Positions 1-64,000 of a stretch of DNA of 64,000 nt are shown here, in pieces. Position 1 is the stretch's first letter, and every line of letters starts with the position of its first letter. Location: the NCBI RefSeq assembly GCF_015557635.1, contig NZ_JADNOP010000003.1:1-64000 (forward strand), read 5' to 3'. Both the position numbers and the translations under genes were made by a program. Source of the DNA: Fusicatenibacter saccharivorans. GTDB lineage: Bacteria > Bacillota > Clostridia > Lachnospirales > Lachnospiraceae. Under the pieces are notes generated by a model. That model saw only the letters and a program-made list of their open reading frames with translations. It was not told the DNA's origin and did no database searches.

Positions 1-24
1 CCCTTTGGGGCGAGCAGTAACAAT

Positions 25-70
25 AGCCCTTTGGAGGGCTAATAATAAACCACCAGTTGAACTGGTGGTT
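25..70. repeat. Two adjacent perfect hairpins, possibly the end of an IS200/IS605-type element
   Basis: Positions 25-40 form a 6-bp stem (AGCCCT/AGGGCT). Positions 48-70 form a perfect 11-bp stem (AACCACCAGTT/AACTGGTGGTT) with a 1-nt loop. Subterminal palindromes of this sort occur at ends of IS200/IS605 elements, but no transposase is in view because the window begins here. A terminator for a gene to the left is the alternative, although no T-run follows. Confidence 0.35.
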
Positions 71-214
71 GCTAACTTAGTTCTTGCACTGTCAACCCTC
101 CCTTCTCTGCCTGTCTGGGAGTGGCAACGTTCATTAGTATAACATACAATTCTTATTTCTAAAATAAAAAAATTCCCTGTTTTTATAAAAATTCAAGGCT
201 TCGAAAAAAAGTTC

Positions 215-245
215 TTGCCCGGTAGTTACTACCGTACGGTATGCT
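215..245 (+). promoter_or_regulatory. Promoter with overlapping palindromes upstream of the flavin reductase
   Basis: TTGCCC (215-220) and TATGCT (240-245) are separated by a long 19-nt spacer. The spacer holds two overlapping palindromes, CGGTAGT-T-ACTACCG (220-234) and ACCGTACGGT (231-240). A long spacer filled by dyad symmetry suggests control by a dimeric regulator. MerR-type activation or TetR/HxlR-type repression both fit, and no regulator is encoded next to it. Confidence 0.4.
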
Positions 246-283
246 AAGGATAACAAAGCAAATCAGCGAAAGGGGAATGTAGT

Positions 284-811
284 ATGAACATTACGATGGA
301 GAATTTTAAAACCGCAAAGTATGATGTGTTTTCTATTTTTGATGACCGCTGGGGTTTGTGTACTGCGGGTACGCCAAGGGAGTATAATACGATGACGATC
401 GGATGGGGTACGATGGGGACGATCTGGGGACCGCCAAAGAAAGGAAAGCAGATCATTACCGTATTTATCCGGGAAAGCCGCCGGACGCATCAGATTCTGC
501 AGAAGGAAGACGAGTTTACGGTCTGCTTTTTTCCAGAGAAATATCGGAAGGATCTTGGAATCCTGGGATCAAAATCGGGAAATGATGTGCCGGATAAGAT
601 CAGTCTGACCAGTCTGACACCGAAGATGCTGGGAAATGCGGTTGGATTTGAAGAGGCAGAGCTGACCTTTGTCTGCAAAAAAATCTATGCGGTCAGAATG
701 GAGAAAGAAGATCTGCCGGAATTTACGCGCGATACTTTATATAAAGATGGCGATCTCCATTATCTGTATATGGGCGAGATTGAAGATGTCTTTGGCATGA
801 TTGAGGAATGA
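284..811 (+). CDS. Flavin reductase family protein
   Basis: 175 aa, the usual size for stand-alone flavin reductase-like (FMN-binding split barrel) proteins. The N-terminal half has the family layout: a conserved start strand, a 'TMTIGWGTMG' segment where family members contact flavin phosphate, and 'TVFIRESRRTHQIL' ahead of the 'EFTVCFFPE' strand. The role is probably FMN binding and reduction of flavin or a small electrophile in the cytoplasm; the substrate cannot be read from sequence. A ribosome binding site (AAGGGG) lies about 10 nt before the ATG. The gene appears monocistronic behind the palindromic promoter. Downstream is only a gene remnant. Confidence 0.8.
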   Translation: MNITMENFKTAKYDVFSIFDDRWGLCTAGTPREYNTMTIGWGTMGTIWGPPKKGKQIITVFIRESRRTHQILQKEDEFTVCFFPEKYRKDLGILGSKSGNDVPDKISLTSLTPKMLGNAVGFEEAELTFVCKKIYAVRMEKEDLPEFTRDTLYKDGDLHYLYMGEIEDVFGMIEE

Positions 812-857
812 AACAGGAAAATTGGCGTGATGTATCAGTATTTCTTATCACAATCTT

Positions 858-992
858 GTATATACTGCACCGGGCAGAAAGGCATCAGACTGCGTGAAAT
901 GCGGAAAATGTGAGAAAGTATGTCTGCAGCACCTGCAGATCAGAAACCTGCTGGAGGATGTGGTGAAAGAGTTTGAAGCGGAGCGTGCTTGA
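858..992 (+). pseudogene. Remnant of an aldo/keto reductase with C-terminal 4Fe-4S motif
   Basis: An open frame without a start codon ends at TGA 990-992. It encodes a CxxCxxxC cluster (DCVKCGKCEKVC) followed by QHLQIRNLLEDVVKEFE, the typical tail of ferredoxin-containing aldo/keto reductases (usual motif KCxxCxxxCPQxLxI). The barrel domain is absent and the upstream DNA of this frame does not match it, so only about 40 codons of the 3' end remain. Probably a deletion relic of a redox gene next to the flavin reductase. Confidence 0.7.
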
Positions 993-1066
993 AAAAATTT
1001 CCGAAATTTACAAAAAGTATATCAGAGTTTGATCCAAGGGGACCATTCTGCTGCAGAATAATTGGA

Positions 1067-2251
1067 TTAATAGTTGGCTTTATAAGAATTTCTCTTTTCC
1101 GCCGTTACGCGGTGCATCCGCTCTGCCATTACAACCATCAGAATCAAAATGGCCATCAGGAATACCGGATACAGTCCGAAGGAAATATGCTGGCCGAGAA
1201 CACCGAAAACCGGCGGCATCAGGCAGGTTCCGACGTAAGCAAAGGCCATCTGGATGCCGATGATTCCCTGGCTTAAGTCGGCACCGAAGTTTGCCGGTGT
1301 CTCATGAATGATGGAAGGATAAATCGGCGCACAGCCAAGTCCGATCAGGATCAGGCCGATAAAAAGAAGGGAATCGCCAAACGGCAGCAGCATCAGAACC
1401 GCACCAACGGCGATGAAAAACTGTCCCAGACGAATCATATTCTGATCGTTCAGCTTCATGGTAACGAAACCGCAGATAAAACGTCCGATGGTAATACCAA
1501 TGTAAAACAGGCTGGCCCAGCTTGCGGCACGCTGTGCATCAATACCGCGGAACAGCGTACAGTAACTTGCAGCCCACATGCCAGCAGTAGATTCCACTGC
1601 ACAATAACAGAAAAAGCAGATCAGCACCTCTTTGACACCAGGAACACGGATCAGACTGGAAAAACTCCGCTCCGCCGGAACAGAGGTATCCTCTTCGGCA
1701 GCTCCGGCAGGTTTCTGCCAAAGAGGAAGGCTTAAGAACAAAACCAATGTCAGCACAATCTGGAAAATGGAAATGATAAGATATCCTTTGTTCCAGTTCA
1801 GGTGACTGATTGCCCAGCTCATCACAACAGGGCCGGTACTGCAGCCAACACCCCACATGCAGTGCAGCCAGCTCATATGGCGCGCCTTATAATGAAGCGC
1901 AACGTAGTTATTCAAAGCGGCATCGACGCTTCCGGCGCCGAGACCGTAGGGAATTCCCCAGAGGCACAGGGCCCAGAAAGAATGGCTGATGGAAAAACCA
2001 AACAGTGCCACAGCGGTTGTCAGAACACTGACAGCGGTGACCTTTCCGGTGCCAAACCGTGTGTTCAGCCGGTCACTGTTCAGACTGGAAACAATTGTTC
2101 CGGCAGAGATAATCATGGAAATGATACCGGCTGCGGAAACGGAAGTTCCCAGTTCCTGGTACATGACCGGCCACGCAGAGCCGAGCAGAGAATCCGGCAG
2201 TCCAAGACTGATGAATGCCAGATAAATGACAGGCAGCAAAAGTGAAACCAT
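1067..2251 (-). CDS. Major facilitator superfamily transporter
   Basis: 394 aa with about 12 hydrophobic segments, the normal MFS size. The first segment (LLPVIYLAFISLGLPDSLLG) and a basic loop between helices 2 and 3 (SDRLNTRFGTGKVTAV) match the MFS motif-A region. It resembles the FucP/YfkF-like sugar or drug porter group, but the substrate is unknown. The start is supported by GGAGGG 8-10 nt upstream on the minus strand. It is divergent from the LysR gene at 2590, across a 340-nt intergenic region with palindromes. A LysR regulator often controls its divergent neighbour, so regulation by that protein is a fair inference. Confidence 0.85.
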   Translation of the reverse strand: MVSLLLPVIYLAFISLGLPDSLLGSAWPVMYQELGTSVSAAGIISMIISAGTIVSSLNSDRLNTRFGTGKVTAVSVLTTAVALFGFSISHSFWALCLWGIPYGLGAGSVDAALNNYVALHYKARHMSWLHCMWGVGCSTGPVVMSWAISHLNWNKGYLIISIFQIVLTLVLFLSLPLWQKPAGAAEEDTSVPAERSFSSLIRVPGVKEVLICFFCYCAVESTAGMWAASYCTLFRGIDAQRAASWASLFYIGITIGRFICGFVTMKLNDQNMIRLGQFFIAVGAVLMLLPFGDSLLFIGLILIGLGCAPIYPSIIHETPANFGADLSQGIIGIQMAFAYVGTCLMPPVFGVLGQHISFGLYPVFLMAILILMVVMAERMHRVTAEKRNSYKANY

Positions 2252-2354
2252 AGTAAAACCCTCCTAATAAAAAAATCATCGTAAGAAATCAGAAAAAAGA
2301 AAAGATATGCTTATTTCGGATTTCTGCAGATAGCAAGCAGGTACAGAAAATTTT

Positions 2355-2409
2355 CGTTAAGTTTAACGCAGAACCTCTGTACGCAATAATTTCAAGGTAT
2401 CATACTTGA
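2355..2409. promoter_or_regulatory. Palindromic operator candidates between MFS and LysR genes
   Basis: The 340-nt divergent region holds a 14-nt palindrome CGTTAA-GT-TTAACG (2355-2368) and a second dyad TCAAG-N8-CTTGA (2392-2409). LysR-type regulators bind T-N11-A dyads in such regions, so these are the best candidate sites for the product of the 2590 gene. The rest of the region is AT-rich with no further gene visible. Confidence 0.4.
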
Positions 2410-2589
2410 AAAAAAGAATCAATACTTTCTTTTCAGAAAACAAAAAAAGCGATATAGTAGAAGAAAGAAAATTCTTTCCCAAAAGCAAAGCGTGTTTGAA
2501 AAACATTTCTGCAGTTTGCAAAAAGCCTTTTTCAAATATGCTTCAGGAAAGAAATAAAAAACGAAACAAATAAAACGAGAGGGAGACAT

Positions 2590-3465
2590 ATGGAAACAAG
2601 AGTACTTCGCTATTTTCTTGCCGTAGCACGGGAAGAAAACATCAGCCGTGCGGCAGAGGTCCTGCATATCACGCAGCCAACCCTAAGCCGTCAGCTGTCC
2701 CAGATGGAAGAAGAACTGGGGGTAATCCTGTTTGAACGGGGAACTAGGAGAATCCGGCTGACAGATGCGGGGGTCCTGCTGCGCCGCAGGGCAGAAGAAA
2801 TTATCGGGCTGATTGATAAGACAGAAAAAGAACTGGCAGAGCAGGAAGCACTGATCGACGGACGTGTGACAATCGGATGCGGAGAGACAAGGTCTGTGAA
2901 TGTTCTGGCAGATCTGATCGAAACTTTCAGCCAAAAATATCCGAACGTGACGTTCGATCTGGTGACGGGAACCGCAGATGTATTGAAGGAGCAGATGGAT
3001 CGTGGTCTGATGGATGTTGCACTGCTTCTGGAGCCGGTTGATGTGGGAAAATATGAGTTTGTGCGTCTGAAAGAAGGGGAGCGGCAGCAGGTGCTGATGC
3101 GTCCGGATGATCCGCTGGCACAAAAAGAAGTCGTACATCCGGAAGATTTAAAAGATCTTCCGCTGATTCTGCCAAGAAGACAGGATGTGCAAAATGAAAT
3201 TACCAACTGGTTCGGAGCATATTATCAGAAGCTGAACATCCGATTTACCTGTAATATGCCGACAAATGGAGCAAAAATGGTTCGGAAGGGACTCGGTTAT
3301 CTGATTACGGTGCAGGGCGTTTCCGAGCTATGGAAGGAAGAAGAGATTGTCGGACGATTCTTAGATCCGCCGATCATCTGCCGCAGTGTGTTTACCTGGA
3401 AAAGGGAACAGCCATTCAGCCTTGCTGCGACGAAGTTTATCGATCATATCCGGGAAAATTTGTGA
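2590..3465 (+). CDS. LysR-family transcriptional regulator
   Basis: 291 aa, the standard LTTR length. Residues 1-60 form the winged helix-turn-helix (RYFLAVAREENISRAAEVLH, then QPTLSRQLSQMEEELG), followed by the linker helix and a periplasmic-binding-protein-like effector domain (residues 90-290, beginning VTIGCGETRSVN). The start follows GAGAGGGAGAC. It is transcribed away from the MFS gene at 1067-2251, the usual arrangement for a regulator and its target. The effector is unknown. Confidence 0.9.
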   Translation: METRVLRYFLAVAREENISRAAEVLHITQPTLSRQLSQMEEELGVILFERGTRRIRLTDAGVLLRRRAEEIIGLIDKTEKELAEQEALIDGRVTIGCGETRSVNVLADLIETFSQKYPNVTFDLVTGTADVLKEQMDRGLMDVALLLEPVDVGKYEFVRLKEGERQQVLMRPDDPLAQKEVVHPEDLKDLPLILPRRQDVQNEITNWFGAYYQKLNIRFTCNMPTNGAKMVRKGLGYLITVQGVSELWKEEEIVGRFLDPPIICRSVFTWKREQPFSLAATKFIDHIRENL

Positions 3466-3527
3466 AAACAGCCAGAAAATGATTTATTAATGTAAGTTAT
3501 TTTTGTAATCTAATTTATTAGAAAAAC

Positions 3528-3557
3528 TTTACAATCCGGGAAAAATCGTGTTACACT
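3528..3557 (+). promoter_or_regulatory. Sigma-A-type promoter of the PurF-like gene
   Basis: TTTACA (3528-3533), an 18-nt spacer and TACACT (3552-3557). This leaves a leader of about 110 nt before the ATG at 3674. I looked for a purine or PRPP riboswitch in the leader and saw no convincing conserved core. Confidence 0.5.
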
Positions 3558-3673
3558 ATAACAGGACAGAGCGTATGTGTAAAGAAAAACTGTGGAAACA
3601 GGGCAACCGCCCGAATTGCATATGCGTTTCGTATGATAAGGGAGAAAAAATACAAAAGAGAGGTAAACGACAA

Positions 3674-5086
3674 ATGGGAGGCTTTTTTGGAGTTGCATCA
3701 AGAAAAGACTGTACACTGGAACTGTTTTATGGAGTAGACTATCACTCACATCTCGGAACAAGAAGAGGCGGTATGGCGACATACGGAGCAAATGGCTTTT
3801 CACGTGCTATCCACAACATTGAAAATTCACCGTTCCGTACAAAATTTGAGCGTGATGTGGAAGAAATGGAGGGAAACCTCGGCATTGGCTGCATTTCCGA
3901 CTATGAACCGCAGCCGCTTTTGATCCAGTCACACCTTGGAAGCTTTGCGATTACCACGGTTGGAAAAATTAACAACATGGATCAGCTTTTAAAAGAGGTT
4001 TACGGCAACGGCCGCACCCATTTCCAGGAGATGAGCACCGGTCAGATCAATGCAACCGAGCTTGCGGCATCTCTGATCTGCAGTGAAAAGACGATTCCGG
4101 AGGGCATCCGCCATCTGCAGGATGTTGTAGACGGTTCCATGACGTTGCTGCTGCTGACAAAAGACGGTATCTACGCTGCGCGCGATAAAAAAGGCCGCAC
4201 CCCGCTTGTTATTGGAAAGAAAGAGGGAGCGTACTGCGCATCCTTTGAAAATTTTGCATATCTGAACCTGGGTTACACGGATTACCATGAACTCGGACCG
4301 GGTGAGATTGACTTTATTACACCGGAGAGCGTCGAGATGCTCGTGCCGCCACAGGAAGAGATGAAGATCTGTTCCTTCCTATGGGTTTACTATGGTTACC
4401 CGACTGCGTCCTACGAGGGAATTAATGTCGAGGAGATGCGGTATCACTGCGGTGCCATGCTTGCCAAACGTGATGCGGGAAGCAATGTCCACCCGGATCT
4501 CATTGCAGGCGTGCCGGATTCCGGAATTGCCCATGCAATCGGCTATGCGAATGAGTCCAAAGTTCCGTTTGCAAGACCATTCATCAAATATACCCCGACC
4601 TGGCCACGCTCCTTTATGCCGACAAATCAGGAACAGAGAAATCTGATTGCCCGAATGAAGCTGATCCCGGTGCAGGCACTGATCGATCAGAAAAAACTGC
4701 TGCTGATCGACGACTCCATCGTGCGCGGTACGCAGCTCCGTGAGACAACGGAATTTTTATATCAGAGCGGTGCAAAAGAAGTTCATGTCCGCCCGGCGTG
4801 CCCGCCGCTGTTGTATGGCTGCAAATTCCTGAATTTCTCTCGCTCCAAATCCGAGCTGGATCTGATCACCAGACGGATTATTCTGGAAAAAGAGGGAGAA
4901 AACGCAGAGAAAGTACTGGAAGAGTATGCAGATCCGAAGAGTGACCGCTACGAGTCCATGTGTCAGGAAATCTGCCGCCGTCAGAATTTCACCAGCCTCA
5001 GGTATCACCGTCTGGACGATCTGGTAGAGTCGATCGGACTGCCGAAATGCAAAATGTGTACCTATTGCTTTGACGGAAAAGAATAA
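3674..5086 (+). CDS. PurF-like amidophosphoribosyltransferase paralogue lacking the glutaminase cysteine
   Basis: 470 aa. The C-terminal half has the type I phosphoribosyltransferase fold with the PRPP loop LLLIDDSIVRGTQ (about residues 340-352), as in glutamine PRPP amidotransferase, the first step of purine synthesis. The N-terminal half aligns to the class II glutaminase domain, but the expected CGxxG start is MGGFFG, so the nucleophilic cysteine is a glycine. The NGN of the ammonia pocket is also changed (TVGKINN). It therefore probably cannot use glutamine. The C-terminus has a cysteine pair motif (CKMCTYC). I chose ATG 3674 because AGAGGT precedes it and the PurF match starts there; an open frame extends upstream to 3548. 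No purine genes adjoin it. Confidence 0.8.
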   Translation: MGGFFGVASRKDCTLELFYGVDYHSHLGTRRGGMATYGANGFSRAIHNIENSPFRTKFERDVEEMEGNLGIGCISDYEPQPLLIQSHLGSFAITTVGKINNMDQLLKEVYGNGRTHFQEMSTGQINATELAASLICSEKTIPEGIRHLQDVVDGSMTLLLLTKDGIYAARDKKGRTPLVIGKKEGAYCASFENFAYLNLGYTDYHELGPGEIDFITPESVEMLVPPQEEMKICSFLWVYYGYPTASYEGINVEEMRYHCGAMLAKRDAGSNVHPDLIAGVPDSGIAHAIGYANESKVPFARPFIKYTPTWPRSFMPTNQEQRNLIARMKLIPVQALIDQKKLLLIDDSIVRGTQLRETTEFLYQSGAKEVHVRPACPPLLYGCKFLNFSRSKSELDLITRRIILEKEGENAEKVLEEYADPKSDRYESMCQEICRRQNFTSLRYHRLDDLVESIGLPKCKMCTYCFDGKE

Positions 5087-5111
5087 ACAGGTTATAATGG
5101 TTTTTAAACAG

Positions 5112-5154
5112 GCCAGCTGACAGAAAAATAAGAGTCTGTCGGCTGGCTTTTTTT
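5112..5154 (+). terminator. Rho-independent terminator
   Basis: A 13-bp stem GCCAGCTGACAGA/TCTGTCGGCTGGC followed by seven T residues, 25 nt after the PurF-like gene. It separates that gene from the YesN regulator. Confidence 0.9.
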
Positions 5155-5193
5155 CTGTAGGAAAAAGAAGAAAAATATATTGGGGGCTTACCT

Positions 5194-6756
5194 ATGGGAA
5201 TTAGTATTCTGATTGTAGATGATGATAAGCTTCTGGTGGAAAAGCTGGAAGAAACCGTCAACTGGAGCGGAATTGGAATTGATATGGTATTTACGGCAAA
5301 CAACATCCGCCAGGCGCAGAAGCTGCTGGAAGAGTATCCGATTGAAATGCTGCTGTGTGACATTGATATGCCGCAGGGGAACGGGCTGGAGCTTCTGGAA
5401 TGGATCCGGTACAAAAAGCTGGATATCGAATGTACCTTCCTGAGCAGCTATGCAAATTTCGAGTATGCGCAGATGGCGCTGAAGCTGTCATCAAGGGAAT
5501 ATCTGTTAAAACCGATTTCCAATGCGGATCTGGAAACAGCGCTGCGCAGAATTGTCGGGATTGTGCAGGAAAAACATCAAAAACAGAAGAAACAGGAGAA
5601 AAAAGGAGAGAATGAAAAGCAATTCTGGGAGGATCTTCTGGTTCAGTGTCTGCAGGAGGAGTATTGGATTGAAAGGGCAAAAAAGAGCGGATATTGTACT
5701 CCGGATGAGACCTTCCGTCTGATTCTGCTGCGGGTACTGGAAATTCCGGATAAGGAACATTATAAAAAAGAGATCAGCTTATATAATTTTGTGATTACAA
5801 ATGTTCTGACGGAATATGTGGAAACAACAGAAATGCAACTGGAAACCGTGGTACATGTCAGTGATCTGGAATGGGCAGTTGTGTTGCGAAATCACGGAAG
5901 TGCGATGGGAACGCAGGAGGAACTGGCAGGACTGCGGACCTGTCTGGCGGGCGCGTTTCCGGCAAGATTCTGCATGTACATGGGAAAACCGGCGGTACTG
6001 GATGAGATTTCAAAGAGCCGCGATCAGCTCGAAGAGATGGAAAAGTATGTAGTGCCGGATGAAACAGGGATTCTGTATGAGACACGCTGGTCTTTCGTAG
6101 AGCGTGATTATCAGGAAGTGCCGTGGAAAACGTATCTGGCTGAGATGGAGCGATCCGATTCCCTTGCAGCTGTGCGGGAAAAGCTGCAGGAATATCTGAG
6201 AAAGCGTGAGAAAAGCGGCGGTCTGCGAAAAGATTTCACAAGTCGTTTTTTTGAAGAAATGATACAGAATATATATGTTTATTTAAAAGAAAGCAATATC
6301 GTTTTCGGACAGATTTTTGACAGTGAAGAGTATGAAACGAAACGGAGAGAGGCGGTTCTCTCTGTGGTAGGTGCCCATGCGTTCATCGATTATCTGTTTG
6401 ATGTGCTGGAAGGTCAGAAAAAGAACGAATCCCGCAGTGACAATGTGGTGGAGCAGCTAAAAGACTATATCGAACAGAATCTGAACGAGGATCTTTCAAG
6501 ATCCGTGCTTGCAGGAAAAGTGTTCCTCTCAGAGGACTACGTTTCCAAAATTTTTATGAAAACAACGGGAATGTCGCTTCCGAATTATATTGCCGAGCGG
6601 CGCATTGAGCGGGCCAAGGAGTATTTACGCAGTTCCTCACTTCCGATCAGCAAAATTGCGATGGAAGTCGGCTATGGAAATTTTTCTTATTTCAGTAAAA
6701 CGTTCCGGGAGCTGGTCGGATGTACACCAAATGAGTACCGGAGCAGACAAAAATAA
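5194..6756 (+). CDS. YesN-type response regulator with AraC DNA-binding domain
   Basis: 520 aa. Residues 3-120 form a receiver domain with acidic pocket VDDDK and phosphoacceptor Asp56 (LLCDIDMP). A long linker of about 280 residues follows. The last 100 residues are an AraC/XylS double helix-turn-helix (DLSRSVLAGKVFLSEDYVSK; ISKIAMEVGYGNFSYFSKTF). It should pair with the YesM-type kinase at 13037 and activate the ABC importer genes that follow. The split of regulator and kinase around the transport genes is common in clostridial sugar loci. The start follows TTGGGGG. Confidence 0.9.
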   Translation: MGISILIVDDDKLLVEKLEETVNWSGIGIDMVFTANNIRQAQKLLEEYPIEMLLCDIDMPQGNGLELLEWIRYKKLDIECTFLSSYANFEYAQMALKLSSREYLLKPISNADLETALRRIVGIVQEKHQKQKKQEKKGENEKQFWEDLLVQCLQEEYWIERAKKSGYCTPDETFRLILLRVLEIPDKEHYKKEISLYNFVITNVLTEYVETTEMQLETVVHVSDLEWAVVLRNHGSAMGTQEELAGLRTCLAGAFPARFCMYMGKPAVLDEISKSRDQLEEMEKYVVPDETGILYETRWSFVERDYQEVPWKTYLAEMERSDSLAAVREKLQEYLRKREKSGGLRKDFTSRFFEEMIQNIYVYLKESNIVFGQIFDSEEYETKRREAVLSVVGAHAFIDYLFDVLEGQKKNESRSDNVVEQLKDYIEQNLNEDLSRSVLAGKVFLSEDYVSKIFMKTTGMSLPNYIAERRIERAKEYLRSSSLPISKIAMEVGYGNFSYFSKTFRELVGCTPNEYRSRQK

Positions 6757-6794
6757 CAAAAAAACGATGTCAATAACAAAAAAACGTTCTGCTT

Positions 6795-6827
6795 AAAAAA
6801 GAGATGTGAAAAGACATCTCTTTTTTA
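6795..6827 (+). terminator. Rho-independent terminator after the YesN gene
   Basis: AAAAAAGAGATGT/ACATCTCTTTTTT stem with a short AAAAG-type loop and a T-run. It implies that the transporter operon starts from its own promoter downstream. Confidence 0.85.
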
Positions 6828-6873
6828 ATATACAGACTGCCGGAAAATGATAGAAAAACACCCATCTTTTTTG

Positions 6874-6879
6874 TATAAT
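6874..6879 (+). promoter_or_regulatory. -10 box of the ABC importer operon
   Basis: A perfect TATAAT (6874-6879) with no recognisable -35 hexamer 17 nt upstream (TAGAAA), the pattern expected for an activator-dependent promoter. It lies about 130 nt before the first permease gene, and the YesN protein encoded just upstream is the likely activator. Confidence 0.45.
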
Positions 6880-6918
6880 ATGTTCATCGGTTGAAACGAG
6901 AGCATGAAAAAGAAAAAT

Positions 6919-6980
6919 GGTAACTGTTTCAGAGCCATGCGAAATGGAAGAAAAATCGAGATGGGACTCTGAACAGTTAC
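6919..6980. repeat. Leader hairpin sharing sequence with a repeat at 17179
   Basis: GTAACTGTTTCAGAG (6920-6934) pairs with CTCTGAACAGTTAC (6967-6980), with one bulged T. Inside is a small CCAT/ATGG hairpin. The left 39 nt match positions 17179-17216 almost exactly, so this is a copy of a dispersed repeat. It lies in the presumed 5' leader of the importer operon, 30 nt before the first start codon, and could affect message stability. Confidence 0.6.
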
Positions 6981-7010
6981 GAAAAATTTAAAGGAAAGAA
7001 GGGATGATAT

Positions 7011-7952
7011 GTGAGCGCCAACCATAGTAAAACCAAAAAGAAGAGCTCTATAGGATTTGTAGAGGGAGTGAGAAGAAGCAGGCCATTATACTTACTGATG
7101 CTTCCTTCCATCATCATTTTTGCACTGTTTACGTACTATCCGATGTACGGAATTGTGATTGCATTTAAAAACTTTACACCTGCGGATGGAATTATGGGAA
7201 GCAGCTGGGCTGGACTGAAATACTTCAAACAGTACTTTAACTCCTATCAGTTCGGTCTGACCATCAAAAACACAATCATCATCAGTCTTTACACCATCGC
7301 GGTAACATTCCCGCTTCCGGTTATCATGGGACTGCTGGTTAACCAGATGAAGGCACAGAAGTTTAAAAAGTTCTTCCAGGTATCAACCTACCTGCCGCAC
7401 TTCATCTCTACCGTTGTTATGGCCGGAATGTTGATCCTGTTCCTCTCCCCGAGTACAGGTATTATCGCAAAGCTGGTCGGACTGCTTGGATTCAAGCTCC
7501 CGAACCTGATGGGAAGCGCAAAAGCATTCCCGCACATTTATGTATGGTCTGAGGCATGGCAGCATGTAGGATGGGACAGTATCCTCTATATCGCAACACT
7601 TTCCTCTGTAGACCCGACCCTGTATGAAGCGGCAACAATGGACGGTGCCAACAAATGGCATAAAATGATCCACATCGATGTTCCGGCTCTGCTGCCGACG
7701 GCAACCATCATGTTTATCATGAGAATGGGAAGCGTCATGAGCGTTGGATTTGAGAAGGTTTACCTGCTGCAGAATACACTGAACAGTACCTCAAGTGAGA
7801 TCATTTCCACCTATGTGTATAAGATGGGTCTTGTGAGCAGCCAGTACAGCCTTTCCGCTGCAATTGGCCTGTTTAACAACATTATCAACCTGGTTCTTCT
7901 TCTGGCAGTCAACTTCATTTCCAGTAAAATGAGTGATACCTCACTGATCTGA
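7011..7952 (+). CDS. ABC sugar importer permease, LplB/YtcP-type (first subunit)
   Basis: 313 aa with six predicted membrane helices and the binding-protein-dependent permease signature near residue 205 (EAATMDGANKWHKMIHIDVP). The N-terminus ends in a first helix after a short basic stretch, typical of LplB-type polysaccharide or oligosaccharide importer permeases. The start is GTG at 7011 behind GAAGGG. It is first in the operon with 7991 and 8955. No ATPase gene is present, as in most such loci, where a shared MsmK-like ATPase encoded elsewhere is used. Confidence 0.9.
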   Translation: MSANHSKTKKKSSIGFVEGVRRSRPLYLLMLPSIIIFALFTYYPMYGIVIAFKNFTPADGIMGSSWAGLKYFKQYFNSYQFGLTIKNTIIISLYTIAVTFPLPVIMGLLVNQMKAQKFKKFFQVSTYLPHFISTVVMAGMLILFLSPSTGIIAKLVGLLGFKLPNLMGSAKAFPHIYVWSEAWQHVGWDSILYIATLSSVDPTLYEAATMDGANKWHKMIHIDVPALLPTATIMFIMRMGSVMSVGFEKVYLLQNTLNSTSSEIISTYVYKMGLVSSQYSLSAAIGLFNNIINLVLLLAVNFISSKMSDTSLI

Positions 7953-7990
7953 CAGAATTTTGAGCCTACATAGGAATGGAGAGCAAAGAT

Positions 7991-8902
7991 ATGAGTAAAG
8001 CAAAAGCAGTATCAACAAATAGAGTAAAAAAATCCAGAGAAGACTGGATTTTCGATATCATCCTGTATACGATCGGCGTGCTTCTGATCATCATTACCCT
8101 GTATCCGATGTACTTCATCGTCATTGCATCGTTCAGTGATCCGGCAGCCGTATCCAACGGACAGATTATGTTCCTTCCAAAAGGAGTTAACTTCAAAGGG
8201 TATAAGCAGCTGGCGAGCTACGCAAAGCTGTGGACCGGCTACCGGAATACGATTGCTTACGTAATTATGGGAACGCTTGTGACACTCGTTGTCAATATTC
8301 CGGCTTCCTACGCGCTTTCCAGAAAGCATTTATATGGAAGAAAATTCTTCACGGCATTTTATCTGATCCCGATGTTCTTCACCGGTGGTCTGATCCCGAC
8401 CTACCTGGCAGTACAGAGATTTCATCTGCTGGATACCTTCTGGGTTATGGTTGTTCCGTTCTCCGTTGTAACGTATTATATCATCGTAGGACGAACATTC
8501 TTTAATAACAGTATCCCGGAGGATCTCTGGGAGGCGGCGCAGCTCGATGGATGCGGATATCTTGGCTTCTTCTTCAAGATTGTCCTTCCACTTTCCAAAG
8601 CCGTTATCGCTGTTATCGCCCTGTGGGCAGCAGTAGGACAGTGGAACTCCTACTTTAATGCATTGATTTATATCCGAAGCGAAAGTCTGCAGCCGCTGCA
8701 GATTGTCCTTCGAAGCATTCTGGTCGGCAATCAGACCATGAGTGCCATGAGTACCGGCGCTGCAGCCGTTGAGGCAAAGCAGATGGCCGACCTCATCAAA
8801 TACGCGATCATCGTGGTTTCCTCCGCGCCGATCATGTGTATGTACCCGTTAGTGCAGAAATACTTCAATCAGGGTGTTATGCTCGGATCACTAAAAGGCT
8901 GA
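7991..8902 (+). CDS. ABC sugar importer permease, YtcP/LplC-type (second subunit)
   Basis: 303 aa with six membrane helices and the EAA loop (EAAQLDGCGYLGFFFKIVLP). It pairs with the upstream permease to form the inner-membrane channel. I prefer ATG 7991, which has GGAG at the right distance, over ATG 7976, which lacks a ribosome binding site. The gap to the upstream gene is 38 nt, so they are cotranscribed. The C-terminus (YFNQGVMLGSLKG) is the usual one for this family. Confidence 0.9.
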   Translation: MSKAKAVSTNRVKKSREDWIFDIILYTIGVLLIIITLYPMYFIVIASFSDPAAVSNGQIMFLPKGVNFKGYKQLASYAKLWTGYRNTIAYVIMGTLVTLVVNIPASYALSRKHLYGRKFFTAFYLIPMFFTGGLIPTYLAVQRFHLLDTFWVMVVPFSVVTYYIIVGRTFFNNSIPEDLWEAAQLDGCGYLGFFFKIVLPLSKAVIAVIALWAAVGQWNSYFNALIYIRSESLQPLQIVLRSILVGNQTMSAMSTGAAAVEAKQMADLIKYAIIVVSSAPIMCMYPLVQKYFNQGVMLGSLKG

Positions 8903-8954
8903 TCCTGCGGACAGGAGAGAAGTATTGCAAATAAAAAATCATAAAGGAGAGATG

Positions 8955-10628
8955 ATGATGCGAAAGAAAACAAAAATGGCCTGGAGCGTTGCTCTTTCGG
9001 CCGCAATGGCAGCCGGACTGCTTGCAGGATGTGGAAGTAATGGAGGAACGGAAAGTAAGAGTGGAAGCACTGCAGCAAGTTCTGCCAAGACAGAATCTTC
9101 TGCCAGTGACACGACAGATACCAGTGACCGCCCAACCTACAAAATTGCAACGGTAAGATGGACCGATACCTGGCCGACCGATTTCCTGCATGAAGGCGTC
9201 ATGAAGGAAATCGAGGACAAGATGAATATCAACATCGACTGGCAGGTTTATTACAACAGTGACTGGTCCGAGCAGAAATCTCTGCTGCTGGCTTCCGGAG
9301 ACCTCCCGGATGCATTCCTTGGATCTATCTGCTTAACACAGGCAGATATGGCACAGAACAAATCGGCATTCCTGGATCTGACAGATCTGATCGAAAAAGA
9401 TATGCCAAACCTGAAAGCAGCCTTTGAGGCTGATCCGGAACTGAAAGCAGTCTGCACCGGCCGTGACGGAAGAATCTACAGCTTACCGAAGAAGCTTCCG
9501 CTTCGTCCGAAGGTTTGCGGCGATGTTATGTGCATCAACCAGGAATGGCTGGATAACTTAGGACTGGAAACTCCGAAGACCTATAAAGAACTGGAAGAGG
9601 TTCTTGTTAAATTTGCGACAGAAGATGCTGACGGCGATGGCGATCCAACCAATGAGATCGGTATCACAAATGCAGCAAGCAGCGGACTGTTAAGCGGTGA
9701 TCTGCGCCACATCCTTTCCCCGTTCGGAACCATGGTAAGCCGTGACGGAAACTACATGGGACTGAATGGCGAAGGAAAACCGGTCTTCATGCCGATGGAA
9801 GAAAATTACAAAGAAGCAGTAAAATGGATGCGTCAGTTATGGGAAGAGGGCGTTGTTGACCCAGAGTACTTCACACAGGATGGCTCCATGCAGACAGCAA
9901 AACAGCAGGCTGATGGCGGTTCTCAGGTAGGTCTTATCTTTGGATGGACTGCAGACGCTCAGGTTGGTCCGAACGTAAATCAGTTTAAGACTCTTGAGGC
10001 AGTAGAAGGCTACGATGGAAACCACTACGTAGAAGCAGCAACCAATTACCTTGATATCTCCGACCGTGAGCTCATGATCTCCAAAGACTGTAAAGATCCT
10101 GACACCCTGCTGAAGTGGGCAGATGAATTTTACACCGATCTTGCATCGTTACAGACCTTCTATGGTTCCGTTGGAAGCCAGATCACAGACAATGGCGACG
10201 GAACCTACAATGTAGATGTACCAAGCGATGGATCTTCTCTGGATACCTCTGCATGGTCCAACTCCTTACGTGATTTCGGTCCGAAATACATGAACGAGGA
10301 TTTCTATGACAAAGTTTCTCTTCCTGAGGATCAGGGCGACGGTGTCAAACTGGCCGATGATGCAATCAATGAGAAATACGTTGATACTGAGAAAAACTGC
10401 GGATTCCCGATGGTTCAGTATACCGACGAAGACCTTTCCAGAATCACGGCAATCGGAACCGATATCTACAAATACGTAGAAGCACAGTATGCTCACTGGG
10501 TAGTAGACGGCGGCATCGATGATGAATGGGATTCCTACATCGATCAGCTGAAAGCTATGGGTATTGATGAGTTCCTCCAGATTCAGACAGATGCTTACAA
10601 TGCATACAAAGAAAATCTGGCAAAATAA
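8955..10628 (+). CDS. Extracellular solute-binding lipoprotein of the LplA/YtcQ type
   Basis: About 557 aa. It has a lipoprotein signal peptide with lipobox LLAGC (Cys at about residue 26), a Ser/Thr-rich tether, then a large family-1 sugar-binding fold (binding-protein start TYKIATVRWTDTW). An acidic calcium-loop-like segment, EDADGDGDPTNE, is typical of LplA homologues. It captures an oligosaccharide outside the membrane for the two permeases upstream. Three ATG codons follow AAGGAGA (8952, 8955, 8958); 8955 has good spacing, but the exact start is uncertain. The neighbouring GH31 enzyme suggests an alpha-linked sugar. Confidence 0.9.
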   Translation: MMRKKTKMAWSVALSAAMAAGLLAGCGSNGGTESKSGSTAASSAKTESSASDTTDTSDRPTYKIATVRWTDTWPTDFLHEGVMKEIEDKMNINIDWQVYYNSDWSEQKSLLLASGDLPDAFLGSICLTQADMAQNKSAFLDLTDLIEKDMPNLKAAFEADPELKAVCTGRDGRIYSLPKKLPLRPKVCGDVMCINQEWLDNLGLETPKTYKELEEVLVKFATEDADGDGDPTNEIGITNAASSGLLSGDLRHILSPFGTMVSRDGNYMGLNGEGKPVFMPMEENYKEAVKWMRQLWEEGVVDPEYFTQDGSMQTAKQQADGGSQVGLIFGWTADAQVGPNVNQFKTLEAVEGYDGNHYVEAATNYLDISDRELMISKDCKDPDTLLKWADEFYTDLASLQTFYGSVGSQITDNGDGTYNVDVPSDGSSLDTSAWSNSLRDFGPKYMNEDFYDKVSLPEDQGDGVKLADDAINEKYVDTEKNCGFPMVQYTDEDLSRITAIGTDIYKYVEAQYAHWVVDGGIDDEWDSYIDQLKAMGIDEFLQIQTDAYNAYKENLAK

Positions 10629-10702
10629 ACAGAAAAAATATTACCTGTAAGAAGCAGGCGTTGATCCGGCGGGTCAATGTCTGAGGTGCAAAACAGCAGG
10701 AG

Positions 10703-10734
10703 AAACGGCAGGCCAGAAATGACCTGCCGTTTTT
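10703..10734 (+). terminator. Terminator between binding protein and glycosidase genes
   Basis: AAACGGCAGG/CCTGCCGTTTTT stem with a 10-nt loop and a short T-run. It lies 20 nt before the start codon of the GH31 gene, so it probably attenuates transcription and sets a high importer-to-enzyme ratio. Confidence 0.75.
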
Positions 10735-10754
10735 GAAAAAAGGAGGATTTTTAC

Positions 10755-12800
10755 ATGTTTTGGGAAAAAGAGGGTAAGTTAATTTATTCTTACGATGGCG
10801 AGACCGTCTGCATCGAAGCGTGGGGAAAAGATGCACTGCGTGTGCGCGCGACAAAAAATCGAAGCTTTACCGGCCGCGACTGGGCGCTGGAAGCAAAGGA
10901 CGCGCATGCGGGAGAGGTTGAAATCTTTGAGGATCCATCAGCAAAAGGCGGAGCCTTTGCCAATATGTACGAGGGAACGGATACTTCCTACGGAAAAATC
11001 ACAAATGGAAAGCTTCATGCAGTGATCGATTCCGGCAGCGTCATTACGTTCTATCATGAGGATGGAAGAGTTCTGTTAAAGGAGCATTTCCGCCGTCTGC
11101 GCGATGAGGAAAGCATGCCGCTCAACATCATGGGACGCGAGTACAGCAACGGCGTCGGGGATAATTTCCGTATTGTAACGCGGTTTGTAGCAAGAAAAGG
11201 TGAGAAAATCTTCGGAATGGGACAGTATCAGCAGCATGAGCTGGATCTGAAGGGCTGTATGCTGGAGCTGGCACAGAGAAACTCACAGGTCAGTGTTCCG
11301 TTTTATCTTTCCAGTATCGGCTACGGCTTCTTATGGAACAATCCGGGCGTCGGACAGGTGATGTTTGCGAATAATGGAACGGAATGGGTAACAGAATCCG
11401 GGAAAGAAATCGATTATCTTGTGATTGCAGGTGATACGCCTGCCGAGATCGAGGAGAATTATATGACGCTGACCGGAAAACCGCCGATGATGCCGGAGTA
11501 CGGTATGGGCTTCTGGCAGTGCAAGCTCCGCTACTGGAACCAGGAGCAGCTCTTGTCTGTAGCAAGAAAATACAAAGAGCTTGGCGTACCGCTTGATGTG
11601 ATTGTCGTCGATTTCTTCCACTGGACGAAGCAGGGCGAGTTCAAATTTGATCCGAAATACTGGCCGGATGTGCCGGGCATGTGCCGCGAATTAAAGGAGA
11701 TGGGAATTCAGGTTGTTGTGTCGGTATGGCCGACCGTTGACATTTATTCCGAAAACTTCGAGGAGATGAAAGAGAAGGGCTATCTGGTTCGCACGGAGCA
11801 CGGTGTACCGCTGACGATGCTCTGCGGCGGAAATGAAGTTTTCTTCGATGCGACTAACCCGGATGCAAGAACATATGTCTGGGAGAAGATCAAGAAAAAT
11901 TATTATGATCAGGGTGCCAAGCTCTTCTGGCTGGATGTGGCAGAGCCGGAATACAGCGTTTATGATTTCAAGAACTACCGTTATCAGCTCGGAAGCGTAC
12001 AGGAGGTCGGAAATATTTATCCGAAATATTATCTGAAAGCGTTCTATGACGGCATGACGGCAGAAGGCGATACCATGCCGATCAGCCTGATCCGTTCTGC
12101 CTGGGCAGGCAGCGCGAAATATGGTGCACTCGTATGGTCTGGCGATATTGTAAGTACCTTCGAGTGCTTCCAACGTCAGGTACAGGCAGGTCTTAACATG
12201 GCGGTTGCCGGTATTCCGTGGTGGACCACTGATATCGGCGGCTTCCACGGCGCAAGAACCGATGACCCGGATTTCCATCGTCTGTACATCCGCTGGTTTG
12301 AGTACGGATGCTTCTGCCCTGTCATGCGTCTGCACGGAAACCGCAACCCACAGGAGGGCTACGGTGCAGAACAGATCGGATCCGGCAGTGACAATGAGAT
12401 CTGGAGCTTTAGCGATGAGGCATATGAGATTTCAAAGAAATACATTTTCCTGCGTGAGCGCCTGAGAGATTATATCCGGGTACAGATGAAGAAAGCACAT
12501 GAGGACGGAACCCCGGTGATGCGGCCTGTTTTCTATGATTTCCCGGCCGATCAGGAAAGCTGGAATGTGGAGGACGCTTATCTGTTTGGACCGGATCTCT
12601 ATGTTGCACCTGTGATGGAGGATCACATAACGGAGCGCGAGGTTTATCTCCCGGATGGAACGGCATGGTTTAACGCATGGACCGGAGAAAAGTATGAGGG
12701 AGGACAGAACGTAACGGTTGCTGCACCGATGGATATCATTCCGGTATTCGTAAGGGAAGGAGCAGATACAGAACATCTGCTGAACATTTTTTCTGAATAA
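10755..12800 (+). CDS. GH31 family glycosidase, alpha-xylosidase-like
   Basis: 681 aa. An N-terminal beta-sandwich (residues 1-250) is followed by the GH31 (beta/alpha)8 barrel. The nucleophile motif is FWLDVAEPE (Asp394), and the probable acid/base is in WWTTDIGGF (Asp493). The WLDxxEPE form is seen in alpha-xylosidases and related enzymes rather than in the WNDMNEP alpha-glucosidases. There is no signal peptide, so it should act in the cytoplasm on the sugar imported by the upstream ABC system. A strong AAGGAGG lies 8 nt before the start. The substrate is not settled: alpha-xyloside or alpha-glucoside. Confidence 0.88.
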   Translation: MFWEKEGKLIYSYDGETVCIEAWGKDALRVRATKNRSFTGRDWALEAKDAHAGEVEIFEDPSAKGGAFANMYEGTDTSYGKITNGKLHAVIDSGSVITFYHEDGRVLLKEHFRRLRDEESMPLNIMGREYSNGVGDNFRIVTRFVARKGEKIFGMGQYQQHELDLKGCMLELAQRNSQVSVPFYLSSIGYGFLWNNPGVGQVMFANNGTEWVTESGKEIDYLVIAGDTPAEIEENYMTLTGKPPMMPEYGMGFWQCKLRYWNQEQLLSVARKYKELGVPLDVIVVDFFHWTKQGEFKFDPKYWPDVPGMCRELKEMGIQVVVSVWPTVDIYSENFEEMKEKGYLVRTEHGVPLTMLCGGNEVFFDATNPDARTYVWEKIKKNYYDQGAKLFWLDVAEPEYSVYDFKNYRYQLGSVQEVGNIYPKYYLKAFYDGMTAEGDTMPISLIRSAWAGSAKYGALVWSGDIVSTFECFQRQVQAGLNMAVAGIPWWTTDIGGFHGARTDDPDFHRLYIRWFEYGCFCPVMRLHGNRNPQEGYGAEQIGSGSDNEIWSFSDEAYEISKKYIFLRERLRDYIRVQMKKAHEDGTPVMRPVFYDFPADQESWNVEDAYLFGPDLYVAPVMEDHITEREVYLPDGTAWFNAWTGEKYEGGQNVTVAAPMDIIPVFVREGADTEHLLNIFSE

Positions 12801-12805
12801 GAGAA

Positions 12806-12840
12806 TGTTACCGCTCACCGGTAGCAGGCGAACGGTAACA
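12806..12840. repeat. Dispersed TGTTAC-armed hairpin
   Basis: TGTTACCG and CGGTAACA arms enclose a 19-nt loop. The arms belong to the same TGTTAC...GTAACA type as hairpins at 23592 and 30484. There is no T-run, so it is not a simple terminator. Confidence 0.5.
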
Positions 12841-13036
12841 AAGAATCCTGTTCTTGCCATGTGAAACACGGACTCTGCATGGACAAAGCAAAAAAATGTG
12901 ATATAATGGACTGTGTTACAAAGAACATAGCTGCAAATATATTCCGTGAGTGTAAAATGACTGCCGGAGCTGCGCGGTAAGGTGCGGCGTCCGGCAGTCG
13001 CTCTGCAGAAAGAAAAAAGGAGGGGTGGATGCGCTT

Positions 13037-14791
13037 ATGAATTTCTGGCAGAAAGGAAAACGAAGGATGCTGCATAGCGTTCGAATACGCAGTATGAAGG
13101 ATACGTCCCTGCGGCTTGGAACTCCGGTTTTTCTGGTCCTGATGGGGCTTGTTGTCTGCCTGCTCTGGGGCGTTTGGGAAAACCGCAAGCTGGCAGATAA
13201 ATACATTGCCGATACGGCAAAGCTCTATGTCGATCAGATCAACCGTGATATGTCGCAGATCAACAGTGAACTGATCTATCTGCTGGATTCTGACAGCAAC
13301 ATCAAAGAAATCCCGGATCAGATAACATCGACAGATGCTCAGTATTATGAAATGGAGCAGACGCTGCGGGAGCGAAACCGCGTGCTGAAGATCCGTTACC
13401 ATGAGATACAGACCTTCTTTGTCTACGGCCAGAAAGCCAATGTTCTGATTACGGACAGCGGAACTATGTTTACCGAGAGTAAGGGAATGACAACGCTGAA
13501 TCAGATGCTGATGTCCTATCTGCAGATTATGACATCCAAGGATTCGATCAGCACACAATGGACCGTGATTACGTTTGGCGACGACGACTATATTGTCGGC
13601 TGGTACGCGAAAAACAAAAAAGTTATCGGCTGCGTCATCAATCTGAATCTGATTTTCCGGACCATCCGCGCCAAAACAGAGGAGTATGATGTCATTCCGT
13701 TTATGGTAGATGCCAGAGGGCGCGTGATGACGCAGGCAGACACATCGGAAAAATATAAGAATGAGATTATCGATTTTTCCAAAGCGGGAAAGAAAAAGGA
13801 GAAAAATGCGACGGTCTATTCCTACCAGCTTGGCACGGTCGGAAAAATCAATCTTATGGTTCTTCCGGGAGGAGGTATTCTTGAGAATGTACTGATTATG
13901 CAGATTGCATTCGTCGTCCTGATCGCGGTTCTTCTGATTGTCTGCGCACTGGAAATTACAGCATATTACCACCGGATTCTGGAACCGCTGGAAAAATTCG
14001 GACAAAAACTGGAGGAGCTGGAAAAAGAACAGAGTCTGAATGACGATGGAAGCAACAATCTGTTAGAGCTGGAGTCTGTGAGCGGCAAATTCAAGGAACT
14101 GCTGCGGAAAATACAGGGATTGAAAATTGCAATCTACGAAAAAGAGCTTGCCGAACAGAAAGCCGAGCTGGAATACACGCAGGAACAGATCAAGCCGCAT
14201 TTTTTCCTGAACTGCCTGAGCCTGATCCATGGCATTGCGGATAAGAATAACGAAGGCGAGATCGTTGAGATCACAACGGTGCTGTCCGACTATATGCGCT
14301 ACATTTTCCAGGATTCCAAGAAGCAGCGCGATGTGGAGGAAGAGCTGGAACACATTGAGGCATATATCCGCATCCAGAAGCTGCGGTACGGAGAAGAAGC
14401 CTTTTCCTTTGAAGCAACGACGGATGGTGATATCGGAGAATGGAAGGTTCCGTCTCTTCTGCTACAGACACTGGTGGAAAACTCCGTAGTACACGGTGTA
14501 TCCCTGGACCGGAAGAGCGAGATTTCCCTGTATCTGACAAATGAAACGTACGAGGACGGTGAGTACCTCTATATCTGTATTTCCGACACCGGAAACGGAT
14601 TTTCGAAAGAGGCACTGGATGCAATCGAAAACGACACGCCTATCATCTACCACGGCCGTCACCATGTCGGCATCTCCAATATAAAACGCCGCCTGGCGCT
14701 GATGTACGGCGAACGGGCGAGCATTACGTGCTCCAATATGGATGAAAATTACGGAGCCGTCGTAGAGGTGCGGTTGCCGAAAACAGAATAA
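13037..14791 (+). CDS. YesM-type sensor histidine kinase
   Basis: 584 aa. Two membrane helices (about residues 27-47 and 290-318) flank an extracellular dCache-like sensor. A HAMP-like linker follows, then the His_kinase domain with phosphoacceptor His388 in EQIKPHFFLNCL. The HATPase domain has N-box LVENSVVHG and G-box SDTGNGFS, with the late GISNIKRRL motif typical of YesM/LytS kinases. It should phosphorylate the YesN regulator at 5194 in response to the transported sugar or to binding protein. The start is ATG 13037 behind AGGAGGGG; the spacing is a little long. Confidence 0.9.
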   Translation: MNFWQKGKRRMLHSVRIRSMKDTSLRLGTPVFLVLMGLVVCLLWGVWENRKLADKYIADTAKLYVDQINRDMSQINSELIYLLDSDSNIKEIPDQITSTDAQYYEMEQTLRERNRVLKIRYHEIQTFFVYGQKANVLITDSGTMFTESKGMTTLNQMLMSYLQIMTSKDSISTQWTVITFGDDDYIVGWYAKNKKVIGCVINLNLIFRTIRAKTEEYDVIPFMVDARGRVMTQADTSEKYKNEIIDFSKAGKKKEKNATVYSYQLGTVGKINLMVLPGGGILENVLIMQIAFVVLIAVLLIVCALEITAYYHRILEPLEKFGQKLEELEKEQSLNDDGSNNLLELESVSGKFKELLRKIQGLKIAIYEKELAEQKAELEYTQEQIKPHFFLNCLSLIHGIADKNNEGEIVEITTVLSDYMRYIFQDSKKQRDVEEELEHIEAYIRIQKLRYGEEAFSFEATTDGDIGEWKVPSLLLQTLVENSVVHGVSLDRKSEISLYLTNETYEDGEYLYICISDTGNGFSKEALDAIENDTPIIYHGRHHVGISNIKRRLALMYGERASITCSNMDENYGAVVEVRLPKTE

Positions 14792-14801
14792 AGCGAAAAG
14801 A

Positions 14802-14846
14802 AAAAAGGCGGGAACCCGGAGAAACATAGAGGGTTCCCGCCTTTTT
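14802..14846 (+). terminator. Terminator of the sensor kinase gene
   Basis: AAAAAGGCGGGAACCC/GGTTCCCGCCTTTTT, a 15-bp stem with a T-run, 10 nt after the stop codon. Confidence 0.9.
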
Positions 14847-14851
14847 GCGTG

Positions 14852-14900
14852 AAAAAACTGCAGGAGCTTCCGGAACCTGATGGCTCCGGGAAGCTCCTGC
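14852..14900 (-). terminator. Terminator of the GH31 gene on the minus strand
   Basis: Stem GCAGGAGCTTCC/GGAAGCTCCTGC (14860-14900). Read on the minus strand it ends in six T residues (14852-14857). Together with the plus-strand terminator it insulates two convergent genes. Confidence 0.85.
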
Positions 14901-14934
14901 AAAAGGGGAGATGATTCAAAAACTGTTTTCTGTA

Positions 14935-16887
14935 TCAGATACGGGAAACTCCGTCATCGGTATAACGCTCATAGGAAGCGCCTTCGTATCCGACCATGCG
15001 GATGCTTTCCTCTTTGATATCCGGTACGGATTCTGCAAAATCGGCAACCGGGATTGCGCAGCCTTTGCGGATGAAGAGCGGAACCTCATTCAGGGCAACT
15101 TCTACATAGTGGATACCTTTCGGAAGAATCTCCTGGAACATGTTTCCGTTGCCGAGAAATTTTACAAACATCATTTCTTCCGGCAGATATACGTAACGGC
15201 CGATGGCATTCTGGGTGTAAACCGGTGCGATCATGATCTCATTACCGATCATCAACTGATCTTCTGTATTTCTTGCCAGCTTGTCATCCGGGTAAACGAA
15301 GGCAAGCGGTTTGAAGTACATATCATCGTTTAAAGCAGCCTTCATGTACTCGCTGTACAGATACGGAACGAGGCGGTAGCGGACGCCGATGACGTTGCGG
15401 AAGTCCTCGATATGCTCAAACTGGTAAGGTTCCTGCTCACGTGTTCCAAGTGCGGCATGGTTTCTCATCAGAGGAGTGAAAACACCAAGTGCCAGCCAGC
15501 GGAGCAGCAGGTCTCTTGTGGTATTTGCACCGAATCCGCCGAGGTCGGCTCCGGTATAGAGGAAACCGCACATGTTGAGGGACGGCATCATCTTCAGGTT
15601 CAGCAGGATGTGTGACCACCACGAGCAGTTGTCTCCGGTCCAGATTCCACCGTAACGGTGCATGCCGATGTAGGAAGAACGGGAGAACATCAGGATTCGC
15701 TTATCCGGGGAAATTCGTTCAAAAGCTTCACCGGCAGAACGGGTCATGTTGTAGCCAAACAGATTGTGTACCTTGTCATGGCGGACCTGTTCGCCGTTTA
15801 CGTTGTGATAGAAGCGTTTATAGTCCTCATGGTTGTTTGCCAGTGCCTGAAGCTTTCCGCCTACCATGTAGTGCGGAACCTCCGGGTCACCTTCCACATA
15901 TTTCTTTGCAGTCTCCTTGAAATCAGCAAGGCCTTCCTGGGAATAGAAGATGGATGGCTCGTTCATGTCATTCCAGAAGGCATCGATTCCCTTGGAAACG
16001 AGAACATCGTATTTGTCACCAAACCATTTTCTGGCATCTGCATTTAAGACATCCGGGAAATGAGTCCAGCCCGGCCATACAGTAGCTTCGAAGTAGGAGC
16101 CATCCTCGCGGCGGCAGAAGTAGCCTTTTTCACAGCCCTCTTCGTAAATGTCATAACCCTCTTCGACTTTCACACCGGCATCGATGATCGGAACGAGATG
16201 GATCTTTTCTTTTTTCATATCCTGTACAAATCCCTCGAAATCCGGGAAACGTTCTTCATTTACGGTGAAGTCCTTGTAATCCTGCATGTAGTCAATATCC
16301 ATGTAAACCATATCGAGCGGCACATGGTTTTCGCGGTATTTTTTCACTACCGTGCGGAAATCATCCTCTGTTTTGTAGCCCCAGCGGCTCTGACCGTAAC
16401 CGAAAGCAAACTTCGGAGCAATGTAGCTGCGTCCGATAATGCCACGGAACTGTTTTACGATATCAAGATCGGAATCACCGGTGATCATGTAAACGTAGAG
16501 ATCTGCGTTTTCGCAGGAAACGGTCATCGTATCGGAAGTTGTGTAGCCGATATCGAAACGCAGGGTGCCCGGATAATCGAAGAAGAATCCTACGTGTGTC
16601 TTGCCGGAGATGATGATGAAGTTGTGTGCTGCATACAGAGAGGTTTTGCTCTCTACGTGGTTTGGATCATCAGCGCAGTCACTGATGTAAAGAAAGCCGC
16701 GTTTGTTGATACCGCGGTTGGCTTCGCCAAGTCCGAATACCATGTCATCGTCAGCAAGTTTTGTGGTGAAGGAGAAGCCGTTCTCGGTGGAGAAGGTACC
16801 GTAATCCGGGTTTCCTTCAGAAGAGGGGATCTTTTTTACAACGGCTTCGGTTTCAAATGGGGTTCCGTAGACAAATTTTTTTACCAT
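14935..16887 (-). CDS. GH31 family alpha-glucosidase
   Basis: 650 aa. It has the full GH31 core: substrate-loop KFAFGYGQSRWGY, nucleophile motif FWNDMNEPSIF, and WTGDNCSWW carrying the likely acid/base Asp. WNDMNEP is the signature of alpha-glucosidases of the glucosidase II/MalZ type. No signal peptide is seen, so it is probably cytoplasmic. AAGGAGGATG precedes the start. It is convergent with the sensor kinase and lies downstream of the AraC gene at 17215 on the same strand, separated by a structured repeat and its own promoter. It probably cleaves maltose- or isomaltose-type oligosaccharides. Confidence 0.9.
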   Translation of the reverse strand: MVKKFVYGTPFETEAVVKKIPSSEGNPDYGTFSTENGFSFTTKLADDDMVFGLGEANRGINKRGFLYISDCADDPNHVESKTSLYAAHNFIIISGKTHVGFFFDYPGTLRFDIGYTTSDTMTVSCENADLYVYMITGDSDLDIVKQFRGIIGRSYIAPKFAFGYGQSRWGYKTEDDFRTVVKKYRENHVPLDMVYMDIDYMQDYKDFTVNEERFPDFEGFVQDMKKEKIHLVPIIDAGVKVEEGYDIYEEGCEKGYFCRREDGSYFEATVWPGWTHFPDVLNADARKWFGDKYDVLVSKGIDAFWNDMNEPSIFYSQEGLADFKETAKKYVEGDPEVPHYMVGGKLQALANNHEDYKRFYHNVNGEQVRHDKVHNLFGYNMTRSAGEAFERISPDKRILMFSRSSYIGMHRYGGIWTGDNCSWWSHILLNLKMMPSLNMCGFLYTGADLGGFGANTTRDLLLRWLALGVFTPLMRNHAALGTREQEPYQFEHIEDFRNVIGVRYRLVPYLYSEYMKAALNDDMYFKPLAFVYPDDKLARNTEDQLMIGNEIMIAPVYTQNAIGRYVYLPEEMMFVKFLGNGNMFQEILPKGIHYVEVALNEVPLFIRKGCAIPVADFAESVPDIKEESIRMVGYEGASYERYTDDGVSRI

Positions 16888-16959
16888 GTCATCCTCCTTG
16901 TAACATAAATGGAAAATATAGTGTTTTGGTGAGGTTTAGCGCAACACCTTTATAATTTT

Positions 16960-16987
16960 ATTATAACAGGGATCAGGAAAATGTCTA
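16960..16987 (-). promoter_or_regulatory. Promoter of the alpha-glucosidase gene
   Basis: On the minus strand TAGACA (16982-16987), a 16-nt spacer and a perfect TATAAT (16960-16965), about 70 nt before the start codon. Confidence 0.6.
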
Positions 16988-17007
16988 GCAAAAATCATCC
17001 TTTTTTT

Positions 17008-17216
17008 AACCGAATCAAGTAAGTCCCCTGCTTCCATTGCGAAAAGCAATAAGCAGTGGGTGGGGACTTGCTTGTATCAGGAGTGGTACAAGCCACTCCT
17101 GATAAGCTGCGAAGCAGCTATTCGGTTATGAGCAAGTAGCGAAGCGGATTGCGAATATCCGCTTTGACCAAAAAACGCGGTAACTGCGCAGAGTCATGCG
17201 AAATGGAAGAAAAATC
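17008..17216. repeat. Structured intergenic repeat with a four-helix junction
   Basis: The closing stem AACCGAAT/ATTCGGTT (17008-17015 with 17120-17127) encloses three stems packed with no unpaired junction bases: 13 bp (17016-17028 with 17062-17074, itself containing an inner TGCTT/AAGCA and ATTGC/GCAAT hairpin), a perfect 11 bp (17075-17085 with 17094-17104) and 6 bp (17105-17110 with 17114-17119). A further AGCGGA/TCCGCT hairpin follows, then a 38-nt block matching 6919-6957. It fills the gap between the AraC and GH31 genes. It looks like a mobile non-coding repeat; I cannot name the family. Confidence 0.6.
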
Positions 17217-18144
17217 AGTCTTTTTCGGAAGCTTCGGCTGATGTTTTCTCTTCTGTGCGTTTTCGGAAATCCCGGGGGCTGCAGCTGTAGGTACGAAGGA
17301 AGATTTTGGAATAGTAGCTCTGATGATTGAAGCCGCATGCGGTACAAATTTCCGCGATCGACAGTTTCGTATTGTTTAAAAGATGGCAGCTCACCTCCAG
17401 GCGGTAATGGTTCAGAAAATCGATCGGACTCTGGTTCAGATAACGGCGGAAAATCTGACAGCACTTGTTGCGGCAGACTTTTCCGGCGGCTGCAATTTCG
17501 TCGAGATTGATGGACTCGCTGTAGTGGCTGTAAATATAAGACACCATATCACGCTGTACGAGAAGATCCGGCTCCTTCGGTTTTGCGGCCGCCTCATTTG
17601 GCATCATCGGATGGCTGCGCAAAAGACGGCACCATAAAAGCGATAGAAGTGCGGCGGCTTCTATTTCATAGGCGGCCGGATGCTCTTTTTTGATGCGGAG
17701 AATTTCAGGAAGAAGCTGCAGGGCTTCGGTATCCTCCGGAAACTCCGGTTTAAAATGAAGATATTCCAGAGACGGATTCGAGAGGACCGGTGCAATATAC
17801 GACTGGTACAGAACACTGTTCGTGATGAAAATTTTGGGATGACACAGAATACGGATAAAATCGCAGTCCTGCCCGTTTTCGGAATATCCGTAGTGCATCT
17901 GGCGGGAATTGACCATGAGGGCTTCACCGGTGTTTAACAGCACACGTTTTCCATTCATATAATAGTTCATCTGTCCGGAGCGGATATACACCCATTCGAT
18001 GTCTTCATGCCAGTGGCAAAGTGCCCTGTGATTCGGGTAGGCGGAAAGAAGTCCTTCCCGAATAGAAAGCGGAATGCCGACTTCATCGTAACGGACGATT
18101 TCAGATGCATCCCGCATGATTTTTGTTATAGGATCATTGACCAT
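17215..18144 (-). CDS. AraC-family regulator with N-terminal cupin sensor
   Basis: 309 aa. Residues 25-160 form a cupin-like ligand domain (CHWHEDIEWVYIRSGQMNYY). The last 100 residues are an AraC helix-turn-helix pair ending FLRTYSCSPRDFRKR. I place the start at 18144 (MVNDPIT) because AGAGGAGC precedes it; the open frame runs 21 codons further without a ribosome binding site. It is codirectional with, and upstream of, the alpha-glucosidase gene, so it probably controls it in response to a sugar. Confidence 0.88.
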   Translation of the reverse strand: MVNDPITKIMRDASEIVRYDEVGIPLSIREGLLSAYPNHRALCHWHEDIEWVYIRSGQMNYYMNGKRVLLNTGEALMVNSRQMHYGYSENGQDCDFIRILCHPKIFITNSVLYQSYIAPVLSNPSLEYLHFKPEFPEDTEALQLLPEILRIKKEHPAAYEIEAAALLSLLWCRLLRSHPMMPNEAAAKPKEPDLLVQRDMVSYIYSHYSESINLDEIAAAGKVCRNKCCQIFRRYLNQSPIDFLNHYRLEVSCHLLNNTKLSIAEICTACGFNHQSYYSKIFLRTYSCSPRDFRKRTEEKTSAEASEKD

Positions 18145-18342
18145 AAAAAGCTCCTCTTTCGTCTTGTTAAAAAATACAATAATTATAAAAATACGGAATA
18201 TTGTCATTGAAAAAACGCTAAATTCTAGATAATATGATTATAACATATCATAATGTTGAGGTCAAAAGGTGTTTAGCCCCCTTTGATACTATAGCAATCG
18301 TCGAAAACAATATGCACAAAGAAAAGGAGAAAAGGGAAAAAC

Positions 18343-18827
18343 ATGAATCAGGTAGAACGAAGAAAAAAACAGATGGAGCGTTTGTAAATCCGCCGTTTTA
18401 CTGCGATTACGGAAAAAATATCGAGGTCGGTAAAAACTTCTTTGCAAATTATAATTGTATGATTATCGATGTGGCAAAGGTTACCATTGGGGAGAACTGT
18501 ATGATGGCGCCGAATGTTGCAATTTATACCGCTGGTCATCCAATTCATCCGGCAGCAAGAAATTATGCTTATGAATATGGGATTGAGGTAACGATCGGTG
18601 ATAATGTATGGCTTGGCGGAAACACGGTTGTTGTGCCGGGGGTACATATCGGAAGTAATGTGGTTATCGGAGCAGGAAGCGTCGTGACAAAAGATATTCC
18701 GGACTGGAGCGTTGCCGTGGGAAATCCGTGCCGTGTGGTAAAAAAGATTACAGAAGAAGATAAACAGTATTATTTCAAGGACAGAAAATTTGATGATGAG
18801 GCATGGGAAGTCATCAAAGATCTGTAA
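18343..18827 (+). pseudogene. Sugar O-acetyltransferase (LacA/Maa type) with damaged N-terminus
   Basis: The left-handed beta-helix core is intact from NPPFYCDYGKNIEVG through hexapeptide repeats to VAVGNPCRVVKK, including the catalytic His (TAGHPIHP). The normal N-terminal helical region of about 50 residues is missing. The only start with a ribosome binding site (ATG 18343, MNQVERRKKQMERL) lies in another frame and stops at 18385, right where the core begins in the -1 frame, next to a run of seven A. A deletion with frameshift is the simplest reading. If the long frame from 18234 or 18312 is used instead, the first 60 residues are unlike the family. Confidence 0.65.
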
Positions 18828-18860
18828 AAACGAAAAGCTTTCCTGGGCAGTCATGCGATG

Positions 18861-18918
18861 AAAAAACTCTGTACCGTATCCATCTGGGAATTTCCGGGGA
18901 TGCGATGCAGAGTTTTTT
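18861..18918 (+). terminator. Rho-independent terminator
   Basis: AAAAAACTCTG/CAGAGTTTTTT outer stem with an inner ATCC/GGAT pairing. It is symmetrical, so it can also act on the minus strand, downstream of tRNA-Phe. Confidence 0.75.
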
Positions 18919-19005
18919 ACTTTACCTATGCGATAGGAGACAGGAAATTCTGCCGGATTTTGCTATGGCAAAAAAAATGTGAATCCTATTTTGGGCAGCA
19001 AAAAA

Positions 19006-19078
<73 letters not shown>

Positions 19079-19107
19079 ATTTGGATTTCCTGTTGGAAAC
19101 CTTTGTT

Positions 19108-19136
19108 AATATAACATGAATTCACGAAAATTGCAA
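19108..19136 (-). promoter_or_regulatory. Promoter of tRNA-Phe
   Basis: On the minus strand TTGCAA (19131-19136), a 17-nt spacer and TATATT (19108-19113), about 30 nt before the tRNA 5' end. Confidence 0.65.
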
Positions 19137-19258
19137 CTGTTTTGTTGAAAATCGTGAAAAAATTGTGCTTTTTGGGGAATGGCGGTGTATTTTCGTTCGA
19201 GAATGTGGTAGTATAAAAGGTATGCAAAGAGGAAGCAAGGAGAAGTATTAAAAAGATT

Positions 19259-21010
19259 ATGAAAATTATTCTGACTGCGGTCAACGCAAAATATATTCAT
19301 TCCAATCTTGCAGTTTACACGCTGCAGGCGAGCGCGGAGAAAGCCGGTGTGTTCCCGGAGATCCGTGAGTTTACGATCAACCAGTCAAAAGATTCCATGC
19401 TGCGGAGTCTGTTTCTGGCGTATGCGGATGTCGTCTGTGTGTCGTGTTATATCTGGAACATATCTATTGTGGAAGATTTGATTACGGAATATCACAAAAT
19501 CAGCCCGGAAACGAAGATCTGGCTTGGCGGGCCGGAGGTGTCGTACCACGCGGAGGAGATGCTGGAGCAGTATCCGTTCCTTGACGGAATCATGAAGGGT
19601 GAGGGCGAAATTACCTTCCGTGAACTGGCAGTGTATTACCAGAATCAGGAGAACGGCACGGAGGGGAAAACGCTTGAAGAGATCCACGGCATTACATACC
19701 GTGATGCAGAAGGAGCCATCAAAAGCAACCCGTGGCGTCCGGCCATGGATCTGTCCGAGGTGGATTTTCCGTATGCGAATCTGAAAAAATTCGAGAACCG
19801 CATCATTTATTATGAGTCAAGCCGCGGTTGCCCGTTTTCATGCAGTTACTGTCTTTCTTCTATTGATAAGCGGCTTCGGTTCCGAAATCTGGATCTGGTC
19901 AAAAAGGAACTCGCCTTTTTCCTGGAACAGAAAGTACCGCAGGTCAAATTTGTGGACCGTACGTTCAACTGCAGGAAAGACCATGCAATGGCGGTCTGGA
20001 AATTCATTGCAGAGCATGACAACGGCGTGACGAATTTCCACTTTGAGATCGCCGCTGATCTGATGACTGAGGAGGAACTGGAACTCTTAAATACCCTGCG
20101 TCCGGGGCTGGTACAGCTTGAGATCGGCGTTCAGTCTACGAATCCGCAGACGATCGAGGCGATCCACCGGAAGATGGATTTTGGAAGAGTCACAGAGATT
20201 GTAAACCGGATTGCGAAGGGAAGAAACATCCATCAGCATCTCGACCTGATCGCGGGCCTGCCGTATGAGGATTATGACAGTTTCCGCCGTTCGTTTGCGG
20301 ATGTCTATGCACTGCGTCCGCAGCAGTTACAGCTGGGATTTTTGAAAGTGCTGCGCGGTTCTTTCATGTATGAGCATACCGAGGAATATGACTGTCATTA
20401 TCAGGAGCGCGAACCATATGAGGTACTGTACACGAAATGGCTGCCGTACGACGATGTGCTGAAGCTCAAAGACGTGGAGGAGATGGTGGAAGTCTACTAC
20501 AACAGCGGCCAGTTCGTCCACACACTGCCGATGATCGAGCGTCTGTATGAGAACCCGTTCGATTTCTTCCAGGAGCTCGGCGATTTCTACCGGGCAAAGG
20601 GCTACAGTGAGGCGGCACATAACCGGATTCAGCGGTATGAAATTCTGCTCGAGTTTTTGCAGGACGAAAAACAGCAGGACGAAGCATTCTTCCGTCAGAT
20701 GATGGTGCTCGATCTGTATGCGCGTGAAAATATGAAGACACGGCCGCGCTTTGCAAAAGATCCGTCCGAATGGAAAAACGAGTCGCGTGACTTTTATCAG
20801 AAAGAAGCCGAAACGAGAACACTTCTGCCATCGTATACGACATACGATTGGAAGCAGCTGCAGCGCATGACGCATGTGGAAGTTTTTGATTACGATGTGC
20901 TCGGAAACGGGGAAAAGGCGCGTACGGTACTCCTGTTTGATTATCAGAAGCGCGATCCGCTGACGGGAAATGCGGAGATGATCGACTGCAGTGAGTTTTT
21001 TTACGCTTGA
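19259..21010 (+). CDS. B12-binding domain radical SAM protein (DUF4080 type)
   Basis: 583 aa. Residues 1-140 form a cobalamin-binding Rossmann domain. The radical SAM barrel follows with the cluster motif CPFSCSYC (Cys191, Cys195, Cys198). The last 180 residues match the DUF4080-type tail. Members are thought to be cobalamin-dependent radical enzymes, but the substrate is unknown, so only the chemistry class can be given. It is divergent from tRNA-Phe and followed 41 nt later by the exonuclease gene. The start at 19259 is preceded by AAGGAG some 18 nt away, so the start is slightly uncertain. Confidence 0.85.
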   Translation: MKIILTAVNAKYIHSNLAVYTLQASAEKAGVFPEIREFTINQSKDSMLRSLFLAYADVVCVSCYIWNISIVEDLITEYHKISPETKIWLGGPEVSYHAEEMLEQYPFLDGIMKGEGEITFRELAVYYQNQENGTEGKTLEEIHGITYRDAEGAIKSNPWRPAMDLSEVDFPYANLKKFENRIIYYESSRGCPFSCSYCLSSIDKRLRFRNLDLVKKELAFFLEQKVPQVKFVDRTFNCRKDHAMAVWKFIAEHDNGVTNFHFEIAADLMTEEELELLNTLRPGLVQLEIGVQSTNPQTIEAIHRKMDFGRVTEIVNRIAKGRNIHQHLDLIAGLPYEDYDSFRRSFADVYALRPQQLQLGFLKVLRGSFMYEHTEEYDCHYQEREPYEVLYTKWLPYDDVLKLKDVEEMVEVYYNSGQFVHTLPMIERLYENPFDFFQELGDFYRAKGYSEAAHNRIQRYEILLEFLQDEKQQDEAFFRQMMVLDLYARENMKTRPRFAKDPSEWKNESRDFYQKEAETRTLLPSYTTYDWKQLQRMTHVEVFDYDVLGNGEKARTVLLFDYQKRDPLTGNAEMIDCSEFFYA

Positions 21011-21051
21011 CATTTCAAAAGAACATGAGATACTAGAAAAGGTAATAAAAG

Positions 21052-21789
21052 ATGAAAATACAAGATTTTGTAGTGCTCGATCTTGAGACAACGGGTCTTT
21101 CTGTAAAGGAAGACCAGATTCTGGAGATCGGTGCAGTAAAAGTGCAGGGCGGAGAGGTCACGGCATCGTATGAGACTTTCGTCAATCCGGGCAGAAAAGT
21201 GCCGGAGCGGATCACGGAACTCACCGGAATCCGGGATGAGATGATTGCGGATGCGCCCGATGTGGAGACTGCTGTCCGCGGCTTTCTGGATTTCTGCGGC
21301 GGCCTGCCGCTTCTGGGGCACAATATTCTGTTCGATTACAGCTTCATCAAGCAGGCAGCGATAAATGCCCGTCTGGACTTTGAAAAAGAAGCGTGGGATA
21401 CGTTGAAAATTGCACGGAAAGCCCTCCCGGATCTGGAGAGCAGAAGCCTTGAAGCACTCTGCGGCTACTATCAGATCCCGCGGGAACACGCACACCGTGC
21501 AATGGACGATGTGCTGGAAACGCTGGCACTGTTCCGAAAACTGGAAGAAGGATTTTCGGAAGATCACCCGGAATGGTTTGCCGCAGCGCCTCTGAAGGCC
21601 AAAATGAAACGCGAGGTTCCGGCGACGGAGGCACAGAAAAAATATCTGGCGGACCTGATCCGGTACCATGAGCTGGATCTCGAACCGGAGTGGGGAGCAC
21701 TCACAAAAAGCCGTGCATCCCGCATGATCGATCAGATTATTCTGGCACATGGAAGAATGGAAAAACGACAGAGAACTGAGAAAAAATAG
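21052..21789 (+). CDS. DnaQ-like 3'-5' exonuclease
   Basis: 245 aa. All exonuclease motifs are present: ExoI DLETTGL (residues 8-14), ExoII HNILFDYSFI, and ExoIII HRAMDDVLETL with its His and Asp, as in the PolC/DinG exonuclease group. A C-terminal 60-residue helical extension (ATEAQKKYLADLIRYHELD) is of unknown role. It probably trims single-stranded or mismatched DNA ends. It lies in an apparent operon with the small membrane protein and VanW genes downstream. Confidence 0.88.
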   Translation: MKIQDFVVLDLETTGLSVKEDQILEIGAVKVQGGEVTASYETFVNPGRKVPERITELTGIRDEMIADAPDVETAVRGFLDFCGGLPLLGHNILFDYSFIKQAAINARLDFEKEAWDTLKIARKALPDLESRSLEALCGYYQIPREHAHRAMDDVLETLALFRKLEEGFSEDHPEWFAAAPLKAKMKREVPATEAQKKYLADLIRYHELDLEPEWGALTKSRASRMIDQIILAHGRMEKRQRTEKK

Positions 21790-21813
21790 AAGAGAAAAAG
21801 AAAGGATGGAACG

Positions 21814-21972
21814 ATGAGTAATAAAGTCAATCGAAAAGCCCCGACAGAGGCACAGAAAAAGAAGAAAGATCCGCTGGCAAAGAAGAGAAATGCAGCAAAG
21901 ATGCTGGCATTGATTCTTGCAGTGGTTATGGTGCTTGGTATGGTTCTTCCAGCACTTTTATGGCTGGTGTAA
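21814..21972 (+). CDS. Small single-pass membrane protein
   Basis: 52 aa: a very basic first half (KAPTEAQKKKKDPLAKKRN) followed by one hydrophobic helix (MLALILAVVMVLGMVLPALLWLV). AAAGGATGG precedes the ATG, and the gene lies 24 nt after the exonuclease gene and 55 nt before the VanW gene. The sequence gives no function. Positive-inside topology predicts a cytoplasmic N-terminus. Confidence 0.65.
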   Translation: MSNKVNRKAPTEAQKKKKDPLAKKRNAAKMLALILAVVMVLGMVLPALLWLV

Positions 21973-22027
21973 AGAGATTCTGTAAAAGACAGAGTGAAAT
22001 GGGAAACGGATCAAGAAGAGGCACAGT

Positions 22028-23581
22028 ATGAAAAACAGCAGAAAAATGAGAGGCCTGCTGGTGATGCTTATCGCATTCGCATTCTGCTTTCTGGCAGAAC
22101 CAGTCAAAGCGGATGACCGGACAGCGCTGGACGGAATCTATGTAGAAGACATTTCCGTCGGCGGTATGACCGAAGAGCAGATCACACAGGCAGTAAACGA
22201 CAAAATTGAACAGTTAAAACCCTCGGTTATCAACCTGTCTGCCGGAGAGCAGAATGCACAGGTGACAGCAGGGGATCTCGGACTTTCCTGCGCCAACCCG
22301 GAGGTGGCAAGAGAAGCCGTCACAATCGGGCAGGAAGGCAATGTACTGAAGCGGTTCCTGACACAGAACCGGCTCAAAAATGGAGAGACGGTGACGTTTT
22401 CCCTGAAATATACAGTCGATGGCGAGGCAGCGCGCCAGGCGGTAGAAAACAACACGGCCGTGCTGAACCGCGAGGCAACAGATGCAACGCTGACCCGCGA
22501 AAACGGCGAATTTATCGTCAATCCGGGCCAGACCGGATGCAGCGTCAACGTGGATGAGTCCACGGCGAAGGTTGTCAATTACCTGACGACAAGCTGGCGG
22601 GGCGGTATCGGCGGCGTAGAACTGGTAACAGAAGAAACACCGGCAGGCGGCAATCCGGAGCAGCTTGCACTTGTCAAAGATCTGCTCGGCGAGGGTATGA
22701 CGGAGTATGGCAACGGTACGAGCGGCAGAAAACAGAATGTCGCAGTCGGCGCAGAGAAGATTAACGGAACGCTGGTACAGCCGGGCGAGGAATTTTCCGT
22801 AGAGGCGGTCGTTGTGCCGTTTGATGCGGAAAATGGTTATGCACTGGCAGCATCGTATGAGATGGGCAAGGTCGTCGATTCGTACGGCGGCGGTATCTGC
22901 CAGGTTTCCACAACGCTCTATGTTGCTGTCTTAAAAGCAGAGCTTGAGGTGACGGAGCGGTACAGCCATTCCATGATTGTCCACTATGTGGATCCGTCGA
23001 TGGATGCGGCGATTGCAGAGGGATTGAAAGACCTGAAATTCATCAACAATACGGATGCGCCGATTTATATTGAGGCGAGCGCGGACGGAAGCACCCTGCA
23101 TTTTGCCATCTACGGCCATGAGACGAGAGATCCGAACCGCACGGTCCGCTATGAGAGTGAGACGACAAGCACGGAGGATCCGACGCCGGGCCTGACGGAA
23201 GATGCGAATGCATCGTTTGGAACAATTGAACAGACATCGTACGGCTATCAGGGTTCGACGGCGCGGCTGTGGAAGATTGTGAATGACAATGGAAATGAGA
23301 CGAAGGAGCAGGTGAATTCCAGCACTTACCGCATGACATCGGATGTCTATACCGTGGGAACAAAGACGGACAATGCAGCGGCGCGTGCGGAAATGCAGGC
23401 GGCGATTGCGGCAAATGATCTTGCAAAAGCAAAGGAAGTTGCAGCGAAATACAGCCAGAGCAGTTCGTCATCGAGTTCTTCGGAGAAGAAGGAAGACAGC
23501 AGCGATGATTCGGATTCGGATGGTACGGAAAAGACGGACGACAGTAGCGATACAGAGAAAACGGAGGACGATGAGGACTAG
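22028..23581 (+). CDS. VanW family protein with signal peptide
   Basis: 517 aa. A signal peptide (LLVMLIAFAFCFLAEPVKA) is followed by a peptidoglycan-binding-4-type domain (GIYVEDISVGGMTEEQ..., residues 37-190). The VanW domain follows, with QPGEEFSVEAVV and GGGICQVSTTLY, the conserved core. Residues 470-517 are a Ser/Asp/Lys low-complexity tail. VanW proteins sit at the cell surface and are linked to the cell wall, but their reaction is unknown. This is a chromosomal, housekeeping-type copy with no vancomycin-resistance genes near it. Confidence 0.88.
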   Translation: MKNSRKMRGLLVMLIAFAFCFLAEPVKADDRTALDGIYVEDISVGGMTEEQITQAVNDKIEQLKPSVINLSAGEQNAQVTAGDLGLSCANPEVAREAVTIGQEGNVLKRFLTQNRLKNGETVTFSLKYTVDGEAARQAVENNTAVLNREATDATLTRENGEFIVNPGQTGCSVNVDESTAKVVNYLTTSWRGGIGGVELVTEETPAGGNPEQLALVKDLLGEGMTEYGNGTSGRKQNVAVGAEKINGTLVQPGEEFSVEAVVVPFDAENGYALAASYEMGKVVDSYGGGICQVSTTLYVAVLKAELEVTERYSHSMIVHYVDPSMDAAIAEGLKDLKFINNTDAPIYIEASADGSTLHFAIYGHETRDPNRTVRYESETTSTEDPTPGLTEDANASFGTIEQTSYGYQGSTARLWKIVNDNGNETKEQVNSSTYRMTSDVYTVGTKTDNAAARAEMQAAIAANDLAKAKEVAAKYSQSSSSSSSSEKKEDSSDDSDSDGTEKTDDSSDTEKTEDDED

Positions 23582-23591
23582 GCGTTTTCTG

Positions 23592-23624
23592 GTTACAATT
23601 CGCTGGGAACCAGTGAACTGTAAC
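23592..23624. repeat. Dispersed TGTTAC-type hairpin
   Basis: GTTACAATTCGCTGG pairs with CCAGTGAACTGTAAC (one mismatch, one wobble, 3-nt loop). It belongs to the same family as the copies at 12806 and 30484. Confidence 0.6.
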
Positions 23625-23642
23625 ATTTTCCGTGAAAAATGG

Positions 23643-23684
23643 GAAAGCAGAGGGAAAAGGAGTACGGATTCCGTCTGCTTTTTC
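23643..23684 (+). terminator. Terminator after the VanW gene
   Basis: GAAAGCAGA/TCTGCTTTTTC stem with a 22-nt loop and T-run. It ends before the ribosome binding site of the next gene. Confidence 0.65.
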
Positions 23685-23716
23685 GTTTGAAACAGGAAGT
23701 TCGAGGAGGACAAGGA

Positions 23717-24697
23717 ATGCGAAAGGGTAAATTACAGCAGAGCGTGCTGGTGCGCTCGGTGTTTAAGATGCTGGGGCAGAAAAGAGAGGACGCAGCAGGG
23801 CCGGCGGTCGGACGCGGGGTATCGGCACTTGCAGGAGAAAAGGAGACGCAGGTGTTTTCGTGTGCGCCGGTGCTGGTGAAGGATCCGGAGGACGCGGTGC
23901 TCGCGGTCTGCCGGGTGTGCAACAGTGTGGCCGCGGCGGGGGCATCGGCAAAAGGAGTGCTGGTGTCGCTGATGCTGCCGGAGGCGATGGAAGAAAAGGA
24001 TTTAAAGGAGCTGATGCGGGCGGTTGACGGTGCGTGTGTGCGGTATGGAACTGCGGTGATCGGCGGGCATACGGAGGTGACGGACGGGGTTTTGTATCCG
24101 GTGCTTACCGTGACGGCGGCAGGCGGGACAACGCGTGCGGGGCTGTTTGATCCGTCGTGTGTGACAGCGGATTTGGATCTTGTCGTGACGAAGGGGATTG
24201 CGCTTGGCGCGGTGTCTTATCTGGCAAAGACAAGAAGGGATGAGCTTCTGACGAGATTTTCTCCGGGATTTATCCATGGGGCGGCGGATTTTTCGGAGGA
24301 TTACTCTGTCTGCCGTGAGGCGGAGATTGCGATCGAGCACGGTGTGGCTGCGATGCAGGATCTCTCGGAGGGCGGGATTTTCGGGGCGCTCTGGGAGATG
24401 GCGGACGGCGCGGGTATCGGGCTTGATGTGGCGCTGAAGAGGATTCCGATCCAGCAGGAGACGGTGGAGATCTGTGAGTTTTTCGGAGTGAATCCGTATC
24501 AGATGCTTTCGACGGGGGCGCTGCTGATTGCAGCGGCGGACGGCGAGGGGCTGGTGCAGAAAATGGCACTCGAAGGGATTCCATCGGCGGTGATTGGGCG
24601 GACGACATCCGGGAAGGAGAGGATTCTCCGGAACGGGGAAGAGGTCCGGTATCTGGATAAGCCGCAGATGGATGAGATGTATCGGGTTGGCAGATAA
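23717..24697 (+). CDS. AIR synthase-related protein (PurM/HypE/ThiL-like)
   Basis: 326 aa with the PurM-like two-domain fold: an N-terminal ATP-binding half (CAPVLVKDPEDAVLAVCRVCNSVAAAGA) and a C-terminal half with the glycine-rich QDLSEGGIFGALWEMADGAG. It resembles the HypE/AIR-synthase-related group of ATP-dependent enzymes, but no hydrogenase, purine or thiamine gene adjoins it, so the substrate is unknown. The start at 23717 is set by GAGGAGG; a longer frame from 23639 would cross the upstream terminator. The third positions are noticeably G-rich compared with its neighbours. Confidence 0.8.
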   Translation: MRKGKLQQSVLVRSVFKMLGQKREDAAGPAVGRGVSALAGEKETQVFSCAPVLVKDPEDAVLAVCRVCNSVAAAGASAKGVLVSLMLPEAMEEKDLKELMRAVDGACVRYGTAVIGGHTEVTDGVLYPVLTVTAAGGTTRAGLFDPSCVTADLDLVVTKGIALGAVSYLAKTRRDELLTRFSPGFIHGAADFSEDYSVCREAEIAIEHGVAAMQDLSEGGIFGALWEMADGAGIGLDVALKRIPIQQETVEICEFFGVNPYQMLSTGALLIAAADGEGLVQKMALEGIPSAVIGRTTSGKERILRNGEEVRYLDKPQMDEMYRVGR

Positions 24698-24729
24698 GGC
24701 TTAAATATACGACAGGAGTGATTGGTAAA

Positions 24730-25230
24730 ATGGCACATTTGAATATTGTTCTTCATGAGCCGGAGATTCCAGCAAATACAGGTAATATCGGACGGACGTG
24801 TGTGGCGACGGGGACAAGGCTGCATCTGATTAAGCCGCTGGGGTTTGATATTTCGGACAAGGCGGTGAAACGCGCGGGGCTGGATTACTGGCCGAAGCTG
24901 GATGTGACGGTGTATGAGAGTTACGAGGATTTTCTAGAGAGAAATCCGGGGGCGAAGATTTACTATGCGACGACGAAGGGGCCGCAGACGTATGTGGATG
25001 TGCAGTATGAAGAGGACTGCTTTATCATGTTCGGAAAGGAAAGCGCGGGGATTCCAGAGGATATTCTGTACAATAATCAGGAGACGGCGGTGCGGATTCC
25101 GATGATTAATGATATTCGTTCGCTGAACCTTTCAAATTCCGTGGCGATCGTACTGTACGAGGCACTGCGGCAGAATAACTTTGACCATATGCAGCTCGCG
25201 GGGCATTTGCGGACGCATGAGTGGAGGTAG
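24730..25230 (+). CDS. trmL: tRNA (cytidine/uridine-34-2'-O)-methyltransferase TrmL
   Basis: 166 aa, the family size. SPOUT-fold motifs are all present: the N-terminal NIVLHEPEIPANTGNIGRT, the middle FGKESAGIP and the C-terminal RSLNLSNSVAIVLYEALRQ that forms the knotted SAM site. It methylates the ribose of the wobble base in leucine tRNAs in the cytoplasm. ATG 24730 follows AGGAG; GTG 24718 in the same frame overlaps that site. Confidence 0.93.
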   Translation: MAHLNIVLHEPEIPANTGNIGRTCVATGTRLHLIKPLGFDISDKAVKRAGLDYWPKLDVTVYESYEDFLERNPGAKIYYATTKGPQTYVDVQYEEDCFIMFGKESAGIPEDILYNNQETAVRIPMINDIRSLNLSNSVAIVLYEALRQNNFDHMQLAGHLRTHEWR

Positions 25231-25272
25231 ACGGACGGGACTCTGGTGATCGTAGACGGAACTGCATTCTTT

Positions 25273-25764
25273 TTATAAGGAAGAAGTTAAGATCATTTCC
25301 AATTCGGCGAAGACCTGCTCGGCGTAAAGCTGTTTGATTTCGTGGCGGGTCATGCCGGAGACGTTGGTCTGGAAGGTGAAGGTGTGGGCTTGGGTTTTGT
25401 ATAAAATACAGAAGTACACGACGCCCTGTACGCTGTCAGCGTTGTTGGGGTCGAGATTTCCGGTTGTGCCGGTGATTCCGATGGCGATGGCGGTGTGCAG
25501 GTTTTCTTGTACTGTGCGGGCCATGGCTTCGGCGCATTCGGGGGAGTAGACGCCGTGGATTTCGATGACGGAAGGGTCGACGCCGACGAGGACTTTGGTT
25601 TCGTTCAGATACGTGACGTAGCCGCCGGGGAAAATGGCGGAGGCGCCTTCGGTGTCGGTGATTAGGGAGGCGATCAGGCCGGAAGTGCAGCTTTCCATGG
25701 TGGAAATGGTGGTGTGGGATGCAATGAGCTGTTTGATGATGGAATCAATGGTGTTTGGGTTCAT
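25273..25764 (-). CDS. pncC: Nicotinamide-nucleotide amidohydrolase (CinA C-terminal domain)
   Basis: 163 aa, the stand-alone CinA C-domain or PncC. Motifs are STMESCTSGLIASLITD (catalytic Ser/Thr region), FPGGYVTYLNETKV and AIGITGTTGN. It deamidates nicotinamide mononucleotide to nicotinate mononucleotide in NAD recycling. AGGTAATTTT precedes the start on the minus strand. It is last in a minus-strand series after the two-component genes, separated from them by a terminator, and convergent with trmL. Confidence 0.9.
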   Translation of the reverse strand: MNPNTIDSIIKQLIASHTTISTMESCTSGLIASLITDTEGASAIFPGGYVTYLNETKVLVGVDPSVIEIHGVYSPECAEAMARTVQENLHTAIAIGITGTTGNLDPNNADSVQGVVYFCILYKTQAHTFTFQTNVSGMTRHEIKQLYAEQVFAELEMILTSSL

Positions 25765-25804
25765 AGTGAAAATTACCTCCAGAGTTAGTTTGATATGTCT
25801 GGCA

Positions 25805-25830
25805 AAAAAGCCCCTCGGCGGAGGGGCTTA
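25805..25830 (-). terminator. Terminator of the two-component operon
   Basis: On the minus strand AAGCCCCTC-CGCC-GAGGGGCTT followed by six T residues. It begins directly at the kinase stop codon. Confidence 0.9.
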
Positions 25831-27246
25831 TTTTGGTGCTTCGCCTTTGGCGAGTGTAAAGATAAATTCGGTACCAACGCCCTCTGTACTGATGACATTG
25901 ATATTCTGGTTATGCGCAGTGATGATCTCTTTGACGATCGAAAGCCCAAGTCCCGTTCCTTTGCGGTCCTTGCCGCGGGAGGCGTCGAGCTTGTAGAAGC
26001 GCTCCCAGATTTTCGTGATGCTTGCCTTTGGAATGCCGCAGCCGGTGTCCTTGACGGAGACGAAGACTTTGCCGTGCTTCTCCGTTGTCTCAACTGTGAT
26101 GGTGGAATCGTTGTTGCTGAATTTGATTGCATTATCAATGAGATTGTACAGCACCTGCTGGATTTTTCCCATATCGGCGCAGACGTATAAGGTGCGCGAT
26201 GCGAGGATCAGTGAAATGGAAATCCGCTTTTTCGTGCAGGTTCCCTCAAACGAAGCGGCGGTATCCTTGATGACGGCGTTGATGTCAAACGAGGTCAGAT
26301 CGAGCATATTCCCTTTATCGTCGATGTCGTTCAGCGTCAGCAGGCTCTGCGTCAGCTTGTGCAGCCGTTCTGTCTCAAACAGAACGATTTTCAGATATTT
26401 TTCCTGCATTTCCGGCGGAATCGTTCCGTCAAGGATTGCCTCCACGTAGCCTTTGATCGAGGTCAGCGGTGAACGGAAGTCGTGAGAGACGTTCGCCACA
26501 AATTTCCGCTGGTATTCGCCGGTCTTGTTCAGCTCGCCGGACATGTAGTTCAGCGTGGAAGCGAGATACCCCATCTCATCGTGAGATTTAACATCAATTT
26601 TGTGGGTCAGGTTGCCGGAGGCATACTCCTTTGCACCGTTGATGATCTTTTTCAGCGGCCGGTACACGACGAGGGAGAAAAAGATCAGAATCACAAACGA
26701 GAGTCCGAACACGAGCAGGAACAGAAAATCAATCCGTGCCAGCAGACTTTCCCTCTGCTGATAGACGTCCTGCAGCGGAAGGTGGATGGCGACATAGCCA
26801 TTGATCCGGAAATCGGAGGTGACGGGAACCATGACGCTCAGCATCTTGTCTTCGAAATAGCCGAAAAACGTTCCCGTGCTGTAATACTCGCTGCCGAGCG
26901 CAACCGGATCAAAACCGTCGATGATCTCCGGGTTTTCCTCATCGAGTGCAGCTGCCGTGTTCAGCAGAATTTCCCCGTCTGCGCTGATGAGCCAGATCTG
27001 GGAATTGTGATAGGAAGCCAGTGCACTGAGCGAATTGTAAAGATCCGTCAGGGAACGCTCACTGTGGTAATAAAGGTCGCCCTGTTTGGAAGCGATCTGC
27101 GTGGCCTCCCGGTACAGACTGGTGCTCGCGCTGGAGACCAGACTGTCCTCCACCATGCGGGAGCCGACCGTTGAGATCAGCGTAAAGCCGGCAATGGCGA
27201 GAATGACATAAATGAGAATTAATTTCCGGTAAAGCGTGCGTCGCAT
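25828..27246 (-). CDS. PhoR/ResE-like sensor histidine kinase
   Basis: 472 aa: an N-terminal helix (residues 8-28), an extracytoplasmic sensor to about 165, a second helix (FLFLLVFGLSFVILIFFSLVVY), and a HAMP domain. HisKA follows with the phosphoacceptor in VSHDFRSPLTSIKGY, then HATPase with NAIKFSNND, DTGCGIP and GTGLGLSIVKEI. Its start overlaps the stop of the response regulator gene by one base (TAATG on the minus strand), so the pair is translationally coupled. The stimulus is unknown. Confidence 0.92.
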   Translation of the reverse strand: MRRTLYRKLILIYVILAIAGFTLISTVGSRMVEDSLVSSASTSLYREATQIASKQGDLYYHSERSLTDLYNSLSALASYHNSQIWLISADGEILLNTAAALDEENPEIIDGFDPVALGSEYYSTGTFFGYFEDKMLSVMVPVTSDFRINGYVAIHLPLQDVYQQRESLLARIDFLFLLVFGLSFVILIFFSLVVYRPLKKIINGAKEYASGNLTHKIDVKSHDEMGYLASTLNYMSGELNKTGEYQRKFVANVSHDFRSPLTSIKGYVEAILDGTIPPEMQEKYLKIVLFETERLHKLTQSLLTLNDIDDKGNMLDLTSFDINAVIKDTAASFEGTCTKKRISISLILASRTLYVCADMGKIQQVLYNLIDNAIKFSNNDSTITVETTEKHGKVFVSVKDTGCGIPKASITKIWERFYKLDASRGKDRKGTGLGLSIVKEIITAHNQNINVISTEGVGTEFIFTLAKGEAPK

Positions 27247-27950
27247 TATTTTTTAACCTCAAACTTGTAACCGATGCCCCAGACCGTCGTGATGGCCCAG
27301 GAGGCATGGTCCTTGATTTTTTCGCGGAGACGTTTGATATGAACGTCTACCGTGCGGGTATCGCCGATGTACTCATAGCCCCAGATATGGTCGAGGAGCT
27401 GTTCTCGCGTAAAGACCTGGTTTGGTGAGGAAGCAAGGAAGTAGAGAAGCTCCAGTTCCTTCGGCGGCATATCGACGGTGCGGCCCTGGTAAATGACGGA
27501 ATAGTTCGTCTGGTTGATGATAAGATCCGGGTACTCGACACATTTTCCTGCGGTCGCGGACACCGGGATCGTGCGTGATGGCTGAAATCTCCGCAGCACT
27601 GCTTTCACACGGGCAACGAGCTCCTTGGAATCAAATGGTTTGATGATGTAGTCATCCGCGCCGAGTTCCAGGCCGAGGACTTTGTCGAACACCTCGCCCT
27701 TTGCCGAGAGCATGATGATCGGAACATCGGAATCGTGCCGGATTTCGCGGCAGACCTGGTAGCCGTCCATGCCGGGCAGCATCAGGTCGAGCAGAATCAG
27801 GTTCGGCTGGAAGGAGTGAAACTCCCGGACAGCCTCTTCTCCATCGTTTACAATTTTTGTGTCATAGCATTCCTTGGTCAGATAGAGAGAAATCAGTTCT
27901 GCGATATTGTTATCGTCATCGACGATCAGAATTTTCTGTTTGGAAGCCAT
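27246..27950 (-). CDS. OmpR/PhoB-family response regulator
   Basis: 234 aa. The receiver domain has acidic pocket DDD, phosphoacceptor in LILLDLMLPGMDG and Lys in IIKPFDSKEL. The C-terminal winged helix (PPKELELLYFLASSPNQVFTR to RTVDVHIKRLREKI) is complete. The start at 27950 (MASKQKI) follows GAAGGAGAA; an upstream in-frame extension to 28010 runs through a hairpin and is unlikely. It partners the kinase at 25828. Confidence 0.93.
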   Translation of the reverse strand: MASKQKILIVDDDNNIAELISLYLTKECYDTKIVNDGEEAVREFHSFQPNLILLDLMLPGMDGYQVCREIRHDSDVPIIMLSAKGEVFDKVLGLELGADDYIIKPFDSKELVARVKAVLRRFQPSRTIPVSATAGKCVEYPDLIINQTNYSVIYQGRTVDMPPKELELLYFLASSPNQVFTREQLLDHIWGYEYIGDTRTVDVHIKRLREKIKDHASWAITTVWGIGYKFEVKK

Positions 27951-27975
27951 AAAAGATTCTCCTTCACTGGGGACA

Positions 27976-28007
27976 GGACGGAACCGCATACAGTATGCGT
28001 TCCGTCC
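27976..28007 (-). promoter_or_regulatory. Strong hairpin between mutS2 and the response regulator gene
   Basis: GGACGGAACCGCATA pairs with TATGCGTTCCGTCC with one bulge and a 3-nt loop. There is no T-run on either strand. It may act as an RNA-processing or stability element in a mutS2-regulator transcript. Confidence 0.45.
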
Positions 28008-28024
28008 CATATTTTCCTGAGTTT

Positions 28025-30400
28025 TTATTTCTTAAACGTAACAATCGTAACGCCGGCATCGCCCTCGCCGAATTCCGCTAAATGGAAGTCCGCTACGTGT
28101 TTCTGGCGGCGCAGATAATTGTGAATGCCTTTCCGCAGTGCGCCCGTTCCTTTTCCGTGGACAACGCGGACACTCGGCAGATGGGAGAGATAAGCGTCAT
28201 CGAGATATTTGTCGAGTTCGGCAACCGCTTCATCCACCGTTTTTCCGAGCAGATTGATCTCGGTAGAAATCGTGGCAGCCTTGGAAAGCTTCGATTTTCC
28301 GCTGCTTGTGCGGGAGATGGACGGGCCGGTGATGACAGCCTCGTCGATCAGCACAAGGTCGGAGATATGCACTTTGGTCCGCATGATACCCATCTGGACG
28401 AAGAGATTTCCCTTCGAATCCGGGCGGGTGCTGACAGTACCTTTGAGATTCATGCTTAAGACTTTGACGGCATCGCCGAGATGAAGATCCTGCGGGCGGA
28501 GATTTCCGGTGCGCTTCGGTACTTCCTTCGCCTTTTTCTTATCGAGCTTGTTCATCTTTTCACGCAGAGCGGTACGTTTCTGCTCCATTTCGCGGACGGA
28601 AACATTCTCTTTTCCAAATTTCTGGAAATCGCGCATCGTCTGGTCGGCGTATTCCTTCGCCTCGCGGAGAATTCTCTGTGCCTCCTCGGTTGCATTGGAG
28701 ATCATCTTTTCTTTTCTTGCGTCGATCTGTTCCTGATTCTTGGCAAGGCTCTGCTTCAGGGATTCGACTTCCGCGCGGGTGCGGGCAAGCTCTTCTTTTT
28801 CGCGTTCCAGCGTGATCCGGTTCTGCTCGAGAGTGGTCAGAACGTCCTCAAACGATTCATCCTGCTCGCTGATTTCGTCTTTTGCCTTGTTGATGATGTA
28901 GTCCGGCAGGCCGAGTTTGCTGGAAATCGCAAACGCATTACTCTTTCCAGGAACGCCGACGAGCAGGCGGTATGTCGGGCTTAAAGTCTCGACATCGAAT
29001 TCACAGCAGGCATTCTCCACGCCCGGTGTGGATAAGGCATAGATTTTCAGTTCACTGTAGTGTGTCGTTGCCATGGTGCGGATGCCGCGCTCGTGGAGCG
29101 TAGAGAGGATCGCGATGGCAAGCGCCGCGCCCTCTGTCGGGTCGGTACCGGCGCCGAGCTCATCGAACAGGACGAGGGAATTGCGGTCTGCCTTGTCGAG
29201 GAAGGAAACTACATTCGTCATGTGGGAGGAGAAGGTACTCAACGACTGCTCGATGCTCTGCTCATCACCGATATCGGCGTAAACCTCGTCGAAAACGGAA
29301 AGGGAGGAGCGGTCGAGTGCCGGAATGTGAAGTCCGGACTGGCCCATCAGTGTTAAGAGTCCGACCGTCTTTAAGGAAACCGTTTTACCGCCGGTATTCG
29401 GTCCGGTGACGATCAGAAGGTCGAAATCTTCGCCGAGCGACAGATCAATCGGAACGACTTTTTTCGCATTGATCAGCGGGTGGCGTGCCTTGCGCAGGTG
29501 GATTTTACCTTCGGTGTTGAAGATCGGCTCATTGGCGTTCTGCTCCATTGCAAGAGCGGCGCGCGCGAAGATGAAGTCAAGCTCTACCATGTTTTCGAGG
29601 TCGTAACGGATCTCATCGCGGTGCAGGTCTGCCTGGGCACTCAACGTAGAGAGGATGACCTCGATTTCTTTTGCTTCTTCAATTTCCAGCTCACGGATAT
29701 CGTTGTTCAGTTTGACAACGGCCATCGGCTCGACAAAGAAGGTGGAACCGGTCGAGGACTGGTCATGTACCATGCCAGGAACCTGGCCTTTGTACTCGGA
29801 TTTGATCGGGATACAGTAGCGGCCGTCGCGCATCGTGATGACGGCATCCTGCAGATACGTGCGGTAGGAACCGTTGACGAGCGAGATTAACTGGCTGTGG
29901 ATTTTTTCCTCACACGATTTGATGGAACGACGGATGCGGCGTAGATTCGGGCTTGCATCATCGCTGATTTCATCCTCGGAGAGAATACAGCGGCGGATTT
30001 CCGTGGAAAGCAGCGTCAGAGGCTCCAGTGTTTCGAAGAGATCTTCGAGGCTGTCCGGCGTCTGGTCCGCATTTTCGCGGCGGCCGTACGCTTTGACGCG
30101 TGCCGTGTTTTCCAGAAGTGCGGCGGTCTGCAGAAGCTCCGTGATGTTCATGGAGCTGCCGATTTCGAGACGCTTTAATGCGCCGCGGATATCTTTGGCA
30201 TCACCAAAGGAAATGTGGCCTTTTTTAAAGAGCCGGGTGAGCGCGTCGTGTGTCTCGTGCTGCATCCGCGTAATCTGGGAGAGGGAAGAAGAAGGAACGA
30301 GCTCCAGACATTTCTTCCGGCCCAGCGGAGAACTGGCATACGAAGCCAGTTGTTCGATAATTTTGTCGTATTCGAGCGTTTTTAATGCTTTCTGATTCAT
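28025..30400 (-). CDS. mutS2: Endonuclease MutS2
   Basis: 791 aa, matching MutS2. The core ATPase has Walker A TGPNTGGKTVSLK, Walker B LVLFDELGAGTDPTEG and the ABC signature region. A long coiled coil follows (about residues 520-640), then the KOW-like linker and a C-terminal Smr nuclease domain (LLGKTVDEAVAELDKYLDDA..., VRVVHGKGTGALR). MutS2 limits homologous recombination and rescues collided ribosomes in Firmicutes. The start at 30400 (MNQKALKTLEYD) is the family start, with AAAAGG before it; the open frame extends to 30424. Confidence 0.95.
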   Translation of the reverse strand: MNQKALKTLEYDKIIEQLASYASSPLGRKKCLELVPSSSLSQITRMQHETHDALTRLFKKGHISFGDAKDIRGALKRLEIGSSMNITELLQTAALLENTARVKAYGRRENADQTPDSLEDLFETLEPLTLLSTEIRRCILSEDEISDDASPNLRRIRRSIKSCEEKIHSQLISLVNGSYRTYLQDAVITMRDGRYCIPIKSEYKGQVPGMVHDQSSTGSTFFVEPMAVVKLNNDIRELEIEEAKEIEVILSTLSAQADLHRDEIRYDLENMVELDFIFARAALAMEQNANEPIFNTEGKIHLRKARHPLINAKKVVPIDLSLGEDFDLLIVTGPNTGGKTVSLKTVGLLTLMGQSGLHIPALDRSSLSVFDEVYADIGDEQSIEQSLSTFSSHMTNVVSFLDKADRNSLVLFDELGAGTDPTEGAALAIAILSTLHERGIRTMATTHYSELKIYALSTPGVENACCEFDVETLSPTYRLLVGVPGKSNAFAISSKLGLPDYIINKAKDEISEQDESFEDVLTTLEQNRITLEREKEELARTRAEVESLKQSLAKNQEQIDARKEKMISNATEEAQRILREAKEYADQTMRDFQKFGKENVSVREMEQKRTALREKMNKLDKKKAKEVPKRTGNLRPQDLHLGDAVKVLSMNLKGTVSTRPDSKGNLFVQMGIMRTKVHISDLVLIDEAVITGPSISRTSSGKSKLSKAATISTEINLLGKTVDEAVAELDKYLDDAYLSHLPSVRVVHGKGTGALRKGIHNYLRRQKHVADFHLAEFGEGDAGVTIVTFKK

Positions 30401-30483
30401 AATACTTACCTTTTCGTAATTCATAATTCAGTCATTGTCTACAGATAACGCGGTATTTTTGATGCAATACCGCACGGATCTGA

Positions 30484-30622
30484 TGTTACAGTTCACAGGT
30501 ACCCTGCGAACTGTAACATTCGCAGCCCTCATTTAAAGTTTTGCTTCGCAAAAGGAGGGCTGCTCACACCTGAATCACTTTCTTACGCAGCGAAACAGCA
30601 AGTGTTTCACTGCTGAGTGAAC
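30484..30622. repeat. Composite hairpin repeat in the mutS2-htrA intergenic region
   Basis: Three hairpins in a row. TGTTACAGTTCACAGG/CCTGCGAACTGTAACA spans 30484-30518. GCAGCCCTC/GAGGGCTGC spans 30522-30563, with an inner TTTTGC/GCAAAA stem. TGTTTCACT/AGTGAACA lies near 30603-30622. The first belongs to the same family as the hairpins at 12806 and 23592. The remaining part of this 500-nt region holds only the promoter area of the next gene. Confidence 0.6.
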
Positions 30623-30787
30623 AGTAGCGATCTGATCATATATCTGCACGGGAAGTACAGACCGGAAGTGGAATGTGGGTCACAGGTTTTTCCACTCCCC
30701 CAATTATACCTTAAAAAAGAAAAGAAAGAAACCCCAAGAACGAGAAAATGCAGGATGTTGCGCAAATGAGAAAAAAATGTAACAGTC

Positions 30788-30804
30788 TTCATAAAATGTT
30801 CATA
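30788..30804 (+). promoter_or_regulatory. TTCATA direct repeats, possible OmpR-type regulator box
   Basis: TTCATA at 30788 and again at 30799, an 11-bp period, upstream of a TATATG -10-like box and the HtrA-like gene. Direct repeats one helical turn apart are typical of OmpR/PhoB-family binding sites; the regulator encoded at 27246 is one candidate. Confidence 0.3.
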
Positions 30805-30901
30805 TCTATCTGGTAAAGTTTTTTGTATATGTGAAGATTGCGGAAGCGCATATGCGCAGAGCAGTTCGGTATGGAATACAGATGTATGGAGAAAGAAATG
30901 T

Positions 30902-32356
30902 ATGGAAAATGACCCAAAACCTTACAAATTCATGAAAGAGAGCATCAAAAAGCAGCCGCCCGACTGGAAAAAGATTGTTCTTCTGATTGCCGGATGGCTG
31001 GCACTTGCGGCGCTTGGCGGTCTGGTTGCGGCCGCGGTATTTGCGGTGACAGAGCCAAAGATTGCAGAAGCAGTTACCAGGGAAGAGCCGCCGGCGAAAG
31101 TGGATATCCCGGGAGATGAGGATCCAAACAGCGGACAGGAGCCGGATGAGACAATTACCGCATCTTCGGCGAGTGCGTCGGTAGACAGCAGCGGCTCCGG
31201 TTCGGAAATCAGCAGTTCTACAGTGGATAGCAGTACTTCAGAAAGCAGTGTATCCGAAAGTACGGTTTCCGAAAGCACAGAGGAGAACGGAGCGGCAGGG
31301 GGAACGGAAAGCAGCACTTCCGAAGAGCCGGAGGAGGGCAGCGAGGTTTCCAGTGTCGATGGGGAAACGGATGCGGAGGAAAAGGACAGCAGCCTGAAAA
31401 ATTATGAAGCGCTCTACCAGGATATGCTGGAAGTAACGGAAAAACCAAAACGAGCGCTGGTTACCGTCATCGGCATTACCAATCAGATGGACTATTTTAA
31501 CCAGGACTATGAAAACCAGCAGCAGATTTCCGGTCTGATTGTTGCGGACAATGGGCAGGATCTCTTTATTCTGACGGAATACCGCATCGTGGAAAATGTG
31601 GAGCGGATTCAGGTCACCTTCTGGGACGAGACGATGGTGGATGCCACATACCAGCGCCACGATCCGAGCACTGGCCTTACGATTGTGAAGGTGGATGAAT
31701 CGAAGCTGGATGAGGAAACACGGGACGGTCTTGCGGTTGCGCCGCTCGGCAGTTCGTATCTCGTCAGCCAGGGTGACCCGGTCGTGGCTGTCGGAAGCCC
31801 GGTCGGCTACAGCAATTCGATTGCGTACGGTGTGGTGACTTCGGTTACGAACAAGATTTCCGCGCTGGACAATGAGTACAATCTGCTGACCACCGACATC
31901 CTCGGCAGCACGGACGGCAGCGGCATTCTGGTAAATCTTGACGGCGAAATCGTCGGCATTATTGCGCAGAGTTACAGCGCCAAAGGAAACAACGTGGTGA
32001 CGGGCATTGCGATTTCCCAGATCAAAAAGCTGATCGAAAATCTTTCCAACAACGTGAGCCGCGCGTATATCGGCATCCGCGGACAGGATGTCACAGAAGA
32101 ACTTTCCGATAAAACCGGCATTCCAAAAGGCGTTCTCATCAGCCGCGTCGCAGACGATTCTCCGGCGATGATGGCGGGCATGAAAGAGTACGATGTGATT
32201 GTAAAGCTCGGGGAGCACAAGGTTGAGACGATCAAACAGTACCATGAACAGCTTGGCAAATACAGCACAGGAGACGTGGTTACCGTGACGGCGATGCGGA
32301 AAGGCGCCGAAGGGTATGCGGAGATGACGTTTGATGTGACGATGGGGGAAGTATAA
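30902..32356 (+). CDS. HtrA-like membrane protein with degenerate protease domain and PDZ domain
   Basis: 484 aa: a short cytoplasmic N-terminus, one membrane helix (about residues 25-50), a Ser/Glu-rich linker (80-160), a trypsin-like HtrA domain (about 185-375) and a C-terminal PDZ domain (about 380-475, PKGVLISRVADDSPAMMAGMK). By alignment to HtrA/DegP from memory, the catalytic His falls on Arg228 (LTEYRIV), the Asp on Gly258 (DPSTGLTIVKV), and GNSGGPL is replaced by STDGSGIL (338-341). All three catalytic residues thus appear lost, although the fold is preserved. It may be a non-proteolytic surface chaperone or scaffold. Confidence 0.8.
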   Translation: MENDPKPYKFMKESIKKQPPDWKKIVLLIAGWLALAALGGLVAAAVFAVTEPKIAEAVTREEPPAKVDIPGDEDPNSGQEPDETITASSASASVDSSGSGSEISSSTVDSSTSESSVSESTVSESTEENGAAGGTESSTSEEPEEGSEVSSVDGETDAEEKDSSLKNYEALYQDMLEVTEKPKRALVTVIGITNQMDYFNQDYENQQQISGLIVADNGQDLFILTEYRIVENVERIQVTFWDETMVDATYQRHDPSTGLTIVKVDESKLDEETRDGLAVAPLGSSYLVSQGDPVVAVGSPVGYSNSIAYGVVTSVTNKISALDNEYNLLTTDILGSTDGSGILVNLDGEIVGIIAQSYSAKGNNVVTGIAISQIKKLIENLSNNVSRAYIGIRGQDVTEELSDKTGIPKGVLISRVADDSPAMMAGMKEYDVIVKLGEHKVETIKQYHEQLGKYSTGDVVTVTAMRKGAEGYAEMTFDVTMGEV

Positions 32357-32593
32357 AAAACAGAGGCTTTCGGGAGCAGAAAAAGCCGGTTTTAGCCGGT
32401 GGGGCTTCCGGAAGCTTTTCTTTTCGAATGGTTTTCCACTGGCGGATGAAAAAATACGTGCATTCTGCAGGAAAATCTGGTAGAATTGGTAAGGCATGCA
32501 GGAGCACAGGCTTTGCATCATAAAAACGGCATCATAGAAACAAAAACGGAACACTGTGTCCGCATTTATTTTAGAAAAAGAGGATTTATTTTT

Positions 32594-33544
32594 ATGAAGT
32601 ATATCAACGAACTCCGGGAAGGAAACCGCATTTCCGGAATTTATCTCTGCAAACATAAACAGTCGGCTGTTACCAAAAACGGAAAACAGTACGAAAACGT
32701 GATCTTACAGGATAAAACCGGTACGATCGATGCGAAAATCTGGGATCCGAATTCTATGGGAATCCGTGAATTTGAAGCACTGGATTATGTAGATATTATG
32801 GGAGATGTTTCCAGTTTTAATGGAGCACTTCAGGTTTCCATTAAAAATGCAAGAAAAGCGGAAGAGGGCGAATATAATCCGGCGGACTATCTGCCAACGA
32901 GCCGTTACGACATCAATACGATGTATCAGGAGCTGCTCTCCTGGATCGGAACGGTGAAAAATCAGTATCTCTCCGGACTGCTGACGTATTATTTTATCCA
33001 GGATCAGGAGACCGCAAAACGGTTCCGCATGAGCTCTGCAGCAAAAAGCGTGCATCACGGATTCGTTGGCGGCCTTTTAGAGCATACGTTAAGTGTCACC
33101 CGTTTCTGCGATTTTATGGTAAAATCGTATCCGATTCTGAACCGCGATCTGCTGATTACGGCAGCGATTCTGCACGATATCGGAAAGACGAAAGAACTCT
33201 CCTTATTCCCGCAGAACGATTACACCAATGACGGACAGCTGCTCGGCCACATCATGATCGGTGCGGAGATGGTACACGATGCGGCGCAGAAGATCGACGG
33301 TTTCCCACAGGAACTCGAGAATCAGTTAAAGCACTGCATTCTGGCGCACCACGGCGAGCTGGAATACGGTTCCCCGAAAAAACCGGCAATGGTAGAGGCG
33401 GTAGCGCTGAACCTGGCGGACAATGCCGATGCCAAAATGGAAACCCTGACCGAGCTGTTTGACGCAGCGCCGGCCGGCAATGAGTGGCTTGGCTACAACC
33501 GGTTCTTTGAGTCCAACATCCGCAGAACAGGAGACTTTTCATGA
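32594..33544 (+). CDS. yhaM: 3'-5' exoribonuclease YhaM
   Basis: 316 aa, the YhaM size. Residues 10-95 form an OB fold (KTGTIDAKIWDPNS). Residues 150-300 form an HD domain with HTLSVTRFCDF, ILHDIGK and HCILAHHGELEYGSPK supplying the metal ligands. YhaM degrades RNA or DNA from the 3' end. AGAGGA precedes ATG 32594; a GTG-initiated extension from 32486 is not supported. Its stop overlaps the start of rlmD (ATGA), so the two are cotranscribed. Confidence 0.93.
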   Translation: MKYINELREGNRISGIYLCKHKQSAVTKNGKQYENVILQDKTGTIDAKIWDPNSMGIREFEALDYVDIMGDVSSFNGALQVSIKNARKAEEGEYNPADYLPTSRYDINTMYQELLSWIGTVKNQYLSGLLTYYFIQDQETAKRFRMSSAAKSVHHGFVGGLLEHTLSVTRFCDFMVKSYPILNRDLLITAAILHDIGKTKELSLFPQNDYTNDGQLLGHIMIGAEMVHDAAQKIDGFPQELENQLKHCILAHHGELEYGSPKKPAMVEAVALNLADNADAKMETLTELFDAAPAGNEWLGYNRFFESNIRRTGDFS

Positions 33545-35199
33545 GCTATCAGAAAAATGATGTACTGACGGTGAAAATTGAAGATATGGGACACGACGGA
33601 GAGGGTATAGGCAAATGCGAGGGCTATACCCTCTTTGTCAAGGACACCGTCATCGGCGATCTTGCCGAGGTAAAAGTGATCAAAGCAAAGAAAAATTACG
33701 GCTACGCGCGCCTGATGCGCCTGATCGAGCCGTCCGTACACCGCGTCGAGCCGGTCTGCCCGGTTGCACGTCCGTGCGGCGGATGCCAGTTGCAGATGCT
33801 CGACTATGCGGAGCAGCTTCGCTTTAAGGAGAAGAAAATCGCCGGAAATCTCCAGCGCATCGGCGGCATGACGGAGATCCCGATGGAGCCGATCGTGGGG
33901 ATGGAAAATCCGTTCCGCTATCGAAACAAAGCCCAGTTTCCGATCGGGCAGGATAGAAATGGAAAGCTGATTACGGGATTTTATGCGGGAAGAACGCATC
34001 AGATCATGGAAAACCGGAACTGTTATCTCGGCGTGGAGCAGAACGAGGAGATTCTGAACCGCATTCTTGCCTGGATGGAGGAGAACGGCGTTCCGGCATA
34101 CAACGAGGAGACCGGCAAAGGCCTGGTGCGCCATGTGCTGATCCGGTTTGGATTTATGACGAAAGAGATTATGGTCTGTCTCGTTGTGAACGGAAAGAAA
34201 CTGCCGGCCGAGGAGAAACTCATCAAATCGCTGACAGAATTCGAAGGCATGACAAGCATTACCCTAAGCGCAAACCGTGAGCGGACCAATGTGATCATGG
34301 GAAAAGAAATCCGCTGCCTGTGGGGACAGGGGTATATCACAGACTATATTGGAAACGTAAAATATCGGATCTCCCCGCTGTCCTTCTACCAGGTCAACCC
34401 GGCGCAGACGGAAAAGCTGTACGGTCTTGCCCTGGAATACGCAGGCCTCACCGGAAATGAGACGGTCTGGGATCTCTACTGCGGCATCGGAACGATTTCC
34501 CTGTTCCTCGCGCAGAAAGCCAAAAAAGTCTACGGCGTCGAAATCGTCCCGGAGGCAATCGCGGATGCGAAGAACAATGCGAAAATTAACGAGATCGAAA
34601 ACGCTGAATTTTTCGTTGGAAAATCGGAAGAGATTCTTCCGGCCTACTACGAACAGTACGCCAAAGACCATCCGGGCGAACACGCCCACGCGGACGTCAT
34701 CGTTGTCGATCCGCCGAGAAAAGGCTGCGAAGAAAACCTCCTCCACACCATGGCCAGCATGCAGCCGGACCGCATCGTGTATGTATCCTGCGATTCCGCA
34801 ACGCTGGCACGAGATGTGAAGGTGCTTGGGGAGCTGGGGTATGAAGTAAAGAAAGTCCGAGGGGTTGACCAATTCCCGATGACGTGCCATGTGGAGACAG
34901 TTGTTCTTTTGTCCCAACAAAAACCAGATGACACGATAGAGATCGACTTAGACCTGGATGAGCTGGATGCCACCAGTGCTGAGTTGAAAGCAACCTATCA
35001 GGAAATCAAAGATTATGTGCTGAAGGAATTTGGCTTGAAGGTTTCAAGTTTATATATTTCTCAGGTAAAACGCAAATGTGGAATTGAAGTGGGAGAAAAC
35101 TATAATCTTCCAAAATCAGAAAATGCAAGAGTTCCACAATGCCCGAAAGAGAAGGAAGAAGCTATCAAGGCTGCCCTGAAATATTATGCGATGATCTAA
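33541..35199 (+). CDS. rlmD: 23S rRNA (uracil-C5)-methyltransferase with element-encoded C-terminal tail
   Basis: 552 aa. It has an N-terminal TRAM domain, the iron-sulfur cysteines CPVARPCGGC, the SAM-binding site WDLYCGIGTISLFLAQ and the catalytic cysteine in VYVSCDSATLARD. A normal protein ends soon after the CHVETVVLL strand at about residue 455. Here about 95 more residues follow (from KPDDTIEIDLDLDEL to KYYAMI), encoded by lower-GC DNA that I take to be the left end of the mobile element. The element thus replaces the native 3' end in frame and probably keeps the enzyme active. It is cotranscribed with yhaM. Confidence 0.9.
   Translation: MSYQKNDVLTVKIEDMGHDGEGIGKCEGYTLFVKDTVIGDLAEVKVIKAKKNYGYARLMRLIEPSVHRVEPVCPVARPCGGCQLQMLDYAEQLRFKEKKIAGNLQRIGGMTEIPMEPIVGMENPFRYRNKAQFPIGQDRNGKLITGFYAGRTHQIMENRNCYLGVEQNEEILNRILAWMEENGVPAYNEETGKGLVRHVLIRFGFMTKEIMVCLVVNGKKLPAEEKLIKSLTEFEGMTSITLSANRERTNVIMGKEIRCLWGQGYITDYIGNVKYRISPLSFYQVNPAQTEKLYGLALEYAGLTGNETVWDLYCGIGTISLFLAQKAKKVYGVEIVPEAIADAKNNAKINEIENAEFFVGKSEEILPAYYEQYAKDHPGEHAHADVIVVDPPRKGCEENLLHTMASMQPDRIVYVSCDSATLARDVKVLGELGYEVKKVRGVDQFPMTCHVETVVLLSQQKPDDTIEIDLDLDELDATSAELKATYQEIKDYVLKEFGLKVSSLYISQVKRKCGIEVGENYNLPKSENARVPQCPKEKEEAIKAALKYYAMI
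34891..34901 (+). other. Putative attL core in rlmD
   Basis: GTGGAGACAGT encodes the V-E-T of CHVETVV. It matches 9 of 11 bases of the right core at 55069; GAGAC is the uninterrupted identical part. Confidence 0.55.
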
Positions 35200-35230
35200 G
35201 GACATCGCTGATTTCAAGGAGGAATAACAC

Positions 35231-35602
35231 ATGAAAAGCACATTTGAAAAAATGGGTGGAACCTACACACTTGGTGCAGACGGAATTTACTATCCGAATC
35301 TTATCAGTACAGATGAAGAACCGCATTATGGGAAATATGGAATGATGCGGAAAACATATCTGAAAGAGCATCGTCCGGCAATGTATTCACTGTATATGTT
35401 GGAAGACAGACTGACAGAACATCTGAATGCTGTAGACAACGAAGCACAGGAGAGGATGGGTATTCTGGTGCGTCAGATGATGGAGAAGCAAGGCGTTACG
35501 GAAGAATTGAAAGCTCGTGATCAGATGGAATGGGTCAGAGCGGTAAACAATATCCGGAATGCTGCAGAAGAGATTGTGTTAAGAGAATTAGTGTATATTT
35601 AA
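35231..35602 (+). CDS. TnpV-family transposon-encoded protein
   Basis: 123 aa. It matches the TnpV family found in Tn4451-like clostridial elements: GGTYTLGADGIYYPNL near the start, YGKYGMMRKTYLKEHRP, and a helical C-terminus (AEEIVLRELVYI). Its function is unknown. AAGGAGG lies 7 nt before the ATG. It is the first gene inside the element, 31 nt after the rlmD stop, and is followed by a terminator. Confidence 0.85.
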   Translation: MKSTFEKMGGTYTLGADGIYYPNLISTDEEPHYGKYGMMRKTYLKEHRPAMYSLYMLEDRLTEHLNAVDNEAQERMGILVRQMMEKQGVTEELKARDQMEWVRAVNNIRNAAEEIVLRELVYI

Positions 35603-35610
35603 GGTAATGG

Positions 35611-35631
35611 AAAGCTCCTTTGGGAGCTTTT
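35611..35631 (+). terminator. Terminator after the TnpV gene
   Basis: AAAGCTCC-TTTG-GGAGCTTTT hairpin, 8 nt after the stop codon. Confidence 0.8.
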
Positions 35632-35685
35632 CATTGATTATAGAAAATTTAAAGATGATAAAGTGTAAGGTGGAGGTAAAATTAT

Positions 35686-36498
35686 ATGAGAGATGATTTT
35701 TCACAAAGAACAAAGGATTTGTTAGCTAATAGAGTTGGATGGAAATGCAGTAATCCTAATTGTAGAAAAGCAACTCGTGGAGCAGGAACAGGAAAAGAGA
35801 ATATCATAAATATTGGAATTGCATCTCATATTACAGCAGCTTCTAAAGGCGGACCAAGGTATGATGAGAACATAACGTCTCAAGAGAGAGCATCAGCAGA
35901 AAATGGAATATGGTTATGCCAGTCGTGTTCAAAATTAATAGATTCAGATGTGAATAGATATACGATTGCTAAATTGAAAAAATGGAAGGAAATTTCAGAG
36001 CAAATGGCAGTTCTTGATTTGGAAGAAGCAACAGCAGAGGAGCAACATGAAGATAAAGAACTTATAAAGTTCTTTGTGCAATGTTTTGATCGTCCAGCAT
36101 TTCAGGATAGAATATATCAAGAAGGAAGAATGGAAGATTTTGATAGGGCTATTGAGGATACTATTATCGCTTTAAATACGGGAGTTCTTAGAACCAGAGA
36201 CGGAAGTATCTTAAAAAAAGCAGACGGAAAATCGTCTGTTGTAAATATAGAGTGGCGGGAGAAGCTTAATACAATTTGTGATATGTTGGTTGCACTAAGA
36301 AAACGATTAAAAATTGCAAAAGACACTGGAGCATATTCATTATATGGAGAAGATGATGTGATGTATTGTTTCTATGACAGAGATTTGGCAATATGGTTTG
36401 ATTCAACAAGGGAAGAAATATTAAAGATATTATCTTCAATTTGTGAAGAAATAGGAATACATGGATTAGGTTTTCCTAGGAAACGGTACGAGTGGTAA
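35686..36498 (+). CDS. HNH-type zinc-binding protein, possible defence cargo
   Basis: 270 aa. Residues 10-105 form an HNH-like treble-clef domain: CSNPNC, SHITAASKGGPRYDE with the core His, and WLCQSC. The C-terminal part (from about 115) is mostly helical, contains FFVQCFDRPAFQDRIY, and matches no family I can name. Proteins with this HNH front domain are often nucleases in anti-phage loci, so a DNA-cutting role is possible, but no partner gene is adjacent. The DNA is markedly AT-rich even for the element, suggesting separate acquisition. GGAGG precedes the ATG. Confidence 0.65.
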   Translation: MRDDFSQRTKDLLANRVGWKCSNPNCRKATRGAGTGKENIINIGIASHITAASKGGPRYDENITSQERASAENGIWLCQSCSKLIDSDVNRYTIAKLKKWKEISEQMAVLDLEEATAEEQHEDKELIKFFVQCFDRPAFQDRIYQEGRMEDFDRAIEDTIIALNTGVLRTRDGSILKKADGKSSVVNIEWREKLNTICDMLVALRKRLKIAKDTGAYSLYGEDDVMYCFYDRDLAIWFDSTREEILKILSSICEEIGIHGLGFPRKRYEW

Positions 36499-36507
36499 CT
36501 GATAATA

Positions 36508-36627
36508 ATGGATAACTGTCATAAAGGGCTATTGGAAGTAATAAAGAATGATGAGCAGTTTACATTCCTGCGTGAAAAATATAGAGATGAAATAAACATG
36601 TTAGAAAATTTAAATAATAATGTGTGA
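36508..36627 (+). CDS. Possible short protein, unknown
   Basis: 39 aa, polar and helical (KNDEQFTFLREKYRDEINML). It starts 10 nt after the HNH gene and ends just before a terminator. No ribosome binding site is visible, so it may be translated by coupling, may be a gene relic, or may not be real. Confidence 0.25.
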   Translation: MDNCHKGLLEVIKNDEQFTFLREKYRDEINMLENLNNNV

Positions 36628-36633
36628 GTATTT

Positions 36634-36667
36634 AAAATCCCGGTGCCCTTATGGTACCGGGATTTTA
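36634..36667. terminator. Bidirectional terminator
   Basis: AAATCCCGGT/ACCGGGATTT, a perfect 10-bp stem flanked by T-rich tails on both strands. It lies between the convergent HNH and relaxase genes. Confidence 0.8.
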
Positions 36668-36691
36668 GAGTAATGCATACATGAAGATTGA

Positions 36692-38401
36692 TTATAATTC
36701 CATATCATGTGACCTTTTCTTAGTTCGAGTAGGTTGATTTCTTCTAACTTCCTGTTTCCTCTGATATTCAAGTTCCCATGCACGATGGGAGAAGACATCA
36801 GGATCTTCCACATTGAGATAATCCACCTCATTGGTTGCAATATCACGACGGTGATAGTCATAATACTTACCAAAAGTACTTTTGAGCTGCTCGATCAGCT
36901 TATCCCGGAAATCAGAACGTATCTGGATTCTGGTGTCCAGCAATTCTGTATACTGTTCAGGTTCAGGACGAAATTTTTCTTCCCGGAAAGCGGCGGCGTC
37001 TTTTTCAAGCTGTTTTTGGAGCGAGATGTCCTGAGAATCCAGGATATCAAGATTGTTATTCATCTGGTCATATTTCTTGGATAGATTTGTCATATCTTTA
37101 TCGGTAGAGCATTGTGTCTGGAAGATTAGCTGCTCTTTCCTTGATTTCAGTTCTTCAATTTCTTCGGTAACAGTGGTAAGCTGCTGATTCAATTTTATAT
37201 GCTGAATGGGATTCAAAATACTGGTTTTCTCTTTTTTTACATTCAGCTCTTTCCGTTCTGTAACTTTAGCTTTGAGTTCCTTTTTAACGGTGTTGTATTT
37301 ATTCAGTATTGGATTAAAATGATTCATCCAGTCATGGATCACTTCTTTTTGCATCTCATTGTGGAGCAAATGATATTGTGTAAAAATCATGTGACTTCGG
37401 ATTGCTTCCAATGTTTCTGCAATTATCGGAACAGACTTTTCTACAGCTTCAGCCAGTTTTGCTACATTTGCTTTTAATTCTCGGAGCATTTTGTTATCCG
37501 CACGAATCTGTCGGTTGATTTCACAGCGGTCTGCTATTATGCCTTTCTTTTCCATATTCTGGGCAATGTAGCCTTCATGGATGGTTGGCTGTTCGGTGAT
37601 TCCCTGATCTGCAAAGCTGCGGTGATCAATGGTAGCATTTATCTGATTACGTGCAAGCATTTTATTTACGGCATCTGCCCAGTTTGCCCGCCAGATGCAA
37701 AGTTGTTCATCACTGTTCCATTGTTCGGAAATAGGATTCTGTCTGCCATATCGGCTGCTCTTGGGGTGTTTATCAATCCGTTCATATCCTTTTTCCTGTG
37801 CAACAGAGGAAGTCAGATATTCTTTCTTTTTCCCAATTTTATAGCGATATTGCTTTTCCCATCCCTGTTTCTGAGCAGTTTTAAATTCAGAAGCAGTAAA
37901 GCCTTTTTCTTGCCCGTCTTTTATACAGAGATATTCTTTTTCCGTTTTATACTGCCATGTTCCATTTTCATTTAGTGGTCGGACAGTAAGAAGAATGTGA
38001 GCATGGGGATTGTGACCATCTGTATCGTGAATGGCAAAATCAGCACACATCCCCATATTTACAAAGTTCTTTTTAATAAAATCTTGAAGAAGAGAAATAT
38101 TGCTGTCTTTATCCAACTCAACGGGGAGTGCGACAACAAATTCTCTTGCAAGTCGGCTGTCTTTGGTCTTTTCGTTTTCTTCCACAGCATTCCAGAGTTG
38201 TTCCCGGTCATTCCATTTCGATGGAGCCATTGGAGGAAGCATCACTTCCTGATAGATCAGACCCTGCTTTCTGGTATAGTCATGCTGAATGCCATCATAA
38301 TCATTGTACATGCGGCTACAGCTCATATAAGCAGAAGCAGCAACAGCAGACCGACCGGAACCACGGCTGACGACTTTGGCTTGCATATGATAAATTGCCA
38401 T
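36692..38401 (-). CDS. MobA/MobL-family relaxase (MOBQ)
   Basis: 569 aa. The N-terminal relaxase domain starts IYHMQAKVVSRGSGRSAVAASAY, typical of MobL, and has the metal-binding His triad in DTDGHNPHAHILLT. Residues 270-520 are a long coiled-coil region. It should nick oriT at 38513/38514 and lead the strand into the recipient. The start at 38401 follows AGGAGGTG; the frame runs upstream to 38482 through the oriT region without another start signal. The gene lies directly beside oriT, as in MOBQ plasmids. Confidence 0.92.
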   Translation of the reverse strand: MAIYHMQAKVVSRGSGRSAVAASAYMSCSRMYNDYDGIQHDYTRKQGLIYQEVMLPPMAPSKWNDREQLWNAVEENEKTKDSRLAREFVVALPVELDKDSNISLLQDFIKKNFVNMGMCADFAIHDTDGHNPHAHILLTVRPLNENGTWQYKTEKEYLCIKDGQEKGFTASEFKTAQKQGWEKQYRYKIGKKKEYLTSSVAQEKGYERIDKHPKSSRYGRQNPISEQWNSDEQLCIWRANWADAVNKMLARNQINATIDHRSFADQGITEQPTIHEGYIAQNMEKKGIIADRCEINRQIRADNKMLRELKANVAKLAEAVEKSVPIIAETLEAIRSHMIFTQYHLLHNEMQKEVIHDWMNHFNPILNKYNTVKKELKAKVTERKELNVKKEKTSILNPIQHIKLNQQLTTVTEEIEELKSRKEQLIFQTQCSTDKDMTNLSKKYDQMNNNLDILDSQDISLQKQLEKDAAAFREEKFRPEPEQYTELLDTRIQIRSDFRDKLIEQLKSTFGKYYDYHRRDIATNEVDYLNVEDPDVFSHRAWELEYQRKQEVRRNQPTRTKKRSHDMEL

Positions 38402-38417
38402 ATCTGGCACCTCCTTT
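38396..38417 (-). promoter_or_regulatory. Start-codon hairpin leader of the relaxase gene (copy 1)
   Basis: A 22-nt block containing TGCCA-TATC-TGGCA and the ribosome binding site overlaps the start codon. The identical block occurs at 38755-38776 before the DUF3847 gene. It could be an operator or an RNA hairpin for joint control. Confidence 0.5.
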
Positions 38418-38478
38418 CGATGTTGCCTGCAACAGCGGATAAAGCCCTCGGCAGAGCGCACGAGCCCCGAAGGGGATA

Positions 38479-38520
38479 CCACTGCCTGATTTATCAGGTG
38501 GTGAGTAAGTGCGCCCTTCG
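38479..38520 (+). other. oriT of RSF1010/R1162 type
   Basis: Inverted repeat CCACTGCCTGA/TCAGGTGGTG (38479-38489 with 38494-38503), followed at once by TAAGTGCGCCCT. This is the nic region of RSF1010-type (MOBQ) plasmids, which are cut between G and C (38513/38514 here). It lies 80 nt upstream of the relaxase start. Confidence 0.85.
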
Positions 38521-38538
38521 GGAGTAGAACTTGTGCGT

Positions 38539-38760
38539 TTACATTCCCCGTAGCCGGATCATCAGCTCCCGTTTCAGGGAATCTAAATCCATTTCTTTAA
38601 TATGGGGAACAATACTTTCCAGAATGGCTCCTTCCTGGACTAATCGGTGTGTTCTGGCATCACGTTCTTTTTTGCGATTTCTTGCTTCGGCTTCTTCCTG
38701 GCGGTGTCTTGCCTGTAAAAGTGCTTTTTCTTCCGGTGTCATGATTCTTTTATCTGCCAT
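38539..38760 (-). CDS. DUF3847-type mobilization accessory protein
   Basis: 73 aa, highly charged and helical (TPEEKALLQARHRQEEAEARNRKKERD), like the DUF3847 proteins found next to MobA/L relaxases on clostridial elements. It probably assists the relaxosome. The start at 38760 has AGGAGGTG in a leader identical to that of the relaxase. It lies just across oriT from the relaxase gene. Confidence 0.75.
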   Translation of the reverse strand: MADKRIMTPEEKALLQARHRQEEAEARNRKKERDARTHRLVQEGAILESIVPHIKEMDLDSLKRELMIRLRGM

Positions 38761-38776
38761 ATCTGGCACCTCCTTT
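38755..38776 (-). promoter_or_regulatory. Start-codon hairpin leader of the DUF3847 gene (copy 2)
   Basis: Identical in 22 nt to 38396-38417, including TGCCA/TGGCA arms, ribosome binding site and start codon. Confidence 0.5.
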
Positions 38777-38820
38777 TTATGCCCGTATCCGGGCAGTTTT
38801 GGTTTTAAAATCTTTTGGTT

Positions 38821-38898
38821 TGGTACTATGGTTTTAGATAACTGACAGTGGCATATTTCTGGTAATAAATGAGGAAAGAAAGTAGTACCACTGTCAGT
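38821..38898. promoter_or_regulatory. Competing inverted repeats upstream of the mobilization genes
   Basis: ACTGACAGTGG (38841-38851) pairs perfectly with CCACTGTCAGT (38888-38898). TGGTACTA (38821-38828) pairs with TAGTACCA (38883-38890), sharing three bases with the first pairing, so the two stems exclude each other. The region lies between the DnaC-like and DUF3847 genes. A separate GCCCG/CGGGC hairpin sits near 38779. Confidence 0.4.
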
Positions 38899-38930
38899 GA
38901 AAAGTAATCATTGTGTTATACTTCTTCGAG

Positions 38931-39788
38931 TCAATTCTGGTTCGGAGCATGATTGTTCAACAGGATTTTTTTCGCCTGTTTTAAATTAGCTGTTGCATTG
39001 TCCTGACGAATATTCCGGTTATTGATACGGACAGGAATACATCTCTCCAGAATACGGTCATAAATTCGTTTGTGTGCGATATCAGCGGCATTATTCAGCT
39101 CTGATAAAGTGAGATTGGTCGTTATGATCAGAGGCTTTTTACTGCGATAACGACTGTCGATCACATTGAATACCTGTTCCAGTGCAAAGTCAGAGTTCCG
39201 CTCAATTCCGAGATCATCAATAATCAGAAGACTGTAGCGGTTTAAGTTGTTGATGAACTGGTTTCTGTCTTCAAAATGCATTCCGGTAAGGGTATTCAGA
39301 ATCCGGGAAAAGTTGGTCATCAGTACAGGAACGCCTTTTTCCAGCAGGGCATTGGCAATGCAGCCTGCAAAAAAAGATTTTCCAGTACCGACATCACCCC
39401 AGATGAGAAGTCCGGAGGCGTTTGCTTTCATCTCTTCCCAGTTGCTTACATAATTGTGTGCCAGTTTTATTTCCGGATTGATGCCGTTATCCCTGGCAAA
39501 AGTGTAGTCATAGAGTGCTTTGTCCTGTAAGCCGCTGGTTTTAAGATGCTCTATTTCCATTTGTTTTTCATGAAGTTTTCTCTGGGCTTCTTCCTGCTCA
39601 AAGATTTTCTGCTGGCATTTACAGCGAATAGAAGGAATAAGAACTTTTCCCTGTAATTCATGCCGGCATTGTCTTGGCGTATTGCATTTGGAACAGTAGA
39701 TCAGGTGGTCTGTTTCGTTAAAATATTCATCAGGCTGAAGCTCTCTGCTTGGTGTTATAGCGGTTGCTTTTTCTGTAAATCTTGTCAT
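38931..39788 (-). CDS. DnaC/IstB-like ATP-binding helicase loader
   Basis: 285 aa. An N-terminal cysteine-rich zinc ribbon (CSKCNTPRQC, then CKC) is followed by an AAA+ ATPase with Walker A GDVGTGKSFF and Walker B SLLIIDDLG. The fold is that of DnaC/DnaI helicase loaders on clostridial plasmids and integrative elements. It probably loads the replicative helicase when the element replicates. It overlaps the RepA-like gene by 4 nt. Confidence 0.88.
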   Translation of the reverse strand: MTRFTEKATAITPSRELQPDEYFNETDHLIYCSKCNTPRQCRHELQGKVLIPSIRCKCQQKIFEQEEAQRKLHEKQMEIEHLKTSGLQDKALYDYTFARDNGINPEIKLAHNYVSNWEEMKANASGLLIWGDVGTGKSFFAGCIANALLEKGVPVLMTNFSRILNTLTGMHFEDRNQFINNLNRYSLLIIDDLGIERNSDFALEQVFNVIDSRYRSKKPLIITTNLTLSELNNAADIAHKRIYDRILERCIPVRINNRNIRQDNATANLKQAKKILLNNHAPNQN

Positions 39789-40501
39789 AGTGTTTCGTAT
39801 TCCTCACTTTCGTAATTTCTTTGCCGGGAAGCAGGATGATCCTGTCTTGCCCAACTGATGATGGTAGCTGCATGGTTCTGATATTGCTTTCCGGTAGAAG
39901 CCATATAACCGGATAAGCGTTCAATATAATCCTTCCAGTCAGGGATTGTCTGCCGGATATCTTCAAGCTCTTTTTCTGACAGAAAAACATTTTGAAATTT
40001 TCCATAGGGTGAGAGTGGCTCCTTACTCCCTCTTTTTTCTAAATTGTTCTTTTTTATCTCTTTCTTATTACCAGACAGTTTTCTGTCTGTATCAGGAAAA
40101 GAATCCTGTCTGTCAATAGGACAGTTTTCTGTCTGTCTTAGGGAAAGAAATCTGTCTGTATAGTGGATGGTTTCTTTTGGGAGTTTTACATAAATCCGAT
40201 TGGGCTGTCCGGGTCCCTGCCGTTTTCGGAAGATAAGCTCCTGTTTTTCCAGTACTGCCAGAGCAGTTTTAACCGTCATCTGGCTTTTATGGAGAACGTC
40301 TGCCAGTGCTTCAATTGTAAAGTAAATGAACACATGACCATTGATATCTGACCAGCCCTCATTTTTCTGGGAAAGCCTTGCCCGGTCGAGCAGGATAATA
40401 TAAAGCATTTTGGCAGTTTCGTTTATTTCCATGTCCAGAAGAAAACGGGGAAACATCATATAAGATGGCAGGTTGGTGTCTGCTGTCAGAAAGTCCGTCA
40501 T
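39785..40501 (-). CDS. RepA N-terminal-domain replication initiator
   Basis: 238 aa. The first 120 residues match the RepA_N replication initiator domain with its winged helix (YMMFPRFLLDMEINETAKMLYIILLDRA, then LADVLHKSQMTVKTALAVLE). The rest is polar and ends in a helical domain (FLSEKELEDIRQTIPDWKDYIERLSGYM). RepA_N proteins start replication of plasmids and of some integrative elements. GGAGGTG precedes the start, and the gene is coupled to the DnaC-like gene. Confidence 0.82.
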   Translation of the reverse strand: MTDFLTADTNLPSYMMFPRFLLDMEINETAKMLYIILLDRARLSQKNEGWSDINGHVFIYFTIEALADVLHKSQMTVKTALAVLEKQELIFRKRQGPGQPNRIYVKLPKETIHYTDRFLSLRQTENCPIDRQDSFPDTDRKLSGNKKEIKKNNLEKRGSKEPLSPYGKFQNVFLSEKELEDIRQTIPDWKDYIERLSGYMASTGKQYQNHAATIISWARQDHPASRQRNYESEEYETL

Positions 40502-40519
40502 GTGTTCACCTCCAATCAG

Positions 40520-40903
40520 TTATTCTCCAAGAAAATCCCAGTCTACATCACTATCTGGCTGTGAATTTTCAGGTGTTGGAAAGGACGCCCTGATTTGGGG
40601 CTCCCTTTGCGCCATGCCTGTAGTCAGTCCGGAAAGAAAAAGTGGCAATGCCTGTTTCAGACTGTTTTCCACTGCATCTACAATCTGTTTCACAAAAAGT
40701 TCTTCCCGTTCTCTTGTTTCCAGATAAGGATCAGCCTGTGTGCGGTAGTAGCGGTCAAAATAATCTACCAGTGCAAGAGAGATTACCTGACTGTAAGATT
40801 TAAAATCCTGCCTGTCCATTGTCTGTAAATATTCCCAGGCTCTCCGCTGCTGTTCTTTGCCCAGATTAAAGCGCAGGTTGGTGTTGCGGATATTGTTCTG
40901 CAT
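40520..40903 (-). CDS. ParR-like centromere-binding protein
   Basis: 127 aa. The N-terminal ribbon-helix-helix-like part (NLRFNLGKEQQRRAWEYLQTMDRQDFKSYSQVISLALVDY) and an acidic, disordered C-terminus (PDSDVDWDFLGE) are the layout of ParR adaptors, whose tail binds the ParM filament. AGGAGGGG precedes the start. It lies directly after the ParM-like gene with a 3-nt gap. Confidence 0.7.
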   Translation of the reverse strand: MQNNIRNTNLRFNLGKEQQRRAWEYLQTMDRQDFKSYSQVISLALVDYFDRYYRTQADPYLETREREELFVKQIVDAVENSLKQALPLFLSGLTTGMAQREPQIRASFPTPENSQPDSDVDWDFLGE

Positions 40904-40906
40904 GGT

Positions 40907-41824
40907 TTATCCCCTCCTTTTCAGGCTCATATAAGCCAGAGATTCGTAACCTTTGGCGGTGGCGCAGATGTCATCAATGATGGTGACTCGTGATTTGTCA
41001 TACGTTCCGAAGTTACGGATCAGGCATCCACCACCGCCAACCACATACAGGCGCATCAGGTCAGGATTGTATTCATATTTGCGGAGCGTGGAAAAAAGTT
41101 CTGCCACATACTGTCTGGCAATAGAACTGATACAATCCAGATATGGTGCTGAAATGTCAGCGGTTCCAAACCGCAGAATCTGTTCTACTGTGGATTCTTC
41201 AATTTTCACTCCGAATTTGTCCAGAACAGCGTTCTTTGCGGCAATCATGCATTGGTTTACACCAAGTTTTTCTGTCCAGCATCGGCTCTCCTGAGCTTTC
41301 TTATTGTTGATATACAGAATGTTCATGGTTCCGTTTCCGATATCTGCAAGGAGATTGGTTCCCTTGAAATTTCCGAGTTGGTTTACGATAGCCGGATACC
41401 CTTGTGGGTAAAGACTGCATCCCGCAAAGCGGAGATGATACTCTTTGCCGTTAAAACGGTAATGGACTTCTGGATTCTGGAGCAGATAGGAACGAAAAGC
41501 TTCTCTTTGATTTCTGATCCATGTCAGAGGAAGTCCGGCAGCCAGATGAACATCTGCTTCACGGATGGAAAAGATATTCATTTCCCTTGCAATAGCCATT
41601 AGTGTCAGAAGATAATATTCTTCGTCCATAGCTTTATCCGGGATAAATTCTTTGTGTCCTTCGCCAATCCGGTAGTAAATGCCGTTATATTCCAGAATAT
41701 TTCCGGTGAAGATTGGTTCTGTTTCATAGGCTTTGATTCCGGTTGGCGTGACGGTGTTTGCTGTTTTCATATTGCCGTAGCCATGATCTACAGCAATGAT
41801 TTTTGTGTTTCTGAGTTCTCGCAT
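40907..41824 (-). CDS. ParM/StbA-like actin-type segregation ATPase
   Basis: 305 aa. It shows the actin-like fold: phosphate-1 motif IIAVDHGYGNMK, second phosphate loop LLADIGNGTMN and adenosine motif VVGGGGCLI. ParM filaments push replicated plasmid copies apart. The start at 41824 follows CGGAGGT; a longer frame to 42004 is unsupported. The downstream ParR-like gene completes the pair. The parC centromere is probably in the 200 nt upstream, where GTACC-N5-GGTAC lies near 41868. Confidence 0.82.
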   Translation of the reverse strand: MRELRNTKIIAVDHGYGNMKTANTVTPTGIKAYETEPIFTGNILEYNGIYYRIGEGHKEFIPDKAMDEEYYLLTLMAIAREMNIFSIREADVHLAAGLPLTWIRNQREAFRSYLLQNPEVHYRFNGKEYHLRFAGCSLYPQGYPAIVNQLGNFKGTNLLADIGNGTMNILYINNKKAQESRCWTEKLGVNQCMIAAKNAVLDKFGVKIEESTVEQILRFGTADISAPYLDCISSIARQYVAELFSTLRKYEYNPDLMRLYVVGGGGCLIRNFGTYDKSRVTIIDDICATAKGYESLAYMSLKRRG

Positions 41825-41992
41825 AAAAAATACCTCCGTTTTCGTATTGATTGATTCAGCAGGTCGTACCGGTGTGGTACTGCTTTGCTGTGAGATAAGC
41901 ATACGAAAATCGGAGGAAAAAGGCATTGAGGGGAAATTGAGCTGGAATTGAGAAAAAAGATATATTGTGCTTACGTTCTTCATGTACTCTTG

Positions 41993-42022
41993 TTGTGATT
42001 TCATTGTTTTTTATCGTATAAT
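41993..42022 (+). promoter_or_regulatory. Promoter of the two-component/ABC cargo operon
   Basis: TTGTGA (41993-41998), an 18-nt spacer and a perfect TATAAT (42017-42022), 22 nt before the response regulator start. Confidence 0.65.
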
Positions 42023-42044
42023 ATGGATACTGGAGGTGGTTTGG

Positions 42045-42719
42045 ATGAAATACAAGATTTTAGTTGTCGATGATGATAAAGAATTGGTGAAAATGCTTTG
42101 TAGTTATTTTAATATGAAACAATATGAAACCATTACGGCTACAGACGGAATGGAAGCATTAAATAAAATAAAAATGAAACCGGATATTATTTTGTTGGAT
42201 ATCAATATGCCACGCATGGATGGGATTGAAGTATGTCGTCTGATACGCAGTAAAGTGTTATGCCCGATTTTGTTTCTAACAGCAAGAGTTGATGAAGATG
42301 ATAAAATTAATGGGTTGCTTTCGGGTGGGGATGACTATATTACGAAACCATTTAGTCTTCGGGAGTTGGAAGCAAGGATTGTCACAAACATAAAGAGAGA
42401 AGAAAGGCATCAACAAAAAACGGAATACCGTTTCATGGATGAAATGCTGATTGATTATTCTGAAAAAATAGTAGCTATAGCCGGACACAGGATGGAGTTC
42501 ACAAAAATTGAATATCAGATTATTGAATTCTTATCCATGCATCCAGGGCAGGTGTTTGATAAAGAACGTATATATGCACAAGTCTGTGGATATGATGCGG
42601 AAGGGGACAGTAGAACGATAACGGAATTAGTACGGCGTATAAGGAAAAAAATAGCGGATTATTCAGAAAAAGAATACATAGAAACTGTATGGGGGATTGG
42701 ATACCGATGGAAAAAATAA
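42045..42719 (+). CDS. OmpR-family response regulator (VanR-like)
   Basis: 224 aa. The receiver domain has phosphoacceptor in IILLDINMPRMDG and Lys in ITKPFSLREL. The winged-helix output domain runs from MEFTKIEYQIIEFL to VWGIGYRW. The start at 42045 follows GGAGGTGG. It overlaps the kinase gene by 13 nt. It is first in a five-gene operon with the kinase and an ABC-2 exporter, an arrangement used for sensing and removing peptide antibiotics. Confidence 0.92.
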   Translation: MKYKILVVDDDKELVKMLCSYFNMKQYETITATDGMEALNKIKMKPDIILLDINMPRMDGIEVCRLIRSKVLCPILFLTARVDEDDKINGLLSGGDDYITKPFSLRELEARIVTNIKREERHQQKTEYRFMDEMLIDYSEKIVAIAGHRMEFTKIEYQIIEFLSMHPGQVFDKERIYAQVCGYDAEGDSRTITELVRRIRKKIADYSEKEYIETVWGIGYRWKK

Positions 42720-43885
42720 GAAACTTGTCACTGAAAAAAACAATTCTGCTTTATTTTGTGATCAGCTTAACGGCAGCATTTCTGTTATCTGGATTTACAG
42801 TTCATTTTGCAGGAAATATGCAGAATAAAATATGGGAAAAATATATTGATTATGCAGATTATACGGACGTGTTTCAGCAATATGGAAAGAAATACGAGAT
42901 TGAGATATCAAGACCTAATCAATCGCAGATGAATCGTTTGGACTATCATCTTTCGGAAATGTGTGACTTTATGGAAACATATTCGGTACTGATTTTTTCG
43001 ATTGTTGGGAGTGTTGTTGCGGTATTCTTTTTTTATAAAAATAAGTTAAAGACACCTCTACAGGAACTAAAAGATGCCTCACAAATGATTGCAGATAATG
43101 AACTGGATTTTCATGTGTCCTATGAAAATAAAGATGAGATGGGAACTTTGTGTAAAGAATTTGAAATGATGCGAAGTGATTTAGCAGATAACAACAGAAA
43201 GATGTGGCGAATGATTGATGACGAGAAGGCTTTGCGGAATGCAATTGCACATGATATACGTTCTCCACTTTCCATATTGCGTGGGTATCAGGAAATGCTC
43301 TTAGAGTTTGTTTCTGCCGAGAGTATAAAAACAGAGGATGTTATTGATATCTTACAAACAGGCATGTATCAGATTGACCGTATAGAGCATTTCACGGAAA
43401 ACATGAGAAAAATGTCCCATTTAGAACAGAGGGAACTGCAATGCTCAGAGATAGAGTTATCGGAACTGGCAAAAAAGATTAAGGCAGAAGCTGCCATGCT
43501 GTCCAAGAAGGAAAGTAAATTATGTAAGGTAGAAAGAGTGCAGGAACAAAACATTGTGAAAGTGGATGAGGAACTTGTCATGGAAGTGACAGACAACTTA
43601 CTGGAAAATGCGGTTCGATATGCACAAAAAAGTATTGCTTTGCAGATAAAGAAAAAGGATGGTTTTCTTATAATTTCTGTTGAAGATGATGGAATAGGAT
43701 TTGTGGATACTGAGGAAAAAGTAACAGAGCCATTTTATCATAAGAATCCACAAGATGATTTAAAGCATTTTGGCCTTGGTATGTATATTTCTCGTATTTT
43801 CTGTGAAAAGCATGGAGGAAATTTGAAAATATATAATGCCAGACAAGGCGGTGCTCATGTAGAAGCTCTTTTCAAAGCTGAATAA
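42707..43885 (+). CDS. Sensor histidine kinase (VanS-like)
   Basis: 392 aa with two membrane helices (about residues 13-35 and 91-110) and a short extracellular loop. A HAMP domain follows, then HisKA with His in AIAHDIRSPLSILRGYQE, and HATPase with ENAVRYA, EDDGIGF and FGLGMYISRIF. The small loop suggests it senses through the membrane or the transporter, not a large ligand. The start at 42707 lies inside the end of the regulator gene. Confidence 0.9.
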   Translation: MEKIRNLSLKKTILLYFVISLTAAFLLSGFTVHFAGNMQNKIWEKYIDYADYTDVFQQYGKKYEIEISRPNQSQMNRLDYHLSEMCDFMETYSVLIFSIVGSVVAVFFFYKNKLKTPLQELKDASQMIADNELDFHVSYENKDEMGTLCKEFEMMRSDLADNNRKMWRMIDDEKALRNAIAHDIRSPLSILRGYQEMLLEFVSAESIKTEDVIDILQTGMYQIDRIEHFTENMRKMSHLEQRELQCSEIELSELAKKIKAEAAMLSKKESKLCKVERVQEQNIVKVDEELVMEVTDNLLENAVRYAQKSIALQIKKKDGFLIISVEDDGIGFVDTEEKVTEPFYHKNPQDDLKHFGLGMYISRIFCEKHGGNLKIYNARQGGAHVEALFKAE

Positions 43886-44001
43886 AAATACTTTATAAGG
43901 CTGAAATCACAAATAAAGTGGTTTTAGTCTTTTTTGTTGTGAATTTATTGAGAATTGATTTGTATGATGTTGTTAAAGAAATAAAGAAAGGAAGAGATAC
44001 A

Positions 44002-45072
44002 ATGAAAACAATCATAAAAAGAAGTATACTTGATTATTTAAAGAACCCTGTTTTGTGGATTGGCTTGATTATTATAGTTGCCAGTATGTATCAATGTCTG
44101 TCATCGTATTTGCAAATTCATTATATCAAACAGAATGAACAGATCACACAAAATGACGTAGCATTGGAAGATGCTGATGTCATGGATGGGTACATTCCCA
44201 CATCTGATGATAAAGAAAGAAGAAGGGAGTGGGAAGATACGATCAAAGAGACGTTAATGGACACCTCCAAAAATGGTTTTGGATTTAGCAGGCAGGAAGC
44301 AGATCATGTAATGAAAGAAATTCAGAATATGGATGTAAAGACTGCTTCTGAGTTTTTGGAATCCCAATATGGCTATTATAATGCAATATATGCTTATGAG
44401 GACCTTGAAATTCATAAGGGGACAGCAGAAGAAATCAATCATTATATCGAGCGGAAATTATCCGAACATTCTTTTTCCTGGTACTTTGCCAAAAAATTTA
44501 CGGATTTTGCAGGATTGCATATGGCCTTTTTTGCAACAGTCTTGCTATCATTTTTATTTATTCAGGATACACGAAAAAGTACCTATGAATTATTACATAC
44601 AAAGCCTGTTACGGCAGTCCAATATATATGTGGGAAAGTAATAAGCGGATTCATTAGTATGCTGGGAGTATTAGTGATTTTGAATGTTATATTCTTTATG
44701 CTGTGTTTGAAAACGTCTTTAGAATCGGGCTTTCCGGTAACACCAATTGATTTTTGCGTGAATTCTCTGATCTATATTGTTCCGAATCTTTTGATGATAT
44801 GTTGTGTCTATACAATTACAGCATTAATATTTAAAAATCCGCTTCCGGCAGCACCAATCTTGTTTTTACACATTATATATTCAAATATGCTGACCATGAA
44901 GAATGATATTTATTATATGAGACCGTTCTCTATTATGGTGCGATTCCCTGGCAGATTTTTTGAAACACATGTAGCCAAAATGTCAAACATAAATCAGATT
45001 ATTCTTGTAATTTCATCAGTTATATTAGTATGTATTTCTGTTACAATCTGGAAAAGGAGGAGGGTTCATTGA
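44002..45072 (+). CDS. ABC-2-type exporter permease (first)
   Basis: 356 aa with a first helix near residue 15, a long polar extracytoplasmic region (residues 45-170), then five helices, as in ABC-2 membrane proteins. AAGGAAGAG precedes ATG 44002; the frame extends up to 43918 without a signal. It ends inside the start codon of the next permease. It probably forms half of an exporter for an antimicrobial peptide or other amphiphile. Confidence 0.75.
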   Translation: MKTIIKRSILDYLKNPVLWIGLIIIVASMYQCLSSYLQIHYIKQNEQITQNDVALEDADVMDGYIPTSDDKERRREWEDTIKETLMDTSKNGFGFSRQEADHVMKEIQNMDVKTASEFLESQYGYYNAIYAYEDLEIHKGTAEEINHYIERKLSEHSFSWYFAKKFTDFAGLHMAFFATVLLSFLFIQDTRKSTYELLHTKPVTAVQYICGKVISGFISMLGVLVILNVIFFMLCLKTSLESGFPVTPIDFCVNSLIYIVPNLLMICCVYTITALIFKNPLPAAPILFLHIIYSNMLTMKNDIYYMRPFSIMVRFPGRFFETHVAKMSNINQIILVISSVILVCISVTIWKRRRVH

Positions 45073-45725
45073 AAACGGAACTAAAAAACTGCCTGTCGTT
45101 ATATAAGATTTTTTATTCATGTGCATTTATACTGATATTGTGTGCTATTCATCCGATTATATACTATGAAGAAATCGGTTCAGCGATTCAGTCGCCAATA
45201 GCATTTTTAACAATTATTTTTTGTAGTGACACATATTTGATGGAAGTAAAAAGTAAGCGTGCCGATGTATTTCATTTGTATGATCAAAAAAAGCAGTTAA
45301 AAGTAATATCGCAGAGAGTGGGCGTTCAAATATTATATTTATTAATACTTTCCTGTGTTGGATATGTTTTGTTTTTCTGGCAAAAACCGGGCAGTGTAAA
45401 CGAAGGCATTTCGGGTATTCAGATATTTCTTTTATATTTCATTGCAATGTTTGGAACTATCTGGCTTTGGAGTATATGCTCTGTGATTTTGTGTACATTG
45501 CTTCGAAATATGTGGGCAGGTATTGGATGTTTATTTGGAATTGTCATTGGACTTATATCAAAAGCGGGAAGTTCATTTTTCGGAAATCTGGGATTGTTTT
45601 CTTTCAGCTTTTGTGAACCTACTCAATTAATGTCCGAGAGTTGGATTTATGGAACGCTTGTGTCTTTTATAGCGGGGCTGTTTTTATTTGCAGTATTACC
45701 AATGACTTTAAAGAAAAGAGGATAG
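45069..45725 (+). CDS. ABC-2-type exporter permease (second)
   Basis: 218 aa with six hydrophobic segments. The start is TTG at 45069, set by GGAGGAGGG, and it overlaps the stop of the previous gene (TTGA). The protein has no family motif I can name beyond the ABC-2-like helix pattern, and its job follows from the operon context. Confidence 0.7.
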   Translation: MKTELKNCLSLYKIFYSCAFILILCAIHPIIYYEEIGSAIQSPIAFLTIIFCSDTYLMEVKSKRADVFHLYDQKKQLKVISQRVGVQILYLLILSCVGYVLFFWQKPGSVNEGISGIQIFLLYFIAMFGTIWLWSICSVILCTLLRNMWAGIGCLFGIVIGLISKAGSSFFGNLGLFSFSFCEPTQLMSESWIYGTLVSFIAGLFLFAVLPMTLKKRG

Positions 45726-45728
45726 ATT

Positions 45729-46601
45729 ATGAGTATTAGAATAAATGATTTAACAGTTAGATTTAAAAATGGTGTAGTTGCAGTAAATAAGGCATCTCTT
45801 GAAATACCTAAGGGAATTTACGGACTTTTGGGTGAGAATGGTGCCGGAAAAACCACTTTGATGAGGGTTCTTACAACTGTTTTAAAACAAACGGAAGGAA
45901 TGGTTTCCCTTGATGGAATTCTGTATAACGAGGGAAATTATGAGAAAATACAGAAAAAGATTGGTTATCTTCCACAGGAAATCGACTTATATCCGAATCT
46001 TACGGTGAAAGAATGTCTTGTATATATGGGGGGACTGTCAGGAGTAGCCAGAAATGACCTCGAACAAAGAATTACCTATTATCTGGAAAAGACTTCTCTT
46101 ACAGAGCATCAGAATAAAAAAATGCGGCAATTATCTGGTGGTATGAAGAGACGTGTCGGACTCATACAGGCACTTCTTAATAATCCGGATTTTTTGATTA
46201 TTGATGAACCTACCACCGGGTTAGATCCGGAAGAAAGAATCAGGATCCGCAATCTTTTGGTTGATTTTTCAAAGGATAGAACTGTGCTGTTTTCCACTCA
46301 TGTAGTAGAAGATTTAGCAGCAACCTGTACACAGCTTGCCATTATGAAAAAGGGAAGTTTTTTATATTCTGGAAGCGTGAGTGGGTTGCTGGAAAATGCA
46401 AAGGGCTGTGTTTGGAATTGTACGGTACAAAATGCAGAAGAAGCCCGTTTGTTAGAAGCCAATTATTCTATACCATCTAAGCAGTATGTAGAAAATGGAA
46501 TTCATATGAAAGTATTAAGCAAAGGAAAGCCAAATGAGAATTGTGTCCTGGATAATGATATCACTTTGGAAGATGCATATATTTATTTGACGAATAGTTG
46601 A
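45729..46601 (+). CDS. ABC exporter ATP-binding protein
   Basis: 290 aa. It has Walker A LLGENGAGKTTLMR, Q-loop YLPQEIDLYPNLT, signature LSGGMKRRVGL, Walker B FLIIDEPTTGLDPE and switch His in FSTHVVED. It belongs to the CcmA/DrrA-like class that pairs with ABC-2 permeases. It is the last gene of the cargo operon and follows the second permease after 3 nt. Confidence 0.92.
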   Translation: MSIRINDLTVRFKNGVVAVNKASLEIPKGIYGLLGENGAGKTTLMRVLTTVLKQTEGMVSLDGILYNEGNYEKIQKKIGYLPQEIDLYPNLTVKECLVYMGGLSGVARNDLEQRITYYLEKTSLTEHQNKKMRQLSGGMKRRVGLIQALLNNPDFLIIDEPTTGLDPEERIRIRNLLVDFSKDRTVLFSTHVVEDLAATCTQLAIMKKGSFLYSGSVSGLLENAKGCVWNCTVQNAEEARLLEANYSIPSKQYVENGIHMKVLSKGKPNENCVLDNDITLEDAYIYLTNS

Positions 46602-46606
46602 ATATA

Positions 46607-46629
46607 ACGGCGGGCAAGTTGCCCGCCGT
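46607..46629. terminator. Bidirectional terminator-like palindrome
   Basis: ACGGCGGGCAA/TTGCCCGCCGT, an 11-bp perfect stem with a 1-nt loop, between the convergent ABC operon and STAND gene. The T-tracts are weak. Confidence 0.65.
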
Positions 46630-46638
46630 AAATTATGC

Positions 46639-48951
46639 TTATTTTGTTAAAAGACCGGATAGATTTTTTCCAATGCAAAATCCAATCTGTGGATATAACT
46701 CCTGAATTTCCTGATATTTTGCTTCAATCATTTCTGGTTCATCAGCCCAGATCTTTTCATATATTTTGAAAGCTCTTTTAAAATGTGTTTTGGCTTGCGG
46801 AAGATTGGCAGTCATCAGATAAATGGTTCCAAGGGTTTCCTGTACTTTGGCATAATCCAGACAGTCATCGGAATGGTATTCCTTGATGATGCCGGATAAT
46901 TTTTGCAATTCAGAGATGCCTCTTTCGGGTTCCTGCTGTTCTGTCAGGAACATTGCATAATTGGCAATCTGAGGTATGCTGTCATTTATATGAAGCAGGT
47001 TAAATTGGTCAAGCAGTGAGATACTTTTTTCCATGTGTTCTCTTGCAAGATCGGGATGACCGTTCATGCGGTAAAGTCCACCGAGATTGGCATGAAGGTT
47101 GGAAACAAGGCGAGCATTGTCAGCAGTGATATTTTCTATCTGGGCAAGTGCATCCTTTTCCAGTTTTATTGCTTTTTCAGGTTTGGTTTCAAGGGTTGCC
47201 TGAAAATCCAGTAATAACGCCCGGTCAGAGTTGGTGCCAATGCTTTTTGTCTTTAACAGCACCTTCAGTTCCTGAATGATTCCCTTCATACCTTTGTGAT
47301 AGTTATAGTTATCCATGTATGGAAATGCATTTTCCAGAAAAAGCAGATACTTTGGCATATCATCTTTTTCAATTAATTCTATGATATTTCCGATTGTTTG
47401 AAATAGCTTTTTATAATAATCTACTTCCATTCCATGCATTAAACATATGTGCTGTAAAGAATCCAGAAACGTGTGACAACTACTTACAGATGGTTTTGTC
47501 TCTGAAAGGGTGATTTCCTGAATCATCGGATGCAGAGAGATAGTGCGACGTGTTGTTGTCTGAACGAAACCAGTCTCAATTAAATCGTTGATTTCATTTA
47601 GTGTGGACAGTTCCAGCCATTTGGCAAATATACGGGCAGAAATACCGGTGGAAGGAAGAAAGCACATATTACACATGATATCCTGCTGTTTAAGAGATAA
47701 AGTGTATAAAGAAAACAGCGTATGGATATGACTATAATAGGTGGCTTTGCTGCTTTGTCCATCTTTGATTATTTTAATTTTATCTTCGTTATGGAAAGAT
47801 GCTTTTTCCACCTGAAGTCTTGTTAATAACTGGTCTGGAGTCGAGATTCCATTTTCCAGAAGTTTTGCTGCCAGTTCCACGGCAAAAGTATGAGAGTGAA
47901 CAGTTTCGATGATCTTTTCAACTGTTGCACGGTATGCGTCTGCCTCTGAATAAAATGCTGATGCCAGCTGTAAGAGAGCGTTCATATCCTCTATTTCTTT
48001 TAATGGCAGAGTACAGTATTCATCCAGTTTGCTTCTGGTTGTAAACAAAATCTGGCAGCGATATTTTAATACTACTGACAGAAAGCTGTCCTGTGTGGCA
48101 GTGACATTAAAATTATCTATGATAAGCAGAGTATCAGATTTCAGGGAACGCAGGAAACGGTTATGTCTTTGAAACCGTTCCTGTTCAGTGCTTTCCGGAA
48201 GATCGTCAATAAAATCCATGTCAGTAATATCCTGATGAAGATTGCCGGTATATTCTACATAAAGGATATTGGTGTATTGCTTTATGTACCGCTTTGCGTA
48301 GGCTTTGGCAAGTTCACTTTTTCCAATTCCGGCGATTCCGCAAAGAAAAACATGACGGTTTTCCTCAAGCATGGTATATAATTCTTCCAGTTCTTTATCT
48401 CTTCCGATAAAATGACGGCATGGTTTCGGAACCTCACTGTCCATAATATAATCCAGCACAATGGGGGATAAAGCGCCTCCGGCGAGCAGCTTCTGATTTT
48501 TGGTATTACGTTTGATGAATTGGCGTTCCATGCCAAAAGAAATCAGTTTTGCAAGAAACAGCAGTCTTGAACTGGCTGGTTTATATAAGGGAGTCAGATT
48601 TTTCTTTTTCGCATCTGAGATGCTGTCATCCTGAATGAATAAAGTGTAAATATCTTGTATAACCATATTACAGTCAGACATCAGTGGAAGAAGATTCTGG
48701 TGGATGGTATGGGCTAATTTTTCCTGATTGGATGACTTGGAATAGTAAGCGGATATTTTAGGACTGATTTTAGCCTGACCAGTCATCCAGCGGCAAACCA
48801 GACCGTTGTCCATTGAAAAATCCTGATTTGTCGGATCATCCATAAAATCTTCAAATAATTCGTATAAAAAATCAGGCTGACTCATTTGATTACTTTCGCT
48901 GATATGATTTTTTAAGCAAGTGCTAATAGAAGAAAAATCGCATCGATTCAA
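46639..48951 (-). CDS. STAND-class NTPase with TPR repeats
   Basis: 770 aa. A helical N-terminal domain (1-175) of unknown type is followed by an NB-ARC-like NTPase (about 185-330) with Walker A FLCGIAGIGKSELAK, Walker B TLLIIDNF and the sensor ILFTTRS. A winged-helix region follows, then tetratricopeptide repeats (about 590-750, e.g. LHANLGGLYRMNGHPDLAREHMEKS). Such proteins act as signal-switched regulators or as immune sensors. No effector domain is recognisable, so regulation of the element or of its cargo is as likely as defence. AAAGGGGA precedes the start. Confidence 0.78.
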   Translation of the reverse strand: MNRCDFSSISTCLKNHISESNQMSQPDFLYELFEDFMDDPTNQDFSMDNGLVCRWMTGQAKISPKISAYYSKSSNQEKLAHTIHQNLLPLMSDCNMVIQDIYTLFIQDDSISDAKKKNLTPLYKPASSRLLFLAKLISFGMERQFIKRNTKNQKLLAGGALSPIVLDYIMDSEVPKPCRHFIGRDKELEELYTMLEENRHVFLCGIAGIGKSELAKAYAKRYIKQYTNILYVEYTGNLHQDITDMDFIDDLPESTEQERFQRHNRFLRSLKSDTLLIIDNFNVTATQDSFLSVVLKYRCQILFTTRSKLDEYCTLPLKEIEDMNALLQLASAFYSEADAYRATVEKIIETVHSHTFAVELAAKLLENGISTPDQLLTRLQVEKASFHNEDKIKIIKDGQSSKATYYSHIHTLFSLYTLSLKQQDIMCNMCFLPSTGISARIFAKWLELSTLNEINDLIETGFVQTTTRRTISLHPMIQEITLSETKPSVSSCHTFLDSLQHICLMHGMEVDYYKKLFQTIGNIIELIEKDDMPKYLLFLENAFPYMDNYNYHKGMKGIIQELKVLLKTKSIGTNSDRALLLDFQATLETKPEKAIKLEKDALAQIENITADNARLVSNLHANLGGLYRMNGHPDLAREHMEKSISLLDQFNLLHINDSIPQIANYAMFLTEQQEPERGISELQKLSGIIKEYHSDDCLDYAKVQETLGTIYLMTANLPQAKTHFKRAFKIYEKIWADEPEMIEAKYQEIQELYPQIGFCIGKNLSGLLTK

Positions 48952-49135
48952 TAGAAATTCCCCTTTCGTAGTTAAGATTAAGTATATCTATCATAACACG
49001 AACATACATTCGATTCAAGAAAATACGGATATTTTTAAAGTGATTGTGTCAATTTACAATCAATTTCTATTCAATGTGGTTTTCCGGCAGGTTCTGTAAA
49101 ATAAGCTCAGATCAAAACAATAACGGGAGGAGCTT

Positions 49136-49270
49136 ATGCAACAGAATATTGAATTTGAGCGGTGCATTGATTTTCTGGTACGGATGATTGATAAGTACGG
49201 CGCTGAAGTCCTCCGGGAGTTGGAGGAAGAAAAACAGAATAAGGAAGAAAAAGAAGCGGCAGTTTCCTGA
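49136..49270 (+). CDS. Small helical protein, unknown
   Basis: 44 aa (FERCIDFLVRMIDKYGAEVLREL, then a Lys/Glu-rich tail). A strong GGGAGGAG ribosome binding site lies 7 nt before the ATG, which supports a real gene. It is divergent from the STAND gene and convergent with the toxin-antitoxin pair. The function is unknown. Confidence 0.55.
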   Translation: MQQNIEFERCIDFLVRMIDKYGAEVLRELEEEKQNKEEKEAAVS

Positions 49271-49317
49271 AATACAAAATGTAAATCAGACTGTCGCTTT
49301 TTTCATGCATTTTTAAA

Positions 49318-49926
49318 TCAAATAAATTTTAAAAGCTGATGCAGAGTGTGTGGCTCATTATTCTGAGAAGCGGTAATACGAGTATCAAATGGCTTGAAAT
49401 GATTCTGCGTATAAAAGCTCAGAAGAAATTCATTATCTTCGCATTCAAGAAACTCCATAACGCCACCTACGGAATATTTGAGACTGGATATGGTTTCCAG
49501 TGCAAATCCCAGTAGAATATTTCCAGGAATTCGTTTTTCCTTTGGAAGAGAATAGTTCTTTCCCAACTGGGCGATCAGGTAAGCTGCGGTAGTATAGGAT
49601 TGTGTTTCTTCATCCAAAATACTGACACGGGACAGCTTTTTTGCCATTGTCTTGCTGATATTTGAAGCACGGACAGAGATGGGTTTTACTGTAAGTGAAA
49701 AATAACCAACCAATGAAGCATCTTCAGCATCAAATACCAGATAAGTGATAGATTGATCTTTTTTGGTAAACTCAATCGCATTATGTAATAAAAAGTATTC
49801 CACATCGAGATTTTTGGGACAAGAAAAATCGGAGAGTAAGTCGTAAAGACTTTCCTCTCCGATATATGTCGGTTCGTCTTTATCCAAATATGCCCGAATA
49901 TTAACGGTAAAATATTTATCAGACAT
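49318..49926 (-). CDS. GNAT-fold acetyltransferase, probable toxin
   Basis: 202 aa with the GNAT strand pattern: ITYLVFDAEDASLVGYFSLTVKPI, then GKNYSLPKEKRIPGNILLGFALE in the acetyl-CoA region, and a final FLLSFYTQNHFKPF. It resembles TacT/AtaT-like tRNA-acetylating toxins more than metabolic acetyltransferases, chiefly because an antitoxin-sized gene overlaps its start. The Q/RxxGxG/A loop is not clear-cut. It would stop translation when the antitoxin is lost, stabilising the element. Confidence 0.65.
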   Translation of the reverse strand: MSDKYFTVNIRAYLDKDEPTYIGEESLYDLLSDFSCPKNLDVEYFLLHNAIEFTKKDQSITYLVFDAEDASLVGYFSLTVKPISVRASNISKTMAKKLSRVSILDEETQSYTTAAYLIAQLGKNYSLPKEKRIPGNILLGFALETISSLKYSVGGVMEFLECEDNEFLLSFYTQNHFKPFDTRITASQNNEPHTLHQLLKFI

Positions 49927-50104
49927 GTTTTTTCTTCCTTTTTGACATTAAAGCTAAGATTTCCTGTGGGTTCGTTAACTGACGTCCGGGAAGTGTCTGC
50001 TTTGGTGTGCGGTCACGGTCGGCTTCGTCAATTGCTGCGACAAAACGCTTTATGCTATTTGGATTGGATACGACAAAATTATGAGTAATACTTGAAGTAG
50101 CCAT
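49919..50104 (-). CDS. Putative antitoxin of the GNAT toxin
   Basis: 61 aa, with a short N-terminal part and a basic C-terminus (RQLTNPQEILALMSKRKKKHV). AGAGGAGGTG precedes the start at 50104; the frame upstream to 50263 is AT-rich and unlikely. It overlaps the acetyltransferase gene by 8 nt and precedes it, the usual toxin-antitoxin order. No DNA-binding motif is obvious. Confidence 0.6.
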   Translation of the reverse strand: MATSSITHNFVVSNPNSIKRFVAAIDEADRDRTPKQTLPGRQLTNPQEILALMSKRKKKHV

Positions 50105-50459
50105 ACTAACACCTCCTCTTTTTTGGCTTTTTTGTGTATTTATAGTATATGCAATGTGTGATAAAAACACAATATCGAAAACAAAAATAATTTCTAAATA
50201 ATTTTCAAGCCGGACATTTATTAGACGCTTCCGGTAAGCGAACAATATTTTCGAGCCAATCATTTATAAGTCGCCAATGGTGGGCGGGCAATATTTTGAT
50301 AACAGAAATGCTCTGTATCTAACTTAATTATACGATTGGCGAAGAAATGCGTCAATACGGAAAATAAGTATTGAAAATAGTTGGAACAAGTACTAAAATT
50401 AAGTTGGGACATTGAATGGAAGTTATGTTACGAGATAATAAGAATTGTAGGTGGAAGGT

Positions 50460-53432
50460 TTGAACATAGAAGCATATGATGCTGATTCATTGAGAAAAAT
50501 GGTTAGGTTGCTTGAATATGAGAACAAGATATTAAAAGATAAATTGAAGAAAGCAGGCATTTCATATGAAGAGGTGAATCCTTTTGAAGAAAAAATAGAA
50601 AGTGCAGAAGAATATGACCTGGATCAAGGGAGTCGTATTGTAAATCCGCCATATATTACAGAGAAAATGGCAATACGTTTCTTTTCGATGTTTTGGGGAA
50701 GAGAAGATGTATATGCCAGACGGGGAAAGAACGGGGGTTATTTTCCACAATGTGCAAATCGTTGGAATGACCGGCTTTGTCCTAAACAACGTAAAGAGAA
50801 GGTATTTTGTGATGAATGTGAAAATACCAAATGGATAAGTCTGGATGTAAAAAAAATAATTGCTCATTTGTTAGGCACAAAAGAAGATGGATCAGATGTA
50901 ATAGGTGTATATCCTTTACTGCCAAATGGAACATGCAGATTTATTGTATTTGATTTTGATAATCATGAAAAAGGAGCAGAGGTTACGGACTTTGCAAATA
51001 CGGATAATGAGTGGCATAAAGAAGTGGATGCGCTTAGAAAAATGTGTGAGCTTAATGGTATCAGACCTTTAGTTGAGAGATCTCGATCTGGAAAAGGTGC
51101 CCATGTATGGATTTTCTTTAAAAAGGCAATATCTGCGGCAACAGCAAGGAATTTTGGATTTCTCCTGTTAGACAAGGGTTCAACTTCCATCAATCTGAAA
51201 TCTTTTCATTATTATGATAGAATGTATCCTTCGCAGGATGTGGCAAGCAGCATAGGTAATTTGATTGCATTGCCATTACAGGGGCAGGCACTTAAAAATG
51301 GAAATAGTGCTTTTGTAGATGAAAATTGGAATGCATATCCTGATCAATGGGATGCTCTTTTCAATAAAACAAAAAAGCTGGGAATAGAAGATGTTGAACA
51401 ATGCATGGCAAAATGGCAGGGAGAATTAGCAGAAGTCAGAGGAACGCTTACTAATATTGAGAAGAATGTCAGACCGAAACCATGGAAGAAGAAATGTGAG
51501 TTTTGTAAGTCAGATGTTGTGGGCAAGCTTCATATGGTATTGGGCAATGGAGTTTATATTGATACTCTGAATCTTATGCCAAGAATACAAAATCAGGTCC
51601 GTAGTTTGGCGGCATTTGATAATCCGGAATTTTACAAAAATAAAAGGCTGGGATATTCTAATTATTATAATTTCAGTACTGTATATTTAGGTAAGGATAT
51701 AGATGGATATATACAGATTCCGAGAGGACTGCGGGAAAATATTATACAGGAATGTGAAAAAGCAGGCATTTCAGTTGATGTTTCAGATCAAAGAGAAACA
51801 GGACAACCTATCAGAGTATCTTTTAAAGGTGATTTGCGAATGCAACAGGAATTAGCAGCAGAAAAATTATTATCACATTCAGATGGGGTTTTGAGTGCGG
51901 CAACTGCATTTGGAAAGACTGTAGTATGTAGTTACCTTATTGCAGAGCGAAAAGTAAATACGCTCATTTTGCTGCAAAATAAAGATTTGCTTAATCAGTG
52001 GGTTGATGAATTGAATCATTTCTTAGAGATAAGAGAAGAACCACCGGAATATGAAACAAAAACAGGAAGAAAGAAAAAAAGAAATAGTGTGATAGGCGTT
52101 TTGCACGGAAATAAAAATACATTGACAGGGATTATAGATGTTGCAATGGTTGGTTCAATGTACAGCAGAGGAAAATTTAATGAACGGATTAATTCTTACG
52201 GAATGGTAATTATGGATGAATGTCATCACGCAGCTTCTAACACATCTATGGAATTATTGCAGAAAATAAATGCAAAATACGTATATGGTGTTTCTGCTAC
52301 ACCTAAACGTGGTGACAGTCTTGATCGGATCATCTATATGCTGTTAGGACCTTTGAGACATAGATTTACTGCATTGGAGAGGGCTAAGGAACAGGGGATT
52401 GGACATTATTTTGTCCCAAGATACACAAGAGTAGTTGATACTGCAGAAAGCAAGGATAATATTAATAAAGCATATAATTTGATTAGTACCAGTAAGGTGC
52501 GCAATGAAATGATCATAGATGATGTTATAACTTGTGTTGCAAGAAAACAAACTCCTGTAATTTTGACAAGATTTAAGGAACATGCAAAATTTTTACATGA
52601 TGCCTTAAAGAAAAAAGCAGATCATGTATTCCTTCTGTATGGGGATAATTCGGATAAGGAAAATGCTGAAATAAGAGTAAAATTAAAGCAGATACCTGAA
52701 AATGAATCGCTTATTTTGGTGGCAACTGGTCAGAAAATAGGAGAAGGGTTTGATTTCCCAAGACTGGATGTATTAATGCTTGCAGCACCTGTATCTTTTG
52801 AAGGACGCCTGGAACAGTATGTAGGTAGATTAAACAGAGATTATGTCGGAAAAGAAGCCGTTTATGTGTATGATTATATCGATTCGCATGTGCGTTATTT
52901 TGATAAAATGTATGCAAAAAGATTGAGAACATATAGGAAAATGGGATTTTCAATCTGGACGCAAGAGTTGCAACCTAAACAAATAATAAATGCAATATTT
53001 GATTCTGTAAATTATACCGAAAAATTCGAGCAAGATATTGTAGAGTCAGAAAAAATGGTGGTAATTTCCAGTCCGGATATCAGACAGGATAAAATTGACA
53101 GATTTTTATTACTAGTCAAGAAGAGACAGGAAGTAGGGGTAAAGGTCACAGTTATTACAACAGATCCGGAAGATATTACTTACGGAAAGTCAGATGTATG
53201 TTATGAATTAATCAGAGCAATGCAATTGGTAGGAATAAATGTGATAACAAGAACAGAAGTAGAAGAATGTTTTGCCGTTATTGATGATGAAATAGTATGG
53301 CATGGTGGGATGAATCTACTTGGAAAAGCTGATGTCTGGGATAACTTAATGCGTATCAGAAATTCACAAGTTGCAACGGAATTGTTGGAAATTGCTTTGG
53401 GATGTTCTGAGGAGAGGAGGAAAAGTGAATAA
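50460..53432 (+). CDS. TOTE-type primase-helicase-PLD protein
   Basis: About 990 aa. There is a coiled N-terminus, then a cysteine-rich stretch (about 90-125), and an archaeo-eukaryotic primase domain with the DxD motif FIVFDFDNH (about 160) and ERSRSGKGAHVWIFF. An SF2 helicase follows with Walker A TAFGKTVV (about 482), Walker B MDECHH (about 585) and motif VI-like YVGRLNRD. The C-terminus is a phospholipase D-like module (FAVIDDEIVWHGGMNLLG) whose usual HxK is EEC. This order is that of TOTE conflict-system proteins. The start is uncertain: TTG 50460 or GTG 50451 behind GTAGGTGG. It overlaps the recombinase gene by 8 nt. Confidence 0.8.
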   Translation: MNIEAYDADSLRKMVRLLEYENKILKDKLKKAGISYEEVNPFEEKIESAEEYDLDQGSRIVNPPYITEKMAIRFFSMFWGREDVYARRGKNGGYFPQCANRWNDRLCPKQRKEKVFCDECENTKWISLDVKKIIAHLLGTKEDGSDVIGVYPLLPNGTCRFIVFDFDNHEKGAEVTDFANTDNEWHKEVDALRKMCELNGIRPLVERSRSGKGAHVWIFFKKAISAATARNFGFLLLDKGSTSINLKSFHYYDRMYPSQDVASSIGNLIALPLQGQALKNGNSAFVDENWNAYPDQWDALFNKTKKLGIEDVEQCMAKWQGELAEVRGTLTNIEKNVRPKPWKKKCEFCKSDVVGKLHMVLGNGVYIDTLNLMPRIQNQVRSLAAFDNPEFYKNKRLGYSNYYNFSTVYLGKDIDGYIQIPRGLRENIIQECEKAGISVDVSDQRETGQPIRVSFKGDLRMQQELAAEKLLSHSDGVLSAATAFGKTVVCSYLIAERKVNTLILLQNKDLLNQWVDELNHFLEIREEPPEYETKTGRKKKRNSVIGVLHGNKNTLTGIIDVAMVGSMYSRGKFNERINSYGMVIMDECHHAASNTSMELLQKINAKYVYGVSATPKRGDSLDRIIYMLLGPLRHRFTALERAKEQGIGHYFVPRYTRVVDTAESKDNINKAYNLISTSKVRNEMIIDDVITCVARKQTPVILTRFKEHAKFLHDALKKKADHVFLLYGDNSDKENAEIRVKLKQIPENESLILVATGQKIGEGFDFPRLDVLMLAAPVSFEGRLEQYVGRLNRDYVGKEAVYVYDYIDSHVRYFDKMYAKRLRTYRKMGFSIWTQELQPKQIINAIFDSVNYTEKFEQDIVESEKMVVISSPDIRQDKIDRFLLLVKKRQEVGVKVTVITTDPEDITYGKSDVCYELIRAMQLVGINVITRTEVEECFAVIDDEIVWHGGMNLLGKADVWDNLMRIRNSQVATELLEIALGCSEERRKSE

Positions 53433-55176
53433 AAAGATAAAATGTGATATCTATACCAGAGTATCCACAACCATGCAGGTAGATGGCTACAGTCTGGATG
53501 CTCAGAAAGAAAAACTCGAGAGATATGCGGAATTTCAGAACATGGAAATCGTAAATGAGTATTCCGATGAAGGTAAGTCTGGAAAAAGCGTAGAGGGCAG
53601 ACCGGAATTTCAGAGAATGTTGGATAATATTGAGAATGGAACAGATGAGGTGCAGTTTGTACTGGTGTTCAAGCTTTCCAGATTTGGTCGTAATGCGGCA
53701 GATGTTTTAAATTCTTTGCAGAGGATGCAGGATTTTGGAGTGAATCTGATCTGTGTAGAAGATGGAATTGACAGCTCAAAAGATAGTGGAAAGCTGATGA
53801 TTTCTGTTCTGTCTGCGGTGGCAGAGATCGAACGAGAGAATATCCTTGTTCAGACAATGGAAGGACGTAAGCAGAAAGTCAGGGAAGGAAAATGGAATGG
53901 TGGATTTGCTCCGTATGGTTATGAATTAGTAAATGGAGAATTGCAGATTGCAGAGGACGAAGCAGAGATTATTCGTCTGATCTATGACAAATTTATTCAT
54001 ACCAATATGGGAATCTCTGCGATTGCTGCATGGCTGAACCAGCATGGATACAAAAAGAAAAAACGACAGAATAATACACTGGACGCATTTGCCGCTTCAT
54101 TTATAAAGGGCGTTCTGGATAATCCGGTATACTGTGGAAAGCTGGCTTATGGACGAAGGAAAAACGAGAAAGTTTCTGGTACAAGAAATGAATACCGCAT
54201 TGTAAAGCAGGAAAATTATATGCTGCACGATGGTATCCATGAAGGGATTGTTTCAGAAACAGACTGGGAGCTGGCACATCAAAAACGGGAAAAAACAGGT
54301 GTGAAATATGAAAAGACACATAGTCTCGATCATGAGCATATTTTATCTGGAATATTGAGATGCCCGTTATGTGGAAGTGGTATGTATGGAAACGTGAACC
54401 GAAAGAAAAAGAAAGACGGAACCTTATATAAAGATTATTTCTATTATGCCTGTAAACATCGTCGTCTGGTAGACGGTCATAAATGTGGATATCGTAAACA
54501 ATGGAGTGAGGAGAAGATTAACAATGCAGTGGAAGAAGTTATTCGGAAGCTGGTGAAGAATCCTAAATTTGAAGAAGCAATTCTGAATAAAATTGGTTCA
54601 AGAATAGATACAGAAGAAATAGAAAAAGAGATTGACGGATTGGAAAAGCAGCACAGGCAGCTGACCGGAGCAAAAGCAAGACTTGGACAGCAGATGGACA
54701 GTCTGGATATTATGGATAAATTTTATGAGAAGAAATATCAGGATATGGAGACAAGGTTATACCGTCTGTACGATGAGATCGAAGGCGTGGAGAACAGTAT
54801 AGAGGAAGTAAAGAATCGCCTGTTGAATATTCGGCAACAGAAAATATCAGAAGAAAACGTCTATCAATTTCTTTTATATTTTGATAAACTATATGATAAG
54901 TTCACCGATCTGGAGAAGAAAGAATTTCTTAATAGCTTTGTAGAACAGGTGGACATTTACGAGCAGGAGCAGCCAGATGGCAGATTCCTGAAGCACATAA
55001 AGTTCCGTTTTCCGGTGTATTTTGGAGACAGGGAAATACAGGAACTTTGTTGGGACAACGAAAGTACCGTTGAGACTGTGTGCCTTTTGGGCAAACGAAA
55101 ACCAGATGCCAAGGTAAAAATAGGCATTGATATGGATGATTATTACCGTATCAGGGAGAATGCTGAAAGCAAATAA
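53425..55176 (+). CDS. Large serine recombinase (TnpX-like integrase)
   Basis: 583 aa. The resolvase catalytic domain carries Ser14 (IYTRVST) and the conserved GYSLDAQ and FKLSRFGRNAADVL motifs. A recombinase domain follows, then a zinc ribbon (CPLCGSGMYG ... CGYRK) and a long coiled coil (about 400-490). The start is GTG 53425 behind GGAGGAAAA. The last 36 residues (STVETVCLLGKRKPD...) resemble the tail of RlmD after its V-E-T, and I infer that they lie beyond the attachment core. The gene therefore reads across the element border into chromosomal DNA and would have a different tail in the excised circle. Confidence 0.9.
   Translation: MNKKIKCDIYTRVSTTMQVDGYSLDAQKEKLERYAEFQNMEIVNEYSDEGKSGKSVEGRPEFQRMLDNIENGTDEVQFVLVFKLSRFGRNAADVLNSLQRMQDFGVNLICVEDGIDSSKDSGKLMISVLSAVAEIERENILVQTMEGRKQKVREGKWNGGFAPYGYELVNGELQIAEDEAEIIRLIYDKFIHTNMGISAIAAWLNQHGYKKKKRQNNTLDAFAASFIKGVLDNPVYCGKLAYGRRKNEKVSGTRNEYRIVKQENYMLHDGIHEGIVSETDWELAHQKREKTGVKYEKTHSLDHEHILSGILRCPLCGSGMYGNVNRKKKKDGTLYKDYFYYACKHRRLVDGHKCGYRKQWSEEKINNAVEEVIRKLVKNPKFEEAILNKIGSRIDTEEIEKEIDGLEKQHRQLTGAKARLGQQMDSLDIMDKFYEKKYQDMETRLYRLYDEIEGVENSIEEVKNRLLNIRQQKISEENVYQFLLYFDKLYDKFTDLEKKEFLNSFVEQVDIYEQEQPDGRFLKHIKFRFPVYFGDREIQELCWDNESTVETVCLLGKRKPDAKVKIGIDMDDYYRIRENAESK
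55069..55079 (+). other. Putative attR core in the recombinase gene
   Basis: GTTGAGACTGT encodes the V-E-T of STVETV, in the same codon phase as the attL core. DNA after it is presumed to be the original 3' end of rlmD. Confidence 0.55.
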
Positions 55177-55220
55177 ACCTTTGCAAAACCGAATAATACA
55201 CTGAAACAAAGCAAGACAGA

Positions 55221-55266
55221 AGCTGTTGATGCGTTAGAAGATAACGTGTCAGCGGCTTTTTCTTTT
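55221..55266 (+). terminator. Terminator after the recombinase/rlmD end
   Basis: AGCTGTTGATGCGTTA/TAACGTGTCAGCGGCT stem with a GAAGA-type loop and TTTTTCTTTTT. It is presumably the native rlmD terminator. Confidence 0.85.
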
Positions 55267-55280
55267 TATATAATAGGAAA

Positions 55281-55330
55281 GTTCGACATTCGTCGAACTC
55301 TTGATAAAAAGAGCCCGCACAAAAGCGGGC
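55281..55330 (-). terminator. Terminator of the 55350 gene and adjacent palindrome
   Basis: On the minus strand GCCCGC-TTTTGT-GCGGGC followed by TCTTTTT (55305-55330). Beside it is a perfect palindrome GTTCGAC-ATTC-GTCGAAC (55281-55298) of unknown role. Confidence 0.75.
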
Positions 55331-55349
55331 ATAGAAAACAGACGATAGA

Positions 55350-55535
55350 TTAAAAGAAGTCGATGTAAAAACCTTCTTCAAATTCATCGTCATCGAGGTC
55401 ATCATCCTCGGTAAGAAAATAGTGCATATCCAAAAGGTCAGAGTCTGTCATGTTTTTGACCAGATTGGATGTCATTCCCTCTGGAGGATTCTTGCTGTAT
55501 TTTTGTCTGAGTTCCTCTATAAGCTTTGCATCCAT
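55350..55535 (-). CDS. Small acidic protein, unknown
   Basis: 61 aa. The N-terminal half is helical and basic (LIEELRQKYSKNPPEGM); the C-terminal half is strongly acidic (TEDDDLDDDEFEEGFYIDFF). AAGGAGGAA precedes the ATG and a good terminator follows, so the gene is likely real. The family is unknown to me. Confidence 0.6.
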   Translation of the reverse strand: MDAKLIEELRQKYSKNPPEGMTSNLVKNMTDSDLLDMHYFLTEDDDLDDDEFEEGFYIDFF

Positions 55536-55593
55536 GGTTTAAATTCCTCCTTGTCTGTTAATAAGTTCAGTATGATACAGACAGGCAGAAAAA

Positions 55594-55803
55594 TCAAGCA
55601 GAGCGGCATTTAGCTTTTGCCATGGCCCTTTCGTAAAATTCTTGAAGAGGAACTCGTTTATGATTGTGATAGATTTCTACTAAAAGCAATGCTGCGTGGA
55701 CTTCGGAAGTAGAAGAACAGTTCGAGTATATGTATCGGCTGTTCTTTTTTTGCTTTTGAAGGTTAAAATGGTAATGTTTTTCTTGTGTACAGTAGAGTGC
55801 CAT
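55594..55803 (-). CDS. Doubtful small open frame
   Basis: 69 aa with a protein-like middle (EVHAALLLVEIYHNHKRVPLQEFYERAMAKAK). It lacks a ribosome binding site and its start overlaps the plus-strand promoter of the riboswitch. It may be the remains of a gene whose 5' end is lost. Confidence 0.3.
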   Translation of the reverse strand: MALYCTQEKHYHFNLQKQKKNSRYIYSNCSSTSEVHAALLLVEIYHNHKRVPLQEFYERAMAKAKCRSA

Positions 55804-55811
55804 AGTATAAT
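55783..55811 (+). promoter_or_regulatory. Promoter of the c-di-GMP-controlled operon
   Basis: TTGTGT (55783-55788), a 17-nt spacer and a perfect TATAAT (55806-55811), about 35 nt before the riboswitch. Confidence 0.75.
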
Positions 55812-55845
55812 AAAATCAGTTTTTTGCATAAGTTTAAAAGCTTAA

Positions 55846-55920
55846 AAAGGACGATCGGCAAACCAGATGAAAGTCTGGGACGCAAAGCTACAGGGCCTGT
55901 AAAATGGCAGCCAGTTGCAT
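55846..55920 (+). ncRNA. Cyclic di-GMP-I riboswitch (GEMM-I)
   Basis: It contains the conserved core GGCAAACC-AGAT-GAAA-GTCT-GGGACGCAAAGC, with the GAAA tetraloop stem and the GGGACGCAAAGC ligand-binding strand. An ACAGGGCCTGT hairpin and GGCAGCCAGTTGC follow, closing the structure. This is the class-I c-di-GMP aptamer. A terminator comes 10 nt later, so ligand binding should set read-through into the operon at 56010. Confidence 0.93.
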
Positions 55921-55930
55921 GAAATGAGGT

Positions 55931-55957
55931 GCACTGTCTGTTTGGCAGTGCTTTTTT
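55931..55957 (+). terminator. Riboswitch expression-platform terminator
   Basis: GCACTG-TCTGTTTGG-CAGTGC followed by six T residues, directly after the c-di-GMP aptamer and 53 nt before the first start codon. Confidence 0.85.
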
Positions 55958-56009
55958 ACGGTGTTATTTCATAGATGTGACTATAACAATTCTATTAGGA
56001 GAACTTGTA

Positions 56010-57860
56010 ATGAAAAAGAAAAAATGGAGCAAGGTTTTGTCTGTATTTTTAGTGATGGTGACAGCCGTATCGCTTCTGTCAGGCTGTGGAGGGAAGAGTG
56101 CGGAAAAAGAAGATGCAGAAACAATCACAGTATATTTATGGAGCACAAACCTGTATGAAAAATATGCACCATATATCCAGGAACAGCTTCCGGATATCAA
56201 TGTCGAGTTTGTTGTAGGGAATAATGATTTGGATTTCTACAAGTTCCTTGATGAAAACGGTGGATTGCCGGATATTATAACCTGCTGCAGATTTTCCCTG
56301 CATGATGCAAGTCCTCTGAAAGACAGTCTGATGGATCTTTCCACAACCAATGCGGCAGGTGCTGTCTATGATACCTACCTCAGCAATTTCAGGAACGAGG
56401 ATGGAAGCGTAAACTGGCTTCCTGTGTGTGCAGATGCCCATGGTTTTGTAGTGAACAAAGACCTTTTTGAAAAATATGATATCCCGTTGCCAACAGATTA
56501 CGAGAGTTTTGTTTCCGCCTGCCAGGCATTTGACAAAGTGGGTGTTCGTGGATTTACGGCAGACTATTCTTATGATTATACCTGTATGGAAACACTGCAG
56601 GGTCTGTCTATATCAGAGTTGTCTTCTGTGGAAGGACGCAAGTGGCGGACGGTCTACAGTGACTCGGAAAATACAAAGAGAGAAGGTCTGGACGATACCG
56701 TCTGGCCAGAGGCTTTTGAACGTATGGAACAGTTTATTCAGGATACAGGGCTTAGTCAGGAAGATTTGAATATGAATTATGATGATGTTGTTGAGATGTA
56801 CAAAAGTGGCAAGCTTGCCATGTACTTTGGCAGTTCTTTCGGTGTAAAAATGTTCCAGGATCAGGGCATTAACACAACATTTCTTCCATTCTTTCAGGAG
56901 AACGGTGAAAAGTGGATTATGACTACGCCATATTTCCAGGTGGCCTTAAACCGTGATCTGACAAAGGATGAAACACGCAGAAAGAAAGCAATGGAGGTAC
57001 TGGATACAATGTTTTCAGAGGATGCGCAGAACAGGATCATTAGTGATGGACAGGATCTGTTAAGCTACAGTCAGGAGGTGGATATGCAGCTTACGGAATA
57101 TCTGAAAGATATAAAACCTGTGATCGAAGAAAACCATATGTATATCCGTATTGCGTCAAGTGACTTTTTCTCTGTTTCCAAGGATGTGGTTTCCAAAATG
57201 ATCTCAGGAGAATACGATGCAGGGCAGGCATACCAGTCATTTAATTCTCAGCTTCTTGAGGAAGAAACTGCTTCTGAGGATATCGTGCTGGATTCACAGA
57301 AGTCGTATTCCAACCGTTTCCACAGCAGTGGAGGAAATGCAGCATATTCTGTTATGGCAAACACGCTACGTGGCATCTATGGGTCAGATGTGCTGATCGC
57401 AACCGGAAACAGCTTTACGGGAAATGTGCTGAAAGCCGGTTACACAGAAAAAATGGCAGGTGACATGATCATGCCAAATGGTCTGGCGGCTTACAGCAGC
57501 AAGATGAGTGGGGCTGAGCTGAAAGAAATGATCAAAAACTTTGTAGAAGGCTATGAGGGAGGATTTATTCCGTTTAACCGTGGCTCTTTGCCAGTGGTTA
57601 GTGGTATTTCTGTGGAAATTAATGAAACGGAAGATGGCTATACATTAAGTAAAGTTACAAAGGATGGAAAGGCAGTTCGGGATGAGGATACTTTCACGGT
57701 GACCTGTCTTGCCACACCGCAGCATATGGAAACTTATCCTGTAGATGAAAATATGATATTTGATGGAGGAGCTACATCTGTGAAAGATACCTGGACAGCA
57801 TATGTTTCAGGTGGTAATGCCGTTCTTGCAGAACCTGAAGATTACATAACCCTGAGGTGA
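56010..57860 (+). CDS. Lipoprotein joining a solute-binding domain to a 5'-nucleotidase C-terminal-like domain
   Basis: 616 aa. It has a lipobox LLSGC (Cys26), then a family-1 extracellular solute-binding domain (about 40-400, ITVYLWSTNLYEKYAPYI to the hinge region). The C-terminal part (about 435-600) is like the 5_nucleotid_C domain: GSDVLIATGNSF, then MSGAELKEMIKNF, LPVVSGISVEI and DEDTFTVTC. No metallophosphatase half is present, so it is more likely a ligand-binding sensor than a nuclease. ATG 56010 follows TAGGAGAAC. It sits behind a c-di-GMP riboswitch and 5 nt before a hybrid kinase gene, which suggests that it presents a ligand to that kinase. Confidence 0.85.
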   Translation: MKKKKWSKVLSVFLVMVTAVSLLSGCGGKSAEKEDAETITVYLWSTNLYEKYAPYIQEQLPDINVEFVVGNNDLDFYKFLDENGGLPDIITCCRFSLHDASPLKDSLMDLSTTNAAGAVYDTYLSNFRNEDGSVNWLPVCADAHGFVVNKDLFEKYDIPLPTDYESFVSACQAFDKVGVRGFTADYSYDYTCMETLQGLSISELSSVEGRKWRTVYSDSENTKREGLDDTVWPEAFERMEQFIQDTGLSQEDLNMNYDDVVEMYKSGKLAMYFGSSFGVKMFQDQGINTTFLPFFQENGEKWIMTTPYFQVALNRDLTKDETRRKKAMEVLDTMFSEDAQNRIISDGQDLLSYSQEVDMQLTEYLKDIKPVIEENHMYIRIASSDFFSVSKDVVSKMISGEYDAGQAYQSFNSQLLEEETASEDIVLDSQKSYSNRFHSSGGNAAYSVMANTLRGIYGSDVLIATGNSFTGNVLKAGYTEKMAGDMIMPNGLAAYSSKMSGAELKEMIKNFVEGYEGGFIPFNRGSLPVVSGISVEINETEDGYTLSKVTKDGKAVRDEDTFTVTCLATPQHMETYPVDENMIFDGGATSVKDTWTAYVSGGNAVLAEPEDYITLR

Positions 57861-57865
57861 GAAAA

Positions 57866-60814
57866 ATGGATGTTAAGAATTATAATAGAAATAGAAAGAA
57901 ACCTGTCAGGAAAAAAGGATTAAGAATAGTTGCTTTTCTTCTTCTCTTTATAGGAGTTGTTCTGGCTGTTTTCCGATATTATAAGTTTATGTCGAAATCT
58001 ATTTACGAGGAAAGTGTTTCTCATCTGACGGAAGTTCTTCATCAGTCTGATCAGATGCTGAGAGAACTGACAAATAAGAACCTGACTTACCTCCATATTT
58101 GGGGCGAGAATCTGCAGAATATTTCCGGTGAAGACGAGATCCGTGATTATATAAAGAAAGCGCAGGAAGATGCAGGCTTTTTGGAATTCTTTTTTCTATC
58201 ATCTGACGGTGACTACAAGATGGCGACAGGTGAAACCGGGTATCTTGGATTACAGGAAAATATTGAAGAGGATATCCGGCAGGGAAATGATGTGATAGCG
58301 AATGCAGCAGTTCCCGGAAAATCCCAGCTGCTTGTTTTTGCCACACCTAAGGCGCATGGAATTTATCAGGGATTTGAATATGATGCGATTGCCATTGCTT
58401 ATGAAAATTCTGATATCGTAGATGTACTGGATATTTCTGCTTTTGATGGAAATGCCCAGAGTTTTATTATTCATCCGGATGGTCGTGTTGTGATTGATCA
58501 TTCTTCCGAGTTATGGGGGAACGTGTATAATTTCTTCGGTTTTCTGAGTAGGTATTCTGATATGTCTGAAAAAGAGATCAATGTCCTTTTGGAGAAGTTT
58601 AAAGCGGGACGTACTGATGCGATGTTGCTGAATCTGGATGGAAGAAATTATTATCTGGTCTATGAAAAATCGGATATTCAGGACTGGATGTTTCTGGGAC
58701 TTGTCCAGGCTGATATTGTCAATGCCAGTATGAACAATCTGCAGTTTACCACGATGCTTCTTGTTGGAGCTGTTGTACTTTGCATTGCTGCCTTTTTTAT
58801 CAGTCTTATTATCCAGAAAAACAGGAAAAATCTCAGAAGAAAGGATGTGGAGATCCGGTACCGTGATGAGCTGTTTCAAAAGCTTTCCATGAATGTGGAT
58901 GACGTTTTCCTGATGCTGGATGCCCAAACATATCAGACGGATTACGTCAGCCCTAATGCGGAAAAACTGCTGGGTATTACAGTAGAACAGATTCGCAAGG
59001 ATATTCGTGTTTTAAGAAAACTGCACCCTGCAGATTCTGAAGACTCGCAGAAGAATCATCTGAAAGAAATTCCGGTTCATGAACAGCAGGAGTGGGATTG
59101 TGAATTTATACATCGGAAGACAGGGGAAAGGCGCTGGTTTCATAATATTGCAATGGGAAGTGAGGTAAACGGGGAAAAGAAATATATTCTGGTTATGTCA
59201 GACCGTACCTCTGACCGGAAAATGAACCAGGCTCTTTCTGAGGCAGTCCATGCGGCAGAGACTGCAAATAGGGCGAAGAGTATTTTTCTTTCCAATATGT
59301 CTCATGATATCCGGACACCAATGAATGCGATTATTGGATTTACAACATTGGCTGCAAGTAATATTGATGACAAAAAAAGGGTTCAGGATTATCTGGGCAA
59401 AATTCTTTCTTCCAGTAAGCATCTGCTTTCACTGATCAATGATATATTGGATATGAGCCGGATTGAGAGCGGAAAGATCCATCTGGAAGAAACAGAAGTC
59501 TGTCTGTCGGATGTGCTTCATGATCTGAAGACGATCATCAGTGGACAGATTCATGCGAAGCAGCTGGAGCTTTATATGGATGCCATGGATGTTACGAATG
59601 AGGATGTCTATTGTGACAAACTGCGGCTGAACCAGATACTGCTGAATCTTTTGTCAAATGCGGTTAAGTTTACTCCGGCAGGCGGAACCGTTTCTGTCCG
59701 TCTCAGACAGTACCCGGGAAAAGTAAAAGGCAGCGAACTGTATGAATTTCGGGTAAAGGATAACGGAATTGGAATGAGTCAGGAATTTGTACAGAAGATC
59801 TTTTCTCCTTTTGAGCGGGAGCGGACTTCTACAGTCAGCAGGACTCAGGGTACGGGACTTGGAATGGCCATTACCAAGAACATCGTGGATATGATGGGCG
59901 GTACTATTGAGGTTCAGACAGAGCAGGACAAAGGCACCGAGTTTATAGTCCGTCTGCCATTTCGGACTCAGCCTGAGCATCATCGCATAGAGAAGATTTC
60001 GGAACTAGAGGGTCTTAAGGCATTGGTTGTAGACGATGACTTTAACACCTGTGACAGTGTAACAAAGATGCTTGTAAAGGTTGGAATGCGTTCGGAATGG
60101 ACAGTCTCGGGTAAAGAGGCTGTTCTCCGTGCACGACAGTCAATGGAGCTGGGGGATGCATTTCATGCTTATATCATTGATTGGCGTCTGCCGGATATGA
60201 ATGGAATTGAAGTTACACGTCAGATCCGCAGTCTTGATGACAATACGCCGATCATTATTCTGACGGCATACGACTGGTCAGATATCGAAACAGAAGCCAG
60301 AACTGCAGGAGTGACTGCATTCTGCGCGAAACCTCTGTTTATGTCAGATATCAGAGAGACTCTGATGGCTGCCATCGGTCAGAAACAGGCCCAGGCAGAG
60401 GATAAGATTCTTCCGGCAGCAGATTTAGATTTCAGAGGCAGGCGTATACTTCTTGTGGAAGATAATGAACTGAACAGTGAAATTGCAGTGGAAATTCTGA
60501 AAGAATATGGATTCCTGGTTGATACAGCAGAAAATGGAGCAGAGGCAGTGGAGAAAATTAAAAATTCAATACCAGGGGATTATGATCTGGTACTGATGGA
60601 TGTGCAGATGCCTGTAATGAATGGATATGAGGCTACCAAGCAGATCCGTGCGCTTACTGATCCGGCACTGTCGGGAATTACCATTCTTGCCATGACTGCT
60701 AATGCTTTTGATGAGGACAGAAAGAAAGTTCTGGAATGCGGTATGGATGGATTCTTATCCAAGCCAATAATTATTGAAGAATTGATCGATACGTTACAAA
60801 AGAATCTGGATTAG
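57866..60814 (+). CDS. Hybrid sensor histidine kinase with two receiver domains
   Basis: 982 aa: a membrane helix (about 20-38), an extracellular Cache-like sensor, a second helix (about 293-315), and a PAS domain (about 340-450). HisKA follows with His480 in SNMSHDIRTPMNAIIGF, then HATPase with NAVKFTPAGG, DNGIGM and GTGLGMAI. Two receiver domains end the protein (ALVVDDDFNTC...DWRLPDMNG and ILLVEDNELNS...LMDVQMPVMNG). There is no DNA-binding or GGDEF output, so a separate partner must carry the signal. GAGGTGAG precedes ATG 57866, and the gene lies 5 nt after the lipoprotein gene. Confidence 0.9.
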   Translation: MDVKNYNRNRKKPVRKKGLRIVAFLLLFIGVVLAVFRYYKFMSKSIYEESVSHLTEVLHQSDQMLRELTNKNLTYLHIWGENLQNISGEDEIRDYIKKAQEDAGFLEFFFLSSDGDYKMATGETGYLGLQENIEEDIRQGNDVIANAAVPGKSQLLVFATPKAHGIYQGFEYDAIAIAYENSDIVDVLDISAFDGNAQSFIIHPDGRVVIDHSSELWGNVYNFFGFLSRYSDMSEKEINVLLEKFKAGRTDAMLLNLDGRNYYLVYEKSDIQDWMFLGLVQADIVNASMNNLQFTTMLLVGAVVLCIAAFFISLIIQKNRKNLRRKDVEIRYRDELFQKLSMNVDDVFLMLDAQTYQTDYVSPNAEKLLGITVEQIRKDIRVLRKLHPADSEDSQKNHLKEIPVHEQQEWDCEFIHRKTGERRWFHNIAMGSEVNGEKKYILVMSDRTSDRKMNQALSEAVHAAETANRAKSIFLSNMSHDIRTPMNAIIGFTTLAASNIDDKKRVQDYLGKILSSSKHLLSLINDILDMSRIESGKIHLEETEVCLSDVLHDLKTIISGQIHAKQLELYMDAMDVTNEDVYCDKLRLNQILLNLLSNAVKFTPAGGTVSVRLRQYPGKVKGSELYEFRVKDNGIGMSQEFVQKIFSPFERERTSTVSRTQGTGLGMAITKNIVDMMGGTIEVQTEQDKGTEFIVRLPFRTQPEHHRIEKISELEGLKALVVDDDFNTCDSVTKMLVKVGMRSEWTVSGKEAVLRARQSMELGDAFHAYIIDWRLPDMNGIEVTRQIRSLDDNTPIIILTAYDWSDIETEARTAGVTAFCAKPLFMSDIRETLMAAIGQKQAQAEDKILPAADLDFRGRRILLVEDNELNSEIAVEILKEYGFLVDTAENGAEAVEKIKNSIPGDYDLVLMDVQMPVMNGYEATKQIRALTDPALSGITILAMTANAFDEDRKKVLECGMDGFLSKPIIIEELIDTLQKNLD

Positions 60815-60819
60815 GTGCC

Positions 60820-61318
60820 TGGAACATCATAAAACCCACAAGGTAGAAGAGGGAAATGGAAATCAGGCAATCAGGAGCCTTCCAGGTGCATGGAAAAATT
60901 TTTACTGTAAAAAAAGGGATGAGTCTGGAAATGTAATCCATGTTTTATGTACGGTCCGTAGTATCAGCGATTCCAAGAGACGTGAAGAGGATCTTAACTT
61001 TGCTGCGGAAGCAGCAAAGCGGGAAGCCGAAATGAAAACAAGGTTTCTGACAACGATGAGTCATGATATCCGTACACCACTGAATGGTATTATCGGTATG
61101 GTAAATATGGGAAATCAGTACGCAGATGATCCACAGATGCAGCAGAAGATCAGAGAAAAGGTAATGGAATCCCTGAAATATCTGGTGTCTCTGGTAAATG
61201 ATGTGCTGGGTATGAATAAACTACAGAGCGGAGATTTGAAGGATTCTGTCGAATATTATGGACAATGCCATAAAATTCAGTCAGGCGGGTAGTGTGCTCA
61301 TGGTCGGGGTTAAGGAAG
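60820..61318 (+). pseudogene. Broken histidine kinase gene
   Basis: A frame without a start encodes the end of a PAS domain (WKNFYCKKRDESGNVIHVLCTVRSI), a linker helix and HisKA with TTMSHDIRTPLNGIIGMV. After SGDLKD it jumps to another frame, where the N-box NIMDNAIKFSQAGS of an ATPase domain follows. About 90 codons are thus deleted with a frameshift. The remaining 3' end is cut off by a transposase fragment near 61320. It was probably a second kinase of the same sensory module. Confidence 0.8.
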
Positions 61319-61319
61319 A

Positions 61320-61904
61320 GTTTCTGCCTTTAACTGTCACAAGATCAAAGTTTTTATGTGTCACGGATAATTCGGCAGCCAATTCGCTGACAATGTCGAT
61401 TTTAGAAATTGCCTTGTTATACAGCACAAAAGCATAATTCAAAACAATGCCGTTACAGGAAAGCATAACCGAAACTGCCTGATGCCCATAGTCCTGTTTG
61501 CCTTTCAAATGAGATTGATGAAAATACGCATCTTCAATCGGATGCAGAGCCCGTGACGAAGGCTTTGTCTTTGCAGCTATCATATCGTCAACAATACAGA
61601 AAACAGGTTTTCCGGTGAGGGCTGCTTCTGAATAAATAATCTCAATGACAGGCCGTTTTAATGTATCTGAAAGCAACGATTCATCCCACTTTCCAGAGTT
61701 GAGGAAATGGGCAATTGTAGTTCTATGGCAGGAACTGTTTTTGGCAAAATCCGTGGTTTTTCCATGGTATCCAGAAAGAAAGATGATAATCAGGATACTC
61801 ATAAGATGATTGATCATTCGATTAGAATACGATTTGCATAAATCTAATTTTTTAAACTGGTTGTATATGAATGCTGAATGATGTATAGTATTTGCAGGAG
61901 ACAC
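61320..61904 (-). pseudogene. Truncated DDE transposase (IS4/IS701-like)
   Basis: About 195 codons of the N-terminal part remain: a helical DNA-binding region (FAKNSSCHRTTIAHFLNSGKWDE) and the first catalytic Asp region (FCIVDDMIAAKTKPSS), then HLKGKQDYGHQAVSVML. The other acidic residues of the DDE triad are missing because the frame breaks off into the kinase pseudogene at about 61320. The start is GTG at 61904. The exact IS family is uncertain. Confidence 0.75.
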
Positions 61905-62069
61905 CTTCTTTCGTGAATGCTGTAAATGTTGGTTTGGTCACTTTCATTATACAACACAATCGAATTCAAGGTGTCTTTCTTTTATGCAAAATCACGAACT
62001 TGCTCATTTATAGTATAAAAATAAAATGCGTAGTAAGAATTCAAATAAAAATAAAAGGAGGCTATAACA

Positions 62070-62669
62070 ATGAGTAAAACAGAATGGACGAAAAAAATAA
62101 TAATCATTGTGATTGGTTCGATCATAGCAGCATATGGCATTACCCTTGCATTGTATGCGGGATTTGGAGGGGCAACCCTTGCTGTTTTGTGGCAGGGGAT
62201 TTCAAGGACATTTCATATAAGTATAGGCATGGCATCTCTGATTGTAGCCATAATTATGATTGTGTTCTCATTTTTCTATGACAGATCACAGATACATATT
62301 GGTACGATTATTTATCAGCTTGTGTATAGCCTCTGTGTTGATTTGTTTGCAAATGCACATGTGTACAGTACGCATTTGTGGGTGAATGCACTGATTATGT
62401 TGCTGGGAGTCATGCTTTTTGCAGTCGGAACAGGAGTTTATGCGGCAGCTTCACTGGGACGTGGTTCTTACGAGGCATTAACCTTTTCTCTTGCGGAAAA
62501 GAACGGCTGGCAGGTAAAAACAGTGCGGATGATACTGGATATTGTTATGGTACTTACCGGAGTTTTGCTGGGGGGAAAGTTTGGCATATGTACAATCGTA
62601 ACGATCATTATCTCAGGACCGGTTATTCAGTTTACAGCATCAAAAACTAAAAAGCTATTAAAAAAATAA
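62070..62669 (+). CDS. YczE/YitT-like membrane protein
   Basis: 199 aa with five hydrophobic helices, beginning IIIIVIGSIIAAYGITLALYAG and ending ICTIVTIIISGPVIQF, the COG2364 (YczE/YyaS) pattern. Family proteins are integral membrane proteins of unknown transport role. AAAGGAGG lies before the ATG, and the gene is intact although surrounded by pseudogenes. Confidence 0.75.
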   Translation: MSKTEWTKKIIIIVIGSIIAAYGITLALYAGFGGATLAVLWQGISRTFHISIGMASLIVAIIMIVFSFFYDRSQIHIGTIIYQLVYSLCVDLFANAHVYSTHLWVNALIMLLGVMLFAVGTGVYAAASLGRGSYEALTFSLAEKNGWQVKTVRMILDIVMVLTGVLLGGKFGICTIVTIIISGPVIQFTASKTKKLLKK

Positions 62670-62684
62670 AGATGTGGATTTGGT

Positions 62685-62826
62685 GAAAATCGTCACCGGC
62701 GGGAGTATCCAGAAGCAGTCCGACGCCTGATCTATACGACCAACACCATCGAAGGATTTAACCGCCAGCTCAGAAAAGTCACAAAATCAAAAACTGTATT
62801 TCCATCGGATGACAGCCTGCTTGACA
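62685..62826 (+). pseudogene. IS256-family transposase fragment
   Basis: A frame with no start encodes YPEAVRRLIYTTNTIEGFNR followed by QLRKVTKSKTVFPSDDSLL, the highly conserved C-terminal block of IS256 transposases including the catalytic Glu (TIEG). The sequence is lost on both sides. Transposition relic. Confidence 0.85.
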
Positions 62827-62942
62827 TGCCTGGAAATTGCATTATAATACAAACAAGGACAGAGTCCCCAAAACGGGCTCCGTCCTCGATAACTAATGAC
62901 ATATCTTATATCAGTTTTTTCTGCTTACATAAAACTTGAAAC

Positions 62943-63856
62943 CGTCTCAATTACCGCTCTGTAGATTACAGCACAATTAAAAACTTTGTTTTCAATGTTA
63001 CTAAGGATATCCGCATGACAGACATACCTACATGGAAACAGAAATTAGAACAGCAGTATATCAATCTTGCATTTGACCCTGCTGTAGCATTGAGTGATTT
63101 ATCGAAGAAGGAGGCCTCCTATTTGAAAAAGAAAAAAGATGAAGTAACTATCCGTTCCAGTGCAGCAGAATACCTGACCTATGTTGCCTCTGTTGGTGGT
63201 CAGCAGGATAGTATTGAGATGCGCTATGAGGAGGAGAATATATGGCTGACACAGAGGATGATGAGCACATTGTATGACGTTGGTTTGCCAACGATAAATG
63301 AACATAGCAATATAATCTTCAAATGATTATTGCGGTTGGATTCAAGGTTAATAATGAGCGAGCAGTACAGTTTCGCAAGTGGGCCAATGGCATCGTAAAG
63401 GACTACGCCATCAAAGGTTGAGTCATGGATGATGAACGCCTGAAAAATGGTGGCTCTGTGCTCACAGTAGAATATTTCGACCATTTGCTTGAGCAGATTC
63501 GAGAAATCCGTCTCTCAGAGCGTAGATTTTATCAGAAGATAACAGATATCTATGCTACAGCTCTTGATTATGACCGAACAGCGAAAACAACAAAGCAATT
63601 TTTTGCAAAAGTGCAGAACAAGATGCACTATGCAGTTCACGGACATACAGCAGCGGAGTTGATTTACGAGCGAGCCGATGCAGATAAGCCACACATGGGA
63701 TTAACTACATGGGCTGCAGCTCCGGAGGGCAAGACTGTAAAAAGTGATGTCAGCATTGCGAAGAATTATCTAACAGATAAGGAAATGTGTTCATTGGAGC
63801 GTATTGTATCTGCTTATTTGGATTTGGCAATGGAACGCTGCAGACATCAACCCTGA
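62943..63856 (+). pseudogene. RhuM-family gene with deletion and in-frame stop
   Basis: Frame one (through 63326) carries a 50-codon lead-in of unknown origin, then the RhuM N-terminus (VTIRSSAAEYLTYVASVG, EENIWLTQRMMSTLYDV). About 30 codons are missing before the next part, MIIAVGFKVNNERAVQFRKW (from 63323 in another frame). This stops at TGA 63419-63421, and the frame continues from ATG 63425 with DDERLKNGG to HGHTAAELIYERADADKPH. At 63838 it runs into foreign sequence. RhuM proteins are Fic-adjacent or virulence-linked with no settled role. Confidence 0.8.
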
Positions 63857-64000
63857 CGGGTGCAAAGATCAAAGAAATGGCAAAAGAAGGCTGTGATCTC
63901 AATGGAAACGGATATCCTTATCCATATGTGCTTCTGACCAAAGATGGAACCGATCTGGAGGACGAAAAAGAGTACACCGTTGTGATCTGTGGTTTCTTAA
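63838..64000 (+). pseudogene. Fragment of a second solute-binding/5'-nucleotidase C-terminal lipoprotein
   Basis: An open frame with no start (LTGAKIKEMAKEGCDLNG, then YPYPYVLLTKDGTDLEDEKEYTVVICG) resembles the C-terminal domain of the 56010 lipoprotein (MSGAELKEMIKNF..., DEDTFTVTC). It is joined directly to the RhuM remnant and runs to the window edge, so whether the 3' end is complete cannot be told. Confidence 0.65.

Follow-up and report, generated by a model that had tools for sequence, protein, structure and literature searches.

What does a mobile element do to the enzyme whose gene it enters, and to its own recombinase? The window analysed here, which comprises positions 1 to 64,000 of NZ_JADNOP010000003.1 (Fusicatenibacter saccharivorans, GCF_015557635.1), raises this question: its rlmD gene is interrupted by a 20.2-kb mobile element bounded by two copies of GTnGAGACnGT (at 34891 and 55069). 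A preliminary description had proposed that the insertion swaps the C-terminal tails of RlmD and the recombinase, with possible consequences for the direction of recombination. We report that the swapped C-termini are confirmed, and that the interpretation as a whole is partly supported.

Insertion site and junctions

The pattern GTNGAGACNGT has only two exact sites in the window, 34891-34901 and 55069-55079, both on the + strand; 0.22 sites are expected by chance, and two or more appeared in 1 of 100 shuffles. The two core copies form the start of an ungapped direct repeat of 71 nt (70% identical, spacing 20,178). As had been described, both copies are read as V-E-T in one frame, that of RlmD and that of the element recombinase. 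The features of the two junctions are as follows:

33541..35199, + strand, rlmD (23S rRNA uracil-C5 methyltransferase) with element-derived C-terminal tail, 552 aa (TIGR00479, E 4.2e-138, residues 17-452)
34891..34901, + strand, attL core GTGGAGACAGT; codon 34894-34896 is E452 of RlmD
34900..35199, + strand, element-borne tail comprising a short RlmD-like strand (VVLLS), a linker and a helical domain, without Pfam or NCBIfam match
55069..55079, + strand, attR core GTTGAGACTGT within the recombinase gene
55078..55176, + strand, native-type rlmD 3' end, at present the recombinase C-terminus

VET corresponds to residues 451-453 of RlmD, with 99 residues past T, and to residues 548-550 of the recombinase (582 aa when counted from 53428; translation probably begins one codon earlier, with the GTG at 53425), with 32 residues past T. 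The lengths given earlier, 95 and 36, depend on where counting starts, and the swap itself is real. The Glu of the core, E452 of RlmD, aligns with the general base E443 of Streptococcus pneumoniae RlmCD.

It had also been predicted that an uninterrupted rlmD would end as the window recombinase now does. Such ends are present in two of the seven same-genus genomes (G005 and G002), where rlmD ends in VETVCLLSNRKSKPDTHVDLTLDMEDYYRIKD..; its alignment to the end of the window recombinase scores 82, a value that none of 5000 shuffles reached (highest 51), in agreement with the recombinase bearing a native-type rlmD end. In the other five the end is short (G004 and G006), tailed (the window genome and G001) or a truncated tail (G003). 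The short G006 RlmD terminates in VETVVLMSRADKK, and the C43 paralog in the window's own genome terminates in ..HVETVVLMSKKEK. Synteny of the right flank failed as an empty-site test, since a search at E <= 1e-60 recovered the flanking solute-binding protein from 3 of 61 genomes, including its own, while the six further genomes of the genus all lacked a match.

Gene content of the element

The remaining predicted genes of the element, together with the recombinase gene, are:

35231..35602, + strand, TnpV (PF14198, E 1.5e-39)
35686..36498, + strand, protein with an HNH/defence-effector-like N-terminal half (PADLOC PDC-M68A, 5.6e-25, and several endonuclease effector models)
36692..38482, - strand, MobA/MobL relaxase, start provisional (PF03389, E 2.7e-89)
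38931..39788, - strand, IstB/DnaC-like ATPase (PF01695)
39785..40501, - strand, RepA_N replication initiator (PF06970)
40907..41824, - strand, actin-like (ParM-type) protein (PF17989)
42042..43885, + strand, response regulator and histidine kinase
43990..46601, + strand, ABC transporter: permease, second membrane-type protein without Pfam match, ATPase
46639..48951, - strand, STAND NTPase with TPR repeats, possible defence protein
50451..53432, + strand, TOTE-type primase-helicase (PF22548, E 4.7e-75)
53425..55176, + strand, large serine recombinase, start inferred (PF00239, PF07508, PF13408)

Recombinase and relaxase are both encoded by the element (Pfam), as in integrative mobilizable elements, and a Pfam scan of 17 element proteins, which covered all but some small ORFs, found no type IV secretion family. 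By gene content we classify it as a putative integrative mobilizable element, and its excision and mobilization are predicted. TnpV, a protein associated with Tn4451, adjoins the left end, a feature shared with Tn4451-type elements.

Exchange of 3' ends among recombinase relatives

Borders inside rlmD and the recombinase gene, as first proposed, are supported by mapping DNA crossovers among relatives. The relatives of the window recombinase (n=3, 80-96% identical over the 300 nt preceding the core) and of the second recombinase of the same genome (n=6, 92-100%) match up to the core and have unrelated ends beyond it. Reciprocally, 30 distinct rows, counting the window, have the tail in common from GAGAC to the right but differ in their left flanks, and near-identical tails carry unrelated left flanks; one of these rows, L126, lacks the core. 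Recombinases fused to the tail, which the exchange predicts, were found in other records: the body of L214 matches the window recombinase at 99% identity, yet it is fused to a tail.

An assembly or alignment artefact, or a chance repeat, is scarcely credible as an explanation. The core is short, and shuffling occasionally yields two matches, but the junction recurs in many independent assemblies, including G348, a genome in one contig that contains a tandem array, and the lineage comparisons rule out a chance repeat. As judged by these comparisons, integration swaps the 3' ends in frame, such that RlmD keeps a VETVxLLS end and acquires the domain and the recombinase receives the old rlmD end.

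The frame is kept across the exchange in 38 of 39 recombinase clusters (35 by motif, 3 by eye), and in the 39th the contig stops at the core. Three clusters of recombinases whose ends read the core in a different frame (CGDG) constitute a separate clade. In a further clade the domain is permanent, being present in 22/22 clusters. The tail frequency in the first locus set means little because these loci were fetched by the tail, and a scan with the recombinase body only was therefore run on the best 80 of 154 relatives. The domain was present in 20/20 of the permanent-clade recombinases obtained by body alone; the two counts are not independent, since the clusterings overlap and the contigs of the scan overlap the tail-fetched set. 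The inputs of the scan included L320 (from G321), which headed no reported cluster, and one of its recombinases (L373) has no E-T reading of the core. When the family was searched for the permanent-tail body, scoring three candidates per genome, matches were found in 3 of 397 genomes (open frames of 646-670 aa), the tails being read in genomes other than G321. The tree places the in-frame recombinases in more than one clade (2 changes) and the permanent ones in a single clade (100/100), whose join to the phage in-frame group is weak (81/42); the tree as a whole carries a long-branch warning.

One circular contig carries a recombinase-tail fusion and no rlmD match; its recombinase is approximately 45% identical. 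The exact circle-junction patterns of the window element and of the second element of the genome were found neither in viral contigs nor in the family genomes (0/397 each). Where elements stand in tandem, an integrated recombinase runs into the tail of the next element, and hence is not always tail-less; tail presence is no strict signal of the integration state.

The tail domain

The segment that changes places is a conserved domain without a name, and purifying selection acts on it, with median dN/dS of 0.04-0.13 within context classes; comparisons of permanent with other tails gave higher medians, 0.33-0.51, from few pairs. It has no match in Pfam, and NCBIfam VapD was rejected as a sub-threshold match (E 0.016). 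PHROG 27283, a family without assigned function, matches 39 of 57 tails, and no match was obtained among viral models. By sequence the best matches to solved structures had E 0.67 and 0.012, and the domain alone gave no fold match to these at E <= 0.001. The match at E 0.012 is a weak one to eS24.

Resolvase, Recombinase and zinc-ribbon domains are present in the window protein and in 34/34 members of recombinase set A3. The AlphaFold model of L214 (pTM 0.38) has a body that folds like serine integrases of solved structure (E 3.7e-23 to 9y66 and 2.4e-18 to phiC31 9rah by Foldseek), as in the large serine integrases of the SPbeta/phiC31 type, whereas no solved structure matched the tail domain at the threshold given above. 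The core (VET 550-552) lies in a stretch with pLDDT below 50 and the domain helices in blocks of 69-92; the tail modelled alone has pLDDT 65.

One explanation, which we consider rather unlikely, is that the tail only repairs the target, giving RlmD a working end, and that read-through in the circle is an incidental result of the position of attP, with no effect. The tails do open with an RlmD-like VETVxLLS strand, the insertion rebuilds the catalytic Glu codon, and in 360 pairs of RlmD-fused tails a median dN/dS of 0.085 indicates purifying selection. The ends of G006 and C43 given above, however, show that few residues past VET suffice for RlmD, so repair leaves approximately 85 further conserved residues unexplained; moreover, in recombinases that retain the domain rather than hand it over, the VETV strand is missing from it.

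That the tail acts in trans on the recombinase, as an RlmD-tail or a short ORF and e.g. as a directionality factor, appears improbable. Tails fused to neither protein make up 19 (plus 2 cut at 5') of 87 tail places in genome loci and 14 (plus 1) of 87 in viral loci, and engineered fusions of integrase and directionality factor alter direction (PMC5737554). Against this, the first in-frame ATG of the window tail is only at its third-last codon, the unfused ORFs could represent remnants or junctions between tandem elements, and no directionality factor was identified in this analysis.

Recombinase bodies vary together with their own tails, which are stored kilobases away at the other end of the element (r 0.865, 0/5000 permutations, n=15), compared with r 0.17 for body and adjacent fused tail (99/5000 permutations, n=21). 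Linkage in the circle alone would also yield covariation of body and own tail.

Discussion

Our preferred reading, held with slightly more belief than doubt, is that insertion strips the recombinase of its own domain and parks it on RlmD, with a possible effect on direction. The large serine recombinase of the integrative mobilizable element would target the rlmD codon of the catalytic glutamate, and attP would lie inside the recombinase gene, at the linker between the body and the C-terminal helical domain. The circle would encode the complete enzyme (body, linker and domain); integration would cut the domain off, placing it on RlmD, and excision would restore the recombinase, leaving an empty rlmD that in this strain would end in ..VCLLGKRKPDAKVKIGIDMDDYYRIRENAESK. 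Complete and shortened enzymes may differ in activity, most simply such that the complete form integrates and the shortened form is less active or biased, and integration would therefore limit itself. An effect of the tail on direction is plausible from these comparisons, and since the swapped piece resembles a genuine recombinase domain a possible on/off role is testable. A specific evolved function of the short end is unlikely because the host gene sets this end in the integrated state. More tentatively, and with considerable doubt on our part, the domain might be a direction module that insertion removes and stores in frame on an rRNA methyltransferase, so that the chromosome would register the state of the element, reversibly and covalently, in two proteins at once, with related phages offsetting the loss through a second recombinase with a permanent copy.

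The C-terminal swap itself is not new. According to Ambroset 2016 (PMC4701971), streptococcal ICEs and IMEs swap the 3' ends of rumA and of a serine integrase gene on integration, which alters the reading frame of both proteins; the rumA-targeting single serine integrase is Ser_4 (PMC5357655). On that account the window element shares the target (rumA is rlmD), the serine integrase, the att site inside the integrase gene and the 3'-end swap, but the window and 38 of the 39 related clusters keep the frame (the 39th is cut by a contig end), and in the mobile form its recombinase would acquire a domain. One phage recombinase (L073) suggests that the streptococcal enzymes would lie in the CGDG clade; a Streptococcus suis phage record (L072) has RlmD fused to a homologous tail. 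The older case is phage Mx8 of Myxococcus, with attP within a tyrosine integrase gene (PMC4701971) and a new C-terminus and altered properties on integration (PMC4701971, PMC6070905); the passages seen of its account mention no conserved domain delivered to a host enzyme, such as the window element delivers to RlmD. In mycobacteriophage BPs, a case of integration-dependent immunity, attP is inside a phage gene and integration removes 33 residues and alters protein stability (PMC4557955); BPs alters its repressor, whereas the window element alters recombinase and RlmD. By record comparison, an att site in coding sequence and two C-termini are shared with the Mx8 and BPs kind. New are the in-frame exchange, the conserved exchanged domain, the permanent-domain clade and the covariation of body and own tail.

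Direction control of serine integrases usually requires a separate factor (PMC5737554). Here it may be built into the geometry of insertion, the reaction editing its own enzyme, and the natural complete, shortened and permanent forms are a ready set for probing the effect of C-terminal additions on direction. Finally, the tail is common in the family, with matches at E <= 1e-10 in 154 of 397 genomes, and therefore many of its proteins that are annotated as RlmD, or that count as 'long' recombinases, are chimeras made by insertion.

The element and its target site

GTNGAGACNGT is present in two copies in the window, at 34891, within rlmD codons 451-454, and at 55069, close to the 3' end of the gene for a large serine recombinase; the two copies of this core head a direct repeat of 71 nt (70% identity, spacing 20,178 bp). 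As the preliminary description had it, the codon phase is the same at both junctions, the core being read V-E-T in RlmD and in the recombinase. The TIGR00479 match of RlmD stops at residue 452, and the 99 residues after the T of VET (the tail) matched no Pfam or NCBIfam family. The core copies enclose genes for TnpV, a MobA/MobL relaxase, replication and partition, a two-component system with ABC transporter, a STAND NTPase, a TOTE primase-helicase and the large serine recombinase. Since no type IV secretion family was found among the 17 element proteins scanned, we refer to an integrative mobilizable element. Further features are:

35686, HNH-like protein (possible defence cargo)
40074-40165, two adjoining 46-nt direct repeats, 80% identical, within the RepA_N gene
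46639-53432, STAND NTPase with TPR and TOTE primase-helicase (possible defence cargo)
49318-50215, - strand, two small overlapping genes
55929-57860, solute-binding protein right of the element, with an 88% identical copy on another contig (G000:C52:110527-112386)

The two small genes, without match in Pfam or PADLOC, are perhaps, as a guess, a toxin-antitoxin pair.

The core GAG (34894-34896, E452) aligns, by PDB sequence comparison, with the glutamate replaced by Q in entry 5zq0, S. pneumoniae RlmCD. The E443Q mutant of RlmCD is described in PMC5614603, where a role as general base is proposed for the equivalent residues; hence the core covers the catalytic glutamate codon, which both swap products rebuild.

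Exchange of protein ends

Comparisons to the left and right of the core show that the proposed reciprocal exchange of RlmD and recombinase ends is real. Over the 300 nt upstream of the core, the window recombinase is matched by loci L214 (96%), L146 (91%) and L108 (80%), and a further recombinase encoded in the window's own genome (contig C48; itself L008, 100%) by L287 (100%), L109 (96%), L110 (95%), L124 (93%), L280 (93%) and L070 (92%). Relatives of both diverge 3' of GTYGARRCNGT, continuing as short rlmD-like ends in L287 and L124 and as at least four kinds of tail in others. From GAGAC rightwards the tail is 88-100% common to 30 distinct rows (window included; in one, L126, the core is missing at the expected position), and the left flanks differ.

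The genome has three RlmD paralogs (window, C48 and C43). That on C43 ends ..HVETVVLMSKKEK, and that on C48 is occupied by a different element, whose recombinase is followed by tail debris. In G000:C48:11450-32129 (L007, L008) 11.5 kb separate another tail from this different recombinase (56% identical); past the debris comes a further unit, which contains two-component and ABC genes and has a broken tail/TnpV fragment at its end.

The end of the window rlmD paralog was compared across seven same-genus genomes, including that of the window: it resembles the recombinase end in two (G005, G002), is short in two (G004, G006), has a truncated tail in one (G003) and carries a tail in two (G000, the window genome, and G001). 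The window recombinase end aligned better with the rlmD end of G005 (score 82, reached by 0/5000 shuffles) than with its own tail (score 53), and is therefore rlmD-like. The earlier suggestion that the recombinase reads into what looks like the old rlmD end holds to this extent, but rlmD ends vary within the genus.

Recombinase ORFs of at least 480 aa (159) were grouped into 75 clusters at 90%. Among the 39 clusters at least 40% related to the window enzyme (17 with a terminal tail, 22 without) the V-E-T frame was kept in 35 by motif and in three by eye; the last, L229, ends at a contig edge. The core was read in another frame, CGDG, in 3 of 14 other clusters (24-100% to queries of another type), resembling the frame change reported for streptococcal elements. 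L130, L074 and L094 have a different recombinase type, with the core read through as ..CGDG... In L373, a window-type enzyme from a body-only scan, the core was not recognisable.

Distribution of the tail

Tail places in genome-contig loci (80) were RlmD-fused in 57 cases (+3 cut at the 5' end), recombinase-fused in 5 (+1) and neither in 19 (+2); in viral-contig loci (79) the numbers were 1 (+3), 67 (+1) and 14 (+1), respectively, many of the viral ones being of the permanent form described below. Natural chains occur: in the single-contig genome G348 an rlmD-tail precedes two recombinases, the first continuing in frame into a second tail kind and the next fused to a third kind. L108-L109 (G348:C1:460501-512000) are tandem elements in one rlmD, each recombinase in frame with the tail of the next element.

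Both ends were compared in 46 viral records (37 as whole records, nine by their ends). A terminal repeat, of 107 nt, was present in one, L273, which has a recombinase-tail ORF of ~673 aa and no RlmD match; among these records, a circle was thus seen directly only in this distant relative (45%). In L303 (IMG/VR 3300021400_004437), a circular element of 10.3 kb, a recombinase-tail fusion occurs together with genes for a replication-like protein and for two methyltransferase-like proteins that resemble each other.

The tail as a probable recombinase domain

The permanent form is the main reason for regarding the tail as a recombinase domain and not a mere RlmD patch. It comprises 22 clusters whose C-terminus is this domain, though V-E-T is absent; they align end to end with the swappable recombinases and form one clade (support 100/100). 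The first loci had been fetched by tail, hence viral contigs were searched again with the recombinase body alone; the domain was present in 20/20 permanent-kind clusters, a set overlapping with the 22. Many permanent-form recombinases lie directly upstream of a swappable one on phage-like contigs. In L117, L121, L171, L181, L215, L223, L228, L230 and L264 two serine recombinases are adjacent, of which the first has a permanent tail domain and the second stops at the swap core.

Where a contig also held a tail upstream of a recombinase, the nearest such tail, which belongs to the same element and lies 2-22 kb off, was paired with that recombinase (17 pairs, minus two near-duplicates; the L178 tail string, trimmed differently, was retained). 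Distances of body and own far-end tail gave r 0.865 (n=15; 0/5000 permutations as high), versus 0.17 for the physically fused tail (n=21 distinct; reached in 99/5000); the evolutionary partner of the recombinase is thus the far-end piece stored on rlmD. Linkage in the circle alone would be enough to explain this covariation, which does not prove function.

Median domain dN/dS values are listed below; those of permanent versus other kinds were higher, 0.33-0.51.

Median dN/dS of the tail domain (pairs)
RlmD-RlmD: 0.085 (360)
RlmD-recombinase: 0.068 (70)
recombinase-recombinase: 0.038 (8)
permanent-permanent: 0.119 (13)
other-other: 0.129 (95)

AlphaFold gave a weak model for the tail alone (pLDDT 65) and pLDDT 79.8, pTM 0.38 for the L214 fusion (652 aa, 34 sequences), in which VET (550-552) falls within a low-confidence stretch (pLDDT <50 at 547-561, 568-571 and 574-581) followed by helices at 586-597, 603-612 and 636-648. 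The body matches solved serine integrases; for the tail domain nothing known was matched among solved structures and viral models.

Discussion

That rlmD flanks prophages of Gram-positive bacteria is reported in PMC12785378. Streptococcal ICEs integrated in rumA (rlmD) swap 3' parts of rumA and integrase, with changes in length, sequence and frame, and the same source, citing Mx8, raises the possibility of a functional difference between the two forms of the integrase (PMC4701971); the Mx8 integrase is altered by its change (PMC6070905). The swap itself is thus of a known kind, and the in-frame domain exchange is a novel form of it; in one open-access library no paper was recognised, judged by title or start of abstract, that describes the tail domain or either form of the recombinase, in-frame or permanent. 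A finely tuned two-state switch is made less likely by the tandem arrays and by short ends that the host gene determines. The comparisons support well that integration amputates a domain of the recombinase, and that this amputation may control the direction of recombination is a hypothetical, testable idea.
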